Positions 1 to 64,000 of a stretch of 64,000 bases of DNA are shown here, in pieces. The DNA comes from Paracoccus salipaludis (lineage in GTDB: Bacteria > Pseudomonadota > Alphaproteobacteria > Rhodobacterales > Rhodobacteraceae). How positions within the stretch are numbered: the first letter of the stretch is position 1; each line of letters opens with the position of its first letter. The notes under the pieces are model-generated. The model did not search any database and had not been told where the DNA came from. It saw nothing but the letters and a program-made list of their open reading frames with translations. A program made the position numbers and the translations under genes. The DNA lies in assembly GCF_002287065.1 (NCBI RefSeq), contig NZ_NSJZ01000011.1, forward strand, positions 1 to 64,000, given 5' to 3'.

Positions 1-289
1 CAAAACAGACCGCAGTCGCCAATCCTACTTGGCGCCAACAGCCAGTCCGTCCCGAATTTCCAGTCGCCCCGTCGCCGAGGCAGGAACCCTATCTAGCGAT
101 CCCGCAGCCCACCGTCAAGAACCTTCTCGACAATCTTCCGCGGCGCCACCCAGGACCCCCCGGTTCCGCCTCCCGGCTTCCCCGTCCCTCCCAGCGTCCC
201 CGCCGTTCGGTGAAGCGGTATCTAGGGGGAACAATCAGACAGGGCAAGCGGATTTTTCGGAAAAGTTTCAGCAGACCGTCAAAAAACTT

Positions 290-910
290 TCATCCACCTG
301 ATTTTATTACCGTCTTCTTAACCTTTTGGTGCCCGTCCCGCAGCCAGGGCAGCCGCAGGGCCAGCAGGATCGCCACCAAGCCCAGAATCGCAAGGGGCTT
401 TCCGGGCCAGACCTTGTAGGCGAGCAGCCAGTGAAAGACGGCGAGCGGCGCGGCCAGATAGACCCAGCGGTGAATCGCTCTCCACCTCAGGGGCCCCAAC
501 CGCCGGATGGCCTTGTTCGAGCTGGTCGCCGCCAGCAGCAGCAGAATCACGAACACCGCCATCCCGATCGTCAGATAGGGCCGCTTCGCAATGTCCTTCA
601 GCATCTGCGGCCACAGCAGACCCATGTCGAGAATCGCCCAGGCCAGCAGATGAAGCCCTGCATAGGAGGCGGCCAGCAGGCCCAGAGGGCGGCGGAACTT
701 GACCAGGTTCACCCGGCCCATCCGCAGGATCGGCGTGATGCAAAGCGAGGCGAGAAGGAAATAGACCGCCGTGCGGCCCAGCCGATGCTCGATGTCGCGC
801 ACCGGATCGACGCCCAGCTTCCCCGCCAGCGTGTCCCAGACCAGCAGGGCCAGCGGCAGGGCGCCCAGCGCCCAGACGACGCCCGTCGGCAGGCGGCGGA
901 TGCGGTCCAT
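290..910 (-). CDS. msrQ: MsrQ, haem-binding membrane subunit of the MsrPQ methionine sulfoxide reductase
   Basis: Inner-membrane b-type cytochrome that passes electrons from the quinone pool to MsrP, which repairs oxidised methionine in periplasmic proteins. The 206-residue product is almost wholly hydrophobic with about six membrane spans. Histidines suited to haem ligation lie in GLHLLAW, AIHRWVY and FHWLLAY. I chose the ATG whose A is shared with the msrP stop codon (TGATG junction), giving the usual family length; a longer frame upstream only reads msrP out of frame. Translational coupling to msrP fits the fixed pairing of these subunits. Confidence 0.95.
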   Translation of the reverse strand: MDRIRRLPTGVVWALGALPLALLVWDTLAGKLGVDPVRDIEHRLGRTAVYFLLASLCITPILRMGRVNLVKFRRPLGLLAASYAGLHLLAWAILDMGLLWPQMLKDIAKRPYLTIGMAVFVILLLLAATSSNKAIRRLGPLRWRAIHRWVYLAAPLAVFHWLLAYKVWPGKPLAILGLVAILLALRLPWLRDGHQKVKKTVIKSGG

Positions 911-1779
911 CAGTAGTCCCGCGCCAGGTCCATGCCCGCATAAAGCTGCGCAACCTGGTCGCCGTAGCCGTTGAACATCAGCGTTTCCTGCCGGCCGCCC
1001 AGCAGGCCCGCGCCGATGCGCCGCTCGGTCGCCTGGCTCCAGCGGGGGTGGTCCACCTGCGGGTTCACATTGGCGTAGAAGCCGTACTCGCGCGGCTGCA
1101 TCGCCTGCCAGGTCGTGACGGGCTGGCGGTCGGTCAGGGTGATCTTCACGATGCTCTTGATCGACTTGAAACCGTATTTCCACGGCACGACCAGCCGGAT
1201 CGGGGCGCCGTTCTGATTGGGCATCGGCTTGCCGTAAAGCCCGGTGGCCAGGATGGTCAGCGGATGCATCGCCTCGTCCAGTCGCAGCCCCTCGCGGTAG
1301 GGCCAATCCATGCTGCGGCGGCGCTGCTCGGGCATCTCCTCGGGACGATAAAGCGTCTCAAACGCCACGAACTTGGCCCCCGGCTGCACGCCCGCCTTTT
1401 CCAGCACGCCCGCCAACGGCACGCCCAGCCATGGGATCACCATGCTCCAGGCCTCGACGCAGCGCAGGCGATAGATGCGTTCCTCGACCGCGTTCGCAGG
1501 GGCAAGGTCGGCCACCGAATAGCTGCCGGGCCGATCCACCAGCCCGCCGATCTCGACCGCCCAGGGGTCGGTGGTCAGTTGGCCCGCGTTGTCGGCCGGG
1601 TCGGTCTTGCTGAAGCCGAATTCGTAGAAGTTGTTGTAGTTGGTGATCTGCTCGAAGCTGTTGGGCTTCTCGACCGCCGCCAGCGCGGGGGCAGCCGCCG
1701 CGACACCGAGACTTGCGATGAAGGACCGCCGGTTCAGGAACAGCGCTTCGGGCGTCACGTCGGACCAGGACAGCTTCAT
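910..1779 (-). CDS. msrP: MsrP, periplasmic molybdopterin methionine sulfoxide reductase catalytic subunit
   Basis: Reduces protein-bound methionine sulfoxide in the periplasm using a Mo-molybdopterin cofactor. A Tat signal peptide is visible (NRRSFIAS, residues 16-23, then an Ala-rich stretch ending near 35), and Cys107 in RLRCVEAW is the expected molybdenum ligand of the sulfite-oxidase fold. Length 289 is typical. A GAGGGG ribosome site sits 7 bases before the ATG. It is the first gene of a two-gene operon with msrQ. Confidence 0.96.
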
Positions 1780-1866
1780 GGTGGTTCCCCTCGGGTGGCA
1801 CCGCGAAAAACGCGGACAGGACCTGCAACGATCCTGCCCGCGCCATCACGATCCCGGCAAGGGAAA

Positions 1867-1892
1867 GGCCCCGGCCCGCGAAGGCCGGGGCC
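1867..1892 (-). terminator. Intrinsic terminator after clpB
   Basis: Perfect 10-bp GC stem (GGCCCCGGCC / GGCCGGGGCC) with a 6-base loop, 7 bases beyond the clpB stop. On the minus strand it is followed by a weak T-containing tract (TTTCCCTT). It separates clpB from msrP, which is transcribed in the same direction. Confidence 0.7.
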
Positions 1893-1898
1893 GCCCCG

Positions 1899-4523
<2,625 letters not shown>

Positions 4524-4595
4524 CGGCAAATCTCCCTTTCAGCCCCCGCCTTGCGCCGCCCGTCATGGCACGGCCCCTCGCGGGTCTTTGACCAT

Positions 4596-4625
4596 CAGAT
4601 GGGCAGGACCGAACGGGCTTTCAAG
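4596..4625 (-). promoter_or_regulatory. RpoH (sigma-32) type heat-shock promoter of clpB
   Basis: On the minus strand, CTTGAAA is followed after 15 bases by CCCATCTG, a close match to the sigma-32 consensus CTTGAAA-N(13-17)-CCCCATnT, about 70 bases before the clpB start. clpB is a classical RpoH-regulated gene, so context and motif agree. Confidence 0.75.
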
Positions 4626-4671
4626 AAACGCGGTTCCGTGGGATAAGCCATCCGCTTCAAGGGGGTGCCGC

Positions 4672-5355
4672 ATGGACGACCGACTGATCGTGGCGCTGGA
4701 CGTGCCCAACGCGCTGGCCGGGCTCGAACTGGCGAAGACGCTGGGCGACGCCGTGTCCTTCTACAAGATCGGGCTGGGGATGCTGACCGGGGGCGGGCTG
4801 GCGCTGGCCAACGAGCTCAAGCAGGAACAGGGCAAGCGCATCTTTCTGGACATGAAGCTTTACGACATCGGCGCCACGGTGGAAGCCGCGGTGCGCGGCC
4901 TCGCGCAGTTCGACCTCGACTTCCTGACCGTCCACGGCGACCCCCATGTGGTGCGCGCGGCCAAGGAAGGCGCGGCGGGCTCGGACCTGAAGATCCTGGC
5001 CGTGACGATCCTGACCTCGCTGGACCGCGCCGACCTCGACGCCGGGATGATGCAGGCGGGCGACCTGCACGACCTGACCGTGGAACGCGCCGCCCGCGCC
5101 TATGAGGCCGGGGCCGACGGCGTGATCGCCAGCCCGCGCGAGGCGCAGGCGATCCGCGCCCTGCCCGGCTCGCGCCTGATCGTGACCCCCGGCGTCCGTC
5201 CCGCGGGCGCGGCGCTCGGCGACCAGAAGCGGGTCGAGACTCCCGCCGCCGCTCTGGCTGCGGGCGCCGATCACATCGTCGTCGGCCGCCCCGTCTGGCA
5301 GGCGGCGGACCCCCGCGCGGCGGCGCAGGCGATCCTGTCGGAAATCGCCCGCTGA
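4672..5355 (+). CDS. pyrF: Orotidine 5'-phosphate decarboxylase
   Basis: Last step of de novo UMP synthesis: decarboxylates OMP to UMP in the cytoplasm. The 227-residue TIM barrel carries the family signature with catalytic Lys and Asp (DMKLYDIGATV, near residue 61), the N-terminal ALDV strand and the C-terminal phosphate-binding IVVGRPVW. The ATG chosen gives the standard N-terminus (MDDRLIVALDV). Monocistronic and divergent from clpB. Confidence 0.97.
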   Translation: MDDRLIVALDVPNALAGLELAKTLGDAVSFYKIGLGMLTGGGLALANELKQEQGKRIFLDMKLYDIGATVEAAVRGLAQFDLDFLTVHGDPHVVRAAKEGAAGSDLKILAVTILTSLDRADLDAGMMQAGDLHDLTVERAARAYEAGADGVIASPREAQAIRALPGSRLIVTPGVRPAGAALGDQKRVETPAAALAAGADHIVVGRPVWQAADPRAAAQAILSEIAR

Positions 5356-5406
5356 CGCGAGAATCGTGATAGCCTGCAACCCTTGGGGCAAGGAGCGGCG
5401 GGGACG

Positions 5407-6144
5407 ATGCTTGACGGCGATCCGGGGGGGCGGGTGGAGCGGGCCGAGAACGACCTCGTCCTGTCCTTCCTGCGGGTGCGGCGGGCCATCGGCCTGCTGG
5501 GCTATTTCCTGCCGCCCGCGCTTCTGGCCTACAGCCTGATCTGGGGCGACGGCCTGCTGCCCAGCATCTCGGCCTATTACTATTCCCCCATGCGCGAGGT
5601 CTTCGTCGGCATCCTGTCGGCCATCGCCGTCTTCCTGTGGAGCTACGAGGGCTACCGCCCCCGGCCCGGCGAATGGCTGAGCGACCTGATGGCCGGGCGC
5701 GCGGCCTCGCTGGGGGCGCTGGCCGTGGCGCTGATCCCGACCGCCCCGGGCCAGCCGGTCGCCTGCACGCTCAGCCAGTGCGTCCTGGGCTTTTCAGCGG
5801 CCAGCACGCTGCATTGGCTGGGGGCGGCGCTGTTCTTCGGGGCGCTTGCGCTGTTCTGCCTGGTGCTGTTCGTGCGGGGTGCGCATCCCGACCCGGAAAA
5901 GACCGCCAGCAACCGGATCTATCGCGCCTGCGGCTGGATCATCCTGGCCGCACTTGCGCTGATCGGGCTGATCCTCTTGTCGCCCGAGCCGGTCAAGACG
6001 CAGCTGACGCCCCTGCGGCCGGTCTTCTGGCTGGAAACCATCGCCACCTTCGCATTCGCCACGTCCTGGATGGTCAAGGGCGACGCGATGAAGCCCGTGG
6101 TCCGCGCGCTCGCCCATGCCGAGACGGGAAGGCCCGCGCCCTGA
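5407..6144 (+). CDS. Uncharacterised integral membrane protein
   Basis: Product of 245 residues with about five hydrophobic segments, for example around GYFLPPALLAYSLIWG, the VFVGILSAIAVFLW segment and two C-terminal helices. I recognise no catalytic motif. The start is the first ATG, with AAGGAG about 11 bases upstream; an in-frame TTG further upstream is less convincing. It lies 51 bases after pyrF on the same strand and its stop faces the Nudix gene stop. No function assigned. Confidence 0.75.
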   Translation: MLDGDPGGRVERAENDLVLSFLRVRRAIGLLGYFLPPALLAYSLIWGDGLLPSISAYYYSPMREVFVGILSAIAVFLWSYEGYRPRPGEWLSDLMAGRAASLGALAVALIPTAPGQPVACTLSQCVLGFSAASTLHWLGAALFFGALALFCLVLFVRGAHPDPEKTASNRIYRACGWIILAALALIGLILLSPEPVKTQLTPLRPVFWLETIATFAFATSWMVKGDAMKPVVRALAHAETGRPAP

Positions 6145-6149
6145 AACCC

Positions 6150-6599
6150 TTAGCGCCGCAGTTCCAGCATCTCGGCCACGATGGCGGGGAAATGCGGAAC
6201 GGCCGCGGGGTGCGCCACGAACTCGGCCACCGGCATCAGCCGCAGCTCGGCCCCCTCATCGCCCAGGACCGCGCTTGCGGCCTCGGCGGGCGTGATCTCG
6301 GCGTGAAAATACCAGCCCGCGTGTCCCGGTCTGTGCGGCAGCTCGCGCGCATGGGCCGCCCCCAGCCGCGCCGGGTCCAGCCGAAGGCCGGTTTCCTCGA
6401 GCAGTTCGCGCAGGGCGCAGGCCTGGGGCGATTCGTCGCCCTCGCGCGCGCCGCCGGGCAGGTCCCAGCAGCCGGGCCAGTTGATCGTGGGGATGTCGTC
6501 GCGGCGCAGGACCAGCAGGCTGTCCCCGCAGGTCAGGACCAGCTTCGCCCCCTTCCACCGCATCCGCTCGGGCGCGAGCGCGGGATCGGTCCCCTTCAT
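6150..6599 (-). CDS. Nudix hydrolase
   Basis: Predicted Mg-dependent pyrophosphohydrolase of a nucleoside-diphosphate derivative; substrate unknown. The 149-residue protein has a perfect Nudix box (G-x5-E-x7-REL-x-EE-x-GL, starting at GAREGDE), preceded by the usual WDLPGG. Its ATG overlaps the stop of the upstream amidohydrolase gene by 4 bases (ATGA), so the two are co-translated. Confidence 0.93.
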   Translation of the reverse strand: MKGTDPALAPERMRWKGAKLVLTCGDSLLVLRRDDIPTINWPGCWDLPGGAREGDESPQACALRELLEETGLRLDPARLGAAHARELPHRPGHAGWYFHAEITPAEAASAVLGDEGAELRLMPVAEFVAHPAAVPHFPAIVAEMLELRR

Positions 6600-7471
6600 T
6601 CGGCGGCCAGCGGCAGCCCGGTGCCGTCCAGCGGCAGCCGCGCGATCCGCGCGATCACGCCGGCCAGCCGCGCGGCCAGCCCGTCAAAGCCCGCATGGGG
6701 CCGGACCGCCCCCTCGTCCATGTAAAGCGAGCGGTCGATTTCCACCTGCACCACATGCTGCCCCCGCAGCGGCCGGCCATAGGTCGCCGCCACATAGGCC
6801 CCCGCGAAGGGCGAGTTGCGGCGCACCCGGAAGCCCGCCTCGACCAGCGCGCCGTGCACGGCCTCGCTGATGGCGGGGTCGGCCGAGGCGCCGTTGCGGT
6901 CGCCCAGCACGATCTCGGGCGGGGGCGCCTGAAGGTGCAGCAGCGCCTCGCGCGGCATGGAATGGACGTCGATCAGGATCGCCCGTCCGTGGCGCGCCAC
7001 CGCCTCGGCCATCAGCGATTCGAGCGCCGCGTGATAGGGCCGCCACAGCGCCTCGATCCGCCGCTGGGCTTCCGCCCCGCTCAGCTTGCCGCGCCGGATC
7101 GCGCGACCCTGCGCCACCACGCGGGGAATCACCCCCAGGCCCGACTGGATGCGCGGATCGGCACGGCGCGAGGGCGTGCCCTCGATCGCCGCCGGGTCCA
7201 GTTCGTCCGCGCCCCGGTTCAGGTCCACCACGCAGCGCGGAACCCGCGCCGTCAGCGTGACGGCGCCAGCCGCCACGGCGGGCGCGATCAGCCGGTCCAC
7301 GAAGGCATCCTCGGACGAACGCAGCACATGCGGGTCCAGCATCGATTCGGCCAGGAACCAGCCGGGATAGTCGCGGCCGGAATGGGGCGAGGCGAAGATC
7401 ACGCCCCCCGTCCAGTCTGCCGGCCGCATGACATCGAAACTCGGGCCGGTCGCGGCGGGCATCGGGATCAT
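6596..7471 (-). CDS. N-formylglutamate amidohydrolase family protein
   Basis: Zinc-dependent amidohydrolase of the HutG2/FGase family, which releases formate from N-formylglutamate in histidine breakdown; related members have other substrates. Motifs typical of the family: SPHSGRDYP near residue 29, DLNRGADELD, IDVHSMP and QVEIDRSLYMDE. 291 residues. No other hut genes are visible nearby, so the physiological substrate is uncertain. It forms a two-gene operon with the Nudix gene. Confidence 0.88.
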   Translation of the reverse strand: MIPMPAATGPSFDVMRPADWTGGVIFASPHSGRDYPGWFLAESMLDPHVLRSSEDAFVDRLIAPAVAAGAVTLTARVPRCVVDLNRGADELDPAAIEGTPSRRADPRIQSGLGVIPRVVAQGRAIRRGKLSGAEAQRRIEALWRPYHAALESLMAEAVARHGRAILIDVHSMPREALLHLQAPPPEIVLGDRNGASADPAISEAVHGALVEAGFRVRRNSPFAGAYVAATYGRPLRGQHVVQVEIDRSLYMDEGAVRPHAGFDGLAARLAGVIARIARLPLDGTGLPLAAE

Positions 7472-7539
7472 CGGCTGCGGCCTCTCATCGTCCTTGCGTC
7501 TGGCTGTATAGCCGAGCCTCCGTTCCTGAAAAAGGGCAC

Positions 7540-7568
7540 TTGCAGCTGTGGATCACTGGCCTTATAGA
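7540..7568 (+). promoter_or_regulatory. Sigma-70 type promoter of tRNA-Val
   Basis: TTGCAG at 7540-7545 and TATAGA at 7563-7568, 17 bases apart, about 50 bases before the tRNA. Confidence 0.65.
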
Positions 7569-7618
7569 CACGCGGACCAACGCGATTCCGTTCCGCAAGG
7601 AACAGGATCACCTGGCAC

Positions 7619-7693
7619 GGGCGGTTAGCTCAGCGGTAGAGCACTACGTTGACATCGTAGTGGCCACTGGTTCGATCCCAGTACCGCCCACCA
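7619..7693 (+). tRNA. tRNA-Val (anticodon GAC)
   Basis: Complete cloverleaf: acceptor stem GGGCGGT/ACCGCCC, D-arm with AGCTCAGCGGTAGAGC, anticodon stem CTACG/CGTAG around loop TTGACAT (GAC at 7651-7653), T-loop TTCGATC and encoded CCA at 7691-7693. Confidence 0.98.
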
Positions 7694-7775
7694 TTCTTTC
7701 GCCGCCCCCGGCATGTCACCGGGGGCATTTCAGTTTCAAGGCGCGATGCGAGCGCCGCGAAGAGGGAGAAAACCG

Positions 7776-7901
7776 ATGAAGGTTCGCAACTCGCTGCGTT
7801 CGCTGAAAGAGCGTCACCGGGACTGCCAGATCGTGCGCCGCAAAGGCCGCGTCTACGTGATCAACAAGACCAACCGCCGCTTCAAGGCGCGCCAGGGCTG
7901 A
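7776..7901 (+). CDS. rpmJ: Large-subunit ribosomal protein bL36
   Basis: 41-residue basic protein of the 50S subunit. The sequence ([17 protein letters not shown]... ending FKARQG) is the alphaproteobacterial form with a single Cys, i.e. the zinc-free type that lacks the four-Cys ribbon. AGGGAG precedes the ATG by 8 bases. It stands alone, 82 bases after tRNA-Val, and is followed by a strong terminator. Confidence 0.96.
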
Positions 7902-7930
7902 TCGCCCTTCGGCCTGGTCCGATCGACCGG

Positions 7931-7962
7931 AACGCCCGCAGCCCCGCGCTGCGGGCGTTTTC
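7931..7962 (+). terminator. Bidirectional intrinsic terminator between rpmJ and the pseudocaspase gene
   Basis: 12-bp perfect stem AACGCCCGCAGC / GCTGCGGGCGTT with a 5-base loop and T-rich flank on both strands. It ends rpmJ on the plus strand and the converging gene (stop at 7966) on the minus strand. Confidence 0.85.
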
Positions 7963-7965
7963 CGT

Positions 7966-9732
7966 TCAGTCCTGCCCCAGCAGCGTGTCGGCCAGCAGCC
8001 GCACCATGGTCGCCTGGTTCAGATAACCCGAGGGCCGCAGGTTGCGCGCCGCCTGATAGCGCCGCAGGGCCGCCCGCGTCTGGGGACCGAAGCTGCCGTC
8101 GGGGTCGCCGGCGTCCAGCCCCAGGGCGTTCAGCCGGATCTGGACGGCTTGCCGGATGGGGGCGCCCAGGTCCAGCTCCGCCTCGGCGGCCTGGTCGCGC
8201 GCCCTCTGGCTGTCCATCGCCTCGATTGCCGCCCTTGCCTCGGGGGCGCGCGGACTGCGGGGATACTTGTCCAGGAACTCGCGCCAGGCGGCGGCGCTGC
8301 CTGCGGCACGCGCGCGGGCCCAGGCGGCCTCCTCGCCCCGGTCCGTTTGCGCCGCTTCGGCCAGCACCGCCTGCGCTTGTGCTGAAAACAGCCCCTGCGG
8401 ATAGCGGGCCAGGTAGTCGCGCGCGCCTGCCTCGCCCCGGTTGCGGTTTCGCTCCCAGGACTGCCGCTCGGCCGCCGCCTCGGCTGCCTGCCGCGCCTGC
8501 GCCTCTGCTTCCAGCCGGCGCGCGCGTTCGCCGGCCTGCCGCGACAGCAGATCGACCTGCGCGCCCGTCAGGTAGCCCGTGGGTTCGGCGCCCGCGTTGC
8601 GCTGGAACCGCGCGATGGCCGCCCGGGTGAGCTGCCCGAAACTGCCGTCGATCCCGTCGGTGTCATAGGTCAGCAGCCTCAGCTGCCGCTGGATCTGCGC
8701 ACGCTGCGCCCGGTCGAGGTTCAGCGCCGCCTCGGCCGCCGCGGGGCTGCCGGTGGGCGCGGCGGGGGCCTGCAACTCGGCCATGCGCCCCCGCGCCGCG
8801 CCCGCGAAAAGGCTTTGCGGCCATTTGCCCAGGAACTCGGCATAGCCCTCGGCCGAGTTCGTGCGCTTGGCCCGCGTCCAGGCCGCCATCTCCTCGGCCC
8901 CGGGCTCCACCACGTCCTCAAGCCGGCGGGGGGCCTCCTCCAGCCGCCTGCGGGCCTCGGCGGCATGCGCCCCCTGGGGATATTTCTCCAGATACTCGCG
9001 CCAGCCCGCTGGCCCATCCACGACCACGGCGCGTGCCCAGGCCTCGGCTTCGCCCGGCTGGGCAGGCGCGGGCCCAGGGGCCACCACCACCGGGCGCGAG
9101 CCCCCGCCTCCGGGCAGAAGCCGCAGCGAATCGCCCTGCGCCAGGGCCTGCCCGATCGTCGCGCCGGGACGCGCCAGCACCTCGGCCGCGCGGCCGATGC
9201 CGTCGGTGTATCCCATGATCGCCGTCACCCCGGCGGGCAGGGCGAACCGGCCCAGGCTGGGCCGCAGCCCGTCGCCCGTGTCGAAGTCGCGCCCGTCGGT
9301 GCCCAGCAGCAGGACCGCCGGCCCCCCGGTGCCGTCCATCAGCTCGGCCGCGGCCGACAGCGGCACGGCGACTGCGCCCACCGTTGAAAGCGATTCGCGC
9401 CCCGCCTCGCGCCCCAGGAACCAGCTTTCGTCCCCGGACCGCGCAAAGCGCCCCATCAGCACGACGATCCGCGCACCGGGGTCGGGATCGCCGGACAGAA
9501 GCACCCGCAGCGCGGCGCGGATTTCGTCCGCGGTCAGGTCGCGTCCTTCGGTCACGCGATAGCCCTGCCGCCGGAGGGCCGCGACCGCGGCCTCCGTGTG
9601 GATTTCGGCCACGTCGGGCAACCGGTCATAATCGCGGTTGGCGATCACCACCGCGCGGTCCTCGGCCATCGCGCCCCCGGCAAGCGCAAGCAGGCAGGCG
9701 GCAAGGGCAAGGCGAAGCGGCATGGTCGTCAC
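7966..9732 (-). CDS. Secreted caspase-like (pseudo-caspase) protein with two peptidoglycan-binding domains
   Basis: 588 residues. A signal peptide (1-23) is followed by a caspase/metacaspase-like domain (25-200). The catalytic His and Cys of that family appear to be missing: the usual GHG strand reads VVLMGRFARSG (90-100) and the usual DACR strand reads LLLGTDGRDF (141-150). Then come four copies of a 20-residue helical motif of the type (W/Y)xEYLxKYPxGxxAxEA at about 245, 297, 438 and 483, and PG_binding_1 domains at 345-397 and 525-580. Probable GTG start with GGGGG 7 bases upstream; ATG at 9723 is the alternative. It follows the other PG-binding gene and may share its transcript. Function unknown; a periplasmic scaffold on the wall is my inference. 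Confidence 0.85.
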   Translation of the reverse strand: MTTMPLRLALAACLLALAGGAMAEDRAVVIANRDYDRLPDVAEIHTEAAVAALRRQGYRVTEGRDLTADEIRAALRVLLSGDPDPGARIVVLMGRFARSGDESWFLGREAGRESLSTVGAVAVPLSAAAELMDGTGGPAVLLLGTDGRDFDTGDGLRPSLGRFALPAGVTAIMGYTDGIGRAAEVLARPGATIGQALAQGDSLRLLPGGGGSRPVVVAPGPAPAQPGEAEAWARAVVVDGPAGWREYLEKYPQGAHAAEARRRLEEAPRRLEDVVEPGAEEMAAWTRAKRTNSAEGYAEFLGKWPQSLFAGAARGRMAELQAPAAPTGSPAAAEAALNLDRAQRAQIQRQLRLLTYDTDGIDGSFGQLTRAAIARFQRNAGAEPTGYLTGAQVDLLSRQAGERARRLEAEAQARQAAEAAAERQSWERNRNRGEAGARDYLARYPQGLFSAQAQAVLAEAAQTDRGEEAAWARARAAGSAAAWREFLDKYPRSPRAPEARAAIEAMDSQRARDQAAEAELDLGAPIRQAVQIRLNALGLDAGDPDGSFGPQTRAALRRYQAARNLRPSGYLNQATMVRLLADTLLGQD

Positions 9733-9768
9733 GATGGTTCCCCCGGTGCGTTCCAGGGCACAAGGATC

Positions 9769-9802
9769 GGGACGGGGCCCGGGTTTCCTTCGGCCCCGTC
9801 CC
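9769..9802 (-). terminator. Hairpin between the two peptidoglycan-binding genes
   Basis: Perfect 11-bp arms GGGACGGGGCC / GGCCCCGTCCC with a 12-base loop, but no clear T-tract. It could be a weak terminator or an mRNA-stabilising hairpin. Confidence 0.45.
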
Positions 9803-9812
9803 GTCCCCCCGT

Positions 9813-11291
9813 TCAGTTCCGCCGCTGGGCGCGTAGCGTGCTCAGCTGGTCGGCGTTCAGGTATCCCGTGGCGGCCAGCCCGTTGTCGCCCTGCCAGGCC
9901 GAGATCGCCCGCCGCGTCCCCGGGCCGAAGCGCCCGTCGATGCCATTGGGGTCATAGCCCAGGGCGCTCAGCCGCGACTGCACCTCGGTCCGGTCGATGG
10001 AACCGAGATCCAGCCGCGCCTCGTCCTCGGCCGTGGCCCCGCGGCCGGGCGTCACCACCGGCACCGCGGGCGCCGAAGTGCCCCCGCGCAGCGTGCGGAC
10101 CTGCGCCGCCGTCAGGTAGCCCGTCACCGCATCGCCCTGCGCGGTCTGCCAGTCCCGGATCGCCCGCCGCGTGCCCGAACCGAAGGTGCCGTCCACCCCG
10201 CGCGTGTCATGGCCCGCCTGCACCAGCGCCTGCTGGACGGCGACCCGGTCCTCGCGGGTCAGGTTCAGCGCAAGTTCGTCGCGCGCCGCCGTTTCCTCGT
10301 CGCTGACGGGACGGCCCGAGGGCGTCGTGCCCGCGTTCATCAGCGCATCCGCGTCGGCGCGGGTCAGGTAGCCGGTCGCGGGCAGGTTGTTGGCCTGCTG
10401 CCAGGCGGTGATCGCCCGCCGGGTGCCCGAGCCGAAGGCGCCGTCGATCCCCCGCGTGTCATGGCCAAGCAGGTTCAGGCGCGACTGGATGATGCGCTTC
10501 TGCGTGGACGTCAGTTCCAGCGCGGCCTCGGTGTCCGCCGTCGCCCCCGTGGCCGGGACCGAGGGCGCAGGCGTCGCGGGCGCGGGCGTGCCCGTGCGCA
10601 GTTCCGCCGCCTGGGCCGCCGTCAGGTAGCCGGTTGAGGCCTGGCCCTGCGCGGTCTGCCAGTCGCGGATCGCCCGGCGCGTGCCCGAGCCGAACACCCC
10701 GTCCACGCCGCGCGTGTCATATCCCAGGACCGACAGCCGCGACTGGATCGCGCGCCGGTCCTCGAGGCTGAGGTTCAGCGTCGCCTCGGTCCCGGACCCC
10801 TCGGCGGCCTGCACCTCGGCGCGGGCGGCCTGGGCGGGCGATTGCGCGGGCGGCACCTCGGTCGCGGGCGTCAGCGGAGACGAGGTCACGGGGGCGGGCG
10901 GCGGCGGAGCCGTGATCCCGGGGGCCGTCGCCGCTGGGGGCGTGACCACGGGGGACGTCACCACGGGGGCCGGCGCGCCGGGAAGGGTCGCGGCAGGCGC
11001 CGCGGGGGCGGTCGTCGCCACGGGCCTCGAACCGGCCAGAAGCTGGCCCAGCCGCGCCCGCGCCTCGGGCACATGGGCGCCGGCGGGGAAGCGCGTCAGG
11101 TAGTCGCGATAAGCCTCGGCCGTGCCCAGGGCCTGTGCCGAACCCCACAGCGCCTCGTCCTCGGCCGTTGGGACCACGCCGCCCGGCATCACCACCGGCG
11201 GCTGCTGCGCCACCGCGCCCAGCGGCGCCCCCAGCACGATACCCGCCGCCACAAGGGCGGCGAACCGCCCCGTCATCCCGTTTCCGACCAT
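9813..11291 (-). CDS. Secreted protein with four peptidoglycan-binding (PG_binding_1) domains
   Basis: 492 residues: signal peptide (1-29), one helical motif (AYRDYLTRFPAGAHVPEA, 60-77) like those of the downstream pseudocaspase, a Pro/Ala/Thr-rich linker (about 90-165), then four PG_binding_1 repeats at roughly 177-232, 264-317, 345-400 and 432-487. Each repeat has the pattern GxDTRGxDGxFGSGTRRAI and GYLT. No catalytic domain is visible, so it probably acts as a wall anchor or scaffold. Start ATG has AAGGGG 6 bases upstream. It begins 25 bases after the ligase stop, so it may be read from the transporter operon. Confidence 0.88.
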   Translation of the reverse strand: MVGNGMTGRFAALVAAGIVLGAPLGAVAQQPPVVMPGGVVPTAEDEALWGSAQALGTAEAYRDYLTRFPAGAHVPEARARLGQLLAGSRPVATTAPAAPAATLPGAPAPVVTSPVVTPPAATAPGITAPPPPAPVTSSPLTPATEVPPAQSPAQAARAEVQAAEGSGTEATLNLSLEDRRAIQSRLSVLGYDTRGVDGVFGSGTRRAIRDWQTAQGQASTGYLTAAQAAELRTGTPAPATPAPSVPATGATADTEAALELTSTQKRIIQSRLNLLGHDTRGIDGAFGSGTRRAITAWQQANNLPATGYLTRADADALMNAGTTPSGRPVSDEETAARDELALNLTREDRVAVQQALVQAGHDTRGVDGTFGSGTRRAIRDWQTAQGDAVTGYLTAAQVRTLRGGTSAPAVPVVTPGRGATAEDEARLDLGSIDRTEVQSRLSALGYDPNGIDGRFGPGTRRAISAWQGDNGLAATGYLNADQLSTLRAQRRN

Positions 11292-11316
11292 GTCATTCCC
11301 CTTCCTGGGGCCGTGT

Positions 11317-12534
11317 TCAGCCGTAGCTGCGCCGATCCTCGATCACCTTGCCGTCATTCGGCAGCGATCCAGGGGCAACCAGCTCGACCCGGCCCTTGAG
11401 CTTCAGTGCATCCAGCACCGTCGCTTCGTATAGCGCGGGGTTCTGTTCAAGGGTTTCCAGTTGCACGACCATCACGTCCATTTCATCCCGCCGGTCGGCG
11501 ATGACACGGGCGCGTGACACGTCGGGATGGCGGGCGACCAGGGCCGCGACCTGCTCGGGGCGGACGAACATGCCCTTGATCTTGGCGGTCTGGTCGGCGC
11601 GGCCCATCCAGCCCTTGATCCGCATGTTGGTGCGCCCGCAGGGGCTTTCCCCCGGCATCACCGCCGACAGGTCGCCGGTGGCGAAGCGGATCAGCGGATA
11701 ATCGGGGTTCAGCGTGGTCACCAGCACCTCGCCCACCTCGCCCTCCGGCACCGGGTCGCCCGTGCCCGGACGGACGATCTCGACGATCACGCCCTCGTCC
11801 ACGATCATCCCCTCCATCGCCTCGGATTCATAGGCGATCAGGCCGACATCGGCGGTCGCATAGCATTGCAGCGTGGCGATGCCCCGGTCGGCATAGCCCT
11901 GCCGCAGCGAGGGGAAGAGCGCGCCCCCCGACACCAGCGCGCGGGTGAAGCCAAGCGCCACACCCATCTCGTCCGCCTTGTCGAGGATCACCTTCAGGTA
12001 ATCGGGCGTCCCCGAATAGGCCGTGGTGCCGATGTCGGCCGCGGCGCGGACCTGCAGTTCGGTCTGGCCCGTGCCCGCGGGCAGGACCGCCGCGCCGACC
12101 GCCCGGGCCGCGCTTTCGAACATCATCCCGGCGGGGGTCAGGTGATAGCCGAAGCAGTTCTGCAGGATGTCGCTGCTGCCCAGCCCCGCCGCAAAGGCAA
12201 AGCGCCCGAGCCGCCACCAGTCGCCATCCACCCGGCCCGGCTCGTAGATCGGGCCGGGCGACTGGAACACGTGGTTGAACTCGTGCGGGCGGCGCGTGGC
12301 ATAGCCGCCGAAGGGGGGCCGCTTCTTCTGCGCCTCGGACAGCTCGGACTTGCGGATCACCGGCAGGCGCGCGAGGTCGGCGCGGCTGCGGATCCGGGCC
12401 GGGTCCACGTCGCGCAGGGCGCGCGCCAGCGCGGGCGCCGTCTGCGCGTTCGAGACGGCGCGGGCCAGCGCCTCGGCCAGATCGGCCTCGCGCTCGTCGC
12501 TGCTGCGGATTTCCAGGTCGTCGTAATGGCTCAC
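11317..12534 (-). CDS. Phenylacetate-CoA ligase family (adenylate-forming) enzyme
   Basis: 405-residue PaaK-like member of the adenylate-forming superfamily, expected to couple an aromatic or similar acid to CoA with ATP. Visible motifs are YSGTPDY (AMP-binding loop region), the LIRFATGDLS hinge region and the C-terminal KIKGMFVRPEQV. Its GTG start overlaps the methyltransferase stop by 4 bases (GTGA). A much longer frame upstream only overlaps the methyltransferase gene. Substrate unknown; the importer genes upstream suggest activation of an imported acid. Confidence 0.85.
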   Translation of the reverse strand: MSHYDDLEIRSSDEREADLAEALARAVSNAQTAPALARALRDVDPARIRSRADLARLPVIRKSELSEAQKKRPPFGGYATRRPHEFNHVFQSPGPIYEPGRVDGDWWRLGRFAFAAGLGSSDILQNCFGYHLTPAGMMFESAARAVGAAVLPAGTGQTELQVRAAADIGTTAYSGTPDYLKVILDKADEMGVALGFTRALVSGGALFPSLRQGYADRGIATLQCYATADVGLIAYESEAMEGMIVDEGVIVEIVRPGTGDPVPEGEVGEVLVTTLNPDYPLIRFATGDLSAVMPGESPCGRTNMRIKGWMGRADQTAKIKGMFVRPEQVAALVARHPDVSRARVIADRRDEMDVMVVQLETLEQNPALYEATVLDALKLKGRVELVAPGSLPNDGKVIEDRRSYG

Positions 12535-13301
12535 GCGGGTGTCCTCGGCAGATTGTCCGTCGGAAAACGGGGATCGAACAGCACCGCGCCCGTTCCCAGC
12601 AGGGCGCGCTGCTCGGGCGTCAGAAGGGGCGTGCCCTGCGGCACGGCGCGGTACCAGCGCTGGCGCGGGTGGAACCAGTCCAGCGGTTCCGCCGACAGGC
12701 CCGCGCGGGCGCAGCGCGCCAGCACGTCCTCGCGCGCAAATCCCACGCAATCGGGATAGATCCAGCCCTCGGCCCCGGCACCGGGTGCGAGGACCGGCCA
12801 CGCCGGGGTGGATTCGTCCAGAACGGTGAACAGGAACTGCCCGCCCGGGTTCAGCACCGGCGCGGCATTGGCCAGCGCCCGGTCCAGCATTTCGCCGCCC
12901 GTGTGGGAAAACACCGACTGCGCCACGATGAAGTCGAAGCCGCGGCCGAAGACATCCATCCGCATCGCGGCGTTGCCGTCGAAGCGCGGGCGGCGCAGCG
13001 CGAAGGCGTCGGCGCCGATCTCGCGGGCGCGCGCGTCGTCGATCAGCCAGCCGTTCGGCTCGATCCCGTGATAGCGCCCGGGCCGCAGGTAGAACATCAG
13101 AAGCCGCCCCGCCCGCAGCGAGCCGCAGCCGAGGTCCAGCAGGTGGTGGTCCTCGCGCAGCCCCAGCCCGGTCAGCAGCCGGAACTGGGTCGCGCCCATG
13201 AAGTCATACTGGTCGGGCGGCCCGACATAGGACCGGTGCCCGCCCGTGCCGGGGCTGTCGAGGCGCGCGGCGTCGATCCAGTCGTCGCTGTGGTCGTCCA
13301 T
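12531..13301 (-). CDS. SAM-dependent methyltransferase (class I)
   Basis: 256 residues with the Rossmann SAM-binding motif LLDLGCGSLRAGR near residue 45, then GIEPNGWLI (acidic strand 2) and FDFIVAQSVFSHT. The acceptor is not predictable. ATG chosen at MDDHSDDW, 11 bases after the livF-like stop; it is translationally coupled to the PaaK-like ligase. A methyltransferase inside an importer/CoA-ligase operon is unusual. Confidence 0.82.
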   Translation of the reverse strand: MDDHSDDWIDAARLDSPGTGGHRSYVGPPDQYDFMGATQFRLLTGLGLREDHHLLDLGCGSLRAGRLLMFYLRPGRYHGIEPNGWLIDDARAREIGADAFALRRPRFDGNAAMRMDVFGRGFDFIVAQSVFSHTGGEMLDRALANAAPVLNPGGQFLFTVLDESTPAWPVLAPGAGAEGWIYPDCVGFAREDVLARCARAGLSAEPLDWFHPRQRWYRAVPQGTPLLTPEQRALLGTGAVLFDPRFPTDNLPRTPA

Positions 13302-13312
13302 CAGCCCGTCCC

Positions 13313-14161
13313 TCAGGCCAGCCAGCGCTTGCGGCGGCGATAGGAGCGCACGTCGCGGAAGGACTTGCGCCCCTCCTCGGCCATGCCGAGGTAGAATTCC
13401 TTGACGTCGGGGTTCTCGCGCAGGGCGGCGGCCTCGCCGTCCATCACCACCCGGCCGCTTTCCAGGATATAGCCGTAATGGGCATAGCGCAGGGCCACGT
13501 TGGTGTTCTGCTCGGCCAGCAGGAAGGTCACGCCCTCGCCCTCGTTCACCTTCTTCACGATCTGGAAGATCTGCTCGACCAGCTGCGGGGCAAGGCCCAT
13601 GGACGGCTCGTCCAGCAGGATCGTCTCGGGGCGGCTCATCAGCGCGCGGCCCATGGCGCACATCTGCTGTTCTCCGCCCGAGGTATAGCCGGCCTGGGAC
13701 TTCCGCCGCTCCTTCAGGCGGGGGAAATATTCGTAGACCATCTCCAGGTCGCGCCGGACCGCCGCCGCGCCGTCCGTGCGGGTATAGGCGCCGGTCAGCA
13801 GGTTTTCCTCGACCGTCAGGTGCTCGAAGCAGTGGCGGCCCTCCATCACCTGGATGACGCCCTTCTTGACCAGCGCGGCAGGGTCCAGGTCGGTGACGTT
13901 CTCGCCGCGATAGGTGATCGCGCCCTTGGTGACCTCGCCCCGCTCGGATTTCAGCAGGTTCGACACCGCCTTCAGCGTCGTGGTCTTGCCCGCGCCGTTG
14001 CCGCCCAGCAGCGCCGTGATCGAGCCCTTGGGGACCGACAGGCTGACGCCCTTCAGCACAAGGATGACGTGGTTGTAGATGACCTCGATGTTGTTGACCT
14101 CGAGCAGCGTCTCGCCCGCGCGGGCGGTCGTCGTGGGGGCGGTGGCAGCAGCGTCCAGCAT
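13313..14161 (-). CDS. ABC transporter ATP-binding protein, LivF type
   Basis: One of two ATPases of a branched-chain-amino-acid-type (HAAT) importer. 282 residues; Walker A GGNGAGKTT, signature TSGGEQQM, Walker B ILLDEPSMGL. The C-terminus is longer than classical LivF (about 235) and ends in a basic tail. GAGGAG lies 6 bases before the ATG. Part of the leftward operon livG-H-M-K-F; the paired acyl-CoA synthetase suggests an organic-acid rather than amino-acid substrate. Confidence 0.9.
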   Translation of the reverse strand: MLDAAATAPTTTARAGETLLEVNNIEVIYNHVILVLKGVSLSVPKGSITALLGGNGAGKTTTLKAVSNLLKSERGEVTKGAITYRGENVTDLDPAALVKKGVIQVMEGRHCFEHLTVEENLLTGAYTRTDGAAAVRRDLEMVYEYFPRLKERRKSQAGYTSGGEQQMCAMGRALMSRPETILLDEPSMGLAPQLVEQIFQIVKKVNEGEGVTFLLAEQNTNVALRYAHYGYILESGRVVMDGEAAALRENPDVKEFYLGMAEEGRKSFRDVRSYRRRKRWLA

Positions 14162-14213
14162 CTCGGGCTCCTCAAGGGGGATGCCCCGGCGGCGGACCGC
14201 CGGGGCGATGGCG

Positions 14214-15497
14214 TCAGTTGCAGCGCGGCTGGATGGCGTTTTCCGCGGCAAAGGCCTGGGCGTCGGCCTGGATCAGCGGGGCCAGCACTTCCTCGTCCGG
14301 CTGGATGAAGTCGGTGATCAGCTTCCACTGCTTGGCCGAAGCGTCCCACTGCTGGATCATGCCCATGCCGGTGCCGCCGTGGTTCTGGCAGCTCAGCTGG
14401 ATCGGCTGGCCGAAGCCGGGCAGGCCCAGTTCCGCCATCCGCGCCTCGGTGATCTCCAGCGCTTCCAGCCCGTCGCGCATCTGGGCGGGGGTGATCTCGG
14501 CGGTGCCGGCCAGCTCCTGCGCCTTCTTGATGCCTTCCGCGATCACGAGGGCCGCATACATGCCGCGCGAATACATCGCCTTGCCGACATGCGCGCCGCC
14601 GCCCGAGGCCTTGCCGGTATCCAGCACATGGGTCTTCAGCTCGTCATAGAAGGGATAGTCCATCCCGACGCCGTTGAAGGTCACCGACTTGTAGCCGTTG
14701 GCGGCCGCGCCCGCAGGCTCGACGTCCACCTCGCCGCCGGCCCACCAGATGCCGATCAGGTTCTCCATCGGATAGCGGACGTTGGCGGCCTCCTGGATGG
14801 CGGCCTGGTTCATGACGCCCCAGCCGTACAGGATCACGTGGTCGGGCTTTTCGCGGCGGATCTGCAGCCACTGGGACTTCTGTTCCTGCCCCGGGGGATC
14901 GACGGGGATCTGGGTCAGGGTGAAGCCGTGCTTCTTCGACAGCTCCTCCAGCGTGCGGATCGGCTCCTTGCCGAAGGCCGAGTTGTGATAAACCAGCGCG
15001 ATGGTCTTGCCCTTCAGGTCGCCGTTGTTCACGTCCAGCAGGTGCTTGACGATGACCGAGGCGCCGTCCCAGTAGTTCGCGGGCGGGTTGAACACCCACT
15101 GGAACACGCTGCCGTCCTTGGCCGAGGTGCGCCCGTAGCCCGGCGTCAGCATCGGGATTCCGTCGGCCGACACCTTGGGGATCAGCTGATAGGTGATGCC
15201 GGTCGAGAAGGGGTTGTAGACCAGCGCGCCCGAGCCCTTGGTCGACTCGTAGCACTCGACCCCCTTCTCGGTGTTGTAGGCGGTTTCGCATTCCGGCGTC
15301 AGGACCTTCTGCCCGCCGATGCCGCCGTCACGCTCGTTCAGCAGGGTGAAGTAGTCGTTGAAGCCGTCGGCATACTGGTTGCCGTTCGCGCCATAGGGGC
15401 CGGTCCGGTAGCTGAGGTTCGGCACGGTCAGGTCGGCCAAGGCGGGCGCGGCGGCCAGCATGGCGGCGGCGACGGCGGCGGCAAAGCGAAGTTTCAT
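14214..15497 (-). CDS. Periplasmic substrate-binding protein, LivK type
   Basis: 427-residue type I periplasmic binding protein with a clean signal peptide (1-22, cleavage after ALA). The fold is indicated by an N-terminal region with FTLLNERDGGIGG, central NGVGMDYPF and C-terminal TEITPAQMRDGLEAL-like segments. Sits between the permease and ATPase genes, so it delivers the ligand to this importer. The ligand cannot be read from sequence; members near acyl-CoA synthetases often bind aromatic or hydrophobic acids (family knowledge, inference here). Confidence 0.9.
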   Translation of the reverse strand: MKLRFAAAVAAAMLAAAPALADLTVPNLSYRTGPYGANGNQYADGFNDYFTLLNERDGGIGGQKVLTPECETAYNTEKGVECYESTKGSGALVYNPFSTGITYQLIPKVSADGIPMLTPGYGRTSAKDGSVFQWVFNPPANYWDGASVIVKHLLDVNNGDLKGKTIALVYHNSAFGKEPIRTLEELSKKHGFTLTQIPVDPPGQEQKSQWLQIRREKPDHVILYGWGVMNQAAIQEAANVRYPMENLIGIWWAGGEVDVEPAGAAANGYKSVTFNGVGMDYPFYDELKTHVLDTGKASGGGAHVGKAMYSRGMYAALVIAEGIKKAQELAGTAEITPAQMRDGLEALEITEARMAELGLPGFGQPIQLSCQNHGGTGMGMIQQWDASAKQWKLITDFIQPDEEVLAPLIQADAQAFAAENAIQPRCN

Positions 15498-15549
15498 CAG
15501 GTTCCTCCCAGAAGATTTCTTGGTTGCGCCGGGTTCGGCCCGGGTCTGC

Positions 15550-16626
15550 TTAGTGCGGGAACGGCCAGAGCCGCAGCTTTTCCTTGGTCAGCCGCCAGAG
15601 CTGGGCCAGCCCGTGCGGCTCGACGATCAGGAAGAAGACGATCAGCGCGCCCACGATCATCAGTTCGAGATGGGCCGCCAGGTCCGTGGGCCAGCCGAGC
15701 GCGCCCACCAGCACGTTCTTGAGGAAGACCGGCAGCACGACCAGGAAGGCCGCCCCCGCGAAGCTGCCGAAGATGGACCCGAGGCCGCCGATGATGACCA
15801 TGAACAGGACAAGGAAGGACTTGTTGATCCCGAAGGTCTCGCTGGCTTCCGCCGCGCCGAGGTAGATCGAGAACAGGAGCGCGCCCGCGACGCCGATGAA
15901 GAAGGACGAGACGGCGAAGGCGCTCATCTTGGCGGTCAGCGGGTTCACCCCGATGATCTCGGCCGCGATGTCCATGTCGCGGATCGCCATCCACTTGCGC
16001 CCCGCCGTGCCGCGCGTGAGGTTCCGCGCCACCCAGGCCAGCCCGACCGCGAAGACGAGGCAGACGAGGTATTTCGCCGAGGCCGAGGTCGCCGGGCCGC
16101 TGATGACATAGCCCATGAAGGTGCGTTCAGGCGCGGTGATCTGCCCCGAAGCCGAGTAGTTGTAGAACCACGGCACCTTGTTGAAGAGCCAGACAAGGAA
16201 GAACTGCGCGGCCAGCGTCGCAACGGCAAGGTAGAAGCCCTTGATGCGAAGCGACGGCAGGCCGAAGAACACGCCGACCGCCGCCGTGATCCCGCCCGCA
16301 AGCAGGATGTGGATCAGCAGCGAAATTTCCGGGAAGGCGGTCGAAAGCTTGTAGGTCGCATAGGCGCCCACCGCCATGAAGCCTCCGGTCCCGAGGCTCA
16401 CCTGCCCGCCATAGCCCACCAGGATGTTCAGCCCCAGCGCGGCGATGGCGTAGATGAGGAAGGGCACCAGCACGGCATTGGCCCAGTAGTCGGTGATGAC
16501 AAAGGGGATCACCCCGAAGGCCACCGCCAGCGTCACCCAGTAGCCCATCCGGTCGAGCTTCAGCGGAAAGGTCTGGCTGTCGTCCCGGTAGCTGGTCTTG
16601 AAGTCGCCGGCTTCACGATAAAGCAT
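15550..16626 (-). CDS. Branched-chain-type ABC permease, LivM type
   Basis: 358-residue inner-membrane permease with about ten hydrophobic segments. LivM hallmarks are AALGLNILVGYGGQVSLGTGGFM near residue 85 and GVAGALLFSIY. It pairs with the LivH-type permease. It is separated from the livH-type gene by a 92-base gap that holds a dispersed repeat. Confidence 0.93.
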   Translation of the reverse strand: MLYREAGDFKTSYRDDSQTFPLKLDRMGYWVTLAVAFGVIPFVITDYWANAVLVPFLIYAIAALGLNILVGYGGQVSLGTGGFMAVGAYATYKLSTAFPEISLLIHILLAGGITAAVGVFFGLPSLRIKGFYLAVATLAAQFFLVWLFNKVPWFYNYSASGQITAPERTFMGYVISGPATSASAKYLVCLVFAVGLAWVARNLTRGTAGRKWMAIRDMDIAAEIIGVNPLTAKMSAFAVSSFFIGVAGALLFSIYLGAAEASETFGINKSFLVLFMVIIGGLGSIFGSFAGAAFLVVLPVFLKNVLVGALGWPTDLAAHLELMIVGALIVFFLIVEPHGLAQLWRLTKEKLRLWPFPH

Positions 16627-16654
16627 CGGTCGGTCCTTTCGTCACGGTCGCACC

Positions 16655-16710
16655 GGGGGTTTTCCACCCCCGGACCCCCGGAGGATATTTCCACAAAGAA
16701 GATGAAGAAG
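16655..16710 (+). repeat. Dispersed intergenic repeat, copy 1
   Basis: A short palindrome (GGGGGTTTTCCACCCCC) followed by CCCCCGGAGGATATTT and a purine-rich CAAAGAAGATGAAGAAGG tail. The same three-part design recurs at 23401-23518 (GGGGTTTTCCACCCCC, then CCCCGGACGATATTCGGGCAAAGAGG). Located between the livH- and livM-type genes of one operon. Confidence 0.6.
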
Positions 16711-16718
16711 GCGCGGCG

Positions 16719-17702
16719 TCACACACGCTCGATGATCCGTTCGCCGAACAGGCCCTGCGGCCGGAAGACCAGGAAGATCAGGGCGAGGACATAGGCGAAC
16801 CAAGCCTCGGTCGCGCCGCCGACCAGCGGGCCGACATAGAACTCGAACAGCTTCTCGCCCACCCCGATGATGAGGCCGCCGACGATGGCGCCCGGGATCG
16901 AGGTGAAGCCGCCCAGCATCAGCACCGGCAGGGCCTTGAGGGCGATCAGCGACAGCGAGAACTGCACGCCCGACTTGGTGCCCCACATGATCCCCGCGAC
17001 CAGCGCCACGAAGCCCGCGATGGACCAGACCATGACCCAGATGAAGCGCAGCGAGATGCCGACCGACAGCGCCGCCTGGTGGTCGTCGGCGACCGCCCGC
17101 ATGGCGCGGCCCTGCTTGGTGTACTGGCTGAAGGCGACCAGCGCCGCGACCAGCAGCGCCGCGATGACCGTGGCCCAGATGTCCAGCCGGTCGATGAAGA
17201 AGCCGTAGCCGGTCAGCGCCGCCGTCCAGGCCTCGGCCGTTTCCGAGATCCCCTGCGGCAGTCCCACGTCCAGCGTCTTGACGTCGGCGCCCCACATGAT
17301 GTCGCCCAGGCCTTCCAGGAAATAGGCCAGCCCGATCGTCGCCATGAACATGATGATCGGCTCCTGCCCGACGAGGTGCTTGAGCACCAGCGTCTCGATC
17401 AGGATGGCAAGGCCCACCATCACCAGCGCCGTTAGCAGGATCGCCAGCAGCGAGGGCACGGTCCAGCCGAAGGAGGAGATGTGGCTGCCGGTGATCGCGT
17501 TGATCAGGTGGGCGAAGGGCACCTGCCCCTGCTGGATGCCGACCAGCGTCAGCGCGGCAAAGAGCGCGAGCACCCCCTGCGCGTAGTTGAAGACGCCCGA
17601 GGCTTTGAAGATCAGGACGAAGCCCAGGGCGACCAGCGAATACATGACCCCGGTCATGAGGCCGTTCACCAGGACCTCGGAGGCGTAGAGAAGCTGGTCC
17701 AT
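16719..17702 (-). CDS. Branched-chain-type ABC permease, LivH type
   Basis: 327-residue permease. LivH hallmarks are SLVALGFVLIFKASGVFNYAQGVL near residue 25 and MLGGFTSIPGAIVGGL near the end. I start at MDQLLYAS, which has GAGGGA 7 bases upstream, rather than at an ATG nine codons earlier. It forms the membrane pore with the LivM-type protein. Confidence 0.93.
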   Translation of the reverse strand: MDQLLYASEVLVNGLMTGVMYSLVALGFVLIFKASGVFNYAQGVLALFAALTLVGIQQGQVPFAHLINAITGSHISSFGWTVPSLLAILLTALVMVGLAILIETLVLKHLVGQEPIIMFMATIGLAYFLEGLGDIMWGADVKTLDVGLPQGISETAEAWTAALTGYGFFIDRLDIWATVIAALLVAALVAFSQYTKQGRAMRAVADDHQAALSVGISLRFIWVMVWSIAGFVALVAGIMWGTKSGVQFSLSLIALKALPVLMLGGFTSIPGAIVGGLIIGVGEKLFEFYVGPLVGGATEAWFAYVLALIFLVFRPQGLFGERIIERV

Positions 17703-17780
17703 CAGCGGGTCCCTCGGTTGCGTCTGCACGGGATGTGCATGACCTGTGCATCGGCCGTGCAGGGCTTGTGCGGGCCTTGG

Positions 17781-18653
17781 TCAGTCATGGGCGACCCCCA
17801 GGTAGGCATCGATGACTTCCTGGTTGTTGCGCACCTCGTCGGGGGTGCCGTCCCCGATCTTGCGGCCGTAGTCCATCACGACCACCCGGTCGGAAAGGTC
17901 CATGACCACGCCCATGTCATGCTCGATCAGGGCGATGGTGGTGCCGAACTCGTCGTTCACGTCGAGGATGAAGCGGGACATGTCCTCCTTCTCCTCGACG
18001 TTCATGCCGGCCATCGGCTCGTCCAGCATCAGCAGCTTCGGTTCCGCCGCCAGCGCGCGGGCGAGTTCCACCCGCTTCTTGAGGCCATAGGGCAGCCGCC
18101 CGACCGGGGTCTTGCGGATATTCTGGATCTCGAGGAAGTCGATGATCTTCTCGACCTGCTCGCGGTGGCGGGTTTCCTCGGCCTCGGCCCGGCCCCACCA
18201 CAGCGCCTGCTCCAGCAGCGACGACTTCATCATCGTCAGCCGCCCGGTCATGATGTTGTCCAGAACCGACATCCCGTCGAACAGCGCGATGTTCTGGAAG
18301 GTCCGCGCCAAGCCCTGGCGGGCCACCTGGTAGGGCCGCATGGGCGGGCGTTTTGCGCCCCGGAACCAGACCTCGCCTTCCTGCGGGACGTAGAAGCCCG
18401 ACATGACGTTCATCATCGAGGACTTGCCCGCGCCGTTCGGGCCGATGATGGCGCGGATCTCGCCCTCGCGGATGTCGAAGGAGATGTCCTTGATCGCCGT
18501 CACGCCGCCGAAGCGCAGGGTGATGTGGCGCAGGTCCATCAGCACGCCGCCGATCTTGCGGCCGTCGGCGGTGATGTAGCCATCGGTGCCGGGCGCGGGC
18601 GCGGCGGGGGGCGGCGCGAGTTCGGACAGGATCGTCGGGGAGGTCGGGCTCAT
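17781..18653 (-). CDS. ABC transporter ATP-binding protein, LivG type
   Basis: 290-residue ATPase: Walker A GPNGAGKSS, Q-loop, signature region LPYGLKKRVELARAL and Walker B LMLDEPMAGM. A 38-residue Pro/Ala-rich N-terminal extension precedes the usual start. Its ATG overlaps the stop of the acyl-CoA synthetase gene by 4 bases, coupling import to activation. Confidence 0.92.
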   Translation of the reverse strand: MSPTSPTILSELAPPPAAPAPGTDGYITADGRKIGGVLMDLRHITLRFGGVTAIKDISFDIREGEIRAIIGPNGAGKSSMMNVMSGFYVPQEGEVWFRGAKRPPMRPYQVARQGLARTFQNIALFDGMSVLDNIMTGRLTMMKSSLLEQALWWGRAEAEETRHREQVEKIIDFLEIQNIRKTPVGRLPYGLKKRVELARALAAEPKLLMLDEPMAGMNVEEKEDMSRFILDVNDEFGTTIALIEHDMGVVMDLSDRVVVMDYGRKIGDGTPDEVRNNQEVIDAYLGVAHD

Positions 18654-20623
18654 TCGGCGGCCATCCTCTGCGCGGACGTGGGGGTGGTGCGGACGTCCTC
18701 GATCCGCAGCGTGGCCTTGAGCCGGCCCTTGCGGCCGTCCTCGTAGGTGACCTCGGTTTCGGTATAGACCGAGGTGCGCCCGTCATACAAAGCGGCGATC
18801 AGGTCGGCGTATTTCTCGGCGATCACGCCGCGCTTGACCTTGCGGGTGCGGGTCATCTCGCCGTCGTCGGCGTCCAGTTCCTTGTGCAGGATCAGGAAGC
18901 GGTGGATCTGGCAGCCCGACAGCATCGGGTCCTGCGCGACCGAGGCGTTCACTTCCTCGACGTGCCTGCGGATCGTCTCGTAGACCTGCGGGTGGCCGGC
19001 GAGTTCCTGGTAGGAGGCATAGGCGATGTTGTTGCGTTCCGCCCAGTTGCCCACCGCCGTCAGGTCGATGTTGATGAAGGCGGTGCAGTAATCGCGCCCG
19101 TTCCCCAGCACCACGGCTTCCAGGATGTTCGGGTAGAACTTGAGCTTGTTTTCCACGTACTTGGGCGCGAACAGCGACCCGTCGGCCATGCGGCCCACGT
19201 CCTTGGCGCGGTCGATGATCCGCAGGTGGCCCGAGCCGGGCTCGAAGAAGCCCGCGTCGCCCGTGGCCACCCAGCCCTCGCGGTCCTTGGTCGAGGCGGT
19301 GGATTCGGGGTTCTTGTAGTATTCGACGAAGGTGCCGGGCGAGCGGTAGAAGACCTCGCCGTTCTCGGCGATCTTCAGTTCCACGCCGGGCGAAGCCACC
19401 CCGACCGTATCGGCGCGCACCTGCCCGTCCGGCTGCTGGGTGATGAACACCGTGGCCTCGGTCTGGCCGTAGAGCTGCTTGAGGTTGATGCCCAGCGAGC
19501 GGTAGAAGTCGAAGATTTCCGGCCCGATGGCCTCGCCCGCGGTATAGCCTACGCGGATGCGCGAATAGCCCAGCGTGTTCTTCAGAGGGCCGAAGACCAG
19601 CAGGTTCCCCAGGCCATAGCGCAGCCGGTCGACGGCGCCCACGGGCCGGCCGTCGGTCAGGGCGGTGCCCACGCGGCGCGCCAGCCGCATGTAGTGGTCG
19701 AAAAGCCACTTCTTGACCCGGCCCGCGTCCTCCATGCGGATCATGACGTTGGTCAGCTGGCCCTCGAAGACGCGGGGGGGCGCGAAGAAGTAGGTGGGCC
19801 CGATCTCGCGCAGGTCGGTCATCATGGTGTGCGCCCCCTCGGGGCAGTTCACGCAGAAGCCGGTCCAGTAGGCCTGGCCCACCGAGAAGATGAAGTCCCC
19901 GACCCAGGCCATCGGCAGATAGGCCAGCACCTCCTCGGTCGGCTTCAGCTTGTCGAATTCCGAGGAATTGCGCGCCGTCTCGATGACGTTGCGGCTGGAC
20001 AGCACCACGCCCTTGGGCTTGCCGGTGGTGCCCGAGGTGTACAGCATCACGCAGGTGCTGTCGTAGTCCAGTTCCGCGATGCGGGCGTCCAGTTCCGCCT
20101 CGAACCGCTGGTGGGCGACGCGGCCCTCGGCCTGCACGTCGCGCAGCCAGTTCATGCGGGAATGGTCGTATTTCCGCATCCCGCGCTTGTCGGTGTAGAT
20201 GATCTGCTCGACCGTGTGGGCCTCGCCCTCGGCCTCGATCACCTTGTCCACCTGCTCCTGGTCGCCGCAGACGACGAAGCGGGCGCCGGAATGGCCCAGC
20301 ACATAGGCCATCTCGGAGGCCACCGCGTCCTGGTAGAGCGGCACGGGAACCGCGCCGCACATCTGGGCGGCGACCATGGACCAGTAATGCGCGGGGCGGT
20401 TGCGGCCGATGATGGCGACGTGATCGCCGCGGTTCAGACCCAGCGCCAGGAAGCCCATCGCAAGGGCGCGGATCTCCTCCTGCGCCTGCGACCAGGTCCA
20501 GCATTGCCAGATGCCGAATTCCTTTTCCCGATAGGCGGGCCGGTTGCCCAGCGTTGCGGCGTTCCGCGCCAGCAGCGCAGGGATCGACCGCAGGCCCGCG
20601 TCGGGCGCAGCGACTGCTTTCAT
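18650..20623 (-). CDS. AMP-binding long-chain-type acyl-CoA synthetase
   Basis: 657-residue adenylate-forming enzyme that makes acyl-CoA from a free acid, ATP and CoA. P-loop-like motif MLYTSGTTGKPKGV near residue 195, YTAGEAIGPEIF, LYGQTEAT, and GDAGFFEPGSGHLRIIDRAKD. ATG at 20623 has AGGGAG 5 bases upstream. It is the promoter-proximal gene of the importer operon and diverges from the hybrid kinase gene. Such synthetase-plus-Liv clusters usually serve uptake and activation of aromatic or fatty acids; the actual substrate is not determined here. Confidence 0.92.
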   Translation of the reverse strand: MKAVAAPDAGLRSIPALLARNAATLGNRPAYREKEFGIWQCWTWSQAQEEIRALAMGFLALGLNRGDHVAIIGRNRPAHYWSMVAAQMCGAVPVPLYQDAVASEMAYVLGHSGARFVVCGDQEQVDKVIEAEGEAHTVEQIIYTDKRGMRKYDHSRMNWLRDVQAEGRVAHQRFEAELDARIAELDYDSTCVMLYTSGTTGKPKGVVLSSRNVIETARNSSEFDKLKPTEEVLAYLPMAWVGDFIFSVGQAYWTGFCVNCPEGAHTMMTDLREIGPTYFFAPPRVFEGQLTNVMIRMEDAGRVKKWLFDHYMRLARRVGTALTDGRPVGAVDRLRYGLGNLLVFGPLKNTLGYSRIRVGYTAGEAIGPEIFDFYRSLGINLKQLYGQTEATVFITQQPDGQVRADTVGVASPGVELKIAENGEVFYRSPGTFVEYYKNPESTASTKDREGWVATGDAGFFEPGSGHLRIIDRAKDVGRMADGSLFAPKYVENKLKFYPNILEAVVLGNGRDYCTAFINIDLTAVGNWAERNNIAYASYQELAGHPQVYETIRRHVEEVNASVAQDPMLSGCQIHRFLILHKELDADDGEMTRTRKVKRGVIAEKYADLIAALYDGRTSVYTETEVTYEDGRKGRLKATLRIEDVRTTPTSAQRMAAE

Positions 20624-20779
20624 CCTCACTCCCTTTTACGGCACCCGGCCGTTGCAGGCAAAGCTCCCCCTCTGCCCGCGACAATCTGTCTGGCCGCCGA
20701 ATCTTGCCCGAGTTTTGCCCGATCCTAACGAATTGTTACCGGCTTCCGCGACGGACCCTGCGGTGCTAGCGATAGGCAG

Positions 20780-22672
20780 ATGACGCCCCTGGACAGCCAC
20801 GACGAACTGACCCGATCCGGGCTGAACCTGATTCAGCAGGCGATTTCCATCTTCGACGCCGACCTGCGGCTGGCGCTGTCGAACCAGCAGTACCAGCGGA
20901 TGTTCGACCTGCCCGACCGCCTGGTCCAGCCGGGCGCGAGCTTCCAGGACACCATCGCCTATCTGGTCGCGCGCGGCGAATACGGCCATCAGGACGATCC
21001 CGAGGACGCCGTGCGGCTGCGGGTCGAGCAGGCCCGCACCTTTCAGCCGCATTACCTGGAACGCACGCGCGCCAGCGGCCGCACCATCTCGGTCGAAGGC
21101 GCGCCGCTGGCGCAGGGCGGCTGGATCGCGGTTTATACCGACATCACCGAGATCAAGCGCACCGAATCGCTGCTGCGCGCACGGTCCGAGGAACTGTCCG
21201 GCCAGCTTCTCAGCCATGCCGAGCGGCTGTCGGCCGCGAACCGGCAGCTCGCCGCCACCAACGCCGCGCTTGAGGAAGCCAAGCGCGTGCTGACCGAGGC
21301 CGAGGCGCGGACGCGGCAGGTCACGGCCATGGTGCCCGCCCATATCGCCCATGTGGACGCCGAGGGCCGCTATACCTTCTCCAACCAGCAGCTTGGCACG
21401 GTCTTTCCCGGCGCCCCTGCCGACATCGTGGGCCGCACCGCGGCCGAGGTGCTGGGAGAAACCTTTGACCGCATCCGCCCTGCCCTGGCCCGCGCGCTGG
21501 CGGGGGGGCCGCAGGTGATCGAGGTCACTCATGCCGAGTCGGGCCGCCGCATCCGGGTGGCCTTCACCCCCGACCGCGAAGGGCGGGGCGCCTATGTGCT
21601 GTCCACCGACGTCACCGCCGAGGTGAACACCCGCGAGGCGCTGACCCATGCCGCCCGCCGCGAACTGGCCGCGCAGATGTCCTCGGGCCTCGCGCATGAC
21701 TTCGGCAACCTGCTGACGATCATCCTGGGGCTTCAGGGCCGGCTTGCGCGGATGGCGCTGCCGCCCGAGGCCGCCGCCGACGTGCAGGGGACCCTGGCCG
21801 CCGCCCGCCGCGGCGCGGTGCTGCTGGACCGCATCGCCACGATCACCGGCCCGCGGCGGCTGACGCCCGAGCCGGTGGACCTGCCCGCGCTGCTGGAGCA
21901 GCTGGCGACAATGGCGCGGCCCTCGCTGGGGCGGGGGATCGCGCTGGAGCTTGACTGCGACCTGCCCGGGGGCGCGGTGCTGCTGGACCCCGGGCCCTTG
22001 CAGGATTCGCTGCTGAACCTGATCCTGAACGCGCGGGACGCGATTGCCGGCACCGGCGTCGGCTCGGGCAGCACCCATGGCGCGATCCGCCTGTCGGCCC
22101 GCGTGCGCGGCCGCTGGCTGGAGCTGACCGTCACCGATTCAGGGCCCGGCTTCTCGCCCGAGGCGCTGGGCCGGGCGACCGAACCCTTCTTCACCACCAA
22201 GGCCGCCCAGGGCTCGGGCCTCGGGCTGCCCATGGTCTACGACCAGACCAAGCTGGCGGGCGGCACGCTGCGCCTGGACAACACGCCGGGCGGCGGCGCG
22301 CGGGTGCGGCTGCGCCTGCCCTTCCAGCGGGTCGCGCGGCGGCTGGTGCTGCTGGTGGATGACGACGACCTGATCCGCGAAACGCTGCGCGAGATGCTGA
22401 CCGGCATGGGCCACCAGGTGATCGAGGCGGGCTCGCTGTCCGAGGCGCGGTCCCTGGCGGACCTGCCGGGGCTGTCGGTGATCCTGTCCGACCTGCAGCT
22501 GGGCGACGGCTCGGGCGCGGACCTGGGCGCGCTGGGCCCGCCCCTGATCCTGATGACCGCCCGTCCCCCCGACGATCCCGAACGGCAGGGCCTGAGCCAT
22601 CCCGTGCTGACCAAGCCCTTCGACGCCGCCGCCCTCAATGCCCTTTTCGCAGGCCTGCCCGATGACAAGTGA
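20780..22672 (+). CDS. PAS-containing hybrid histidine kinase with C-terminal receiver domain
   Basis: 630 residues. Two PAS-like sensor regions (about 15-120 and 185-290) flank a coiled coil (about 130-185). Then comes a histidine phosphotransfer box (GLAHDFGNLLT, near 302), N-box NLILNARDAI, G-boxes DSGPGFSPEA and GSGLGLPMV, and a receiver domain (510-630) with DDDD, Asp in LSDLQLGD and TKPFD. No membrane segment, so a cytoplasmic sensor. Divergent from the importer operon and overlapping the response regulator gene, which makes it the likely regulator of that operon (inference). Confidence 0.92.
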   Translation: MTPLDSHDELTRSGLNLIQQAISIFDADLRLALSNQQYQRMFDLPDRLVQPGASFQDTIAYLVARGEYGHQDDPEDAVRLRVEQARTFQPHYLERTRASGRTISVEGAPLAQGGWIAVYTDITEIKRTESLLRARSEELSGQLLSHAERLSAANRQLAATNAALEEAKRVLTEAEARTRQVTAMVPAHIAHVDAEGRYTFSNQQLGTVFPGAPADIVGRTAAEVLGETFDRIRPALARALAGGPQVIEVTHAESGRRIRVAFTPDREGRGAYVLSTDVTAEVNTREALTHAARRELAAQMSSGLAHDFGNLLTIILGLQGRLARMALPPEAAADVQGTLAAARRGAVLLDRIATITGPRRLTPEPVDLPALLEQLATMARPSLGRGIALELDCDLPGGAVLLDPGPLQDSLLNLILNARDAIAGTGVGSGSTHGAIRLSARVRGRWLELTVTDSGPGFSPEALGRATEPFFTTKAAQGSGLGLPMVYDQTKLAGGTLRLDNTPGGGARVRLRLPFQRVARRLVLLVDDDDLIRETLREMLTGMGHQVIEAGSLSEARSLADLPGLSVILSDLQLGDGSGADLGALGPPLILMTARPPDDPERQGLSHPVLTKPFDAAALNALFAGLPDDK

Positions 22673-23372
22673 CCCGCCGCTGATCGCGATCCTCGACGAC
22701 GAGCCCGACATCCGCCGCCTGCTGGCCGACGCGCTGGAGGAGGCGGGCTTCCGCACCGCCGGCTTCGGGCGCGCGACCGAATTCGAGGCCGCCCTGCGCC
22801 GCATGGCCCCCGACGCCTGCCTGATCGACCTCGGCCTGCCCGACCGCGACGGGCTGGCGCTGGTCCACAGGCTTGCCACGCAGTCGGGCGCGGCGATCAT
22901 CATCATCTCGGGCCGCGCGCAGGTGCAGGACCGGGTGACTGGGCTGGAGCTTGGCGCGGACGATTATGTCATCAAGCCCTTCGACCCGGCCGAGGTCGTG
23001 GCCCGCATCCGCGCCCGCCTGCGCAAGCCCGCGCGCGAGGCCGCCCGCAACGGCCAGACCGCCCGCTTTTCGGGGTGGAGCGCGGATTTCGACCGCTACC
23101 TGCTGACCGGCCCGGACGGGGCGGAAACGCCATTGAGCCATGCCGAGGCCGAGATGCTGCGGATGTTCCTCGACAGCCCGCGCAGGCTCATCAGCCGGAC
23201 GCAGATGCTTGAATCGCTGGGCGGCACGGCGGGGGACAGCTTCGACCGGGCGATGGACGTTCGGATCTCGCGCCTGCGGACCAAGCTGGGCGAGGACCCC
23301 AAGAACCCGCGCCTGATCAAGACGATCTATGGCGCGGGATATATCTTTCTGTCGGAGGTCGGGTGGAGCTGA
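22662..23372 (+). CDS. Two-component response regulator, OmpR/PhoB type
   Basis: 236 residues: receiver domain (1-120) with acidic pair DDEPD, phospho-acceptor Asp in LIDLGLPDRDG and Lys in VIKPFDP; C-terminal winged helix (about 135-230) with SRTQMLE, the VRISRLRTKL recognition region and IKTIYGAGYIF. Start taken as the ATG that overlaps the kinase stop by 11 bases; an in-frame ATG 24 bases upstream is possible. It is the cognate DNA-binding partner of the hybrid kinase. Confidence 0.93.
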   Translation: MTSDPPLIAILDDEPDIRRLLADALEEAGFRTAGFGRATEFEAALRRMAPDACLIDLGLPDRDGLALVHRLATQSGAAIIIISGRAQVQDRVTGLELGADDYVIKPFDPAEVVARIRARLRKPAREAARNGQTARFSGWSADFDRYLLTGPDGAETPLSHAEAEMLRMFLDSPRRLISRTQMLESLGGTAGDSFDRAMDVRISRLRTKLGEDPKNPRLIKTIYGAGYIFLSEVGWS

Positions 23373-23400
23373 GCCGGTGGCCTTGCGTCACCGCCGCGAG

Positions 23401-23518
23401 CAGGGGTTTTCCACCCCCGATCGGGCCTGCCGGCCCCTTGCTCGCTGAAAACGGTCCACCGGACCGTTTTCCGGGCGCTCGCAAGCCCCGGACGATATTC
23501 GGGCAAAGAGGAAAGAGC
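23401..23518 (+). repeat. Dispersed intergenic repeat, copy 2
   Basis: Longer relative of the element at 16655-16710: GGGGTTTTCCACCCCC at the left, CCCCGGACGATATTCGGGCAAAGAGG at the right, with a strong hairpin between them. Fills the gap between the convergent response regulator and rsmB genes. Confidence 0.6.
23448..23470 (+). terminator. Bidirectional intrinsic terminator between the response regulator and rsmB
   Basis: Perfect 10-bp inverted repeat AAAACGGTCC / GGACCGTTTT with a 3-base loop; T-runs on both strands suit two converging transcripts. Confidence 0.75.
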
Positions 23519-23561
23519 CCCCTGCTGGCCATAAAGCCGCAAGCGCGGTCTGCCCTGACGC

Positions 23562-25055
23562 TCAAGGCCTGATCAGCCGCACGATGAAGAACCCGTCCAG
23601 CCCGCCGAGATCCGGCCAATGATCGGGCCGGGTGCGGATGGCGCCCGCCCCGGTGATCCAGTCCGCATCCCATTGGGCGGGATCGGGCCGCTCGACCCGC
23701 AGCCCCGGATGGCGGGCAAGGGCGGCATCCAGTTGCGCCTCGCCTTCTGCCGGGTGCAGCGAGCAGACGGCATAGACGAGCCTCCCGCCGGGCCTCAGCA
23801 GCGAAAGCGCATGGTCGATCAGACGCGCCTGAAGGCGCACGAGGTCTGGGATCATCGCCCCGTCGCGGATCAGCGGCAGTTCGGGATGGCGGCGGATGGT
23901 GCCGGTGGCCGAACAGGGCGCATCCAGCAGCACCGCGTCCAGCGGCGCCTCGGGCCGCCAGTCCAGCGCGTCGGCGGCCACCATGCCGGCGGACAGACCC
24001 ACCCGGGCGAGGTTCTCGGCCACCAGCGCGAGTCGCTGCGGCGACAGGTCGATGGCGGTGACACGCGCCCCTGCCGCCGCAAGCTGCATCGTCTTGCCGC
24101 CCGGCGCGGCGCAAAGATCGGCGACAAGCTCCCCCGCCTGCGGCGCCAGCAGCCGCACCGGCAGGGCGGCGGCGGCGTCCTGAACCCACCACTGGCCCTC
24201 GGCATAGCCCGGCAGAGCCGTGACCTGCGTGCCTGCGGGCAGGCGGTGGCTGCCGGTCGGCAGCGCCTCGCCGGGCGTGGCTCCGTGGGGCGTCAGGTCC
24301 AGGGGCGCGCCGCGTTCATGCGCGGCCTCGATGGCAAGGGCAGTGACCTCGCCCCAGCGGGCGACGACGGGGCTGCGCAGCCAGCCCGGCAGGCGCGGCG
24401 AGGGCGCGGCATCCCAGACCGCCTGCGCCTCGGCCGCGCGGCGCAGGACCGCGTTGACCATTCCGGCGGCAGCCTTGGCCTTGGGGCCGCCCGCGCGCGC
24501 CAGCGCCACGGCGGCGTTGACGGCGCCATGAGGGGCCTCGCCCTGGCCCAGCATCTCGGTCACGGCCAGTTGCAGCAGGTCCAGCGTTTCAGGACGGGGG
24601 CGGCGGACCAGCAGCGGCGCCAGCACGGCCTCGGCCCGGCTGCGATGGCGCAGGGTCGCAGCGGCGAGCCTGCGGGCGCGGGCGCGTTCAGGCGGGGACA
24701 GCTCGCCCAGGGTCCCCTCGGCCTCGGCCAGCGTGGCGCCCTCTCGCACCGCCGCCAGAAGCCGCAGCGCCCCGGACCGCGCCGCATGGGGGGTGGCTGC
24801 CTGCCCCGGGCGCTTGCCCTTCCGGGACGGGCCTTGCCCCGCCTCGCCGGGGCGCCTGCGGTCCGTGCGCCGCCGCTTCCCCGCGTCCTTGCCGGATGAT
24901 TCCCTGGCGGATTCTTCCTGACCCAAATACCCCGGGGGGGCCGCCGCAGGCGGCGGGGGCGGCGCCCCCTGCGGCGTTTCCGCCGGAACCGCCCTCTGCC
25001 TGCGCAGGGGCCGCGCCTCGGGGCCGGGTTTCGGCTGATCGTCTCGCTTGTCCAT
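23562..25055 (-). CDS. rsmB: RsmB/NOP family rRNA (cytosine-C5) methyltransferase
   Basis: Transfers methyl from SAM to a cytosine of 16S rRNA. The NusB-like N-terminal domain begins near residue 92 (ARSGALRLLAAV). The methyltransferase domain has motif I DLCAAPGGKT, motif IV LLDAPCSATG (catalytic Cys) and motif VI YAVCSLHPAEGE (second Cys). The first 90 residues are low-complexity Pro/Arg/Gly and include GYLGQEES, which is the translation of an intergenic repeat (24912-24933). ATG at 25055 is the only ATG before the conserved part; a downstream GTG or TTG start cannot be excluded. Confidence 0.88.
   Translation of the reverse strand: MDKRDDQPKPGPEARPLRRQRAVPAETPQGAPPPPPAAAPPGYLGQEESARESSGKDAGKRRRTDRRRPGEAGQGPSRKGKRPGQAATPHAARSGALRLLAAVREGATLAEAEGTLGELSPPERARARRLAAATLRHRSRAEAVLAPLLVRRPRPETLDLLQLAVTEMLGQGEAPHGAVNAAVALARAGGPKAKAAAGMVNAVLRRAAEAQAVWDAAPSPRLPGWLRSPVVARWGEVTALAIEAAHERGAPLDLTPHGATPGEALPTGSHRLPAGTQVTALPGYAEGQWWVQDAAAALPVRLLAPQAGELVADLCAAPGGKTMQLAAAGARVTAIDLSPQRLALVAENLARVGLSAGMVAADALDWRPEAPLDAVLLDAPCSATGTIRRHPELPLIRDGAMIPDLVRLQARLIDHALSLLRPGGRLVYAVCSLHPAEGEAQLDAALARHPGLRVERPDPAQWDADWITGAGAIRTRPDHWPDLGGLDGFFIVRLIRP
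24912..24933 (+). repeat. Half copy of long inverted-repeat family, inside rsmB
   Basis: TTCTTCCTGACCCAAATACC and its flank match the right arm of the hairpin elements at 29850-29926 and 41576-41652. Here only one arm is present, within the low-complexity N-terminal coding region of rsmB. Confidence 0.6.
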
Positions 25056-25111
25056 CGTCCCCACGGTCCCTAGGTGAAAGGCAGACCTATCCACTCTGCG
25101 CGGGGTTTTCC

Positions 25112-25324
25112 ATGACCGAGCCTGCCGATCCCATCGTCCCGCCCGAGGACCGCCCGGAATGGGCCCACCTGCCCCCGCCCGCCCGCCGCGCGCTGGCCGA
25201 GGCCGAGGAGCGCCGCCGCAACGCCGCACCACTGGACCTGCCGACCGAACTCGGGGGCCGCGACGGGCCCGAGCCCGTCCGCTACGGCGATTATGAACGC
25301 AAGGGCCTCGCGGTCGATTTCTGA
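25112..25324 (+). CDS. DUF1674 / SDHAF4-like succinate dehydrogenase assembly factor
   Basis: 70-residue protein ending in the DUF1674 signature (GGRDGPEPVRYGDYERKG then DF). In eukaryotes this family (SDHAF4) binds flavinated SdhA and protects it before complex II assembly; the bacterial role is by homology. The N-terminal half is acidic and Pro/Arg-rich, probably flexible. It is divergent from rsmB and converges on dadA with only 2 bases between stops. Confidence 0.85.
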   Translation: MTEPADPIVPPEDRPEWAHLPPPARRALAEAEERRRNAAPLDLPTELGGRDGPEPVRYGDYERKGLAVDF

Positions 25325-25326
25325 CC

Positions 25327-26622
25327 TCAGGCCGCCTGGGGCACCGCCGCCAGCCGCAGCGGCTTGCGGCGCTCGTAGCGGGCGTAGCCCAGGTCGTCGC
25401 TCTTGATCTCGGGGGTGCGGCCGCTGATCAGGTCGGCCAGCACGCGGCCCGAGCCTGCCGCCATGGTCCAGCCGAGCGTCCCGTGCCCGGTGTTCAGCCA
25501 CAGGTTGCCGACCGGGCTTGCGCCCACGATGGGCGTCCCGTCCGGCGTCATGGGGCGCAGCCCGGTCCAGAAGCTCGCCCGGTCGAGGTCGCCCGCCCCG
25601 CCGAACAACTCGCCCACGGACTTGGCCAGGGTCGCCCGCCGGCGCGGCGACAGCGACAGGTCGAAGCCAGCCAGTTCGGCCAGCCCGCCCACCCGGATGC
25701 GGTCGCCCAGGCGGGTGATCGCGACCTTGTAGGTTTCATCCATCACCGTCGAGACGGGGGCACGGGATTCGTCCACAATGGGCAGCGTCAGCGAATAGCC
25801 CTTGACCGGATGCACCGGCGGCCTGATCCCGAAGGGGGCGACCAGCGCCGGCGAATAGCTGCCCAGCGCCACCACGAAGCCATCCGCCACAAGCCGCCCG
25901 GCCGAGGTCCGCACCGCCGTGATGCGCGAGGACGAGCCTTCCAGCCCCTCGATGGCCGTCCCGTAATGGAATGTCACGCCTTCGGCCTCGGCCAGTGCCG
26001 CAAGGCGCTGGGTGAAGACGTGGCAGTCGCCCGTCTCGTCATTCGGCAGCCGCAGCCCGCCCGCAAGCAGGTGGCGCGAGAAGGCCAGCCCCGGCTCGGC
26101 CGCGACGCAGCCCTCGGCGTTCAGGACCTCGAAGGGCACGCCGTCGGCGCGCAACACCTCGATGTCCTTCTGCACGGCCTTGACCTGATAAGCGTCGCGG
26201 AAGACCTGCAGCGTGCCGCGCGTCCGCTCGTCGTAATGGATGCCCGTCTCGGCCCGCAGCGCGCCCAGGCAGTCGCGCGAATAATTGGCGATCCGCATCA
26301 TCCGCGACTTGTTCACCGCATAGGCGTCCGCGGTGCAGTTGCGCAGCATCTTTGCCATCCAGCTGGCGCGCCTGGGATCGGCCGAGGCGTGCAGCACCAG
26401 CGGCGCATGGCGCTGGAACATCCAGCGCAGCGCCTTCTGCGGGATGCCGGGGGCGGCCCAGGGCGTGGAATAGCCCGGCGAGATCTCGCCCGCATTGGCG
26501 AACGACGTTTCCATCGCGGCGGCAGGCTGGCGGTCCACCACCGTGACCTGATGGCCGGCGCGGGCCAGATACCACGCGCTCGTCACCCCGATGACGCCTG
26601 CGCCCAGAACGACGATCTTCAT
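25327..26622 (-). CDS. dadA: D-amino acid dehydrogenase (FAD-dependent)
   Basis: Oxidatively deaminates D-amino acids, chiefly D-alanine, passing electrons to the membrane quinone pool. The 431-residue DadA-type protein has the N-terminal FAD dinucleotide fold [20 protein letters not shown] followed by Asp-Arg (VVDRQ), the ETSFANAG segment and the C-terminal [14 protein letters not shown] and [12 protein letters not shown] motifs. Its Shine-Dalgarno sequence (GGAAGG, 7 bases before the ATG) lies in one arm of a strong hairpin. Confidence 0.94.
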
Positions 26623-26629
26623 GGCCCGA

Positions 26630-26655
26630 CCTTCCCCAAGGACATTTGGGGAAGG
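26630..26655 (-). promoter_or_regulatory. Hairpin overlapping the dadA ribosome-binding site
   Basis: Perfect 10-bp inverted repeat CCTTCCCCAA / TTGGGGAAGG with a 6-base loop, ending 7 bases before the dadA ATG. On the dadA mRNA the 3' arm contains the GGAAGG ribosome site, so folding would hide it. It could instead be a dimeric repressor operator. Confidence 0.5.
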
Positions 26656-26828
26656 ATCATGCGGAACGGCGGAAATGTGCTGCCGATCTTGCGTCCCCTG
26701 CGGCCACTTGCCGCAAGGATGTTCGATGGAAACCAGACATCGCGAGACGATCTTGCGCTGCGCCGCAGCACCGCGCCGAAATTATCCGGCCGGGCCGCGT
26801 TCCTGCCGCAAGATGTCCCGGCAGAAGA

Positions 26829-27647
26829 TCAGAGACCCAGCACGTCCGCCATGTCGTATTCGCCCGGACCCTTGTCCTGGCCCCACAGCGCCGCCCGCAA
26901 GGCGCCGCGCGCGAAGATGGCGCGATCGGTGGCGAGGTGGCGCAGGACCACCCGCTCGCCCGGTGCGGCGAAGATCACGTCATGCTCGCCCACGATGTCG
27001 CCGCCCCGGATGGCCGAAAAGCCGATGCTGCCGGACCTGCGCGCGCCCGTCATCCCCTCGCGTGCGGGCACCCGCAGTTCGTCCAGCTTGGCGCCGCGTC
27101 CCTCGGCCGCGGCCTCGCCCAGCATCAGCGCGGTGCCCGAAGGCGCATCGACCTTGTGGCGATGGTGCGCCTCGACGATCTCGATGTCCCAGTCCTCGCC
27201 CAGGGCCGCGGCCACGCGCCGGGTCAGGCCGACCAGCAGGTTGACGCCCAGGCTCATGTTGCCGGCGCGGATGATCGGGGCGTGCCGGGCGGCGGCCCGG
27301 ATCCGCGTCAGGTCATCCTCGGACAGCCCGGTGGTGCCGATCACGTGGACCGCGCGCGCCTGCGCGGTCAGCTCCGCATAGGCGACGGTCGCGGCCGGAG
27401 AGGTGAAGTCCAGCAGCCCCTGCGCCTGCGCGATGGCCGCCACCGCGTCATCCGTGACGGCAAGGCCCAGCGGCGCCCCGCCCATCGCGGTGCCCAGGTC
27501 CTGGCCGATCCAGGCATGGCCCTCGCGCTCGAGCGCGCCGACCAGGCGGCAATCGGGCGAGTCCAGCACCGCCTGCACCAGCATCCGCCCCATCCGCCCC
27601 GAGACGCCCGCGACCACGATCCCCGGCCTGTTCTGCTCCGCGCCCAT
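26829..27647 (-). CDS. dapB: 4-hydroxy-tetrahydrodipicolinate reductase
   Basis: NAD(P)H-dependent step of the diaminopimelate/lysine pathway. 272 residues with N-terminal Rossmann GVSGRMGRM, the DFTSP and GTTG segments, and the catalytic signature [15 protein letters not shown]. Divergent from rbfA with 68 bases between them. Confidence 0.97.
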
Positions 27648-27715
27648 CGCATCCCCCGTGTTTCCCGCGGGTCTAGCCCGTTGCGGGGCGGCCTGCGACC
27701 CCCTAGATGGGGCGC

Positions 27716-28183
27716 ATGGCTTCCAATCGCTTCAACACCGGTCCCGGCCCGTCGCAGCGCCAGCTGCGGGTGGGCGAACTGATCCGCCGCACGCTCTCGG
27801 ACGTGCTGCTGCGCGGGGACGTGCATGACCCGGACCTGAACCGGCACTCGATCACCGTGGGCGAGGTGCGGACCTCGCCCGACCTCAAGGTGGCGACGGC
27901 CTATGTCCTGCCGCTGGGCGGCCACGACGCGCAGGAGGCGCTGGCCGCGCTGCGCCGCAACACGCGCGAGCTGCGCCACCTGGTCGCCAAGGACATGTCG
28001 CTGAAATACGCGCCGAACCTGCGCTTCGTGCTGGACGAGACCTTCGATCGCATGGACGACACCCGCCGCATCTTCGCCGACGAGCGGGTGCGCCGCGACG
28101 TCGAGGGCGACGAGGACTGGGACGAGGGCGCGGACCTCGCCCGTGACACCGGGACCGACGCGGACGATGATCGGCAGGCTTAA
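27716..28183 (+). CDS. rbfA: Ribosome-binding factor A
   Basis: Binds the 30S subunit and helps 16S 5'-end maturation, notably in the cold. 155 residues: conserved [16 protein letters not shown] near residue 10, central KH-like fold and [11 protein letters not shown], then an Asp/Glu-rich tail (from about 125) typical of alphaproteobacterial RbfA. The ATG reading MASNRF matches relatives; another ATG 9 bases upstream is in frame. First gene of an operon with a DUF2233 gene and truB. Confidence 0.95.
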
Positions 28184-28922
28184 GCGCCGGCTCGGGCTGG
28201 CGGTCGGCGCGCTGGTGGCGATGACGCTGCCCGCCATGGCCGACATCTGCGATACGCGCGAGTTCGAGGGCACCCGCTATTCCGTCTGCACCGTCACCGC
28301 GGACGGGCAGGACGGGATGCGGCTGTGGTTGAACGGGCCGGACGGCAAGCCCTTGGGCGACTTCAGCGCGGTGCGCGGGACGCTGGGGGCGGGCGAGGTG
28401 CTGGGCTTTGCCATGAACGCGGGCATGTATCACCCGGACTATGCGCCGGTCGGGCTGTTCCGGTCCGACACCGAGGAAGCGGGCCGGGTCGTGACCGCCG
28501 GAGGCGACGGCAACTTCGGCCTGCTGCCGAACGGCGTCTTCTGCGTCGGCGCCAAGGCGCCCTTCCAGGTGATCGAAAGCCGCCGCTTCGCCGATGTCCA
28601 GCCGCAGTGCCGGCTGGCGACGCAGTCGGGGCCCCTGCTGGTCATCGACGGCGCGCTGCACCCGCGCTTCCTGCCCCAAAGCGACAGCCGCTATATCCGC
28701 AACGGCGTCGGCGTGTCGCGCGACATGAAGACGGCCTGGTTCGCGATCTCGGACGCGCCCGTGACCTTTCACCAGTTCGCCCGCTTCTTCCGGGACGGGC
28801 TTGGCGCCCGCAACGCGCTGTATTTCGATGGCTCGATCAGCCGGCTTTATGCGCCGGGGCTTCGCCGCGCGGACTGGGGCCGGCGGATGGGGCCGATCAT
28901 CGGCTATGTGGGCGGGTCCTGA
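28167..28922 (+). CDS. Secreted DUF2233 (phosphodiester glycosidase-like) protein
   Basis: 251 residues with a signal sequence (about 1-29, basic MIGRLKRR then a hydrophobic core). Family motifs [36 protein letters not shown] and [10 protein letters not shown] match the DUF2233/NAGPA-type fold, whose best-known member removes GlcNAc from phosphodiesters. The bacterial substrate is unknown. It overlaps rbfA by 17 bases and ends 2 bases before truB, so it sits inside a translation/RNA operon by position rather than function. Confidence 0.85.
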
Positions 28923-28924
28923 GA

Positions 28925-29818
28925 ATGGCGCGGAAGAAGGGACGGGACGTCTCGGGCTGGCTTCTGATCGACAAGCCCGCGGGGGTCGGCTCGACCGACG
29001 TGGTGGGGCGCGTGCGCTGGGCGCTCGACGCGAAGAAGGCGGGGCACGCCGGGACGCTCGACCCCGACGCGACGGGCCTGCTGGCGGTCGCGCTGGGCGA
29101 GGCCACGAAGACCGTCCCCTGGCTGACCGACGCGCTGAAGGCCTATGACTTCACGGTGACCTGGGGCGCCGAGACCTCGACCGACGACGCGGCGGGCGAG
29201 GTGCTGCGCCGGTCCGACGCGCGGCCCGTGGCCGAGGCCATCGAGGCCGCCCTGCCCGCCTTCCGGGGCGAGATCCTGCAGGTTCCCCCGGCGGTGTCCG
29301 CCGTCAAGGTGGACGGCGCCCGCGCCTATGACCTCGCGCGCGAGGGCGAGGAATTCACGCTGGCCGCCCGCCCGCTGTGGGTCGAGGACCTGACGCTGAC
29401 GGCCGTGCGCGAGGATCAGGCCGACCTGCACCTCGTCTGCGGCAAGGGCGGCTATGTCCGCGCCATCGCCCGCGACCTCGGCCGTGCGCTGGGCTGCCTC
29501 GGCCATGTGCAGCGCTTGCGGCGCGTCTGGTCGGGACCCTTCGACGTGGGGGGCGCGATCCCCTTCGACCGGGTGGACCGCGCGGCGCAGGCGGAACTCG
29601 ACACGGCGCTGCTGCCGATCCAGTCGGCGCTGGATCTGCCCGAGATGCGCGCCACGGATCAGGGCGCGGCTCGGCTGCGGAACGGCAATCCGGGGCAGGT
29701 GCTGGGCACCGCCGATTACGGGGCCGAGGTCTGGGTCAGCCACGGGGGCCGCGCGCTCGCCATCGGCCGTTACATGGGCGGCGAGGTCCATCCCTCGCGC
29801 GTGTTCGTCCAGTCCTGA
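28925..29818 (+). CDS. truB: tRNA pseudouridine-55 synthase
   Basis: Makes pseudouridine 55 in the T-loop of tRNAs. 297 residues; catalytic Asp in [14 protein letters not shown] near residue 43, [10 protein letters not shown] at the N-terminus, [15 protein letters not shown] and [15 protein letters not shown]. The rbfA-truB neighbourhood is common in bacteria. A long inverted repeat lies directly after its stop. Confidence 0.97.
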
Positions 29819-29849
29819 ACTGGCGGGGCTGCGCCTGTGCGACTGCCGG

Positions 29850-29926
29850 CATGGGTATTTGCATCAGGAAGAACCTGCCTTGGCCCTTGGCGGCAAGGGG
29901 GCTTCTTCCTGACACAAATACCCATG
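29850..29926. repeat. Long inverted-repeat element between convergent truB and MFS genes
   Basis: Arms of 24 bases starting CATGGGTATTTG differ at two positions and are separated by about 29 bases. The element lies between converging stop codons, so it could act as a bidirectional terminator, but related copies elsewhere suggest a dispersed REP/MITE-like family. Confidence 0.7.
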
Positions 29927-29948
29927 CGGCGACGACGCAAGCGCCGCC

Positions 29949-31265
29949 TCAGGCGATCGAGACGCCGCGCGTTTCCCGCCCGATCCCGAAGGACAGCACC
30001 GCCGCCAGCACCAGAAGCGCCGCGAAAAGCCCGATCATGGCGTCGAAGTCGCGCGTGGCCAGCACCGCCATCAGCGAGGGTGCAGCCAGCCCCCCCAGCC
30101 GAGCAAGCGCGCCGGCCGTGCCCATGCCGGTTGCGCGCAGCGTCGTCGGGTAGACCTCGGGAGTCAGGGCATAAAGCGCGCCCCAGGTGCCCAGCAGCGC
30201 GAAGCTCATCAGCATCAGCGCGCCCGCGACGACCCCGCCTGTTGTGGCGGTGACAAAAAGCAGGCAGCCCAGCGCCGAGAGGACAAGGAAGATCCGCAGG
30301 GTCCTCTGCCGCCCCCAGGCCTCGACCCCCCAGGCCGCCAGCGCATAGCCCGGCAGCTGCGCCAGCGCGAGGATCACGAGGAAGCCGTAGCCGCGCACGA
30401 AGCCGAAGCCCTCGGTCGCAAGCTTGCCGGGCAGCCAGACGAAGACGCCGTAATAGCTGAGCGAGACCAGGAACCACACCGCCAGCACCGCCAGCGTGGT
30501 CCGCGCCAGTCCCGCAGAGAAGATGCCGCCTGCGGGGACGGGCGCCGCGGGCGGCAGGACCAGCCGCGCCTGGGACGCCAGGGCGGGCGCCCCGTTCGCC
30601 GTGCGGATGCGGTCGAGGATGGCGCGGGCCTCGGGCTCGCGCCCCCGGTGCAGCAGGTACATGGGTGATTCCGGCACCCAGAGCCGCAGGAAGATCCCGA
30701 GGCAGGCAGGCAGCGCCGCCACGAGGTAGATCAGCTTCCAGGGTGCGGCGACCGCAAAGGTGGCCGCGAACCAGGCCGTCAGCGCCACGACCAGCGTGCC
30801 CAGCGCCCAGAAGCCTTCCAGCCAGACCAGCCAGCGGCCGCGGTTCTTCGGCGGCAGGAACTCGGCCATCATCGCGTAGTCCACCGGCAGGGTGCCACCC
30901 ACGGCCATCCCCGTCAGGAAGCGCCAGGCCAGAAGCCAGCCGAAGCCGGGTGCGAAGACCGAGGCGATGCCGAAGACCGCGTCGCAGGCCACCGTCACCA
31001 TCAGGACGTTGCGCCGCCCGATCCGGTCCGCCAGCCTGCCGAAGAGCGCCGCGCCCAGGAACATCCCGAGGAAGAACAGCGTCCCGCTTTGCAGCGCGGT
31101 CCGCATCTCGACCCCGAAGCTCGCCGCGATCGAGGGCGCGGCGAAGCCCACCGCCACCACCTGCATGGCGTCGGCCGCCCAGACCAGCCCGAAGATCCCC
31201 ATCAGCCGACGCTGGAAGCGCCCTGCGCCCGCCTGGGCCAGCGCCTCATCGACCGTGACGTTCAT
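29949..31265 (-). CDS. MFS transporter, sugar/organic-acid type
   Basis: 438-residue permease with about twelve membrane spans. MFS signatures: GRLADRIGRRNVLM between TM2 and TM3, GGTLPVDYAMMAEFLPPKNRGRW around TM4-5 and a PESPMYLLHRGR loop in the middle. Resembles the sugar-porter/aromatic-acid branch; substrate unknown. ATG has GGAGGAG upstream at suitable spacing. A longer frame upstream only overlaps HU. Confidence 0.88.
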   Translation of the reverse strand: MNVTVDEALAQAGAGRFQRRLMGIFGLVWAADAMQVVAVGFAAPSIAASFGVEMRTALQSGTLFFLGMFLGAALFGRLADRIGRRNVLMVTVACDAVFGIASVFAPGFGWLLAWRFLTGMAVGGTLPVDYAMMAEFLPPKNRGRWLVWLEGFWALGTLVVALTAWFAATFAVAAPWKLIYLVAALPACLGIFLRLWVPESPMYLLHRGREPEARAILDRIRTANGAPALASQARLVLPPAAPVPAGGIFSAGLARTTLAVLAVWFLVSLSYYGVFVWLPGKLATEGFGFVRGYGFLVILALAQLPGYALAAWGVEAWGRQRTLRIFLVLSALGCLLFVTATTGGVVAGALMLMSFALLGTWGALYALTPEVYPTTLRATGMGTAGALARLGGLAAPSLMAVLATRDFDAMIGLFAALLVLAAVLSFGIGRETRGVSIA

Positions 31266-31297
31266 CCTGCACTCCTCCGGATGCCATTTCTCCTTGC

Positions 31298-31330
31298 AAA
31301 AAGGGGCCGCGCCCAAGCGCGACCCCCTTT
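31298..31330 (-). terminator. Intrinsic terminator after the HU gene
   Basis: On the minus strand a GC stem (AAAGGGGGTCGCGC paired with GCGCGGCCCCTTT, one mismatch) ends in a run of five T, 25 bases after the HU stop. It lies just before the MFS gene on the same strand. Confidence 0.75.
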
Positions 31331-31354
31331 CTTCGTCCGAAAGTCCTGAGCGGA

Positions 31355-31657
31355 TCAGGCGTTGACGCTGTCCTTCAGCGACTTGGCGATGGTGACCTTG
31401 ACCACCTTGTCGGCGGGCTTGGTCATCATTTCCTGCGTCTGCGGGTTGCGGACCTGCCGCTCGGGGCGGGCGCGGCAGGCGACCTTGCCGATCCCCGGCA
31501 GCGTCAGCGCGCCGCCTTCGGCGACGGTGCGGGCAACCAGCGCGCCCAGCGCGTCCAGCGCCGCGGACGCGGTCTTCTTGTCGCTGCCCATTTCCTCGGC
31601 CAGAGCAGCCACCAGCTGCGTCTTGGTCATGGGCTTGGCGGGGGCGGCTTGGGCCAT
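31355..31657 (-). CDS. HU-family DNA-binding protein
   Basis: 100-residue histone-like protein that bends and compacts DNA. The HU/IHF fold begins at MTKTQLVAALAEEMG (residue 10); the DNA-binding arm is CRARPERQVRNPQTQEMM. A short Ala/Pro-Lys extension precedes the domain, and ATG at MAQAAPAK is chosen for it. The arm sequence lacks the more acidic IHF features, so HU rather than IHF. Confidence 0.93.
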   Translation of the reverse strand: MAQAAPAKPMTKTQLVAALAEEMGSDKKTASAALDALGALVARTVAEGGALTLPGIGKVACRARPERQVRNPQTQEMMTKPADKVVKVTIAKSLKDSVNA

Positions 31658-31828
31658 TGGAACCTGTCTCCTCGTGTGGCGCGCGCGTTCGGGCGGGCAT
31701 GTCCGGCGCCAGTCAAGCTGGCATGGCCCTGCTACAGCCCGTTTGCCCCAATATTTCAAGCCCTTTTCGGTCCTTCCTTGCGCCGGATGGCGGCAGATGG
31801 CCCGAAAACGGCCTTTCCGGACCCGAGG

Positions 31829-33310
31829 TCACAGGAAGGCGGTCTCGTGGAAGGACCGCAGCTTGCGGGAATGCAGCCGCTCGACCGGGGTGGCCCGCAG
31901 CTTTTCCATCGCGCGGATGCCGATCAGCAGGTGGCTGGACACCTGCGTGCGGTAGAAGTCGGTCGCCATGCCGGGCAGCTTCAACTCGCCATGCAGGGGC
32001 TTGTCGCTGACGCACAGAAGCGTGCCGTAGGGCACCCGGAAGCGGAAGCCGTTGGCCGCGATGGTGGCGCTTTCCATGTCCAGCGCGATGGCGCGGCTGA
32101 GGCTGAGCCGGTGGACGGGGGTGTCGCGCAGTTCCCAGTTGCGGTTGTCAATGGTGGCGACGGTGCCCGTCCGCATGATCCGCTTCAGCTCGAAGCCGTC
32201 CAGTTCGGTGATCTCGGCCACGGCCTCCTGCAGCGCCACCTGCACCTCGGCCAGGGTCGGCAGCGGCACCCAGACCGGCAGGTCGTCGTCCAGCACGTGG
32301 TCCAGCCGCAGATAGGCGTGCGCCAGCACGTAATCCCCCAGCCGCTGGCTGTTGCGCAGCCCCGCGCAATGGCCGACCATCAGCCAGGCGTGCGGGCGCA
32401 GCACGGCGATGTGGTCGGTCGCGGTCTTGGCGTTGGACGGCCCCACCCCGATGTTGACCAGCGTGATCCCCTGCCCGTCGGGGCGCTTGAGGTGATAGGC
32501 CGGCATCTGCGGGGTCTTGGCGACCGGCACCGAGGCATCGTCCGGCCGCTCGATCATGTGGTTCCCGGGGCCCACGAAGGAGGTGTAGCCCGACGAGGGG
32601 TCGGCCAGCGCCTTGCGGGCGAAGGCCTCGAACTCGTCCACGTAGAACTGGTAGTTGGTGAATAGCACAAAGCTCTGGAAATGGTCGGGGGCGGTCGCCG
32701 TGTAATGCGCGAGCCGCGCCAGGGAGTAATCCACCCGCTGCGCCGTGAAGGGCGCAAGGTGGCGCGTCCCGTCCACAAGCGCGTCGGCCACCCCGTTCAC
32801 AATGTCGTCGTTCATCGTCACGAGGTCCGGCACGTCGAAGATGTCGCGCAGGGAATAGTCCAGCACGCCTTCCTGCGGCACGTTCAGGTCGCTTTGGGTG
32901 GCGACCGCGAAATGCACCGGAATGGGGGTGTCGCTTTCCCCGACCGAGACCGGCACCTCGTGGTTGCGGATCAGCAGCCCGATCTGCTGGACCAGGTAGT
33001 CGCGGAACAGGTCGGGCCGCGTGATGGTCGCCCCATAGCTGCCCGGCAGGGTGACATGCCCGAAGGCCAGCCGGGAATCGGCCTGCTGGTGGCTCGAGGT
33101 GGTCAGCCGGACTTCGGGGTAGAAGGCGCGGAAACGCGCGGCCGGCGGCGGTCCCCCCCGCAGCGTGCCGACGAAGCGGTCCAGCAGCCAGCCGGTCGCG
33201 CGGTCGTAAAGCTGGATCAGGCGCTCCACGGCCGCGTGGGGATCGTCGAAATACTCGCGCTCGACCGGAGGCGGGGTCTCGACGGGCAGCAGGCGGGATA
33301 TCTGGTCCAT
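31829..33310 (-). CDS. amn: AMP nucleosidase
   Basis: Hydrolyses AMP to adenine and ribose 5-phosphate, adjusting adenylate pools. 493 residues, the family length. The N-terminal AMN-specific domain (about 1-180) is followed by a nucleoside-phosphorylase fold with NIGVGPSNAKTATDH, WLMVGHCAGLR and DMESATIAANGFR. Monocistronic, divergent from the luciferase-like gene. Confidence 0.95.
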   Translation of the reverse strand: MDQISRLLPVETPPPVEREYFDDPHAAVERLIQLYDRATGWLLDRFVGTLRGGPPPAARFRAFYPEVRLTTSSHQQADSRLAFGHVTLPGSYGATITRPDLFRDYLVQQIGLLIRNHEVPVSVGESDTPIPVHFAVATQSDLNVPQEGVLDYSLRDIFDVPDLVTMNDDIVNGVADALVDGTRHLAPFTAQRVDYSLARLAHYTATAPDHFQSFVLFTNYQFYVDEFEAFARKALADPSSGYTSFVGPGNHMIERPDDASVPVAKTPQMPAYHLKRPDGQGITLVNIGVGPSNAKTATDHIAVLRPHAWLMVGHCAGLRNSQRLGDYVLAHAYLRLDHVLDDDLPVWVPLPTLAEVQVALQEAVAEITELDGFELKRIMRTGTVATIDNRNWELRDTPVHRLSLSRAIALDMESATIAANGFRFRVPYGTLLCVSDKPLHGELKLPGMATDFYRTQVSSHLLIGIRAMEKLRATPVERLHSRKLRSFHETAFL

Positions 33311-33389
33311 GGGCAGGCTCCTTTGAGGCCGAGAGTGTCAGCGGGCCGTGGCACTGGCAAGACGGCGGAGGCGGCCCTATCTCGGGGGC

Positions 33390-34379
33390 ATGGACATCTC
33401 TATTCTCGATCTCGCCCCCGTGCCCGAGGGCTCGGACGCAAAGGCTGCGATCGCCAGCAGCGTCGCGCTTGCCCGGGCCGCCGAGGCGCAGGGCTACAAG
33501 CGCTACTGGCTGGCCGAACATCACAACATGCCGGGAATCGCCAGCGCGGCGACGGCCGTGCTGATCGGGCATATCGCCGATCATACCCGGACCATCCGCC
33601 TGGGGGCGGGGGGCATCATGCTGCCGAACCACGCGCCCCTGGCGGTGGCCGAGGCCTTCGGGACACTGGCCACCATCCACGGGCCGCGCATCGACCTCGG
33701 GCTGGGGCGCGCGCCCGGCGGCGACGGGGCGGTGATGCACGCGCTGCGGCGCGGCCATTCGCGCAACGAGGACTTCCCCAACGACGTGGTGGAACTGCTG
33801 CACTATCTCGGCCCCGAGCGCCCCGGCGCGGCCGTGGCCGCGCATCCGGGCCAGGGCACGAACGTGCCGGTCTGGATCCTTGGCTCGTCGCTTTACGGCG
33901 CGAGCCTCGCGGCGGCGCTGGGGCTGCCCTATGCCTTTGCCTCGCATTTCGCGCCCGACGCGCTGGATGACGCGGTGGCGCTGTATCGCGACCGCTTCCA
34001 GCCGGGCCCCTGGGGGGACAAGCCGCGCTTCATGCTGGCGGCGAACCTGATCGCCGCCGACACGGACGAGGAAGCACGGCGGCTACGCACCAGTTCGCAG
34101 ATCCAGTTCTTCCGGCTGCGGACCGGCAATCCGGGCAAGCTGCCCGCGCCGGTGGACGACCTCGACACGGTCGTGCCCGCGCAATACCAGTCGATGGTGG
34201 ACCGGGTGCTGAGCGTCAGCGCCGTCGGCGCCCCCGAGGCGGTCAAGGCGCAGATCGACGCCATGGTCGCCCGCTACAAGCCCGACGAGCTGATCCTGAC
34301 CGGCAACATCTGGGACCCCGAGGCGCGGGCCCGCTCCTTCGCGATCGGGGCCGAGGTTCTGGGGCTGCCGCGCGCATGA
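33390..34379 (+). CDS. LLM-class flavin-dependent oxidoreductase
   Basis: 329-residue luciferase-like TIM-barrel monooxygenase. Family hallmarks near the N-terminus are [10 protein letters not shown] and [15 protein letters not shown], with [10 protein letters not shown] further on. These enzymes use FMN from a partner reductase; the substrate is unknown. Its stop overlaps the next gene by 4 bases (ATGA). Confidence 0.9.
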
Positions 34380-35242
34380 CCCGGCGTCTTGTGGTGCTGG
34401 GCCACGGCTACTCGGCCGGATTCCTGACCCGACGGCTGGTGCCCGAAGGCTGGACCGTGACCGGCACCACCCGCGACGATCCCGCGCGCGTCCAGGCGGC
34501 AGGCGCCACGCCGCTGCGCTGGCCCGGCGAGGAGGACGCGGTCCGCGCCGCCCTCGCCCGCGCCGACGCGATCCTTGTCAGCGCCGGGCCGGACGGGGGC
34601 GAATGCCCCGCCCTGCGCGACTTCGGCGCGGCCATCGCGGCAAGCCCGGCCGGCTGGCTGGGATATCTCTCGACCACCGGCGTTTATGGCGACCGGCAGG
34701 GGGACTGGGTGGACGAGGACTCGCCCCTCGCGCCCTCGACCCGCCGGGGCCGCGACCGGGTGGCGGCGGAAGCCGGGTGGCAGGCGCTGGCCGCAGCCTG
34801 TGGCCTGCCGCTGCACATCTTCCGCCTTGCCGGCATCTATGGCCCCGGGCGCGGCCCCTTCGAGAAGGTGCGCAACGGCACCGCCCGGCGCATCGTCAAG
34901 CCGGGGCAGGTGTTTTCCCGCATCCATGCCGAGGACATCGCGCAGGTACTGGCGGCCTCGATCGCCCAGCCCGATCCGGGTGCGATCTACAACCTTTGCG
35001 ACGACGACCCCGCCCCGCCCGAGGACGTGCTGGAACATGCAGCCCACCTGCTGGGCCTGCCCCCGCCGCCCGCCGAGGACTTCGCCACGGCCGCCATGAC
35101 GCCGATGGCCCGCAGCTTCTATGCCGAAAGCAAGCGCGTCTCGAACGCGCGGATCAAGCGCGAGCTCGGCATCCGGCTGATCCACCCGGATTACCGCAGC
35201 GGGCTGGCCGCGATCCTGGCCGGGGACTCCGTCAGGGCGTGA
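34376..35242 (+). CDS. NAD(P)-dependent epimerase/dehydratase family protein
   Basis: 288-residue extended SDR. N-terminal nucleotide-binding glycine motif is GHGYSAG rather than the canonical GxxGxx[27 protein letters not shown] and a C-terminal substrate region follow. The catalytic Tyr-x-x-x-Lys is not obvious, as in YeeZ-type members. Coupled to the luciferase-like gene. The 3' end overlaps the converging SH3 gene by 11 bases. Confidence 0.85.
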
Positions 35243-35843
35243 TGCGGCAGCAGCCGTTCTCCATCCGCGAGGACTGGCCCGCACCCTCGAACAGCAGCGT
35301 CGCCGTCAGGCCGAAGAAGCGGTCCGACATCCCGTCCGTGCACTGACCGGGGGTCAGCACCACGGTCAACCGTCCGTTGTCGTCGCCCGCGATGATGCTG
35401 CGGGCGGGCTCGCGCCGGGCGGGGTTGTCCACCACGGCCCGGCGCTGCAGGGGGCGCGACTGCTCGGGCGTCTCGTAGACGATGCTCGTCCCGACCTGCC
35501 GCAGCGTCCAGAAGGGCTCGGTCCCCAGGCAGTTCAGCGTGCCCGGGATCTCGCCCGTCTTCCACACATCCGGGCGTTCCCTGAGATAGCGCATGTTGAC
35601 CCAGCCCGAGCGTTCGAAGGTGTTGACCCGTGCCCAGCCGGCGCGCGCATCCACCACCTCGACCCCCTTGGCGTCATGCGGCAGTTCCGACAGGATCGAG
35701 GACGAGGCGTCGGGCATCGCCCGGATGTTCAGCACATCGTTCGCCCTGACGCCCGTCACGTCATAAAGCGTGGGCAGGATCGTCTGCGCGCCGGCGGGAC
35801 CGGCCAGCGAGATCGTCAGGGCAAGAGCGGCGGCAGGGCGCAT
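35232..35843 (-). CDS. Secreted SH3-domain (SH3b) protein
   Basis: 203 residues: signal peptide (1-19), bacterial SH3 domain (about 25-90: VRANDVLNIRAMPDASS through SGWVNMRYL), then a domain with GTEPFWTL near residue 108, shared with COG3650-type periplasmic proteins. Several Cys may form disulfides. GAGG lies 7 bases before the chosen ATG. Probably envelope-associated; function unknown. Confidence 0.83.
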   Translation of the reverse strand: MRPAAALALTISLAGPAGAQTILPTLYDVTGVRANDVLNIRAMPDASSSILSELPHDAKGVEVVDARAGWARVNTFERSGWVNMRYLRERPDVWKTGEIPGTLNCLGTEPFWTLRQVGTSIVYETPEQSRPLQRRAVVDNPARREPARSIIAGDDNGRLTVVLTPGQCTDGMSDRFFGLTATLLFEGAGQSSRMENGCCRITP

Positions 35844-36011
35844 GGAAAACCTCGGGGAGTCGGGCAACGGCCCCCGGAAGGATGCCCGATCACCCGCGCG
35901 GCCGCCATGACGAATGAATCCCGGGGCCGACACAGGCATGAGAGCGGGCCGGACCCGCACCGGCAGGCTGCAGGCGCGGGTCCCCGGGCCATGCCCTTCT
36001 GCCCGGGCCGT

Positions 36012-36794
36012 TCAGGTCGCGGGGGCTTCCGACAGGGACGCCTGCAGATAGGGAAGCCTGGTGGTCTTCGACTTGCGGAAATCTTCCTCGACCAGCAGGC
36101 CGCCGGCGCGCACGCGGCTTGCCCTTTGGGGGAAAACCATCGCCGGGATCTTCGCCCGTTCCAGCGCGAAGCGCAGCAGCCGTTCCGAATGCAGCGCCTT
36201 GCGCTTCGCGGCGACATAATCATGGACCACGTTCAGCCGCTCGGCATAGGCCTGCGCCGCCTTGGGGCCCCGGCACAGGGCGAAGCGGTCGTTGTAGCCC
36301 GTCTTCCAGTGATGCCAGTCCGGCAGGGCAACCATGTCGCGCGTTTCCTGCACCAGCGCCTCGAGCACCGGTTCGAGGCTGTCGTGGTAGATCAGGTCGG
36401 GGCGGCAGAACAGAACGATGTCCGGGTCATGCCACTGCGCCATCCTGAAGGCCGCCGACAGGGAATACAGCTGGCGGATAAGGTTGCTCAGGCTTGAGAA
36501 GTCGTTGTTCCAGGCGTCGCCATGAGGCTTCATATCCTCGAGAATGCCGCCAAGTTGCGGCGGCACCGTAAAGCACAACGTGACCGCGTCGAGTTCGAGC
36601 AGCCGGTAGTCGTGCGGATCAAGCTCGGCGTTCTCGCCGGATCTTGCGCTCTGGATGCGGGCCTGTTGGTAAAGATGCGCCAGCATGACCGTCTCGCCCC
36701 GCCGGCGGCAGGGCTCGATGACGTTCCGGGCGATGCTTTCATGGGTCGTTGCAAGCGAGCGGGACAGCCCGAAGAAACAGACGGCAATCTTCAT
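36012..36794 (-). CDS. Conserved hypothetical protein, glycosyltransferase-like features
   Basis: 260 residues, no signal peptide or membrane segment. MKIAVCFFGLSRSL at the start and DPDIVLFCRPDLIYHD near residue 125 resemble the Rossmann start and acidic motif of some surface-polysaccharide glycosyltransferases, but I cannot place it in a family with certainty. Lower GC than its neighbours in places. Stands alone, upstream of and on the same strand as the SH3 gene, with dxs behind it. Confidence 0.7.
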   Translation of the reverse strand: MKIAVCFFGLSRSLATTHESIARNVIEPCRRRGETVMLAHLYQQARIQSARSGENAELDPHDYRLLELDAVTLCFTVPPQLGGILEDMKPHGDAWNNDFSSLSNLIRQLYSLSAAFRMAQWHDPDIVLFCRPDLIYHDSLEPVLEALVQETRDMVALPDWHHWKTGYNDRFALCRGPKAAQAYAERLNVVHDYVAAKRKALHSERLLRFALERAKIPAMVFPQRASRVRAGGLLVEEDFRKSKTTRLPYLQASLSEAPAT

Positions 36795-36837
36795 CGCCAA
36801 ACCATGATCATGCGGCAATCGCCTTCACAATCACAGG

Positions 36838-38760
36838 TTACGCGTATCTGTCCAGTCTCGCCACCCCCAGCACGTCGAGCACCTTGGCCTCGATCTGGGG
36901 GGCGTCCATGGCGGCCGCGCGATACATCGCCTCGGGGCTCGCGTGGTCGATGAAGGTGTCGGGCAGGACCATGCTGCGGAAGCGCAAGCCACGGTCGAAG
37001 ACGCCTTCCTCGGCCAGAAGCTGGGCGACATGGCTGCCGAAGCCGCCGACCGCGCCTTCCTCGATGGTGATCAGCGCCTCGTGCTCGCGCACCAGCCGCA
37101 GGATCAGGTCGCGGTCGAGCGGCTTGGCGAAGCGGGCATCGGCCACGGTGGGGGCAAGCCCGCGCGCCGCCAGCGATTCGCGCGCGCGCAGGACTTCGGC
37201 CAGACGCGTGCCGAAGGACAGGATGGCGACGCGGGCGCCCTCGGCCACGATGCGGCCGCGGCCGATTTCCAGCGGCTCGGGGCGCTCGGGCAACTCGACG
37301 CCGGTGCCCTCGCCCCGCGGGAAGCGGAAGGCCGAGGGACGGTCGTCCAGCGCGGCGGCGGTCGCCACCATGCGGACCAGTTCGGCCTCGTCCGCCGCCG
37401 CCATGACGACGAAGCCGGGCAGGTTCGCAAGAAAGGCCACGTCATAGGCGCCGGCATGGGTCGCCCCGTCGGCGCCGACCAGACCCGCGCGGTCGATGGC
37501 GAAGCGCACGGGCAGGCGCTGGACCGCCACGTCGTGCACGACCTGGTCATAGCCGCGCTGCAGGAAGGTCGAATAGATCGCGCAGAAGGGCCGCATCCCC
37601 CCGGCGGCAAGCCCGGCCGAGAAGGTCACGGCGTGCTGTTCCGCGATGCCCACGTCGAAGCAGCGGCGCGGGAAGCGGTCGGCGAACAGGTTCAGCCCGG
37701 TCCCGTCCGGCATGGCGGCGGTGATCGCGACGATCCGGTCGTCGCGCTCGGCCTGGGCGATCAGCGACTTCGCGAAGACGCTGGTGTAGCTGGGGGCATT
37801 GGACTTGGCCTTGGCCTGCTCGCCCGTGATCACGTCGAACTTGGCGCGGGCATGGCCCCGGTCGGCGGCGTTCTCGGCGGGCGCGTAGCCCTTGCCCTTT
37901 CTTGTCACCACATGGATCAGGACCGGCCCGTCGGCCCGCGCCTTGACCGTCCTCAGCAGCGGCAGAAGCTGGTCGAGGTCGTGGCCGTCCACCGGGCCCA
38001 CGTAGGAGAAGCCCAGTTCCTCGAACAGGGTGCCGCCGATGGTGATGCCCTTCAGCATCTCCTTGGCGCGGCGCGCGCCTTCCTGCATGGGCGAGGGCAG
38101 CAGGCTGACCGCCCCCTTGGCCGCGGCCTTGAGGTCCTGCAAGGGCCGCTGGGTGTAAAGCCGGGTCAGATAGGTGGACAGGGCCCCCGTCGGCGGCGCG
38201 ATCGACATCTCGTTGTCGTTCAGGATCACGAACAGCCGCGTGCCCATGTGGCCCGCGTTGTTCATCGCCTCGAAGGCCATGCCCCCGCTCATCGCGCCGT
38301 CGCCGATCACCGCGATGGCGTCGCCCGGATCGCCGCCGAGGTCGCGGGCGGCGGCAAAGCCCAGCGCCGCGCTGATCGAGGTCGAGGAATGCCCCGCCCC
38401 GAAGGGGTCATGCGGGCTTTCCGACCGCTTGGTGAAGCCGGAAAGGCCGCCTTCCATCCGCAGGGTGCGGATGCGGTCGCGCCGGCCGGTCAGGATCTTG
38501 TGGGGATAGCACTGGTGGCCCACGTCCCAGATGATCTTGTCGCGCGGGCTGTCCCAGACGGCGTGCAGCGCCACCGTCAGCTCCACCACCCCCAGCCCGG
38601 CGCCCAGGTGGCCGCCGGTCACGCTGACGGCGCTGATCGTCTCGGCGCGCAACTCGTCGGCCAGCTGGTGCAGCTGGCGGTCGCTCAGCGCCTTGAGGTC
38701 GGCGGGCGAAGCGACGCGGTCGAGGATCGGGGTGGCGGGACGCGCGGGCGTGTCGGTCAT
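36838..38760 (-). CDS. dxs: 1-deoxy-D-xylulose-5-phosphate synthase
   Basis: First step of the MEP isoprenoid pathway: condenses pyruvate and glyceraldehyde 3-phosphate using thiamine diphosphate. 640 residues, full length. ThDP-binding [19 protein letters not shown] near 155, then [10 protein letters not shown], the transketolase pyrimidine domain with [13 protein letters not shown] near 370, and a C-terminal domain. Third gene after xseB and ispA, a common alphaproteobacterial operon that supplies carotenoid, quinone and undecaprenyl precursors. Confidence 0.98.
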
Positions 38761-38807
38761 GGGCTGGCCCCTTCCGGGCGGGCGGACCCCCTGAAAGGCG
38801 GTCGGTC

Positions 38808-39671
38808 TCAGGTCTGGCGGTGGATAACGAAACGCGCCAGGGCCCGCAAGTTTCCGGCCCTGTCGCCGTAGCGTTCCAGCGCCGCCTCGGCGCGCGCCAC
38901 TCTCTCGGCGGCCCGCGCCCGCGCCTCTTCCAGCCCCAGCAGCGACACGAAGGTGGCCTTGCCCGCCGCCTCGTCCTTGCCGGTGCGCTTGCCGGTCTGT
39001 TCCGCGCTGGCGGTCACGTCGAGGATGTCGTCGGCGATCTGGAAGGCCAGCCCGAGATTTCGGGCATAGTCCTCCAGCGGGGCGGGATCGGCGCCCCCCA
39101 TGATCGCCCCCGCCGTAGCCGAGAAACGGATCAGCGCGCCGGTCTTGGCGTGCTGCAGCGCCTCGATGGCGGCAAGGTCCAGCGGAGCCCCCGCCGTCTC
39201 GGCCGCGATGTCCTGCGCCTGTCCCCAGACCATGCCGCGCGCGCCCGAGGCCTCGGCCAGCCGCGCCACCAGCGCGATGCGCGCCTCGGCCGGGCCGATC
39301 ACCGGGTTGGAGAGCAGCGCGAAGGCCTGCGTCTGCAGGGCGTCGCCCGCAAGGATCGCCGTCGCCTCGGTCCAGCGGATGTGGCAGGTGGGCTGGCCCC
39401 GGCGCAGGTCGTCGTCGTCCATCGCCGGCAGGTCGTCATGGACGAGGCTGTAGGCGTGCAGCAGCTCCACCGCCACGGCGACCGGCATCGCGCTCAGGTC
39501 CTCGACCCCGAACAGCCGCGCCGATTCCAGCACAAGGAAGGCTCGGACGCGCTTGCCCCCCGTGGCGGCGTACCGCATCGCGTCCGTCAGGTCGCCCGGC
39601 GGCAGGTCCGCAAGCGCAGCCTCGACGGCGCTCGCTGTGGCGCGCTGCACCTCCTCCAGCCTCTGCTGCAT
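38808..39671 (-). CDS. ispA: Polyprenyl diphosphate synthase (geranyl/farnesyl diphosphate synthase)
   Basis: 287-residue trans-prenyltransferase making C10-C15 prenyl diphosphates. First aspartate-rich motif [17 protein letters not shown] near residue 76 and second motif [11 protein letters not shown] near 213 are intact. Starts 2 bases after the xseB stop and precedes dxs, so one operon supplies both early isoprenoid steps. Confidence 0.95.
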
Positions 39672-39673
39672 GC

Positions 39674-39916
39674 TTACAGCCCTTCGACCGGGGTGGTCCC
39701 GCCGGGCTCGCCATTGGCGGCGAGCATGATCTTCTCGACCCGTTCCTCGGCCTGGCGCAAGCGGCGCTCGCAATGGGCGCGCAGCTTCGCGCCGCGTTCG
39801 TAAAGGGCGATGGACTGCTCCAGCGTCGCCTCGCCATGTTCCAGCTTGCCGACGACCGATTCGAGTTCCTTCATCGCGTCCTCGAAGGACATCCCGTCGA
39901 TTTCGGCGTCGGTCAT
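39674..39916 (-). CDS. xseB: Exodeoxyribonuclease VII small subunit
   Basis: 80-residue helical protein that binds the large subunit XseA. The family pattern MSFEDAMKELESVVGKLEHGEATLEQSIALYERG is plain. Its ATG overlaps the HDAC-like gene stop by 4 bases (ATGA). The small-subunit gene travels with ispA in many proteobacteria. Confidence 0.94.
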   Translation of the reverse strand: MTDAEIDGMSFEDAMKELESVVGKLEHGEATLEQSIALYERGAKLRAHCERRLRQAEERVEKIMLAANGEPGGTTPVEGL

Positions 39917-40824
39917 GAGGCGGTTCCTTGCAGCGCGGTGACATGGGCGCGGGCGGATCGGCCCAGCGCGGCCAGATCATAGCCCCCTTCCAGGACCGAG
40001 ACCACCGGGGCCGCGCCCGCCGCGCCCACGATCATGGCCGTGATCGCGGCAAAGTCATCCTCGTCCCATTCCAGCGAGGCCAGCGGATCGGCCGCATGGG
40101 CGTCGAAGCCCGCCGAGACGATGACAAGCTGCGGGGCATGGGCGCGCAGCCTGTCCGTGACCTGCAGCCATGCCGTCCGCGCCTGTGCCCCGCCCGATCC
40201 GGGCGGCAGGGGAAGGTTCATCACCTGCCCATGGGCGCCGGTCTCGGACGCGCGGCCGGTGCCCGGATAAAGCGGCATCTGGTGGGTCGAGGCGAAGAAG
40301 GCGCGCCTCTCGTCCCACAGCAGGTCCTGCGTGCCGTTGCCGTGGTGGACGTCGAAGTCCAGCACCGCCACCCGGTCAAGCCCGTGGTGGTCCAGCCCCC
40401 GCTTCGCGGCGATGGCGGCAGTGCCGAGCAGGCAGAAGCCCATCGGCGTCTCGCGTTCCGCATGGTGCCCCGGCGGGCGCATGGCGACAAAGGCGCGGGC
40501 GTCCTCGCCCGCCAGCACGGCATCCACCGCCGCGCAGGCCGCACCGACGGCGCGCAGCGCGGCCTCCATGCTGCCGGGCGACAGCCAGGTGTCGGGGTCC
40601 AGCGCCACCTGCCCTTGTGCGGGGACCGCCGCCTTCAGCCGCGCGAGGTAACGCTCGGGATAACAGCGCAGCACATCCGCCGCATCGGCCGGCGGCGCTT
40701 CGCGGCGGTCGAGGTCCAGCCCGGCCAGCCCCTCCAACACCGCCCCGTGGCGGGCGGGCTGCTCGGGGTGGCCGGGCGGCGTGACGTGCCGCGCAGACGC
40801 GGGATGAGTGTAAAGGATCACCAT
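39913..40824 (-). CDS. Histone deacetylase-family (acetylpolyamine/acuC-like) hydrolase
   Basis: 303-residue zinc hydrolase of the class II HDAC-like family, which in bacteria deacetylates acetylpolyamines or acetyl-lysine proteins. Active-site motifs RPPGHHAERETPMGFC and VLDFDVHHGNGTQ (metal Asp/His) are intact, with SAGFDAH later. First gene of an operon with xseB, ispA and dxs, a linkage seen in Rhodobacterales. Confidence 0.93.
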   Translation of the reverse strand: MVILYTHPASARHVTPPGHPEQPARHGAVLEGLAGLDLDRREAPPADAADVLRCYPERYLARLKAAVPAQGQVALDPDTWLSPGSMEAALRAVGAACAAVDAVLAGEDARAFVAMRPPGHHAERETPMGFCLLGTAAIAAKRGLDHHGLDRVAVLDFDVHHGNGTQDLLWDERRAFFASTHQMPLYPGTGRASETGAHGQVMNLPLPPGSGGAQARTAWLQVTDRLRAHAPQLVIVSAGFDAHAADPLASLEWDEDDFAAITAMIVGAAGAAPVVSVLEGGYDLAALGRSARAHVTALQGTAS

Positions 40825-40912
40825 GCCGGCAGGCCCGCGGCCATCCGCCCGGCCGCGCAACCGCGGCCTGCCGGAGCTTGGGCCTGAGGAACGGAACGGC
40901 CGCGCTGCCGGC

Positions 40913-41437
40913 TCAATCCTCCTCGCCCCTGCCGCCTTCGCCGCTTTCGCCGCTTTCGCCGCCGCCCTCGCCGCTGCCGCCTCCCTGGCCTTCATCGCCG
41001 CCGGAGCCGTCGTTGCCCCCAGCGCCCTCGTCCCCGCCAGAGCCGTCGTCGCCATCGCGGCCGCCGTCATCGCCATCGCCGCCTTCGGGGCCGCCGTCCC
41101 CATCGTCCCCGGAGCCGTTCCCGGGTCCGTCATCCTCCGCCTCGGCACCGCGGCGGCCATCGTCGTCCGGGCGGCCGTCGTCGTCATCGCCGCCGACAGG
41201 CTCAAGCCGCCCCCCGTCCCGGTCCCAGGAAAAGCTGTGCCTTTCGCCTTCCCGGGTGGCCGAGACGGTCACCTCGCCGTCATCCTCGTCGATGCTGACA
41301 TCCGAATATCCCTGCCCGGCCAGGCTGCGGGCGATGGCCTGCCCCTCGGCCCGGCTGACCTGCGCCACGGCCGGCGCCACAAGAGCTGCGGCAAGGCCTG
41401 CGGCGACGATCATGGTCCTGATCCCTGCGGTCGTCAT
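40913..41437 (-). CDS. Secreted PepSY-like protein with Asp/Gly-rich tail
   Basis: 174 residues: signal peptide (1-25), a PepSY-like module (about 28-80, AEGQAIARSLAGQGYSDVSI through SWDRDGGRLE), then about 90 residues made almost only of Asp, Gly, Glu and Ser. The tail is highly acidic and presumably disordered; cation binding is possible but inferred. A long frame on the other strand here is an artefact of the repeats. Confidence 0.75.
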   Translation of the reverse strand: MTTAGIRTMIVAAGLAAALVAPAVAQVSRAEGQAIARSLAGQGYSDVSIDEDDGEVTVSATREGERHSFSWDRDGGRLEPVGGDDDDGRPDDDGRRGAEAEDDGPGNGSGDDGDGGPEGGDGDDGGRDGDDGSGGDEGAGGNDGSGGDEGQGGGSGEGGGESGESGEGGRGEED

Positions 41438-41575
41438 GGCGCTCCTCCTCGAGCATCACCCTGATCAAGAACGATGGGTGCGGCAGGGCCTCACTGCAAG
41501 ACATTCCCCGGGACCCGGCGCCCCTTTGCCGAAAGGCGCGGCGAAAAGGCCGGCGCCGCGCCTGCGGGACCGCCG

Positions 41576-41652
41576 CATGGGTACTTGGATCAGAGAGAAG
41601 CCGCCGGGCGCGGGACCAAGGGCGGATTTCTTCCTGACCCAGATACCCCATG
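41576..41652. repeat. Long inverted-repeat element upstream of the PepSY gene
   Basis: Related to the element at 29850-29926: left arm CATGGGTACTTGGATCAG, right arm reading TTCTTCCTGACCCAGATACC and CCATG, about 30 bases apart. It lies after the mtaB stop on the minus strand, so termination is possible. Confidence 0.65.
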
Positions 41653-41693
41653 CGGCGCTTCGGCCAGGACGGCCCTGGCCCTGCGCGCGCGCC

Positions 41694-42944
41694 TCAGGCA
41701 ACCAGGCGGGTGCCGTCGTGGCCGGCGATCGTCACATCCAGCAGCGTGCCCTCGGGCAGGTCGCGGGCAAAGGACACCTCGGTGAACTGCTCGGTCCGGC
41801 CGATGCGGGGGCCTTCGGTCAGGACGCGGTGGGTGCGGCCGACCTGCGCGGCCAGATGGGCGGTCAGCGCCGCCTCGCCCACCGCCCGCAGGCGCGCGGC
41901 GCGGTCCTTGATGGCGGGGCCGGGGACGCGGGGCATCCGCGCGGCCGGGGTGCCCTGGCGGGCGCTGTAGGGGAAGACGTGCAGGAAGGTCAGGCCGCAG
42001 TCCTGAACCAGCTTCACCGAGTTCTCGAAATGCACCTCGGTTTCCGTCGGAAAGCCCGCGATGATGTCGGCGCCGAAGACGATGCCGGGCCGCAGGCGGC
42101 GGGCTTCCTCGCAGAAAGCGATGGCATCGTCGCGCAGGTGCCGGCGTTTCATGCGCTTGAGGATCAGGTCGTCGCCGTGCTGCAGGCTCAGGTGCAGGTG
42201 CGGCATCAGGCGCGGCTCGGTGGCGATCGCCTCCATCAGTTCGGGGTCGGCCTCGATCGAATCGATCGAGGAGATCCGAAGGCGCGGCAGGTCGGGCACC
42301 ATCTTCAGGATGCGCCGCACGAGGTTGCCCAGCCGCGGCTGCCCCGGCAGGTCCGCGCCCCACGAGGTCAGGTCCACGCCGGTCAGCACGACCTCGTTGA
42401 AGCCCCGGTCGCGCAGCCGCCTGATCTGGTCCACGACCACGCCGGCGGGGACGGACCGCGAGTTCCCCCGGCCGTAGGGGATGATGCAGAAGGTGCAGCG
42501 GTGGTCGCAGCCGTTCTGGACCTGCACATAGGCGCGGTGGCGGCCGAAGCCGTCGATCAGGTGGCCCGCCGTCTCGCGCACCGACATGATGTCGTCCACC
42601 ATCACCCGTTCCGTGCCATAGTCGGGCGCGGCGAGGCTGGCCCATGTCGCGGGCTGCATCTTCTCGTGGTTGCCGACGACCCGGGCGACCTCGGGCATGG
42701 CGGCGAAGGTCTCGGGTTCTGTCTGGGCGGCGCAGCCGGTGACGATGATCGGCGCGCCGGGGTTTTCCCGCGCAAGACGGCGGATTTCCTGCCGCGCCTT
42801 GCGGACCGCCTCGGCGGTGACGGCGCAGGTGTTGACGATCACCGCGCCGCTGAGCCCCGCGGCCTCGGCCATCTCGGCCATGGCCTCGGACTCGTACGCA
42901 TTGAGCCGGCAGCCCAGCGTGGCGAAGATCGGGGGCGCTCTCAT
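41694..42944 (-). CDS. mtaB: tRNA t(6)A37 methylthiotransferase MtaB
   Basis: Radical-SAM enzyme adding a methylthio group to t6A37 of ANN-reading tRNAs. 416 residues: N-terminal UPF0004 domain with cluster Cys in [12 protein letters not shown] and VNTCAVT, radical-SAM motif [16 protein letters not shown] near 145, C-terminal TRAM-like region ending [10 protein letters not shown]. Its ATG overlaps the dapF stop by 4 bases. Confidence 0.95.
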
Positions 42945-43777
42945 CGGACGGACTCCAGCCAGTCGGGGGACAGCACGCCCTCGAAGACGCGCGCCACGGG
43001 GCCGGTCATCCAGACCCCGTCCTCGCGCCAGTCCACGGCCAGCGTGCCGCCGTCGAGGTCCAGCACCACCTTGCGCCCCGTCAGCCCGCGCCGGTGCGCC
43101 GCCACGGCCGTCGCGCAGGCGCCCGAGCCGCAGGCCAGCGTCACGCCCGCGCCGCGTTCCCAGACCCGCATCCGCAGCCGGTCGGGTCCGGTCAGCGAGG
43201 CGAATTCGACATTCGTGCGCTCGGGGAACAGCGCGTCATGCTCGATCCGGGGGCCGAGCGTTTCCAGCGCCACCGTTCCGGCATCCGGGACGAAGAAGAC
43301 GCAATGGGGGTTGCCCATGCCGACGGCCGCGGGACCACCTTCCAGCGGCAGGCGGTCCGTGTCCGTCTCATGCGCCAGCGGCACCTCGTCCCACCGAAGC
43401 TGCGGATGGCCCATGTTGACATGGACCCGGCCCTCGCGGCGCTCGGCTTCCAGCATCCCGCGCCGGGTGGAAAAGCGCAGCCGGTCGCGGCCGAGGTCCG
43501 CCATCATCAGCGCGGCCACGCAGCGCGAGGCATTGCCGCAGGCCCCGGCTTCCGAGCCGTCGGCGTTCCAGAACTCCAGCCGGTAGTCCGCCCCGTCGTC
43601 CGGCCGGATCTCGGCCAGTTGGTCGAAGCCCACGCCGCGGTTGCGGTCGCCCAGCGCCCGCGCCAGCGCAGGCGTCACCCGCCGCCGGGCGGCATCGCGC
43701 GAGTCGATGATGACGAAGTCGTTGCCCGCCCCGTGCATCTTCACGAAGCCGAGCCCGGCCGGATTCTGATGTTTCAT
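42941..43777 (-). CDS. dapF: Diaminopimelate epimerase
   Basis: Interconverts LL- and meso-diaminopimelate for lysine and peptidoglycan. 278 residues; the two active-site Cys are in [13 protein letters not shown] (near 77) and [12 protein letters not shown] (near 218). ATG at [21 protein letters not shown] gives the normal N-terminus; the frame upstream of it overlaps tRNA-Lys and is not coding. Confidence 0.96.
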
Positions 43778-43831
43778 CGCGGCGATATACGCCCGCGACG
43801 ACGATTCCGCCAGATGGACGGAAATTTGCCC

Positions 43832-43860
43832 TTGACCACCCCCGAAGCCCCCCGTAATGA
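43832..43860 (+). promoter_or_regulatory. Sigma-70 type promoter of tRNA-Lys
   Basis: TTGACC at 43832-43837 and TAATGA at 43855-43860 with 17 bases between; the tRNA begins 13 bases further on. Confidence 0.55.
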
Positions 43861-43873
43861 GGCGCCCTGTGTT

Positions 43874-43949
43874 GGGCCCATAGCTCAGTTGGTAGAGCAA
43901 CTGACTTTTAATCAGTGGGTCACAGGTTCGAATCCTGTTGGGCTCACCA
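43874..43949 (+). tRNA. tRNA-Lys (anticodon TTT)
   Basis: Complete cloverleaf: acceptor GGGCCCA/TGGGCTC (one G-U pair), anticodon stem ACTGA/TCAGT around CTTTTAA (TTT at 43907-43909), T-loop TTCGAAT, encoded CCA at 43947-43949. Its 3' end is the attachment site of the island that follows; the tRNA itself is intact. Confidence 0.98.
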
Positions 43950-43955
43950 CTGTTT
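43933..43955 (+). repeat. attL, left attachment site
   Basis: 23-bp sequence from TCCTGTTGGGCTCACCA through ACTGTTT that covers the 3' end of tRNA-Lys; identical at 61564-61586. Integrase gene ends 26 bases inside. Confidence 0.9.
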
Positions 43956-43981
43956 TCATTTTATCGTTTCCTTTCATGGGG

Positions 43982-45058
43982 TTATGCACCTGCTTTGTCC
44001 AACGGGCGAAGGTGTTGGACATTGTTGCCGGGAAGCAGCGCCAGCGCGCCGGCCGCCAGCTTCACGCGGTTTGCGGCTTGGACGTAGCGCCGCGCCTCTT
44101 GCGGGGTCTTGTGCGCGAGGAAGGCCATGATCTGAAATTCGGAAGCACCCTGATCCGCAAGACGGGTCGCACCATACTTGCGCAGGCCATGCGCGCGGCA
44201 CTCGCCCGGCAACCCGGCATCGCGGCACTGGTCGGCAAACCAGTTGCCGAAACTCTCGACCGTGTAGGGGTTGCCGTCGCGGTTCAGGATGAACGTGGCT
44301 TGGGTCGGCGGAAGCTGGCGAAGCTCGGCCACAAGCTCGGGCAGGTATTCCAGCGGTAGCTCCACGTCCTGTCCGGTCTTGATCCTGCGATACCAGATAT
44401 TGCCGCCCTTGATGTTCATGCGCCCCATCGCTCGCGCGTCCTGACGGGCGGCCCCGGTGCCGATGATGAGTTCAAGCGCCATCCGCGCATCCGTGCCGCT
44501 GGCGTGGTAGTCGCGAAATTGCGCAACCTGCTCATCAGTCCAAGTATGAAAACCGCCCGACTTGATCTTGCGGCGGTCAACCTGTTCGGTCGGGGAAACG
44601 CCGGTAAAGCCAAGCCGTTTGCGCGCATAGGTGTAGATTTCGGACAGTTCCTTGTGCAGGCGATTCGCCGCAGTCGGTCCGCCTTTCAGATCCATCAGGT
44701 GTTCGACATGGTAAGGTTGCAGATCGGACAGGCGCGCGGCCCCGATTTTTTCCCTGATCCAGTCCAGCCGCAGCCGCTTGTGATAGCGGGTTGATTCGCG
44801 CAGCTCGCAGAACGATTTGCTCGACAAGTAATCGGTAATGGTGTGGTCGAAGGTGCCGCGCGAGTGCTGCGACTTAGGCGGCTCGAACGTGCCCGTGATC
44901 GCCGCCTTGTAAGCCTCGACCATTGAGCGCGAAGCCCACGGACCGGGAAGATAGCAGTCGATCTTGCGGCCCTTGATTGTCTTGCGAAGGCGGATGCGCT
45001 TGCCGCCGCGCGGGTCGTCAACGATGGTCGCACCGGGGAAGGGATTGCGCTTGCTCAT
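43982..45058 (-). CDS. int: Tyrosine recombinase integrase of the island
   Basis: 358-residue phage-type integrase that would drive insertion at, and excision from, tRNA-Lys. N-terminal AP2/Arm-type region with KGRKIDCYLPG, SAM-like core-binding domain (about 75-165), catalytic domain with Arg in TGAARQDA, HGLRKYGATRLADQ (HxxR) and AHKTPQEARRYVQ (His and nucleophile Tyr). Start ATG overlaps the upstream small gene by 4 bases; the longer frame upstream has no support. Stop lies 26 bases from attL, the classic int-att arrangement. Confidence 0.94.
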   Translation of the reverse strand: MSKRNPFPGATIVDDPRGGKRIRLRKTIKGRKIDCYLPGPWASRSMVEAYKAAITGTFEPPKSQHSRGTFDHTITDYLSSKSFCELRESTRYHKRLRLDWIREKIGAARLSDLQPYHVEHLMDLKGGPTAANRLHKELSEIYTYARKRLGFTGVSPTEQVDRRKIKSGGFHTWTDEQVAQFRDYHASGTDARMALELIIGTGAARQDARAMGRMNIKGGNIWYRRIKTGQDVELPLEYLPELVAELRQLPPTQATFILNRDGNPYTVESFGNWFADQCRDAGLPGECRAHGLRKYGATRLADQGASEFQIMAFLAHKTPQEARRYVQAANRVKLAAGALALLPGNNVQHLRPLDKAGA

Positions 45059-45240
45059 GCCAGCCCCAGCATCTTGTCGATTTCGTTGGGGCCGCTGGAC
45101 GCCGCGCCCGCCGTGATGGTGATTCGCGTTCCGTCCGGTCGCTCGGCCGATACCGTCCAATGCTCGATGTTGGCCTCGCGCATTACTTGCGCGTAGCCTG
45201 CCAACTCGTTCTTGGGGATGGTGACGGGACGGGCGGCCAT
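45055..45240 (-). CDS. Small island protein, possible excisionase-position gene
   Basis: 61 residues (MAARPVTIPKNELAGYA... KMLGLA), coupled by ATGA to int and 3 bases after the previous gene. It looks like a small winged or beta-alpha fold common beside integrases in alphaproteobacterial prophages, but I cannot name the family. Its place suggests a recombination-directionality or regulatory role (inference). Confidence 0.75.
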   Translation of the reverse strand: MAARPVTIPKNELAGYAQVMREANIEHWTVSAERPDGTRITITAGAASSGPNEIDKMLGLA

Positions 45241-45243
45241 GCG

Positions 45244-45912
45244 TCAGCCCTCGCCCCGCAGGAACTGCCCCATCTTCTTGATGGTGCTATCAGTGAAGTA
45301 ATAGACGCGCGAAAGGTCGCCGTAGCCCTTGCGCTCGAACTCGCGCTGATACCGCTCGGCCCACGCCATGATGTCGTCGCCTTCCTGGGGACCGGCGTTG
45401 TAGTGATGTTCTTCGTTGAACTTCCCGCCAACAAAAAGGCGAATAACCGCCTGCGGCGACGGCCCGTGTAGTCTAAACTCCGCCTGATATAGCTGCGGAA
45501 TCACTCGGCCCTGAACTTCCTTTTTCGGCAATGCGTCGTAAGCGTTTTTGAACTCGCCAGCGGCCGCGCTTGCGACAAAGGCGTTCAAGGCTTGGCCAAA
45601 CGTGTGATTCTCGGGCAGAGCCTGCACAGTGGGCAGCGAGAACCCCTCCAGCCCCCACTTGCGAGCGGGGTTGCCGGAAAGGTGAGCATAGGTCCGCACC
45701 GTTTCGGCTGTCTCCCTGATGATCGCGCCGCTTGCGGCCCCGATGAGCAGGTTGGTTACGTCACCGGAATCCATCTTCGCGGCGCTTCGTCCCCGGCCGC
45801 CCTTCGCGCGCAGGCCGTTCGCGGCAAGTTCTCGGTCAATCTGCGTCAGCGTGATCTCGGGCACTCCCAAGGCGGCTGCCGCCTGCTTCACCATCTCGCC
45901 GGGAGTAGTCAT
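45244..45912 (-). CDS. Island protein with possible N-terminal DNA-binding region
   Basis: 222 residues, unrecognised. The first 60 residues (GEMVKQAAAALGVPEITLTQIDREL, then LRAKGGRGRSAAK) look like a helix-turn-helix plus basic patch seen in prophage-region proteins of Rhodobacterales; the rest is mixed and contains no known motif. GGAGG lies 6 bases before the ATG. First gene of the leftward regulator-int operon, so an island transcriptional regulator is plausible but unproven. Confidence 0.75.
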   Translation of the reverse strand: MTTPGEMVKQAAAALGVPEITLTQIDRELAANGLRAKGGRGRSAAKMDSGDVTNLLIGAASGAIIRETAETVRTYAHLSGNPARKWGLEGFSLPTVQALPENHTFGQALNAFVASAAAGEFKNAYDALPKKEVQGRVIPQLYQAEFRLHGPSPQAVIRLFVGGKFNEEHHYNAGPQEGDDIMAWAERYQREFERKGYGDLSRVYYFTDSTIKKMGQFLRGEG

Positions 45913-45938
45913 GTTGTGCCTCCGAAGCCCTCCATTGG

Positions 45939-45967
45939 TATATTCCACAAATGACGCGGCATTGCAA
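45939..45967 (-). promoter_or_regulatory. Candidate promoter of the regulator-integrase operon
   Basis: On the minus strand TTGCAA and AATATA are 17 bases apart, upstream of the 222-residue gene, in an AT-richer 188-base divergent region (45913-46100) that also serves the plus-strand gene. Confidence 0.4.
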
Positions 45968-46100
45968 CCCCATTTGCTTTTTTTCCGAAAGAAGCTGGTG
46001 GCAAGCTTGTTTCAGGCCGAAGCCGCAAGCTATCGTCCTAGAGGTCTTCGGACTCGTTCCAGTGAGCCGCACCCCTGCCAGTAACCGATGAGGCAATCCT

Positions 46101-46388
46101 ATGGCTGCAAAATCGCTCTCATACTCCACTCGGGTTTATGTCAAAAACCCCGGCGGCGCCTACGATCCTGCCCCACTGCATGAGTTTGATCTCCATGAGA
46201 TGGATCATCCGCCCGCCTTCATGCCGGGTGATACTCTCTGTTCATGGTCCCAGCTGTCAGGTGAGACTAAGGGGCGGAATCACTATTACAGGGTGATCGA
46301 GCGACTACTGCGCGTTGAGGCGAACGGCTTTGACGTGTTCATTTTGGTTGAGGAAGTCGAACCGGGCTGGACCTCCACCTTCGACTGA
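46101..46388 (+). CDS. Orphan plus-strand island gene, unknown function
   Basis: 95 residues, starting MAAKSLSYSTRVYVKN and ending in GWTSTFD; soluble, mildly acidic, with a regular composition of a real protein and less GC-rich than its surroundings. GAGG lies 7 bases before ATG. I recognise no family. It is the only native island gene on the plus strand and sits between the integration and head modules, the usual place of accessory or interference genes in phage satellites. Confidence 0.65.
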   Translation: MAAKSLSYSTRVYVKNPGGAYDPAPLHEFDLHEMDHPPAFMPGDTLCSWSQLSGETKGRNHYYRVIERLLRVEANGFDVFILVEEVEPGWTSTFD

Positions 46389-46697
46389 TCCGAAGTGTTA
46401 ACGTCGGCAAGTGGCACTTCCCGCTACGGTCCGCCCCACGCGCCCGCGCGCAAACAGTTCGGGGCCGGCCGCAACATCCCGCTGCAACCGGCCCCTGCCC
46501 TGACGCGGGCGATGCGCTTACACGCGCTGCGGATGGCCCCGGTTACTAGTCGTGCCAGCCTGCGCCGCGCCCCCGAAGGATAAGCAAGGGCCGCGCCTTG
46601 ACGGGGTTCTTCGCCATGTCGAAGCGGGACACTCACCGTCTAGTCCCAGGCGATAGGCGGGAAAGATAACCGCCGGGCACGCCCGCGCCCTGTCTCG
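46389..46697. other. 309-base gap between orphan gene and portal gene
   Basis: No convincing gene. Short frames on either strand are Arg/Pro-rich shadows. A weak hairpin (GGCGG/CCGCC) lies about 40 bases past the portal stop. A decayed gene or an unannotated small RNA could hide here; nothing visible supports either. Confidence 0.5.
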
Positions 46698-47780
46698 TCA
46701 GTCCTGCCAGTCCACGAATTGCAGCGCGTCTTGCAGGGTGGTGCCGTCCAGCCCGGCCTCCTTGGCCGTGGCATAGGCTTGCAGCATCGCGCCGAACGCC
46801 CGCGCCTTGCCGCCGTGATCGAAGGCTTGCATCGGCCGCACCACGTCCAGCTTGACCGGCTGCCCGAGCTTCGCCGTGGCCTCGTCCGCGACCAGCATCG
46901 CCATCGGTTGCAGGACCAGTTGCGCGAGGTGTCGTTGCGCCTCTCGGACCATCGGTCCGGTCGTGCTGCGGTTCAGCAGCCCAGGCAGGACGCCGTAGCT
47001 CATCAGGATCGCGTCTCGCGCGGCCTCCAGCGTCTCGGTGGTCATGGCCCGTTGCAGGTCAGGGGTCAGGCCCTCGGGCCGCTGGCCGAGCTGCGGGTGC
47101 ATTCCGGCTGCGACCTGTTGAGCCACGCCCTCGATGACGAGGGTGGCCCCCCTGCGGCCCCGGAAGGCGGATCGCATCGCGGCCATGTCCTCGCTGGACC
47201 CTTCGGGCAATGGCACGATCTGCGACCCCAAGGGGGCGTCCCGATACACGTCGCGCAAGGCGCCCTCGACCTCTTGCAGCAGCTCGGCCGAGAGGGACGC
47301 CCGGTGAAGGGGTGCGGTCCCGGCCCAGGGCGTCACCGCCGACGATCCGATGCGGACGTGAAGAACCTCGCCCGCAAGCACCGTCTGGGACGTGCCGCCG
47401 CCGATCTCCGACACGCTCACGCGATAGGCGCGCGGCTCGCCATGCAGGGTTTTCACGTCCCAATCGGTGACGGGCACCAGCCGGTCGCGGATCAGGAACA
47501 CCGCCTCACCCCGCAAAGCCAGTGCGCGGGCCATCATCGCCAGCGTCCGCCGGTCCAACATGTCGGTGCCCTTCACGTCCGCCAGGGTGAAGCCGCTTTC
47601 CCAGAGGAACACGCAGGATTGCACCGTCGCCGTCAGCTCGGCCACGTTGGACCGCCCCGACAGCCATTCATGACGGGCCGCGACCAGATCGGCCGTGTAG
47701 CCCATCGCCACGGCGCGGGTTTCGACCTCGTTTCGCGCGGGAACGGGGTTCCGCCGGAAAAAGCTCATCAGCCCCATCAT
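46698..47780 (-). CDS. Phage portal protein, HK97 family
   Basis: About 360 residues. Forms the dodecameric ring through which DNA enters the head. Portal-type features: N-terminal stem start MGLMSFFRR, ATVQSCVFLWESGF, GEAVFLIRDRLVPV, GEVLHVRIGSS, central LTPDLQRAMTTETLEAARDAILMSYGVLPGLL and a C-terminal clip/crown region. Slightly shorter than the usual 380-430. ATG at 47780 makes a 4-base overlap with the protease stop; neighbouring ATGs at 47789 and 47777 are alternatives. Last gene of the head operon. Confidence 0.9.
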   Translation of the reverse strand: MMGLMSFFRRNPVPARNEVETRAVAMGYTADLVAARHEWLSGRSNVAELTATVQSCVFLWESGFTLADVKGTDMLDRRTLAMMARALALRGEAVFLIRDRLVPVTDWDVKTLHGEPRAYRVSVSEIGGGTSQTVLAGEVLHVRIGSSAVTPWAGTAPLHRASLSAELLQEVEGALRDVYRDAPLGSQIVPLPEGSSEDMAAMRSAFRGRRGATLVIEGVAQQVAAGMHPQLGQRPEGLTPDLQRAMTTETLEAARDAILMSYGVLPGLLNRSTTGPMVREAQRHLAQLVLQPMAMLVADEATAKLGQPVKLDVVRPMQAFDHGGKARAFGAMLQAYATAKEAGLDGTTLQDALQFVDWQD

Positions 47781-48331
47781 GCCCTCCATCGGTTGAGCGC
47801 ATAGACGGGGACGCGAACCGGCTGGCGGTCCTGATGCGTCTCCCAGGCCCGCGCCTCGATCTGCGCTTGGCTGTAAGCAGGCCGCGTCACCGTGCTGACC
47901 TCGAACAGTTCGGCCGCCGTGATCGTCCGCAGGACGCCTGCGCCCCGTTGCTCGATCCGCTCGCCGCCACGGGGAACACGGAAGCCGGGGCTAAGCCCTT
48001 TTATCAGGCCAGCCCGATAAGCCGCCAGGAAGTCCCGCGCCCAGGTGGTGCCTTCCTCGATCTCGGCTTCCACGGTCAAGGCGTCATCGCCATCGGTCAG
48101 CCGCAGGTTGCCCGCCGACCGGGACGCCAGCGGCCGGTCGTAGCTGTGACCGGCCAGCAGGTGGATATCCTCGCCCGCCTCGATCCGGGCGGCGAAGGCG
48201 CGGGGGGCGATCCGCTCGAACCGCCCCGGCGCGATTTCCGCCTCGGCCCCATAAGGGAACGTGGCGTGAAGGCGGGTGGTCCCGCCCTCGGCTCGCAGCT
48301 CCAGGCTGCCGTTGTGACCGCCCCAGAGCAT
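47777..48331 (-). CDS. HK97-type prohead protease
   Basis: 184-residue serine protease that matures the capsid shell. Catalytic residues fit the herpes/HK97 assemblin fold: His in LLAGHSYDRPLA, Ser in IKGLSPGFRV and acidic residue in AAELFEVSTVTRPAY. Start shares a base with the capsid gene stop (TGATG). Confidence 0.92.
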   Translation of the reverse strand: MLWGGHNGSLELRAEGGTTRLHATFPYGAEAEIAPGRFERIAPRAFAARIEAGEDIHLLAGHSYDRPLASRSAGNLRLTDGDDALTVEAEIEEGTTWARDFLAAYRAGLIKGLSPGFRVPRGGERIEQRGAGVLRTITAAELFEVSTVTRPAYSQAQIEARAWETHQDRQPVRVPVYALNRWRA

Positions 48332-49581
48332 CAGGGTTCACCGATGCCCGTGAGGATCGCCAGTTGCGACCCGCGCGCCACGGCCACATCTGCCGTCATC
48401 AGCGCCGTGAGCCGCAGGGTGCCCGACTGCGCGTCCGAGTAAGGATCGCGGATCAGGTCCAGCCCGCCCCAGATGCCGACATAAAACGGGGCAATCCCGC
48501 CCGTGTTCGTCGTCAGCACCGCCGTGCCCTCGGGCAGCGTCGGGGCCAGGGCGATCTGGCCGGCGGGAACGTGCTTCACCAGCCGGTCCCACTGCGACAC
48601 GGCCGTGCCCGCGATCAGCGCGTCATCCAGGTCCGCCCAGATCGCCGGATCGAAGGCCATCCGAATGTCGCCCGGCGACTTGACCAGGTTGCCGTCCATG
48701 AAGGCCACCGCCGCCGCGCGGAACGCCGCCCAGCTTGCCGCAGCCCCCACGGCCGTCTCGGTGATGCCGTAGGTATCCGCCCCGGTGATGATGCCCAAAG
48801 GCTCGCCGTTGGCCCCGCTGCCCATCAGGATCGCGCGGTCCAGCTCGGTCTGCACCGCCGCGTTCATGTCGCGCCGGATCGCCGCTTCCAGACCGTCGCC
48901 CGCCTGCTTGAGCGCCTTGCGGGTGATCCGCATGTGAACGCCAAGGGTGTGATCCGGCTCCAGCATCCGCTCCGCGAAGTCGAACGGCTGCGGACCCGGC
49001 ACGTTGGCCCCTTCGGTCGGTGCCCATCCGGCAATCGCGCCCGCCGTGGCGACGGGAATGGCGACCGCCCCGGACGTGATGTTGATGACCTCGCCGCCGA
49101 GGCGGGACGCCACGCTGGCCGGGAAGATGCGGTCGATCAGCGGCCGGATCGTGACGGGCTTCGGCACGTCCGCGCTCGTGGTGGTGCCCGCGACCAGCTC
49201 GCGCTGTTCCAGCGCCGCCAGCGGAATGGGATAGCCGCGATAGCCGCCATGGCTCCGCATCTCGGACACGATCTCGGCCGTCTGGCCCGACAGGCTGCGG
49301 CCTTCCTCCAGCGCGGCGACGATCTGGCGCATCTCGAAGCCTGCGACCAGATCATCCCACTGCCGCCCGGCGCGGGTGTCCAGGTCGGCCCCGGCCTCGC
49401 GCCGCTCGGTGTCCTCGGCGGTCAGGGCGGCCCTGTAGCGGGTTTCGTTGGTGCGATACTCGCCGTCGAGGGCTTCCATCTGGCGGGTTTCATCCTCGCT
49501 CGGATCGGGCTTGCCGACCAGGGCCGAGAGTTGCTGGCGGATTTCGCTTTGCCGCCGGGCGATCTTCACAGAATCAAGCAT
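48331..49581 (-). CDS. Major capsid protein, HK97 fold
   Basis: 416 residues. An N-terminal coiled-coil scaffolding (delta) region (about 1-100, Glu/Arg/Ala-rich) is followed by the HK97 capsid fold starting near PKPVTIRPLIDRIFP, with FDFAERMLEPDHTLGVHMRITRKALKQAG (E-loop/P-domain region) and ANGEPLGIITGADT. The delta domain would be removed by the adjacent protease, so the island looks able to build its own mature shell. Confidence 0.94.
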   Translation of the reverse strand: MLDSVKIARRQSEIRQQLSALVGKPDPSEDETRQMEALDGEYRTNETRYRAALTAEDTERREAGADLDTRAGRQWDDLVAGFEMRQIVAALEEGRSLSGQTAEIVSEMRSHGGYRGYPIPLAALEQRELVAGTTTSADVPKPVTIRPLIDRIFPASVASRLGGEVINITSGAVAIPVATAGAIAGWAPTEGANVPGPQPFDFAERMLEPDHTLGVHMRITRKALKQAGDGLEAAIRRDMNAAVQTELDRAILMGSGANGEPLGIITGADTYGITETAVGAAASWAAFRAAAVAFMDGNLVKSPGDIRMAFDPAIWADLDDALIAGTAVSQWDRLVKHVPAGQIALAPTLPEGTAVLTTNTGGIAPFYVGIWGGLDLIRDPYSDAQSGTLRLTALMTADVAVARGSQLAILTGIGEP

Positions 49582-49921
49582 TGTGTCCTCGTTTGCTCGA
49601 TAGGGGATTGGTGTCGGCCGTCAGGTCGTTGACAGCCTTCCGCCAGCCGTGGCGGTCATACGAAGGCGGGGGGTTCCCGACCTCGATGCGAGTCTTTGCC
49701 GAGTGACAGCTAGGACAGCGCATGGCGCAATTTTCCGGGGCATAGGCCAGATCGGGCCGCAGCCGGACGGGCACGACATGATCGCACTCCAGGCGGCCCC
49801 GGCTCTTGCCGCAGTCCACGCATTTGAAGCCGTCGCGCTCCAGCACAGCCATGCGGACGGATTTCCAGCGCGGGCCGCGCGTGATGCGCTTGGAGTGGCG
49901 GGTGTAGTCTCTCAGGCCCAT
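49574..49921 (-). CDS. HNH endonuclease
   Basis: 115 residues with two CxxC pairs (CVDCG and CPSCH) and the HNH core LECDHVVPV...NCAMRCPSCHSAKTR. HNH proteins beside terminase genes assist DNA cleavage in cos-type packaging in HK97-like phages. Overlaps the terminase by 10 bases and the capsid gene by 8. Confidence 0.93.
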   Translation of the reverse strand: MGLRDYTRHSKRITRGPRWKSVRMAVLERDGFKCVDCGKSRGRLECDHVVPVRLRPDLAYAPENCAMRCPSCHSAKTRIEVGNPPPSYDRHGWRKAVNDLTADTNPLSSKRGHNA

Positions 49922-51663
49922 GCCACCCTCGCTTTCCGCGTGGGGGCCGCCAGCATCCGCTGACCCTGCGCCACCGCCAGCACCGTTGCCGCCGCCGCGT
50001 CGATGCGGCCGAGGCTCCGGGCCTTCGCCAGCTTGGCGTTGCCAGCCGGATCATTGAGAACGACGGCGTCCGAGAACGCCGACCGCAGCAGCAGCGAAGG
50101 AACGCCCTTCACCTCGCCGTCGAACAGCGCCCTGCGGAACCGTTCAACGTCCTCGCTGCCGTCTTTCCAGCCGAAGCCGCGATAGACGAACGGGACACGC
50201 AGGCCCGCCTTGTCCATCGCTTCGGTAAACTCGGCATGGCGGAAGCGGTCGCCCACGATGCAGGCCGGGGTGATGCCGTCGAGCTTGCGGACGATCTCGG
50301 CCAGCCAGGGACCGGGGGGCACCGTGGCCTCGCCCATCACCGTCAGCTCGCCGCGTTCCTGCATCTGCACATAGCGGTCGGACACGCCGTCAGCCGCGCC
50401 GCGATCCGCAAGGCCGGGGTTGCCGGGGAAGGTGCCCAGAGCCTCCAGGCGGCCCGTCTGCGGCCAGTAGAACGCCGCTGCGGACATGGACCGCGAACCG
50501 CCCAAGTCCACGCCCAGGATGCACGGTCCCTCACGCGGGGGCAGGTCGTCGGGGTCCACCTCGGATGCAAGCCATTCGTCCACCGTCACAAGGACGGACC
50601 TATCTTCGGTCGAGACCCGCTCGTTCCGGTTCAGGTTGCGGAAGCTCGACAGGGCAGAGCCGCCTCGAGCGATAGCCCGCCGCGCCTGCGCCACCAGCCA
50701 TTCCGGGGATGCGCCGATGCCCTCGACCGCGCCGGGGTTGGCTTCCAGCAGCGACGGCAGATCATCGGCAGGCAGCCCGAACGCAGGCCGGTGTTCCTGC
50801 ACGTAGGTTCCGGGGGGCGGATCATCGAGCCAACGGCTGAATGTGTTCGCATCATCAGGCGCGCTAGTTGACAAGATCAGCGCCCGGCCGTCACGTTTAC
50901 CCAGACCAGAGAGGATGGCGTTTTCGAGGTTGTCGCCCTTTTCCCGTTCCCAAGCCGCTCTTTCATCCATCAGGGCCAGCGTGGGGGCGCCGCCCAGGAT
51001 CGACTTGCCATCCGCAGGGATAACCCGGATCAGCCCGCCGCCATTGCCGGGATACTCGACTTCCAGCTTGGACCCGCGCCGGATGATGAACTGCTCGCGC
51101 TCCTCCTCGGGCAACCCGTCGATGAAGCCGGTGACGAAGTTGAAGGCGGTGCGCGCCTGATCGCGGTTCCGGGCGGCGAACAGGATTTCCCGCTTGGGCT
51201 GGCTGTCCCACACACCCATGAGGCTGCCCAGGGCGAGGCCCGCCGAAGTGGCGGTCTTAGAGTTGCCCCTTCCGATGCTTAAGCAGGCGACCATCACGCC
51301 GTCAGCCAGGGCGCCGCGCACGAACCGGCGCTGGAACTCGGCCAGTTGCAGAGGTTCGCCCGCCTTCGGACCCTCTGGAACGGTCAGCGTCTCAAGGAAG
51401 GCAATCGCCTGATCGGCCAGATCCTCCCCGGATTTTTTCGGGAGAGGGAAAGGAACAGGTGGACGCCGGTATCCTTCTACCGCCGAAGTCCCGGCATTGG
51501 GACCAGACAGCGCCGCAGCGACTCCCACAGCCGCCTTGCGCCGCGCCGCGTGTCCCTGACGCCGCGCTTGCTTGTCGGCCTCCAGAGCCGCCACAGAGCC
51601 GCTTGGAAGCCCATCCTTGCGGGGCCTGCCGCGTGGCTTGCCGGTGGGCTTGTATCCGCTCAC
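49912..51663 (-). CDS. Terminase large subunit (Terminase_1 type)
   Basis: 583-residue packaging motor and nuclease. ATPase: Walker A-like SIGRGNSKTATSA near 132, Walker B TLALMDERAAW near 230. Nuclease: ILGVDLGGSRSMSAAAFYW near 383 with metal-binding Asp, plus IVGDRF. A 65-residue N-terminal extension contains GKPRGRPRKDG, an AT-hook-like DNA-binding motif normally found in small terminase subunits; no separate terS gene is visible. Coupled by ATGA to the connector gene. Confidence 0.93.
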   Translation of the reverse strand: MSGYKPTGKPRGRPRKDGLPSGSVAALEADKQARRQGHAARRKAAVGVAAALSGPNAGTSAVEGYRRPPVPFPLPKKSGEDLADQAIAFLETLTVPEGPKAGEPLQLAEFQRRFVRGALADGVMVACLSIGRGNSKTATSAGLALGSLMGVWDSQPKREILFAARNRDQARTAFNFVTGFIDGLPEEEREQFIIRRGSKLEVEYPGNGGGLIRVIPADGKSILGGAPTLALMDERAAWEREKGDNLENAILSGLGKRDGRALILSTSAPDDANTFSRWLDDPPPGTYVQEHRPAFGLPADDLPSLLEANPGAVEGIGASPEWLVAQARRAIARGGSALSSFRNLNRNERVSTEDRSVLVTVDEWLASEVDPDDLPPREGPCILGVDLGGSRSMSAAAFYWPQTGRLEALGTFPGNPGLADRGAADGVSDRYVQMQERGELTVMGEATVPPGPWLAEIVRKLDGITPACIVGDRFRHAEFTEAMDKAGLRVPFVYRGFGWKDGSEDVERFRRALFDGEVKGVPSLLLRSAFSDAVVLNDPAGNAKLAKARSLGRIDAAAATVLAVAQGQRMLAAPTRKARVAWA

Positions 51664-52172
51664 AGCCGCACCCGCTTGTATCGGGCCGCGATGCGCGCCG
51701 CCGCAGGCACAAGGCCGGGCTTCACGTCCATGCTGCCCCGGTTGTCATAGGTGAACGCGGCCTGCTCCATGATCGCCAGTTGCAGGTCGTCGGGGACGCT
51801 GCGGGCGTCGTCACCGAAGCCTGCGTCGTAGCTGATGACGACATGGCCGGTGGTGCCGGTGGGCAGGGTGATGCTCGGCCACATGCGCCCGGTGACGGTC
51901 CCGGCAGGAACGCCGTTGATCGTCACCTCGGCATCCGATGCCAGCGGCCCGACAGGCAGGGCGATGATGTCGGCCTCGCCCTCGGCCAGCACGGTCAGGC
52001 TGATCGTCTGCCGCGTCAGGGCGATCTCGCAATAAGCCTCGATCTCTCGGGCAGCGGCCAGAACGTATTTCTGGATCAGCAGATCGTCGTCATCAGCCAG
52101 GACGCGGACGTGTTGCTTGGCGTCGTCCAGGCTCACGGGCGAAGCCAGCGTCGGGGTGCGGGTGTAGGTCAT
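51660..52172 (-). CDS. Head-tail connector (gp6-like) protein
   Basis: 170 residues. Helical N-terminal part with SLDDAKQHVRVLADDDDLLIQKYVLAAAREIEAYC and C-terminal PDDLQLAIMEQAAFTYDNRG match the gp6/Phage_connect family that forms the neck ring under the portal. Ring is needed to attach a tail, yet no tail genes follow. ATG at 52172 has GGAG 8 bases upstream and overlaps the helicase stop by 4. Confidence 0.88.
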   Translation of the reverse strand: MTYTRTPTLASPVSLDDAKQHVRVLADDDDLLIQKYVLAAAREIEAYCEIALTRQTISLTVLAEGEADIIALPVGPLASDAEVTINGVPAGTVTGRMWPSITLPTGTTGHVVISYDAGFGDDARSVPDDLQLAIMEQAAFTYDNRGSMDVKPGLVPAAARIAARYKRVRL

Positions 52173-53530
52173 CGCCACATCTCCGGGTCGAAGGTGTCTG
52201 GGTCAGGCAGCGGGATGCGCGCGCCTGCCTGCGGAAGCGGTGTGTTGGCTTGGGAAGGGTTCGGGTCGTGGGACGTGCTGGACGTGGCCGGACAAGGGAC
52301 ACCCCTTATAGGGGGGTGTCCGTGTCCGTCCGCCTGCGTCGCGGACTTGTCCGCAGGTGTCCGCTGCCTGTCCGCCTTGTCCGCAAGCCAGACATAGCTT
52401 TCCCAGATGCGGATGCGGTCCTTGTCCATGAGGGTGTCGCGGTGCCTGCGGAAGATGCGGGCTTGCGTCTTCGGATCGTCGCTGTCCGTCAGGCCCACGC
52501 GGTCACAGGCCGCGCGCCACGCGTTCATCTCGACAACGGGCACGTTTGGCAGATTGGGCGATTTGATGATCCGCCCTTTGTCCGCGACGACTTCCTTGAG
52601 CGTGTCGAGCGCGACTTGGGCACGGCCGGACAGTCTTTGCCGCTTGTCCGTCCGCTGAATGTCCGTCTGCTCGACCACGGCCGAGGTAACGCGATCCCCG
52701 TCATCATCCATTCCGAGGAACACAGACTTGAGCGTAAAGGCGAACACGCCGTCACAGGCCATGTCCCGCTGCTTGCGCGCTTCGGCCATGATGATGCCAT
52801 CGGCCCGCGTCAGCTCGATCTCGGTATCGACTGCGGCCCGAAGGCTCCCCGATCCACGCGCGCCCCTGCTGGCATCCTTGCCGCTGTGGTGGATCACCAT
52901 GACATGCGCGCCGGTGGCCTCGCGCAGAAGGTCGATGTTGCGGACGAACTGCCCCATGTCCTTCGCGGTGTTCTCGTCACCGTTGCCCATCGCGCGGGCC
53001 AGCGTGTCTACCACGATCAGAGACGGCTTGTTGTCGAACTCCTCGCTGATCGCCTCGGCCAGATAGGCCGCGTCCTCGGCCGTGCAGAGGTCAATCGGCG
53101 CGGACAGGATGCAGAGGTCGCCGTTTGCGTCCACGCGCTGCATCAACTCGGGCTGGGTGCGGCGCATCGCCTCCAGGCGATTGTTGATCCCGGTCCCGCC
53201 TTCGCTGGCGACGTAGATCACCGGCCCGGCCCATTTCTCGCCCGAAGGGACGCGGTGTCCGTGCCAGTCCTCCCCGGCCGCCACATGGGCCGCCAGGTCG
53301 AGCGCGAAGAACGTCTTGCCCACGTTGCTGTCGCCGTAGAGAACCGACGCTGCACCGCGATCCAGCCAGCCCTTGACCAGATAGCGGCTATCCAGAACCG
53401 GCTTGATCTTGTGCGAGGGACGGATCGCGCCCGCCAGGTCCAGCGCCCGGCCGGACAGATTGGGCCGGGGCCGATACCCGACTTCCTCGCGGTGGCGCTT
53501 GTCGATGGCGGCCATTTCATGAAAGCCCAT
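52169..53530 (-). CDS. RepA-like (AAA_25) hexameric helicase/ATPase
   Basis: 453 residues. RecA-fold NTPase of the plasmid/phage RepA type: Walker A GDSNVGKTF near 66, VIYVASEGG, Walker B LIVVDTLARAMGNGDE near 176, VMVIHHSGKD and RGSGSLRAAVDTEIEL. Likely unwinds island DNA for its own replication. The C-terminal 90 residues are low-complexity because the DNA there is an array of TGTCCGC repeats. Coupled to the Toprim gene (TGATG) and to the connector gene. Confidence 0.9.
   Translation of the reverse strand: MGFHEMAAIDKRHREEVGYRPRPNLSGRALDLAGAIRPSHKIKPVLDSRYLVKGWLDRGAASVLYGDSNVGKTFFALDLAAHVAAGEDWHGHRVPSGEKWAGPVIYVASEGGTGINNRLEAMRRTQPELMQRVDANGDLCILSAPIDLCTAEDAAYLAEAISEEFDNKPSLIVVDTLARAMGNGDENTAKDMGQFVRNIDLLREATGAHVMVIHHSGKDASRGARGSGSLRAAVDTEIELTRADGIIMAEARKQRDMACDGVFAFTLKSVFLGMDDDGDRVTSAVVEQTDIQRTDKRQRLSGRAQVALDTLKEVVADKGRIIKSPNLPNVPVVEMNAWRAACDRVGLTDSDDPKTQARIFRRHRDTLMDKDRIRIWESYVWLADKADRQRTPADKSATQADGHGHPPIRGVPCPATSSTSHDPNPSQANTPLPQAGARIPLPDPDTFDPEMWR
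52297..52384. repeat. Iteron-like repeats and hairpin in the 3' end of the helicase gene
   Basis: A perfect 9-bp inverted repeat (GGACACCCC / GGGGTGTCC, 52297-52321) with an AT-containing loop is followed by TGTCCGC at 52348, 52358, 52369 and 52378 (9-11 base spacing, one helical turn), with two TGTCCGT copies at 52317 and 52323. GCGGACTTGTCCGC at 52341 is a palindrome. Candidate replication origin or regulator-binding array. Confidence 0.5.
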
Positions 53531-54414
53531 CACGCGGCCCTCCCGATGAACTTCATCAGCGTGTCGCGTTCGGCGGCCTCGATTTCTTTCAGCCGCTCCA
53601 GTTCATCGGCGGGCAGGTGCCGCTCGATAGCCCAGCGGACCAGATCGCGCAGATCGTCGGGCGGGATCGCGTCCAGCTCGGCCGCGAACTCGTAGGGCCA
53701 CCGCTGATCGGCCTTGGTGTTGCGCTTGGCCGGGCGGGTCGGCAGGCGCATTTTCGTCACCTGATCGTAGGTCAGGCCCAGGTGGTAGAAGTCCACGGGG
53801 ACGCCGTATTCCGCGCCGAACCGCTCGACCTTCTCTTGCAGCGAAGCGGATGCGTCCTGCCCGCTGCGGTCGAAGTCATAGAGCGCATAGATCACCAGCG
53901 TCTTGCCGGTGCCCCTCATGCTCTCGACGGCCCCATGCGCGAACGTCTCGGACGTGAAGCCGCCGGTCGGCATCAGCGGCACGTCGAACTCGGACGTGAC
54001 CGGGTAGATCACGCCAGCCAGCGCCGACTTCTCCAACCAGATTTCGACATCCACCGTGGACTCGGCCCAGAGCGATTTCCGATAGAACCGGGCGGTGTCG
54101 CGCAGGGCATCCTCCCAGCCGTCGAAGGTCTGGGGCTTCCGCATGTAGCGGGTCGCGTCCGCAATGTAGTGATAGGGCATCCGCCCTTCGCGCCGCAGGG
54201 TCAGCACCTGCGCCTGCACCTTGTTGTAGCCATCTTCGGTTTTCTCAATGCCGGGCAGGCCCGCGACCGTGGCCTGATAGAAGAGCTGGCGGACGGTGAC
54301 GGGACCGTGCGCCTCGGCATAGTCGATCAGGAACCGCGCCCTGATCTCCATTTCGGCCGAGGTGGCGCGACGACGCGGTGCGGGGTTTATCAGGCTGGCC
54401 GGATAAACCCACAT
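53530..54414 (-). CDS. Toprim-domain (Spo11/TopoVI-A-like) protein, 5' end at the IS
   Basis: Up to 294 residues. N-terminal winged-helix part with RRRATSAEMEIR and GPVTVRQLFYQATVAG, then a Toprim fold: Glu in VEIWLEKSALAG (about 170) and DxD in ALYDFDRSGQDA (about 232). Related proteins in phages and plasmids are thought to act in DNA replication or recombination; no partner TopoVI-B is present. The only upstream ATG (54414) lies inside the terminal repeat of the IS, so the native start may be lost; MEIRAR at 54351 is the internal alternative. First gene of the head operon. Confidence 0.85.
   Translation of the reverse strand: MWVYPASLINPAPRRRATSAEMEIRARFLIDYAEAHGPVTVRQLFYQATVAGLPGIEKTEDGYNKVQAQVLTLRREGRMPYHYIADATRYMRKPQTFDGWEDALRDTARFYRKSLWAESTVDVEIWLEKSALAGVIYPVTSEFDVPLMPTGGFTSETFAHGAVESMRGTGKTLVIYALYDFDRSGQDASASLQEKVERFGAEYGVPVDFYHLGLTYDQVTKMRLPTRPAKRNTKADQRWPYEFAAELDAIPPDDLRDLVRWAIERHLPADELERLKEIEAAERDTLMKFIGRAA
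54383..54410. promoter_or_regulatory. Perfect dyad beside the IS left end
   Basis: GGGTTTATC and GATAAACCC, 9-bp perfect arms, 10-base partly symmetric spacer. Lies in the first codons of the Toprim frame and touches the IS. Could be an old operator of the island operon. Confidence 0.4.
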
Positions 54415-56078
54415 TCTCCAAGTAAGTCGCTGATTTCGCTGTCGTAATCGTGATATTTCGCATATAAATCATGGCGTTGACGGCTGCGAGGGGCGCGTTT
54501 CATGGATCACCTGGAGGGTGCGGGCTTGGCGCGGGGAGATCGGGTTGATTTCGACCGCCGTGTGCGTCTGGAGTTCCGTGGTGCGCAGATCAGTTCAGAC
54601 GGTGGCCTGCTGGTGATGCGCGAGCTTGATGACGTGCTCGGCCTGTCCAATCTGGCGTCGGAGGCGCTGCGAGACAGCCGCACCGGGAAGAACACGCTCC
54701 ATCGGCTTGACGGATTGTTCCGGCAATCGGTGTTCGGACGACTGGCCGGATACGAGGATGTGAACGATGCCGACCGCTTGGCCCTCGATCCCGTGATGCG
54801 TCAGGTCGTTGGCGGCAGGGCCGTCGAGGCGCAAGCTGCTTCGGCATCGCAGATGGGACGGTTCGAGACCGAGACGCTGGCTCTGGCCGCGAACCGGGCG
54901 GCGCTGGCCGATCTGAACGGCCAATGGATCGACCGGTTTCATGACCGCAACGGGTTGAAATACATCGTGCTGGACATGGACAGCTCGGTCAGCCCCACCC
55001 ACGGCGATCAGGAAGGTGCTGCCTGGAACGGGCATTTCGACTGCACCTGCTATCACCCCATCTTCTTGTTCAACCAGTTTGGCATGCTGGAGCGCTGCGC
55101 CCTGCGTAACGGCAATGTCCACAGCGCCGATGGCTGGCGGGATGTCCTTGATCCCGTCATTGCCCGATATGCTGGCCGCGACCTTGGTGGACGCTTCTTC
55201 CGGGCCGACGCTGCCTACGCGATCCCCGCGATCTATATGCGGCTGGAAGAAGCCAGGTTCTTCTACGCCATCCGTCTGCCCGCCAACGCCGTCTTGCGCG
55301 AGAAGATCGCGCATCGGCTGACACGGCCCGTGGGACGGCCTTCGCTGACCAAGGTCAAACGGTTCTTCGAGGACTTCGAGTATCAGGCGGCGTCCTGGGA
55401 CAAGCCGCGCCGCGTCATCGCCAAGATCGAATGGCATCCGGGCGAGCTGTTCCCCAAAGTCGGCTTCATCGTCACCAACCTGCCGATGGAGCCAGACTGG
55501 GTGGTGAGGTTCTACAACCAGCGCGGCACCGCAGAGCAGCACATCAAGGAAGGCAAATATGCCTTTCGCTGGACGCGGCTGTCATGCCGGAAGTTCCGGC
55601 ACAACGAGGTGCGGCTGCAACTGCACGCGCTGGCCTACAACCTGGCAACCTTCCTGCGCTGCATCGAACTGCCCGAGGCCATGGCGGACTGGTCGTTGAC
55701 CAGCCTGCAACTCAAGCTGATCAAGATCGGCGCCCGCGTCGTCCGCCACGCCCGCGCCATTACCTTCCAGTTGGCCGAGGTCGCCGTCACCGGCCCGATG
55801 GTGCGGGCCGTCCTTGCCGCCATCCGCCGTCTTCGAACGCCTCCGTCATGCGCATGACCACGATCCATGCCCAAGCTGAACGAAAGAGGCAGGACAGGTC
55901 CGTCTGCCGCGCGGAAAAGCGGCTCTGCCGGGCCAGAATGCTGCGGGTTCGAGGCTTGATCCACCCGACTTCGGCCGTTTGCGCGACGACAGACACCGCT
56001 CGGGGCGAAAAACGCTTGCCCAGCGAGCAAAATCAGGCGATCTTGAAGTCAAGCGGCAGGCCACTTGGGGAATGTCGG
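54408..56078. mobile_element. IS1380-family insertion sequence
   Basis: About 1.67 kb. Imperfect terminal inverted repeats: CCCACATTCTCCAAGT at the left, and CCGACATTCCCCAAGTGG read inward from the right (two mismatches in the first 16). Ends begin with CC as in the family. One transposase gene. The 4-base flanks (TAAA and TTCA) do not match, so there is no target duplication. Confidence 0.82.
54502..55857 (+). CDS. IS1380-family transposase
   Basis: 451 residues, full length. DDE-type: ISSDGGLLVMREL at the start, first Asp in IVLDMDSSVSPTHGDQEG, YHPIFLFNQFG, LRNGNVHSADGW, second Asp in FFRADAAYAIP, and Glu region in YNQRGTAEQHIKEGK. ATG at MDHLEGAG. The gene has no frameshift or stop, so the copy may still be active. 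Confidence 0.95.
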   Translation: MDHLEGAGLARGDRVDFDRRVRLEFRGAQISSDGGLLVMRELDDVLGLSNLASEALRDSRTGKNTLHRLDGLFRQSVFGRLAGYEDVNDADRLALDPVMRQVVGGRAVEAQAASASQMGRFETETLALAANRAALADLNGQWIDRFHDRNGLKYIVLDMDSSVSPTHGDQEGAAWNGHFDCTCYHPIFLFNQFGMLERCALRNGNVHSADGWRDVLDPVIARYAGRDLGGRFFRADAAYAIPAIYMRLEEARFFYAIRLPANAVLREKIAHRLTRPVGRPSLTKVKRFFEDFEYQAASWDKPRRVIAKIEWHPGELFPKVGFIVTNLPMEPDWVVRFYNQRGTAEQHIKEGKYAFRWTRLSCRKFRHNEVRLQLHALAYNLATFLRCIELPEAMADWSLTSLQLKLIKIGARVVRHARAITFQLAEVAVTGPMVRAVLAAIRRLRTPPSCA

Positions 56079-56544
56079 TTCACATATCTCCTTCGATGCG
56101 ATTGCGCGGGAAGCAGGACTGAGCAAAGGCGGTGTTCTTTACAACTTTCCGACCAAGCGCGACCTCATGGCGGCGCTGCTGAGGGACATGCTCTCCGAGC
56201 ATGAGTCCCTAGAAGCGCGCCTGCCGCAGGACTCGCGACAACGCACCCTTCGTCGCCACCTTTGCTCGCTCCGCACCCTCGACGCAGCGGCTTCCGACGT
56301 TTCCATGGCGATCCTAGCCGTCGCGGCGGCCGAACCGGACCTTCTTGACCCGCTGCGTGACGCGCTTGAGGTCGATCTTTCCTGCATCGAGGCGGAAATG
56401 AAGGACACAAGCCTAGGGCGTCTGATCTTCTTCGCGCTGCAAGGACTACGTTTCCATTCGCTCTTGGCACTTCCAGATGGTGGGCCATCGGTTCGCAACG
56501 AGCTTGCACAGAAAATTGAGGAGATGATCGACAATGCCCATTGA
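56076..56544 (+). pseudogene. TetR-family regulator truncated at its 5' end by the IS
   Basis: Frame open from the IS border to the stop (about 155 codons). It enters directly in the helix-turn-helix (HISFDAIAREAGLSKGGVLYNF), so roughly 25 N-terminal residues, including helix 1, are missing. The C-terminal ligand-binding part (to DNAH) is intact. No proper start codon exists: the first in-frame candidates are a TTG inside the IS end or ATG in the LMAALL region. It overlaps the MFP gene by 11 bases, so it was the local repressor of the pump. Confidence 0.85.
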
Positions 56545-57670
56545 AGGCAAAGCGAGAGCGCTGCTTGGACTTGGTGTCGCAGGCTGCGTCTGTGCGCTCC
56601 TGTTTGCCGTGCCGAGTTGGCAGATCCATGCGCAGGATCGGGAAGCGGCGAGCAGCAGTGACGTTGCCGGCCCTCCGTCAGGTGCTGAAGCGTCTGCGTT
56701 GCCCATGCCCGTCGAGATCACTCAGGCTGTCGCGTATTCCGAGGCCAGAACCCGATCCTTTGCCGGGACAGTAGAGGCGCTGAAAACGGTGGATCTCGCC
56801 TTCCAGGTTTCCGGGCAGCTTGTCGAGTTTCCAGTCATTGCCGGTGATCGGGTGACGACCGGCGACTTGATAGGACAGCTCGATAAGGCCGATTTCCAGC
56901 TTGCGCTGGACCGCGCGCGTGCCTCGTACGATCTGGCGCGCAGCGAGTTTACCCGCGCCTCCGCCCTGTCGGATCGCGGGGTCGCCACCGACGCGCAGCT
57001 CGACGCGGTGCGCGCGCAGCTTGCCCAGGCCGAGACGGCGCTGCGCGAGGCGGAACGGCGTCTGACCCAGACCGAGGTGCGCGCCCCCTTCGATGCCATC
57101 GTTGCCCGCACCTATGTTGAAGCCTATGCCAACGTGACGCCCGCCCAGCCGGTGGTGCGCCTTCAGGACGTCTCCGAACTCTTGATCCGCATTTCGCTGC
57201 CCGAGGATCTGGCCGCCGTGGCCCGCGTCCAGCCCGATCTGTTTTCGGTGACGGCCACCTTTCCGGCCGCGCCGGGCTATCGTCCGACGCTGGAGCCGCG
57301 CAGTTTCGCGGCCGAGGCCAATTCCTCGACCCGGACCTTCGATGTCGAGTTCAGGATCGCAGGCGATATCGACCCGCGCATCCTGCCGGGCATGACGGCG
57401 AACGTTGCGGTGGGCGAAATCGAAAGCAGCCGTCCTTCGCAGGCGGTGACGCTTCCCGTCTCGGCAGTGGACACGACCAGCCGGGCCAATCCGACGGTCT
57501 GGATCTACACTGCCGAGGACAGCACGGTCTCGCGCCGCGATGTCCGGCTGGGCCTGCCGCGCGACAACTGGATCGTCGTGCTGGAGGGGCTGGAGCCCGG
57601 CGAAACGGTGGTCGCAACCGGCTGGTGGCGCCTGCGCGACGGGGCACGAGTTGCGGTCGTCGGCCTTTGA
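56534..57670 (+). CDS. RND efflux periplasmic adaptor (membrane fusion protein)
   Basis: 378 residues. N-terminal signal/anchor (about 8-28), then lipoyl/barrel-sandwich half GTVEALKTVDLAFQVSGQLVEF, an alpha-hairpin (about 120-185, Ala/Arg/Glu-rich), second lipoyl half with TQTEVRAPFDAIVART, beta-barrel and membrane-proximal domain. Links the inner-membrane RND pump to an outer-membrane channel, which is not encoded here. Directly upstream of the pump. Confidence 0.94.
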   Translation: MPIEGKARALLGLGVAGCVCALLFAVPSWQIHAQDREAASSSDVAGPPSGAEASALPMPVEITQAVAYSEARTRSFAGTVEALKTVDLAFQVSGQLVEFPVIAGDRVTTGDLIGQLDKADFQLALDRARASYDLARSEFTRASALSDRGVATDAQLDAVRAQLAQAETALREAERRLTQTEVRAPFDAIVARTYVEAYANVTPAQPVVRLQDVSELLIRISLPEDLAAVARVQPDLFSVTATFPAAPGYRPTLEPRSFAAEANSSTRTFDVEFRIAGDIDPRILPGMTANVAVGEIESSRPSQAVTLPVSAVDTTSRANPTVWIYTAEDSTVSRRDVRLGLPRDNWIVVLEGLEPGETVVATGWWRLRDGARVAVVGL

Positions 57671-57724
57671 CGGCAGGCGCTTTGACCGCCGTCCAACACA
57701 CTGCGGAACGGGAGAATGACCGCC

Positions 57725-60700
57725 ATGGCATCTGAGACGGTTGATGCAGCACGCATGAGCATCGCGCGCGGCGCCATTCGCCGCCCCGTCGCCGTCTGGC
57801 TTGCGATCCTGTTCTGCCTGCTTGGCGGGCTCTGGGGGCTTGCCAATGTCGGCCGTCTCGAGGACCCGAGCTTCACGCTCAAGACCGCGCTTGTCTTCGT
57901 GCCCTATCCCGGCGCGACCGCCGAGGAGGTAGAGGAAGAAGTCGCCGATGTCATCGAAACCGCACTTCAGCAGATGCGGCAGCTTGATCGCGTGCAGTCG
58001 AAATCCATGCCCGGTATGGCGCAGATCACGGTCGAGATCGACATGCGCTACGGGCCCGACGAGATCCCGCAGATCTGGGACGAGATGCGCCGGCGCATCG
58101 GTGACGTGCGCGGCGAACTGCCCGCCGGCGCCCGCGCTCCGATCGTCAACGATGATTTCGGCGATGTTTACGGGCTGTTCTATGCCGTGACCACCCAGGG
58201 CCTGACGCCGACCGAACAACGCGATCTTGCCACGCTTTTGCGGCGCGGGCTGGTGACGGTGGACGGGGTGGCCAAGGTCGAGGTCCAGGGCCTGATCGAG
58301 GAAGAGATCACCATCGCGATCGACCCGGCCCGCTTGGCCGGTCTGGGCCTGCCGCCCGACCAGTTGATCGGCGTGATCGCCAGCGAGAACCAGGTTTTCG
58401 CCAATGGCGAGGTCACCGCCGACACCGCGCGCATCGCGCTATCCGTGCCGCAAGGCTATGCCACGGTTGAAGGGATCGAGACGCTGCGCCTCGGCGCAGC
58501 TGGCGAGGTCGGGCAGGCCACGGTTTTCGATATTGCCGCGGTCAGCCGCCACGAGGTGGAGCAACCCTCCCAGATCATTCGCCAGAATGGTGTCCGGGCC
58601 TTCACCATCGGCATTTCCGCACTGACCGACCGCAACGTCGTGGCTGTCGGCCAGGCGGTCGAGGCGCGCCTCGCCGAACTCGGCGAGCAGCTTCCCGAAG
58701 GAACAGAACTGGTTCCGATCTACGAACAGACCAAGGTCGTCGATGAAGCGGTGTCGAGTTTCCTTGTTGGTCTCTTGCAGTCGGTGGTTATCGTGGTCGG
58801 CGCGCTGATGCTTACGATGGGCTGGCGCGCGGGCCTTGTGGTGGGCGCCACTCTGGGCCTGACGGTGCTGGCCACCGTCTTCTTCATGGCGGTCCTCGGG
58901 ATCGAGATGGAGCGTATCAGCCTGGGAGCGCTGATCATCGCCATGGGGATGCTGGTGGACAACGCCATCGTCATCGCCGAGGGCATGGTGATCGGCATGG
59001 CGCGCGGCCAGACGCCCGAGGACGCTGCCGCCGAGACCGAGAGCGCGACGAGCATTCCGCTGCTTGGCGCCACGGTCATCGGCATCATGGCCTTTTCGGG
59101 TATCGGCCTGTCGCCGGATGCGACGGGCGAGTTCCTTTTCTCGCTCTTTGCCGTCATCGGGATCTCGCTGTTGCTCAGCTGGGTTCTGGCAGTCACGGTC
59201 ACGCCCTACCTGGGCAAGCTTCTGCTGAAGGCCCCGCGAGACATGTCGGCCGATCCCTATCGGGGGCTCATGTATCGGGCCTACCGCGGGATCCTGCACG
59301 GCTCGCTGCGCGCCCGCTGGCTGGTGATGCTGGTGATCGTGGGGATCACAGTCGCCTCAATCATGGCCTTCGGTCAGGTCAAGCAGGCCTTCTTCCCTGC
59401 CTCGAACACGCCGCTGTTCTACGTCCAGTTCCAGATGCCGCAGGGCACTGACATCCACACCACCGACCGCGCCATGCAGCGGCTGGAGCAGATTGTTATG
59501 GCCGAGCCCGATGTGGTGGCCGTGACGACGCTGGTCGGGCGCGGGGCCAGCCGCTTCATGCTGACCTACAACCCCGAACAGGCCGACCCCAGCTATGGCC
59601 AGCTGATCGTGCGAACGCGTGACGCCCTGGTGATCCCGGAACTGGCGGCCCGGCTGAACCGCGAGCTGGCGATGGAGTTCCCCCACGCGCTGGTGCGCAC
59701 CGAGGAACTGGTCTTCGGCCCGCCGGCGGGGGCTGCGGTGGCGGTGCGCTTCTCGGGGCCCGATCCGCTGATCCTGCGCCAGCTGGCCGACGAGGCGCTG
59801 AAGATCTACGAGGCGGCCGGCACGATTATCGAGCCGCGCACCGACTGGCGCCAGCGCGAATTGCGCGTCGTGCCGATCGTCGATGAATCGCGCATGCGCC
59901 TGACCGGCGCCACCCGCCAGGCGATCGCCGACACGGTGCAGTTCGGCACCTCGGGCCTGCGCGTGGCCGCCCTGCGCGAAGGCGACGCCGAGGTGCCGAT
60001 CTACCTGCGCCTGCCCGAACCCCAGCGCGACGGCATCGACCGCGTGCAGGACCTGCCGGTGTGGTCGCCGGGGGCCGGTGCCTATGTGCCGATGTCCAAC
60101 ATGGTGACCCGGATGGAGGTCGAGCTTGCCGAGGCGCTGATCCACCGGCGCGACCGCGAGCGCACGATCACCGCCCAGGGCGGCAAGCGGCCCGATCTGA
60201 CGGCCGACCAGGCCTTCCGCAGCGTGCGGGCGCAGATCGAGGCGATGGAACTGCCCCCCGGCTACCGGATGGAATGGGGCGGCGAGTTCGAAAGCTCGCA
60301 GCAGGCTCAAGAATCGCTAGGCAAGCAGTTGCCGCTGGGCTTCCTCGTGATGCTGACGATCTCGATCCTGATGTTCAACAAGGTGCGCCAGCCGCTGATC
60401 CTGTGGCTTGTAGTGCCGATGTCGGTCACAGGGATGGTGCTGGGACTGCTTGCCAGTGGGATGCCGTTCACCTTCACGGCTCTGCTGGGCTTCCTGTCGC
60501 TGTCGGGGATGCTGATGAAGAACGCCATCGTTCTGGTCGAGGAGATCGACCTCAGGCGCGCGTCCGGGGCGGCGGATTACGACGCCGTGGTGGATGGCTC
60601 GGTCAGCCGTCTGCGCCCGGTGGTGCTGGCGGCGGGGACGTCGATCTTCGGCATGCTGCCGCTGCTGCCGGACGCCTTCTTCGCCTCGATGGCGGTCACG

Positions 60701-60832
60701 ATCATGGGGGGCCTTGCCTTCGCATCGGTTCTTACGCTGCTGGCAGTTCCAGTGCTCTATGCGATCTTGTTCCGCATCCGGCGACCCAACGCCGCTTCGG
60801 CACGGGAAATCCCCTCCGGTGCCACGACATGA
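57725..60832 (+). CDS. RND efflux transporter, HAE1/AcrB-like inner-membrane pump
   Basis: About 1035 residues, full length. Proton-driven exporter with 12 membrane spans and two large periplasmic loops. Proton-relay acidic residues lie in MGMLVDNAIVIAEGMVIG (TM4); the second half has GFLSLSGMLMKNAIVLVEEID. ATG at 57725 has GGAG 10 bases upstream; ATG at 57716 is only one base from the same site. Substrate unknown. With its adaptor it is a cargo module inside the island. Confidence 0.95.
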   Translation: MASETVDAARMSIARGAIRRPVAVWLAILFCLLGGLWGLANVGRLEDPSFTLKTALVFVPYPGATAEEVEEEVADVIETALQQMRQLDRVQSKSMPGMAQITVEIDMRYGPDEIPQIWDEMRRRIGDVRGELPAGARAPIVNDDFGDVYGLFYAVTTQGLTPTEQRDLATLLRRGLVTVDGVAKVEVQGLIEEEITIAIDPARLAGLGLPPDQLIGVIASENQVFANGEVTADTARIALSVPQGYATVEGIETLRLGAAGEVGQATVFDIAAVSRHEVEQPSQIIRQNGVRAFTIGISALTDRNVVAVGQAVEARLAELGEQLPEGTELVPIYEQTKVVDEAVSSFLVGLLQSVVIVVGALMLTMGWRAGLVVGATLGLTVLATVFFMAVLGIEMERISLGALIIAMGMLVDNAIVIAEGMVIGMARGQTPEDAAAETESATSIPLLGATVIGIMAFSGIGLSPDATGEFLFSLFAVIGISLLLSWVLAVTVTPYLGKLLLKAPRDMSADPYRGLMYRAYRGILHGSLRARWLVMLVIVGITVASIMAFGQVKQAFFPASNTPLFYVQFQMPQGTDIHTTDRAMQRLEQIVMAEPDVVAVTTLVGRGASRFMLTYNPEQADPSYGQLIVRTRDALVIPELAARLNRELAMEFPHALVRTEELVFGPPAGAAVAVRFSGPDPLILRQLADEALKIYEAAGTIIEPRTDWRQRELRVVPIVDESRMRLTGATRQAIADTVQFGTSGLRVAALREGDAEVPIYLRLPEPQRDGIDRVQDLPVWSPGAGAYVPMSNMVTRMEVELAEALIHRRDRERTITAQGGKRPDLTADQAFRSVRAQIEAMELPPGYRMEWGGEFESSQQAQESLGKQLPLGFLVMLTISILMFNKVRQPLILWLVVPMSVTGMVLGLLASGMPFTFTALLGFLSLSGMLMKNAIVLVEEIDLRRASGAADYDAVVDGSVSRLRPVVLAAGTSIFGMLPLLPDAFFASMAVTIMGGLAFASVLTLLAVPVLYAILFRIRRPNAASAREIPSGATT

Positions 60833-61113
60833 CCGCTTCGAAGCTGCCTTGCGGGGCGGCTTCGCCTGTCCGCATGATTGCGGACTTGTCGGACATCGAA
60901 GGGCCGCAACCTGACGCAAATCGGGGCAGGAGGACCGGATCGGCGATGACGGAGCTTTCGTCCCGGACGATCTGATGCCGTCAAACGTATTGCCGAGACC
61001 CGGTCGCGGGACGCATCACCGGCAAAGTCCCACGGAGTCGAGGCGGCAGGGCGGCGGGAAAGGTTCGGCGCAGGGGGCGGGCCGGGCATCGGGCGAAATC
61101 CCATAAAGCGCGT
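60833..61113. other. Junction region between efflux cargo and the right end of the island
   Basis: Starts with an imperfect stem (CGAAGCTGCC / GGCGGCTTCG) that could end the pump transcript, though without a T-run. The rest has no gene except the short remnant frame at 61016-61117. The cargo-island junction must lie here but is not marked by any repeat I can see. Confidence 0.5.
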
Positions 61114-61117
61114 TCAT
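61016..61117 (-). pseudogene. Short 5' remnant of an island gene
   Basis: 33-codon frame starting MNALYGISPDARP, whose ATG overlaps the stop of the upstream gene by 4 bases, the spacing used throughout this island. It soon becomes Pro/Cys-rich and stops, as expected for a gene cut off by the cargo insertion. Inference. Confidence 0.35.
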
Positions 61118-61515
61118 GCCGCAGCCCTCCCCTGCACATAACCGAGGAACGCGGCCTGATCGGCCGGGGTCATCCGCTGATAGCTGGCGAGGCAGTAGGC
61201 TTTCAGCTCCACGCGAGACGCCATGTCGGCCCAGAACCCGGCCTCCTCCATCACGCCGCAGAGGAACGGCACCTGCGGCCAGCCGGGGCGCAGTTCCTCC
61301 AGCAGACGCTCCAGGAAGGGAACGCGGTCGTCCGAATCACAGGCTGCGACTGCACAGGCCAGGGCGCTTGCAGTCCGCAGGCGGTTCAGAGTATGATCGT
61401 GGGTGAAAGCACTGCTATGCAGATCAGCCCCGGTTGCGCCCGCCAGCGCGCCGGGGTTTTCGTTTTTGCTGTTGGACAAAGCGGAATGTTCCGCAATGTT
61501 TTCAATATCCCCCAT
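61114..61515 (-). CDS. Right-end island protein, phage type, unknown function
   Basis: 133 residues. The C-terminal half (VPFLERLLEELRPGWPQVPF, then WADMASRVELKAYCLASYQRMTPADQAAFLGYVQGRA) is a compact helical module that I associate with small prophage proteins of Rhodobacterales; no function known. Starts at ATG 61515, about 50 bases inside attR, and reads leftward into the island, so it was probably first in the original leftward gene series. Confidence 0.75.
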   Translation of the reverse strand: MGDIENIAEHSALSNSKNENPGALAGATGADLHSSAFTHDHTLNRLRTASALACAVAACDSDDRVPFLERLLEELRPGWPQVPFLCGVMEEAGFWADMASRVELKAYCLASYQRMTPADQAAFLGYVQGRAAA

Positions 61516-61563
61516 TCGGGCGGGTGGACATTCTAGCGGTTTGATATAACAGGACTGTTCACG

Positions 61564-61586
61564 TCCTGTTGGGCTCACCACTGTTT
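61564..61586 (+). repeat. attR, right attachment site
   Basis: Exact copy of the 23 bp at 43933-43955, including the last 17 bases of tRNA-Lys. Upstream sequence differs from the tRNA. On its island side ACAGGAC and GTCCTGT (61549-61569) form a 7-bp inverted repeat with a 7-base spacer. Confidence 0.9.
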
Positions 61587-61945
61587 CCCCTTTCATCAAG
61601 GATGAAGCCTTGCGCCCGCCTCCGGCAGAGGCGCTTGCGGCTTTGTGAAGCGGTTGATTCCGTTGCGCGATTGACGCTGCCGCGGGGGACTTATAGCTCG
61701 GCTTCAAAGCGACCTTCGGCAGGCAGACCCGTCCCCTCATCCTGAGCGGGAAATGCGTGTTCTGCGACAATTCGGGCGTGCGCCCTTGAGGGGCGCGCGG
61801 GGCCCGGATTACGCTGCGGCCATGCGGCCCGCCGAGGCAGGCGCTTTCCGGCGCGGATGCGCCGGTTCCCCGCCCGGCCCATGGGGTCGAACGAACCGCG
61901 CGCCCGTCGCGCCGCCATGACGAAGAAAGGCGACACACCGGACGC
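61587..61945. other. 359-base region between attR and mrpA
   Basis: No gene seen. It would have lain just after tRNA-Lys before the island arrived. It holds a GC-rich imperfect hairpin around 61606-61645 (AAGCC...GGCTT) that may end the tRNA transcript, and presumably the mrpA promoter, which I cannot pinpoint. Confidence 0.5.
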
Positions 61946-64000
61946 ATGCTCGGCCAGAACCTTCTCCTTTTGCTTGCAGTGCTGCCTTTCCTGGGCGCGA
62001 TCCTGGCCGTCACCATGCCGGTGGGCGCCCGCAACGCCGAGGTGCTGCTGGCGGGGGCCGTGATGGTGGCGGGCCTTCTGGGGCTGGCGCCCCTGGCGGG
62101 GGAGGTCGCGGACGGGGGAGTGGTCGCCCGCAGCATCGAATGGGCGCCCTCGCTGGGGCTGGACGTGACGCTGCGGGTGGACGGCTTTTCCTGGCTGATG
62201 CTTCTGCTGGTCTACGGGATCGGGCTGCTGGTCGTCATCTACGCCCGCTACTACCTGTCCCACGACGATCCCGTGCCGCGCTTCTACGGCTTCCTGCTGG
62301 CCTTCGCGGGGGCGATGGCGGGGATGCTGATGGCGGGCAACATCATCCTGATGGTGGTGTTCTGGGAACTGACGAGCCTCTTTTCCTTCCTGCTGATCGG
62401 CTACTGGCACCAGAACGGCGCCGCCCGCGAGGGCGCGCGCACGGCGCTGATCGTGACCGGGGCCGGGGGCCTCTGCCTGCTGATGGCGATGATCCTGCTG
62501 GGGCACGCCGCCGGCAGCTATCACCTGGACGACGTGCTGGGGGCGGGCGACCGCGTGCGGGCGCATCCCTGGTATGGCTGGATCCTGGGGCTGTTCCTGC
62601 TTGGGGCCTTCACCAAGTCGGCGCAGTTCCCGTTCCATTTCTGGCTGCCGAACGCGATGGCCGCGCCCACGCCGGTCAGCGCCTACCTGCATTCGGCCAC
62701 GATGGTGAAGGCGGGGGTCTTTCTTCTTGTCCGCTTCTCGCCGGTCCTCGGCGGCACCGCCGCCTGGTTCTGGGTGGTCGCGGGCACGGGCATGGCGACG
62801 CTTCTGCTGGGCGCGGTGATCGCCACCTGGCGCAACGACCTCAAGGGGCTGCTGGCCTATTCGACGATCAGCCACCTCGGCCTGATCACGGCCCTGGCGG
62901 GCATCGGCAGCGGCGGGGCGATCGTGGCCGCGATCTTCCACATCATGAACCACGCGGTCTTCAAGGCCTCGCTGTTCATGGCCGCGGGCATCATCGACCA
63001 CGAGACCGGCACCCGCGACATGCGCCGGCTCAGCGGCCTGCGCCATTCCATGCCGCGCACGGCGGCGCTGGCCATCGTCGCCGCCGCCGCCATGGGGGGC
63101 GTGCCGCTTCTGAACGGCTTCCTGTCCAAGGAGATGTTCTTCGCCGAGGCCGCCGACTGGCACAACGGCACCTGGCTGGACAACGCGCTGCCCTATATCG
63201 CCACCCTCGCCAGCATCTTCAGCGTGGCCTATTCGCTGCGCTTCATCGTGACGGTCTTCTTCGGGCCGCCCGCGACGGACCTGCCGAAGGAACCCCACGA
63301 GCCCCCCGTCTGGATGCGCCGCCCGGTCGAGCTGCTGGTCGCCATCGTCCTGCTGGTCGGGCTGTGGCCCGCGGCCATGATCGGCTCGGTCCTGCATTCC
63401 GGCGTGCTGGCGGTCCTTGGCGGGAACGCCCCCTACTACAGCCTCGCATTGTGGCACGGCTTCAACGTCGCCCTGATGATGAGCCTGACGGCCCTGGTGC
63501 TGGGCACGGTCCTTTACTTCGTCATGGCGCCGCGGCTGTCGCGCGCCAACGAGGCGCCGGGCATCCTGTCGCGCATCCGCGGCCAGCAGATCTTCGACCG
63601 GCTGATGCTGACGCTCACCCGCAGGTGGCCGGCCCGGCTTTACCGCATCCTGGGCAGCGCCCGGCTGCAGGTGCAGCTGCGCCTGATCGTGCTGCTGAGC
63701 CTTGGGGCGACGGCGGCGACGCTGTGGGGCTTCGCCGGGCTTGTCCCGCGCGAGCTGCTGCAAAGCTTCGACGCGACCTTTGCGCTGCTCTGGATGGCGG
63801 GGATCGCCTGCGCCATCGGGGCGGCGGTCCAGGCCAAGTATCACCGCTTCGCCGCGCTGGCGCTGCTGGGCGGCGCGGGGCTGGTCACGGCCGTGACCTT
63901 CGCCTGGCTGTCGGCCCCCGACCTGGCCGTGACCCAGATCCTGGTCGAGATCATGACAACCGTCCTTCTGCTGCTGGGCCTGCGCTGGCTGCCCAAGCGC
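61946..64000 (+). CDS. mrpA: Na+/H+ antiporter subunit A (MrpA), 5' part, runs off the window
   Basis: 685 codons visible with no stop. NuoL/ND5-like membrane protein of the multisubunit Mrp cation/proton antiporter (pH and sodium tolerance). Starts MLGQNLLLLLAVLPF; VVFWELTSLFSFLLIGYW, TKSAQFPFHFWLPNAMAAPTP and TMVKAGVFLLVRF are proton-channel motifs, and the Lys and Glu residues of TMs 5-7 are present. The last visible segment (LAVTQILVEIMTTVLLLLGLRW) is the MrpA-specific C-terminal part, so the gene continues toward the mrpB-like region. Subunits B-G should follow. Confidence 0.93.
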   Translation, partial: MLGQNLLLLLAVLPFLGAILAVTMPVGARNAEVLLAGAVMVAGLLGLAPLAGEVADGGVVARSIEWAPSLGLDVTLRVDGFSWLMLLLVYGIGLLVVIYARYYLSHDDPVPRFYGFLLAFAGAMAGMLMAGNIILMVVFWELTSLFSFLLIGYWHQNGAAREGARTALIVTGAGGLCLLMAMILLGHAAGSYHLDDVLGAGDRVRAHPWYGWILGLFLLGAFTKSAQFPFHFWLPNAMAAPTPVSAYLHSATMVKAGVFLLVRFSPVLGGTAAWFWVVAGTGMATLLLGAVIATWRNDLKGLLAYSTISHLGLITALAGIGSGGAIVAAIFHIMNHAVFKASLFMAAGIIDHETGTRDMRRLSGLRHSMPRTAALAIVAAAAMGGVPLLNGFLSKEMFFAEAADWHNGTWLDNALPYIATLASIFSVAYSLRFIVTVFFGPPATDLPKEPHEPPVWMRRPVELLVAIVLLVGLWPAAMIGSVLHSGVLAVLGGNAPYYSLALWHGFNVALMMSLTALVLGTVLYFVMAPRLSRANEAPGILSRIRGQQIFDRLMLTLTRRWPARLYRILGSARLQVQLRLIVLLSLGATAATLWGFAGLVPRELLQSFDATFALLWMAGIACAIGAAVQAKYHRFAALALLGGAGLVTAVTFAWLSAPDLAVTQILVEIMTTVLLLLGLRWLPKR

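Follow-up and report, generated by a model that had tools for sequence, protein, structure and literature searches.

Capsid-forming phage-inducible chromosomal islands (cf-PICIs) are, according to the part of the published account drawn on here, widely distributed across Bacteria (PMC10690885), the hosts named in that part being Gammaproteobacteria and Firmicutes. The same excerpt describes the Streptomyces satellites MulchRoom and MiniFlayer, which encode capsid and packaging genes (PMC10690885). The DNA analysed here (the window) is a stretch of 64,000 nucleotides from Paracoccus salipaludis (contig NZ_NSJZ01000011.1), in which an earlier note had proposed a capsid-forming satellite. Our analysis supports that reading through the recurrence of islands of 9.7–12.1 kb without detected tail genes: the locus is very likely a phage satellite, integrated in the chromosome, that produces its own head, packages its own DNA and needs a tail from a helper.

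The tRNA-Lys island and its described counterparts

The island spans positions 43933–61586, from the tRNA-Lys 3' end to the second perfect copy of a 23-bp repeat, and without its 6,696-bp insert has the following features:

43874..43949, plus strand: tRNA-Lys(ttt), the attachment target (ARAGORN)
43933..43955, unstranded: attL, 23-bp exact repeat, largely within the tRNA 3' end
43982..45160, minus strand: tyrosine integrase (PF00589, E 4.7e-11; phrog_1, E 4.1e-35); start uncertain, alternative upper end 45058
45055..45240, minus strand: 61-aa ORF, no family match
45244..45948, minus strand: ORF of up to 234 aa, no match
46101..46388, plus strand: 95-aa ORF, no Pfam match
46698..47789, minus strand: portal (PF04860, E 4.7e-11)
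47777..48331, minus strand: prohead protease S78 (PF04586, E 2.6e-24)
48331..49581, minus strand: HK97-type major capsid protein (PF05065, E 3.2e-15)
49574..49921, minus strand: HNH endonuclease (PF01844, E 9.2e-9)
49912..51663, minus strand: terminase large subunit, TerL (PF03354; phrog_9, E 5.2e-54)
51493..51505, minus strand: TGGTCCCAATGCC, candidate cos/packaging site in the 5' part of terL (family conservation)
51660..52178, minus strand: head-tail adaptor, gp6-like, RcGTA-type (phrog_442, E 5.4e-24)
52169..53533, minus strand: AAA_25 replication ATPase (PF13481, E 3.7e-40)
53530..54414, minus strand: topoisomerase/Toprim-like protein (phrog_6247, E 1.7e-41)
61114..61515, minus strand: c7 ORF (cluster found in 43 compared loci)
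61564..61586, unstranded: attR, 23-bp exact repeat

The perfect repeats at tRNA-Lys, the integrase beside attL and a length of about 11 kb before the insert (10.95 kb) are all as the earlier note had put them, and its Paracoccus-like host was borne out, P. chinensis being scored in the same genus. Empty tRNA-Lys sites had been suggested as a check, and that of P. chinensis is uninterrupted; the P. chinensis element (L001), the closest relative on a genome contig, sits at tRNA-Arg. From the att repeats and the empty site, the island is a site-specific element at a tRNA gene.

Every component of the proposed head module (connector, TerL, HNH, HK97 capsid, protease and portal) was identified on the minus strand; the frames had been called intact and overlapping, and all are open while most overlap. 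The reported lack of tail, baseplate, holin and endolysin genes held among the scanned window ORFs (Pfam, PHROG), in which a small terminase (TerS) was also not found. The HNH protein matches one PHROG named TerS, across its HNH domain, and c9, a small gene ahead of TerL in many relatives, had no match to the two TerS proteins compared. The expected replication-type genes are the AAA_25 protein, presumably RepA-like, and the topoisomerase-like protein, which has no Pfam match and whose gene start region has been replaced by the insertion.

On the integrase side, the cluster of the 61-aa ORF adjoins the integrase in 16/16 loci, and its position suggests an excisionase or regulator; the ORF at 45244..45948 may likewise be a regulator. 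No window ORF matched an AlpA-type regulator; in relatives, c21 matches the excisionase/regulator family phrog_66 (E 2.6e-5) and c19 gives a weak match (0.016). At the other end c7 lies past the insert, adjoining attR, and one of its relatives is predicted to be all-helical.

The cf-PICI traits present are an own capsid, head protease, portal, head-tail connector, TerL, HNH gene and integrase, with no tail genes found. The island of E. coli EDL933 at 1680329–1694760, which we take to be EcCIEDL933, a cf-PICI, shares with ours an integrase, replication block, capsid, S78-type protease, portal, head-closure/adaptor, HNH and TerL genes, and its stretch is also without a tail gene. An arrangement unlike described examples had been claimed; this stands for TerL, which precedes the capsid in the window family and lies with TerS at the end of the EDL933 island, but not for the capsid–protease–portal order, which is common to both. 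The two align at 27% over the length of the protease, 24% over 202 residues of TerL and 27% over 165 residues of the portal, and the capsids are not alignable, with one E. coli member compared. The window family is also shorter (about 10.6 kb versus a cf-PICI average of 14 kb), and described cf-PICIs have a TerS whereas none was found in the window island. MulchRoom and MiniFlayer, as the excerpt presents them, differ from the window family in their actinobacterial hosts, direct terminal repeats and a TerS (PMC10690885). Overall the island works like a cf-PICI and is a candidate member of that group.

An ordinary tailed prophage was rejected because tail and lysis modules were not found among the scanned ORFs between the att sites of the window or of its relatives. 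A gene transfer agent was rejected on the presence of an integrase and the lack of any tail gene found in the window; compared with RcGTA, the island lacks tail genes, encodes an integrase and carries a candidate signal for site-specific packaging.

Recurrence in Rhodobacteraceae

Both end repeats were located in 28 of the 43 relatives examined (length 9,662–12,114 bp, mean 10,582, s.d. 580) and none were obtained in 15. These repeat-bounded islands occupy different tRNA genes and carry different integrase clusters. The suggested synteny check gave the order TerL–capsid–protease–portal in 106 of the 107 loci having all four genes, the sole exception, L162, being a tandem pair. Head-only operons recurring without tail genes had been named as something to look for, and the 28 islands, with no tail genes detected, are such a set; an operon continuing into tail and lysis genes, named as the refuting case, was sought in them and not found. 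Accessory ORFs of at least 95 aa from the 28 relatives (67 of 119) were scanned with PHROG and Pfam. The matches listed, covering 25 of 67 PHROG and 25 of 27 Pfam family rows, were confined to neck, regulatory and replication proteins and transposases; none was a tail tube, tape-measure, baseplate or fibre protein, a holin or an endolysin. Full PHROG tables for 20 proteins of these islands also held no tail or lysis family; in L056 the gene finder covered one quarter of the sequence.

Of the 295 Rhodobacteraceae genomes sampled, 30 contain a capsid relative at 50% identity or more. The proposed search of phage collections returned no close capsid among 50,697 records, eight of which matched at E 1e-5 and none above 28%. 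The capsid places listed have no internal stop, and the genus member G694 does have one. The family is a coherent lineage in Alphaproteobacteria that recurs in Rhodobacteraceae genomes and IMG/VR contigs, with no close capsid in phage records.

It is very unlikely that the island is a decayed prophage whose tail and lysis genes were deleted and whose head genes are relics. Although its head genes are of an ordinary HK97 type and further head modules that look incomplete lie at the ends of contigs in the host genome, the same layout and size at varied tRNA genes, the conserved gene order, the uninterrupted capsid genes (G694 excepted) and the finding of no phage record with such a head argue against decay, and the recurring 10-kb islands largely refute it.

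IMG/VR trims proviruses, so short contigs alone are little proof. Exact terminal repeats on three IMG/VR contigs (L113, L184 and L102) give circles of 9.4–10.1 kb, on which no integrase was detected; of MulchRoom and MiniFlayer, one is described in the excerpt as having lost its integration module (PMC10690885), as these circles also seem to have done.

Adaptor classes and a candidate packaging signal

Two classes of head-tail adaptor occur in the family and were at no point found together. New here is the observation that they follow the portal tree far better than the capsid tree (1 change versus 11), the portal value comparing with 24.9 changes in shuffles; this co-inheritance supports a helper tail accepted by portal and adaptor. 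The adaptor family profile matches the RcGTA adaptor Rcc01688 (E 2e-19), and this relationship of the island-family adaptors to the adaptor of the Rhodobacter gene transfer agent is likewise new here.

These data bear on the idea of a complete small virus or plasmid-virus, with a tail-less head particle using another route of entry. The circular members without a detected integrase would fit it, as would the failure to find a helper: a limited search of the host draft genome identified no complete tailed prophage. Nevertheless, of 106 distinct rows 93 have exactly one adaptor gene, most of the other 13, which have none, being short contigs; a head-closure protein was also seen in 40 of 108 loci, and the co-evolution of adaptor class and portal makes most sense with a tail attached; we accordingly think such a virus highly improbable.

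The motif TGGTCCCAATGCC has no other window match at up to one mismatch (0.06 expected; 6 of 100 shuffles had one). It is present in 86 of 103 loci and absent within three mismatches in 17; a motif-first scan yielded 46 loci with a family TerL, with the motif on the TerL strand in 46/46. Of 79 distinct flanks, 25 lie outside an open terL frame. TGGTCCCAATGCC is a conserved DNA signal near the TerL start, newly described here, and a candidate cos site.

The efflux insert and the proposed satellite cycle

The insert proposed within the island is real, comprising 6,696 extra bases by comparison with P. chinensis (L001) flanked by TAAA:

54404..54407, unstranded: left 4-bp target duplication, TAAA (comparison with L001)
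54408..61103, plus strand: insertion of IS, truncated tetR, hlyD and acrB, 6,696 bp, absent from L001
54408..56082, plus strand: ISPme1-family IS (IS1380)
56065..56544, plus strand: TetR regulator, truncated N-terminally at the IS boundary (PF00440 from position 18; PF17937)
56534..57670, plus strand: RND membrane-fusion protein, HlyD type (family match)
57716..60832, plus strand: RND permease, AcrB type (PF00873, E 1.4e-147)
61104..61107, unstranded: right 4-bp target duplication, TAAA (comparison with L001)

Over its first 1,675 bases the insert shares 99.9% identity with a plasmid-borne copy that is annotated as belonging to the ISPme1 family. Paracoccus is known for ISPme1 transposable modules, which the insert resembles in having a single ISPme1-family copy, genes next to it and a target duplication, and from which it differs in its efflux cargo and in landing within a satellite. 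The insert-bearing copy is 1.67 times the mean family length, and for this reason may exceed the capacity of its capsid; it may now be locked in place.

That the host has domesticated a GTA-like or head-cargo island, retaining it for the efflux genes, we regard as extremely unlikely. The RcGTA-related adaptor and the efflux operon speak for it, but the efflux unit is IS-borne, absent from the closest relative and was not found within the other islands compared, and the element encodes an integrase, is patchily distributed and uses many tRNA sites.

For the satellite, we infer phage induction followed by tail capture. With a helper active, the element would excise via its own integrase and be replicated by the AAA and topoisomerase-like proteins; TerL and the HNH nuclease would cut concatemers at TGGTCCCAATGCC; the DNA would fill a presumably small capsid, formed from the capsid, protease and portal encoded by the island; and portal and adaptor would then accept a helper tail. 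The Rhodobacteraceae family probably takes its tails from other phages. A bolder, very unlikely proposal is that these head-autonomous satellites have swappable portal–adaptor tail sockets, some docking host GTA tails and some being integration-free circular plasmids; if true, GTA-tail docking would turn a host-controlled particle into a satellite vehicle.

As the insert illustrates, a satellite can acquire an efflux operon through the action of an IS. The portal–adaptor pairs form a natural series that should predict fitting tails and, with the candidate packaging signal and a packaging unit of about 10.6 kb that the cargo-bearing copy exceeds, give testable handles on the family.

Boundaries, gene content and cargo of the tRNA-Lys island

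The island (43933–61586) and its main features are as follows.
43933–43955: attL, a 23-bp perfect repeat overlapping the 3' end of tRNA-Lys
51493–51505: candidate cos motif, the sole copy in 64 kb (expected 0.06)
54408–61103: ISPme1-family unit with truncated tetR, hlyD and acrB as cargo
61114–61515, minus strand: c7, a gene between this unit and attR
61564–61586: attR, the second copy of the repeat, bounding the island

The minus strand encodes, in order of transcription, c7, a topoisomerase-like protein, an AAA_25 ATPase, a gp6-like adaptor, TerL (the large terminase), an HNH nuclease, an HK97-type capsid, an S78 protease, the portal, two ORFs without an assigned role and, last, a tyrosine integrase. 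The opposite (plus) strand carries a 95-aa ORF. The earlier note had described perfect 23-bp att repeats at tRNA-Lys, an integrase, a head module and replication-type genes without tail or lysis genes, and the repeats and the window ORF scans agree with this; no tail, baseplate or lysis match was found among the window ORFs scanned. The element presumably replicates.

An empty tRNA-Lys site, which the earlier note had proposed as a check, was found in P. chinensis (G707), where a 400-base query joining both island flanks gave one unbroken match at 90% identity; in other listed relatives the match was limited to the tRNA side or a portion of it. G707 was equated through identical coordinates with the genome of L001, the closest genome-contig relative. 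The island would be expected to excise.

Compared with L001, the window carries 6,696 extra bases (54408–61103) with TAAA duplicated at both sides, a 4-bp target duplication, and these split c7 from the topoisomerase-like gene that it adjoins in L001. Subtracting them leaves ~10.95 kb, matching the earlier estimate of about 11 kb before the insert. The first 1,675 bases of the insert have 99.9% identity to a plasmid-borne copy with an ISPme1-family annotation; the permease gene of the efflux cargo shares ~75% identity with pumps of Rhodobacterales plasmids, and the right end has only weak likeness to the left. The host draft genome yielded just one copy of this transposase, which would make a one-ended, single-IS transposition the most economical account of how the unit arose. 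None of the other islands compared was found to contain the transposase or the efflux genes; with its cargo, the window copy may exceed what can be packaged.

Recurrence of the head-only family

A direct-repeat scan of 43 relatives located both ends in 28 and no end-repeat pair in 15; pairs were hand-picked from the scan output and about ten repeats were short (15–19 bp). The 28 islands span 9,662–12,114 bp (mean 10,582, sd 580), a size in which a tail module would hardly fit; the longest, L042, apparently contains IS66. Integration targets of relatives include tRNA-Lys, Arg, Phe, Cys, Asn, Glu, Ser and Thr, with no tRNA called at the repeat in five of the 28 (L042, L048, L049, L058 and L072). 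Two of the 28, L072 and L073, are distant relatives with capsids 26–28% identical to that of the window. Together with L175 they form a sister group, likewise without detected tail genes; the repeat-bounded islands of L072 and L073 are ~10.4 kb each.

Synteny was compared across relatives, as the earlier note had suggested, and the order TerL, capsid, protease, portal was found in 106 of the 107 loci with all four genes, the sole exception being a tandem pair. In the tandem satellites L109, L131 and L156 the integrase gene of one element is followed by the next element, and L162 holds two TerL-capsid sets in one locus.

The 28 islands contain 119 accessory ORFs (the gene finder covered just a quarter of L056), of which the 67 of at least 95 aa were scanned. 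The rows listed (25 of 27 for Pfam, 25 of 67 for PHROG) name neck proteins and IS66 alongside regulators, primases and replication initiators, and include neither lysis proteins nor any tail shaft, tape measure, baseplate or fibre. Full PHROG tables for 20 island proteins (16 of the accessory set and four from clusters classed as core) gave replication, integrase, excisionase, unnamed families or no match, and nothing else. Head-only operons, which the earlier note had proposed to look for, recur without a listed tail family in 28 repeat-bounded islands.

Of 295 host-family genomes sampled, 30 contain a capsid relative at 50% identity or more (own genome and partial matches included), and 42 have a match at E 0.001. 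Within the genus of the host, 40 of 125 genomes give a match at E 0.001, and several carry two or three copies; in a class-wide sample nine of 385 match, only one strongly outside the host family. A protein search gave 2,575 matches out of 7,997 scored candidates. The proposed search of phage collections yielded eight weak capsid matches among 50,697 records (best 27.7%) and 142 TerL matches, the 40 listed all at or below 30% identity. In IMG/VR at least 534 of 600 stretches were relatives; the longest contig of the 80 retained was 18.5 kb.

Three members close into circles of ~9.4–10.1 kb.
L113: 10,114 bp, exact 144-bp terminal repeat
L184: 10,166 bp, exact 56-bp terminal repeat
L102: 9,549 bp, exact 122-bp terminal repeat starting at base 2
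Gene clustering placed no integrase in any of the three. Winged-helix proteins occur in L113 and L102; that common to L113 and L184, from IMG datasets different by name, is 97% shared and weakly RepL-like (plasmid; E 0.0011, below the Pfam cut-off). We infer that these circles are plasmid-like members.

A candidate cos site near TerL

Without prior selection, the 9-mer GGTCCCAAT turned up in 45 of 107 stretches, each covering the 300 bases that precede TerL; for three other genes the most frequent upstream 9-mers reached 9/47, 7/30 and 6/29. With up to three mismatches, TGGTCCCAATGCCCC lies 211–619 bases before the codons of the TerL 'GRG' motif in 86 of 103 loci, against about one locus in 103 expected by chance (our own arithmetic). 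Since 25 of 79 distinct flanks lie outside any open terL frame, the signal is more than coding. Conservation in selected rows is 1.6–2.0 bits over 13 bases, a value raised inside the motif by selection; it is mostly below 0.5 bits on the 5' side and declines more gradually on the 3' side.

A motif-first IMG/VR search, using a 14-base version alone and with 80 of 120 stretches listed, gave 73 loci, six being contigs met before. TerL matched in 48 of these, 46 of them with the TerL of the family at 54% identity or more; in each of these 46 the motif lay on the TerL strand, –127 to +769 bases from the aligned start. Two loci with a distant TerL (30%) had it on the opposite strand and 25 lacked a TerL match; these may be chance matches. 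The motif would be cut by TerL as a cos site.

Head modules and relationship to cf-PICIs

Head-tail adaptors of the family fall into two classes that track the portal tree. L004 and the window have capsids 88% identical, portals just 62% identical and different adaptor classes, an apparent capsid exchange between classes. The 94-aa adaptor of L001 (7725–8010) is an open frame that lacks the central part of the 170-aa adaptor in the window, and is near small gp6 adaptors in size. Two very similar head modules lie at contig ends in the host genome (L181, G000:C177; L182, G000:C112) in the classical order TerL-portal-protease-capsid-adaptor-closure, that of L181 seemingly running into host genes without tails between. 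A third host locus, L183 (G000:C1:453500–473400), has a portal match and, guessed by eye, an integrase-like ORF, an apparent protease-capsid fusion, neck-like genes, a terminase and an 843-aa ORF that might be a tape-measure protein; L183 is possibly a helper or remnant.

The EDL933 island at 1680329–1694760, which we take to be the capsid-forming phage-inducible chromosomal island (cf-PICI) EcCIEDL933, has the order capsid-protease-portal-closure-adaptor-HNH-TerS-TerL. It has gene content in common with the family, and capsid, protease and portal follow one another in the same order, but its capsid has no detectable likeness to the family capsid and it carries TerS (the small terminase), which was not found in the family. 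In the literature, cf-PICIs are described as widely distributed across Bacteria and defined to include a small terminase (PMC10690885), three capsid clades are mentioned (PMC11389934), and the main hosts are listed without Alphaproteobacteria, with an average size of 14 kb (PMC10803314). As TerS was not found and induction by a helper is only predicted, we do not file the family as a proven cf-PICI member.

The earlier proposal of a cf-PICI-like, head-encoding satellite is supported. The analysis establishes the boundaries, the gene content, the recurrence, the empty site, the motif and the coupling of portal and adaptor, and the island belongs to a real, recurrent, head-only satellite family. 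This family would work like a cf-PICI, its elements making a small capsid and their heads capturing tails.
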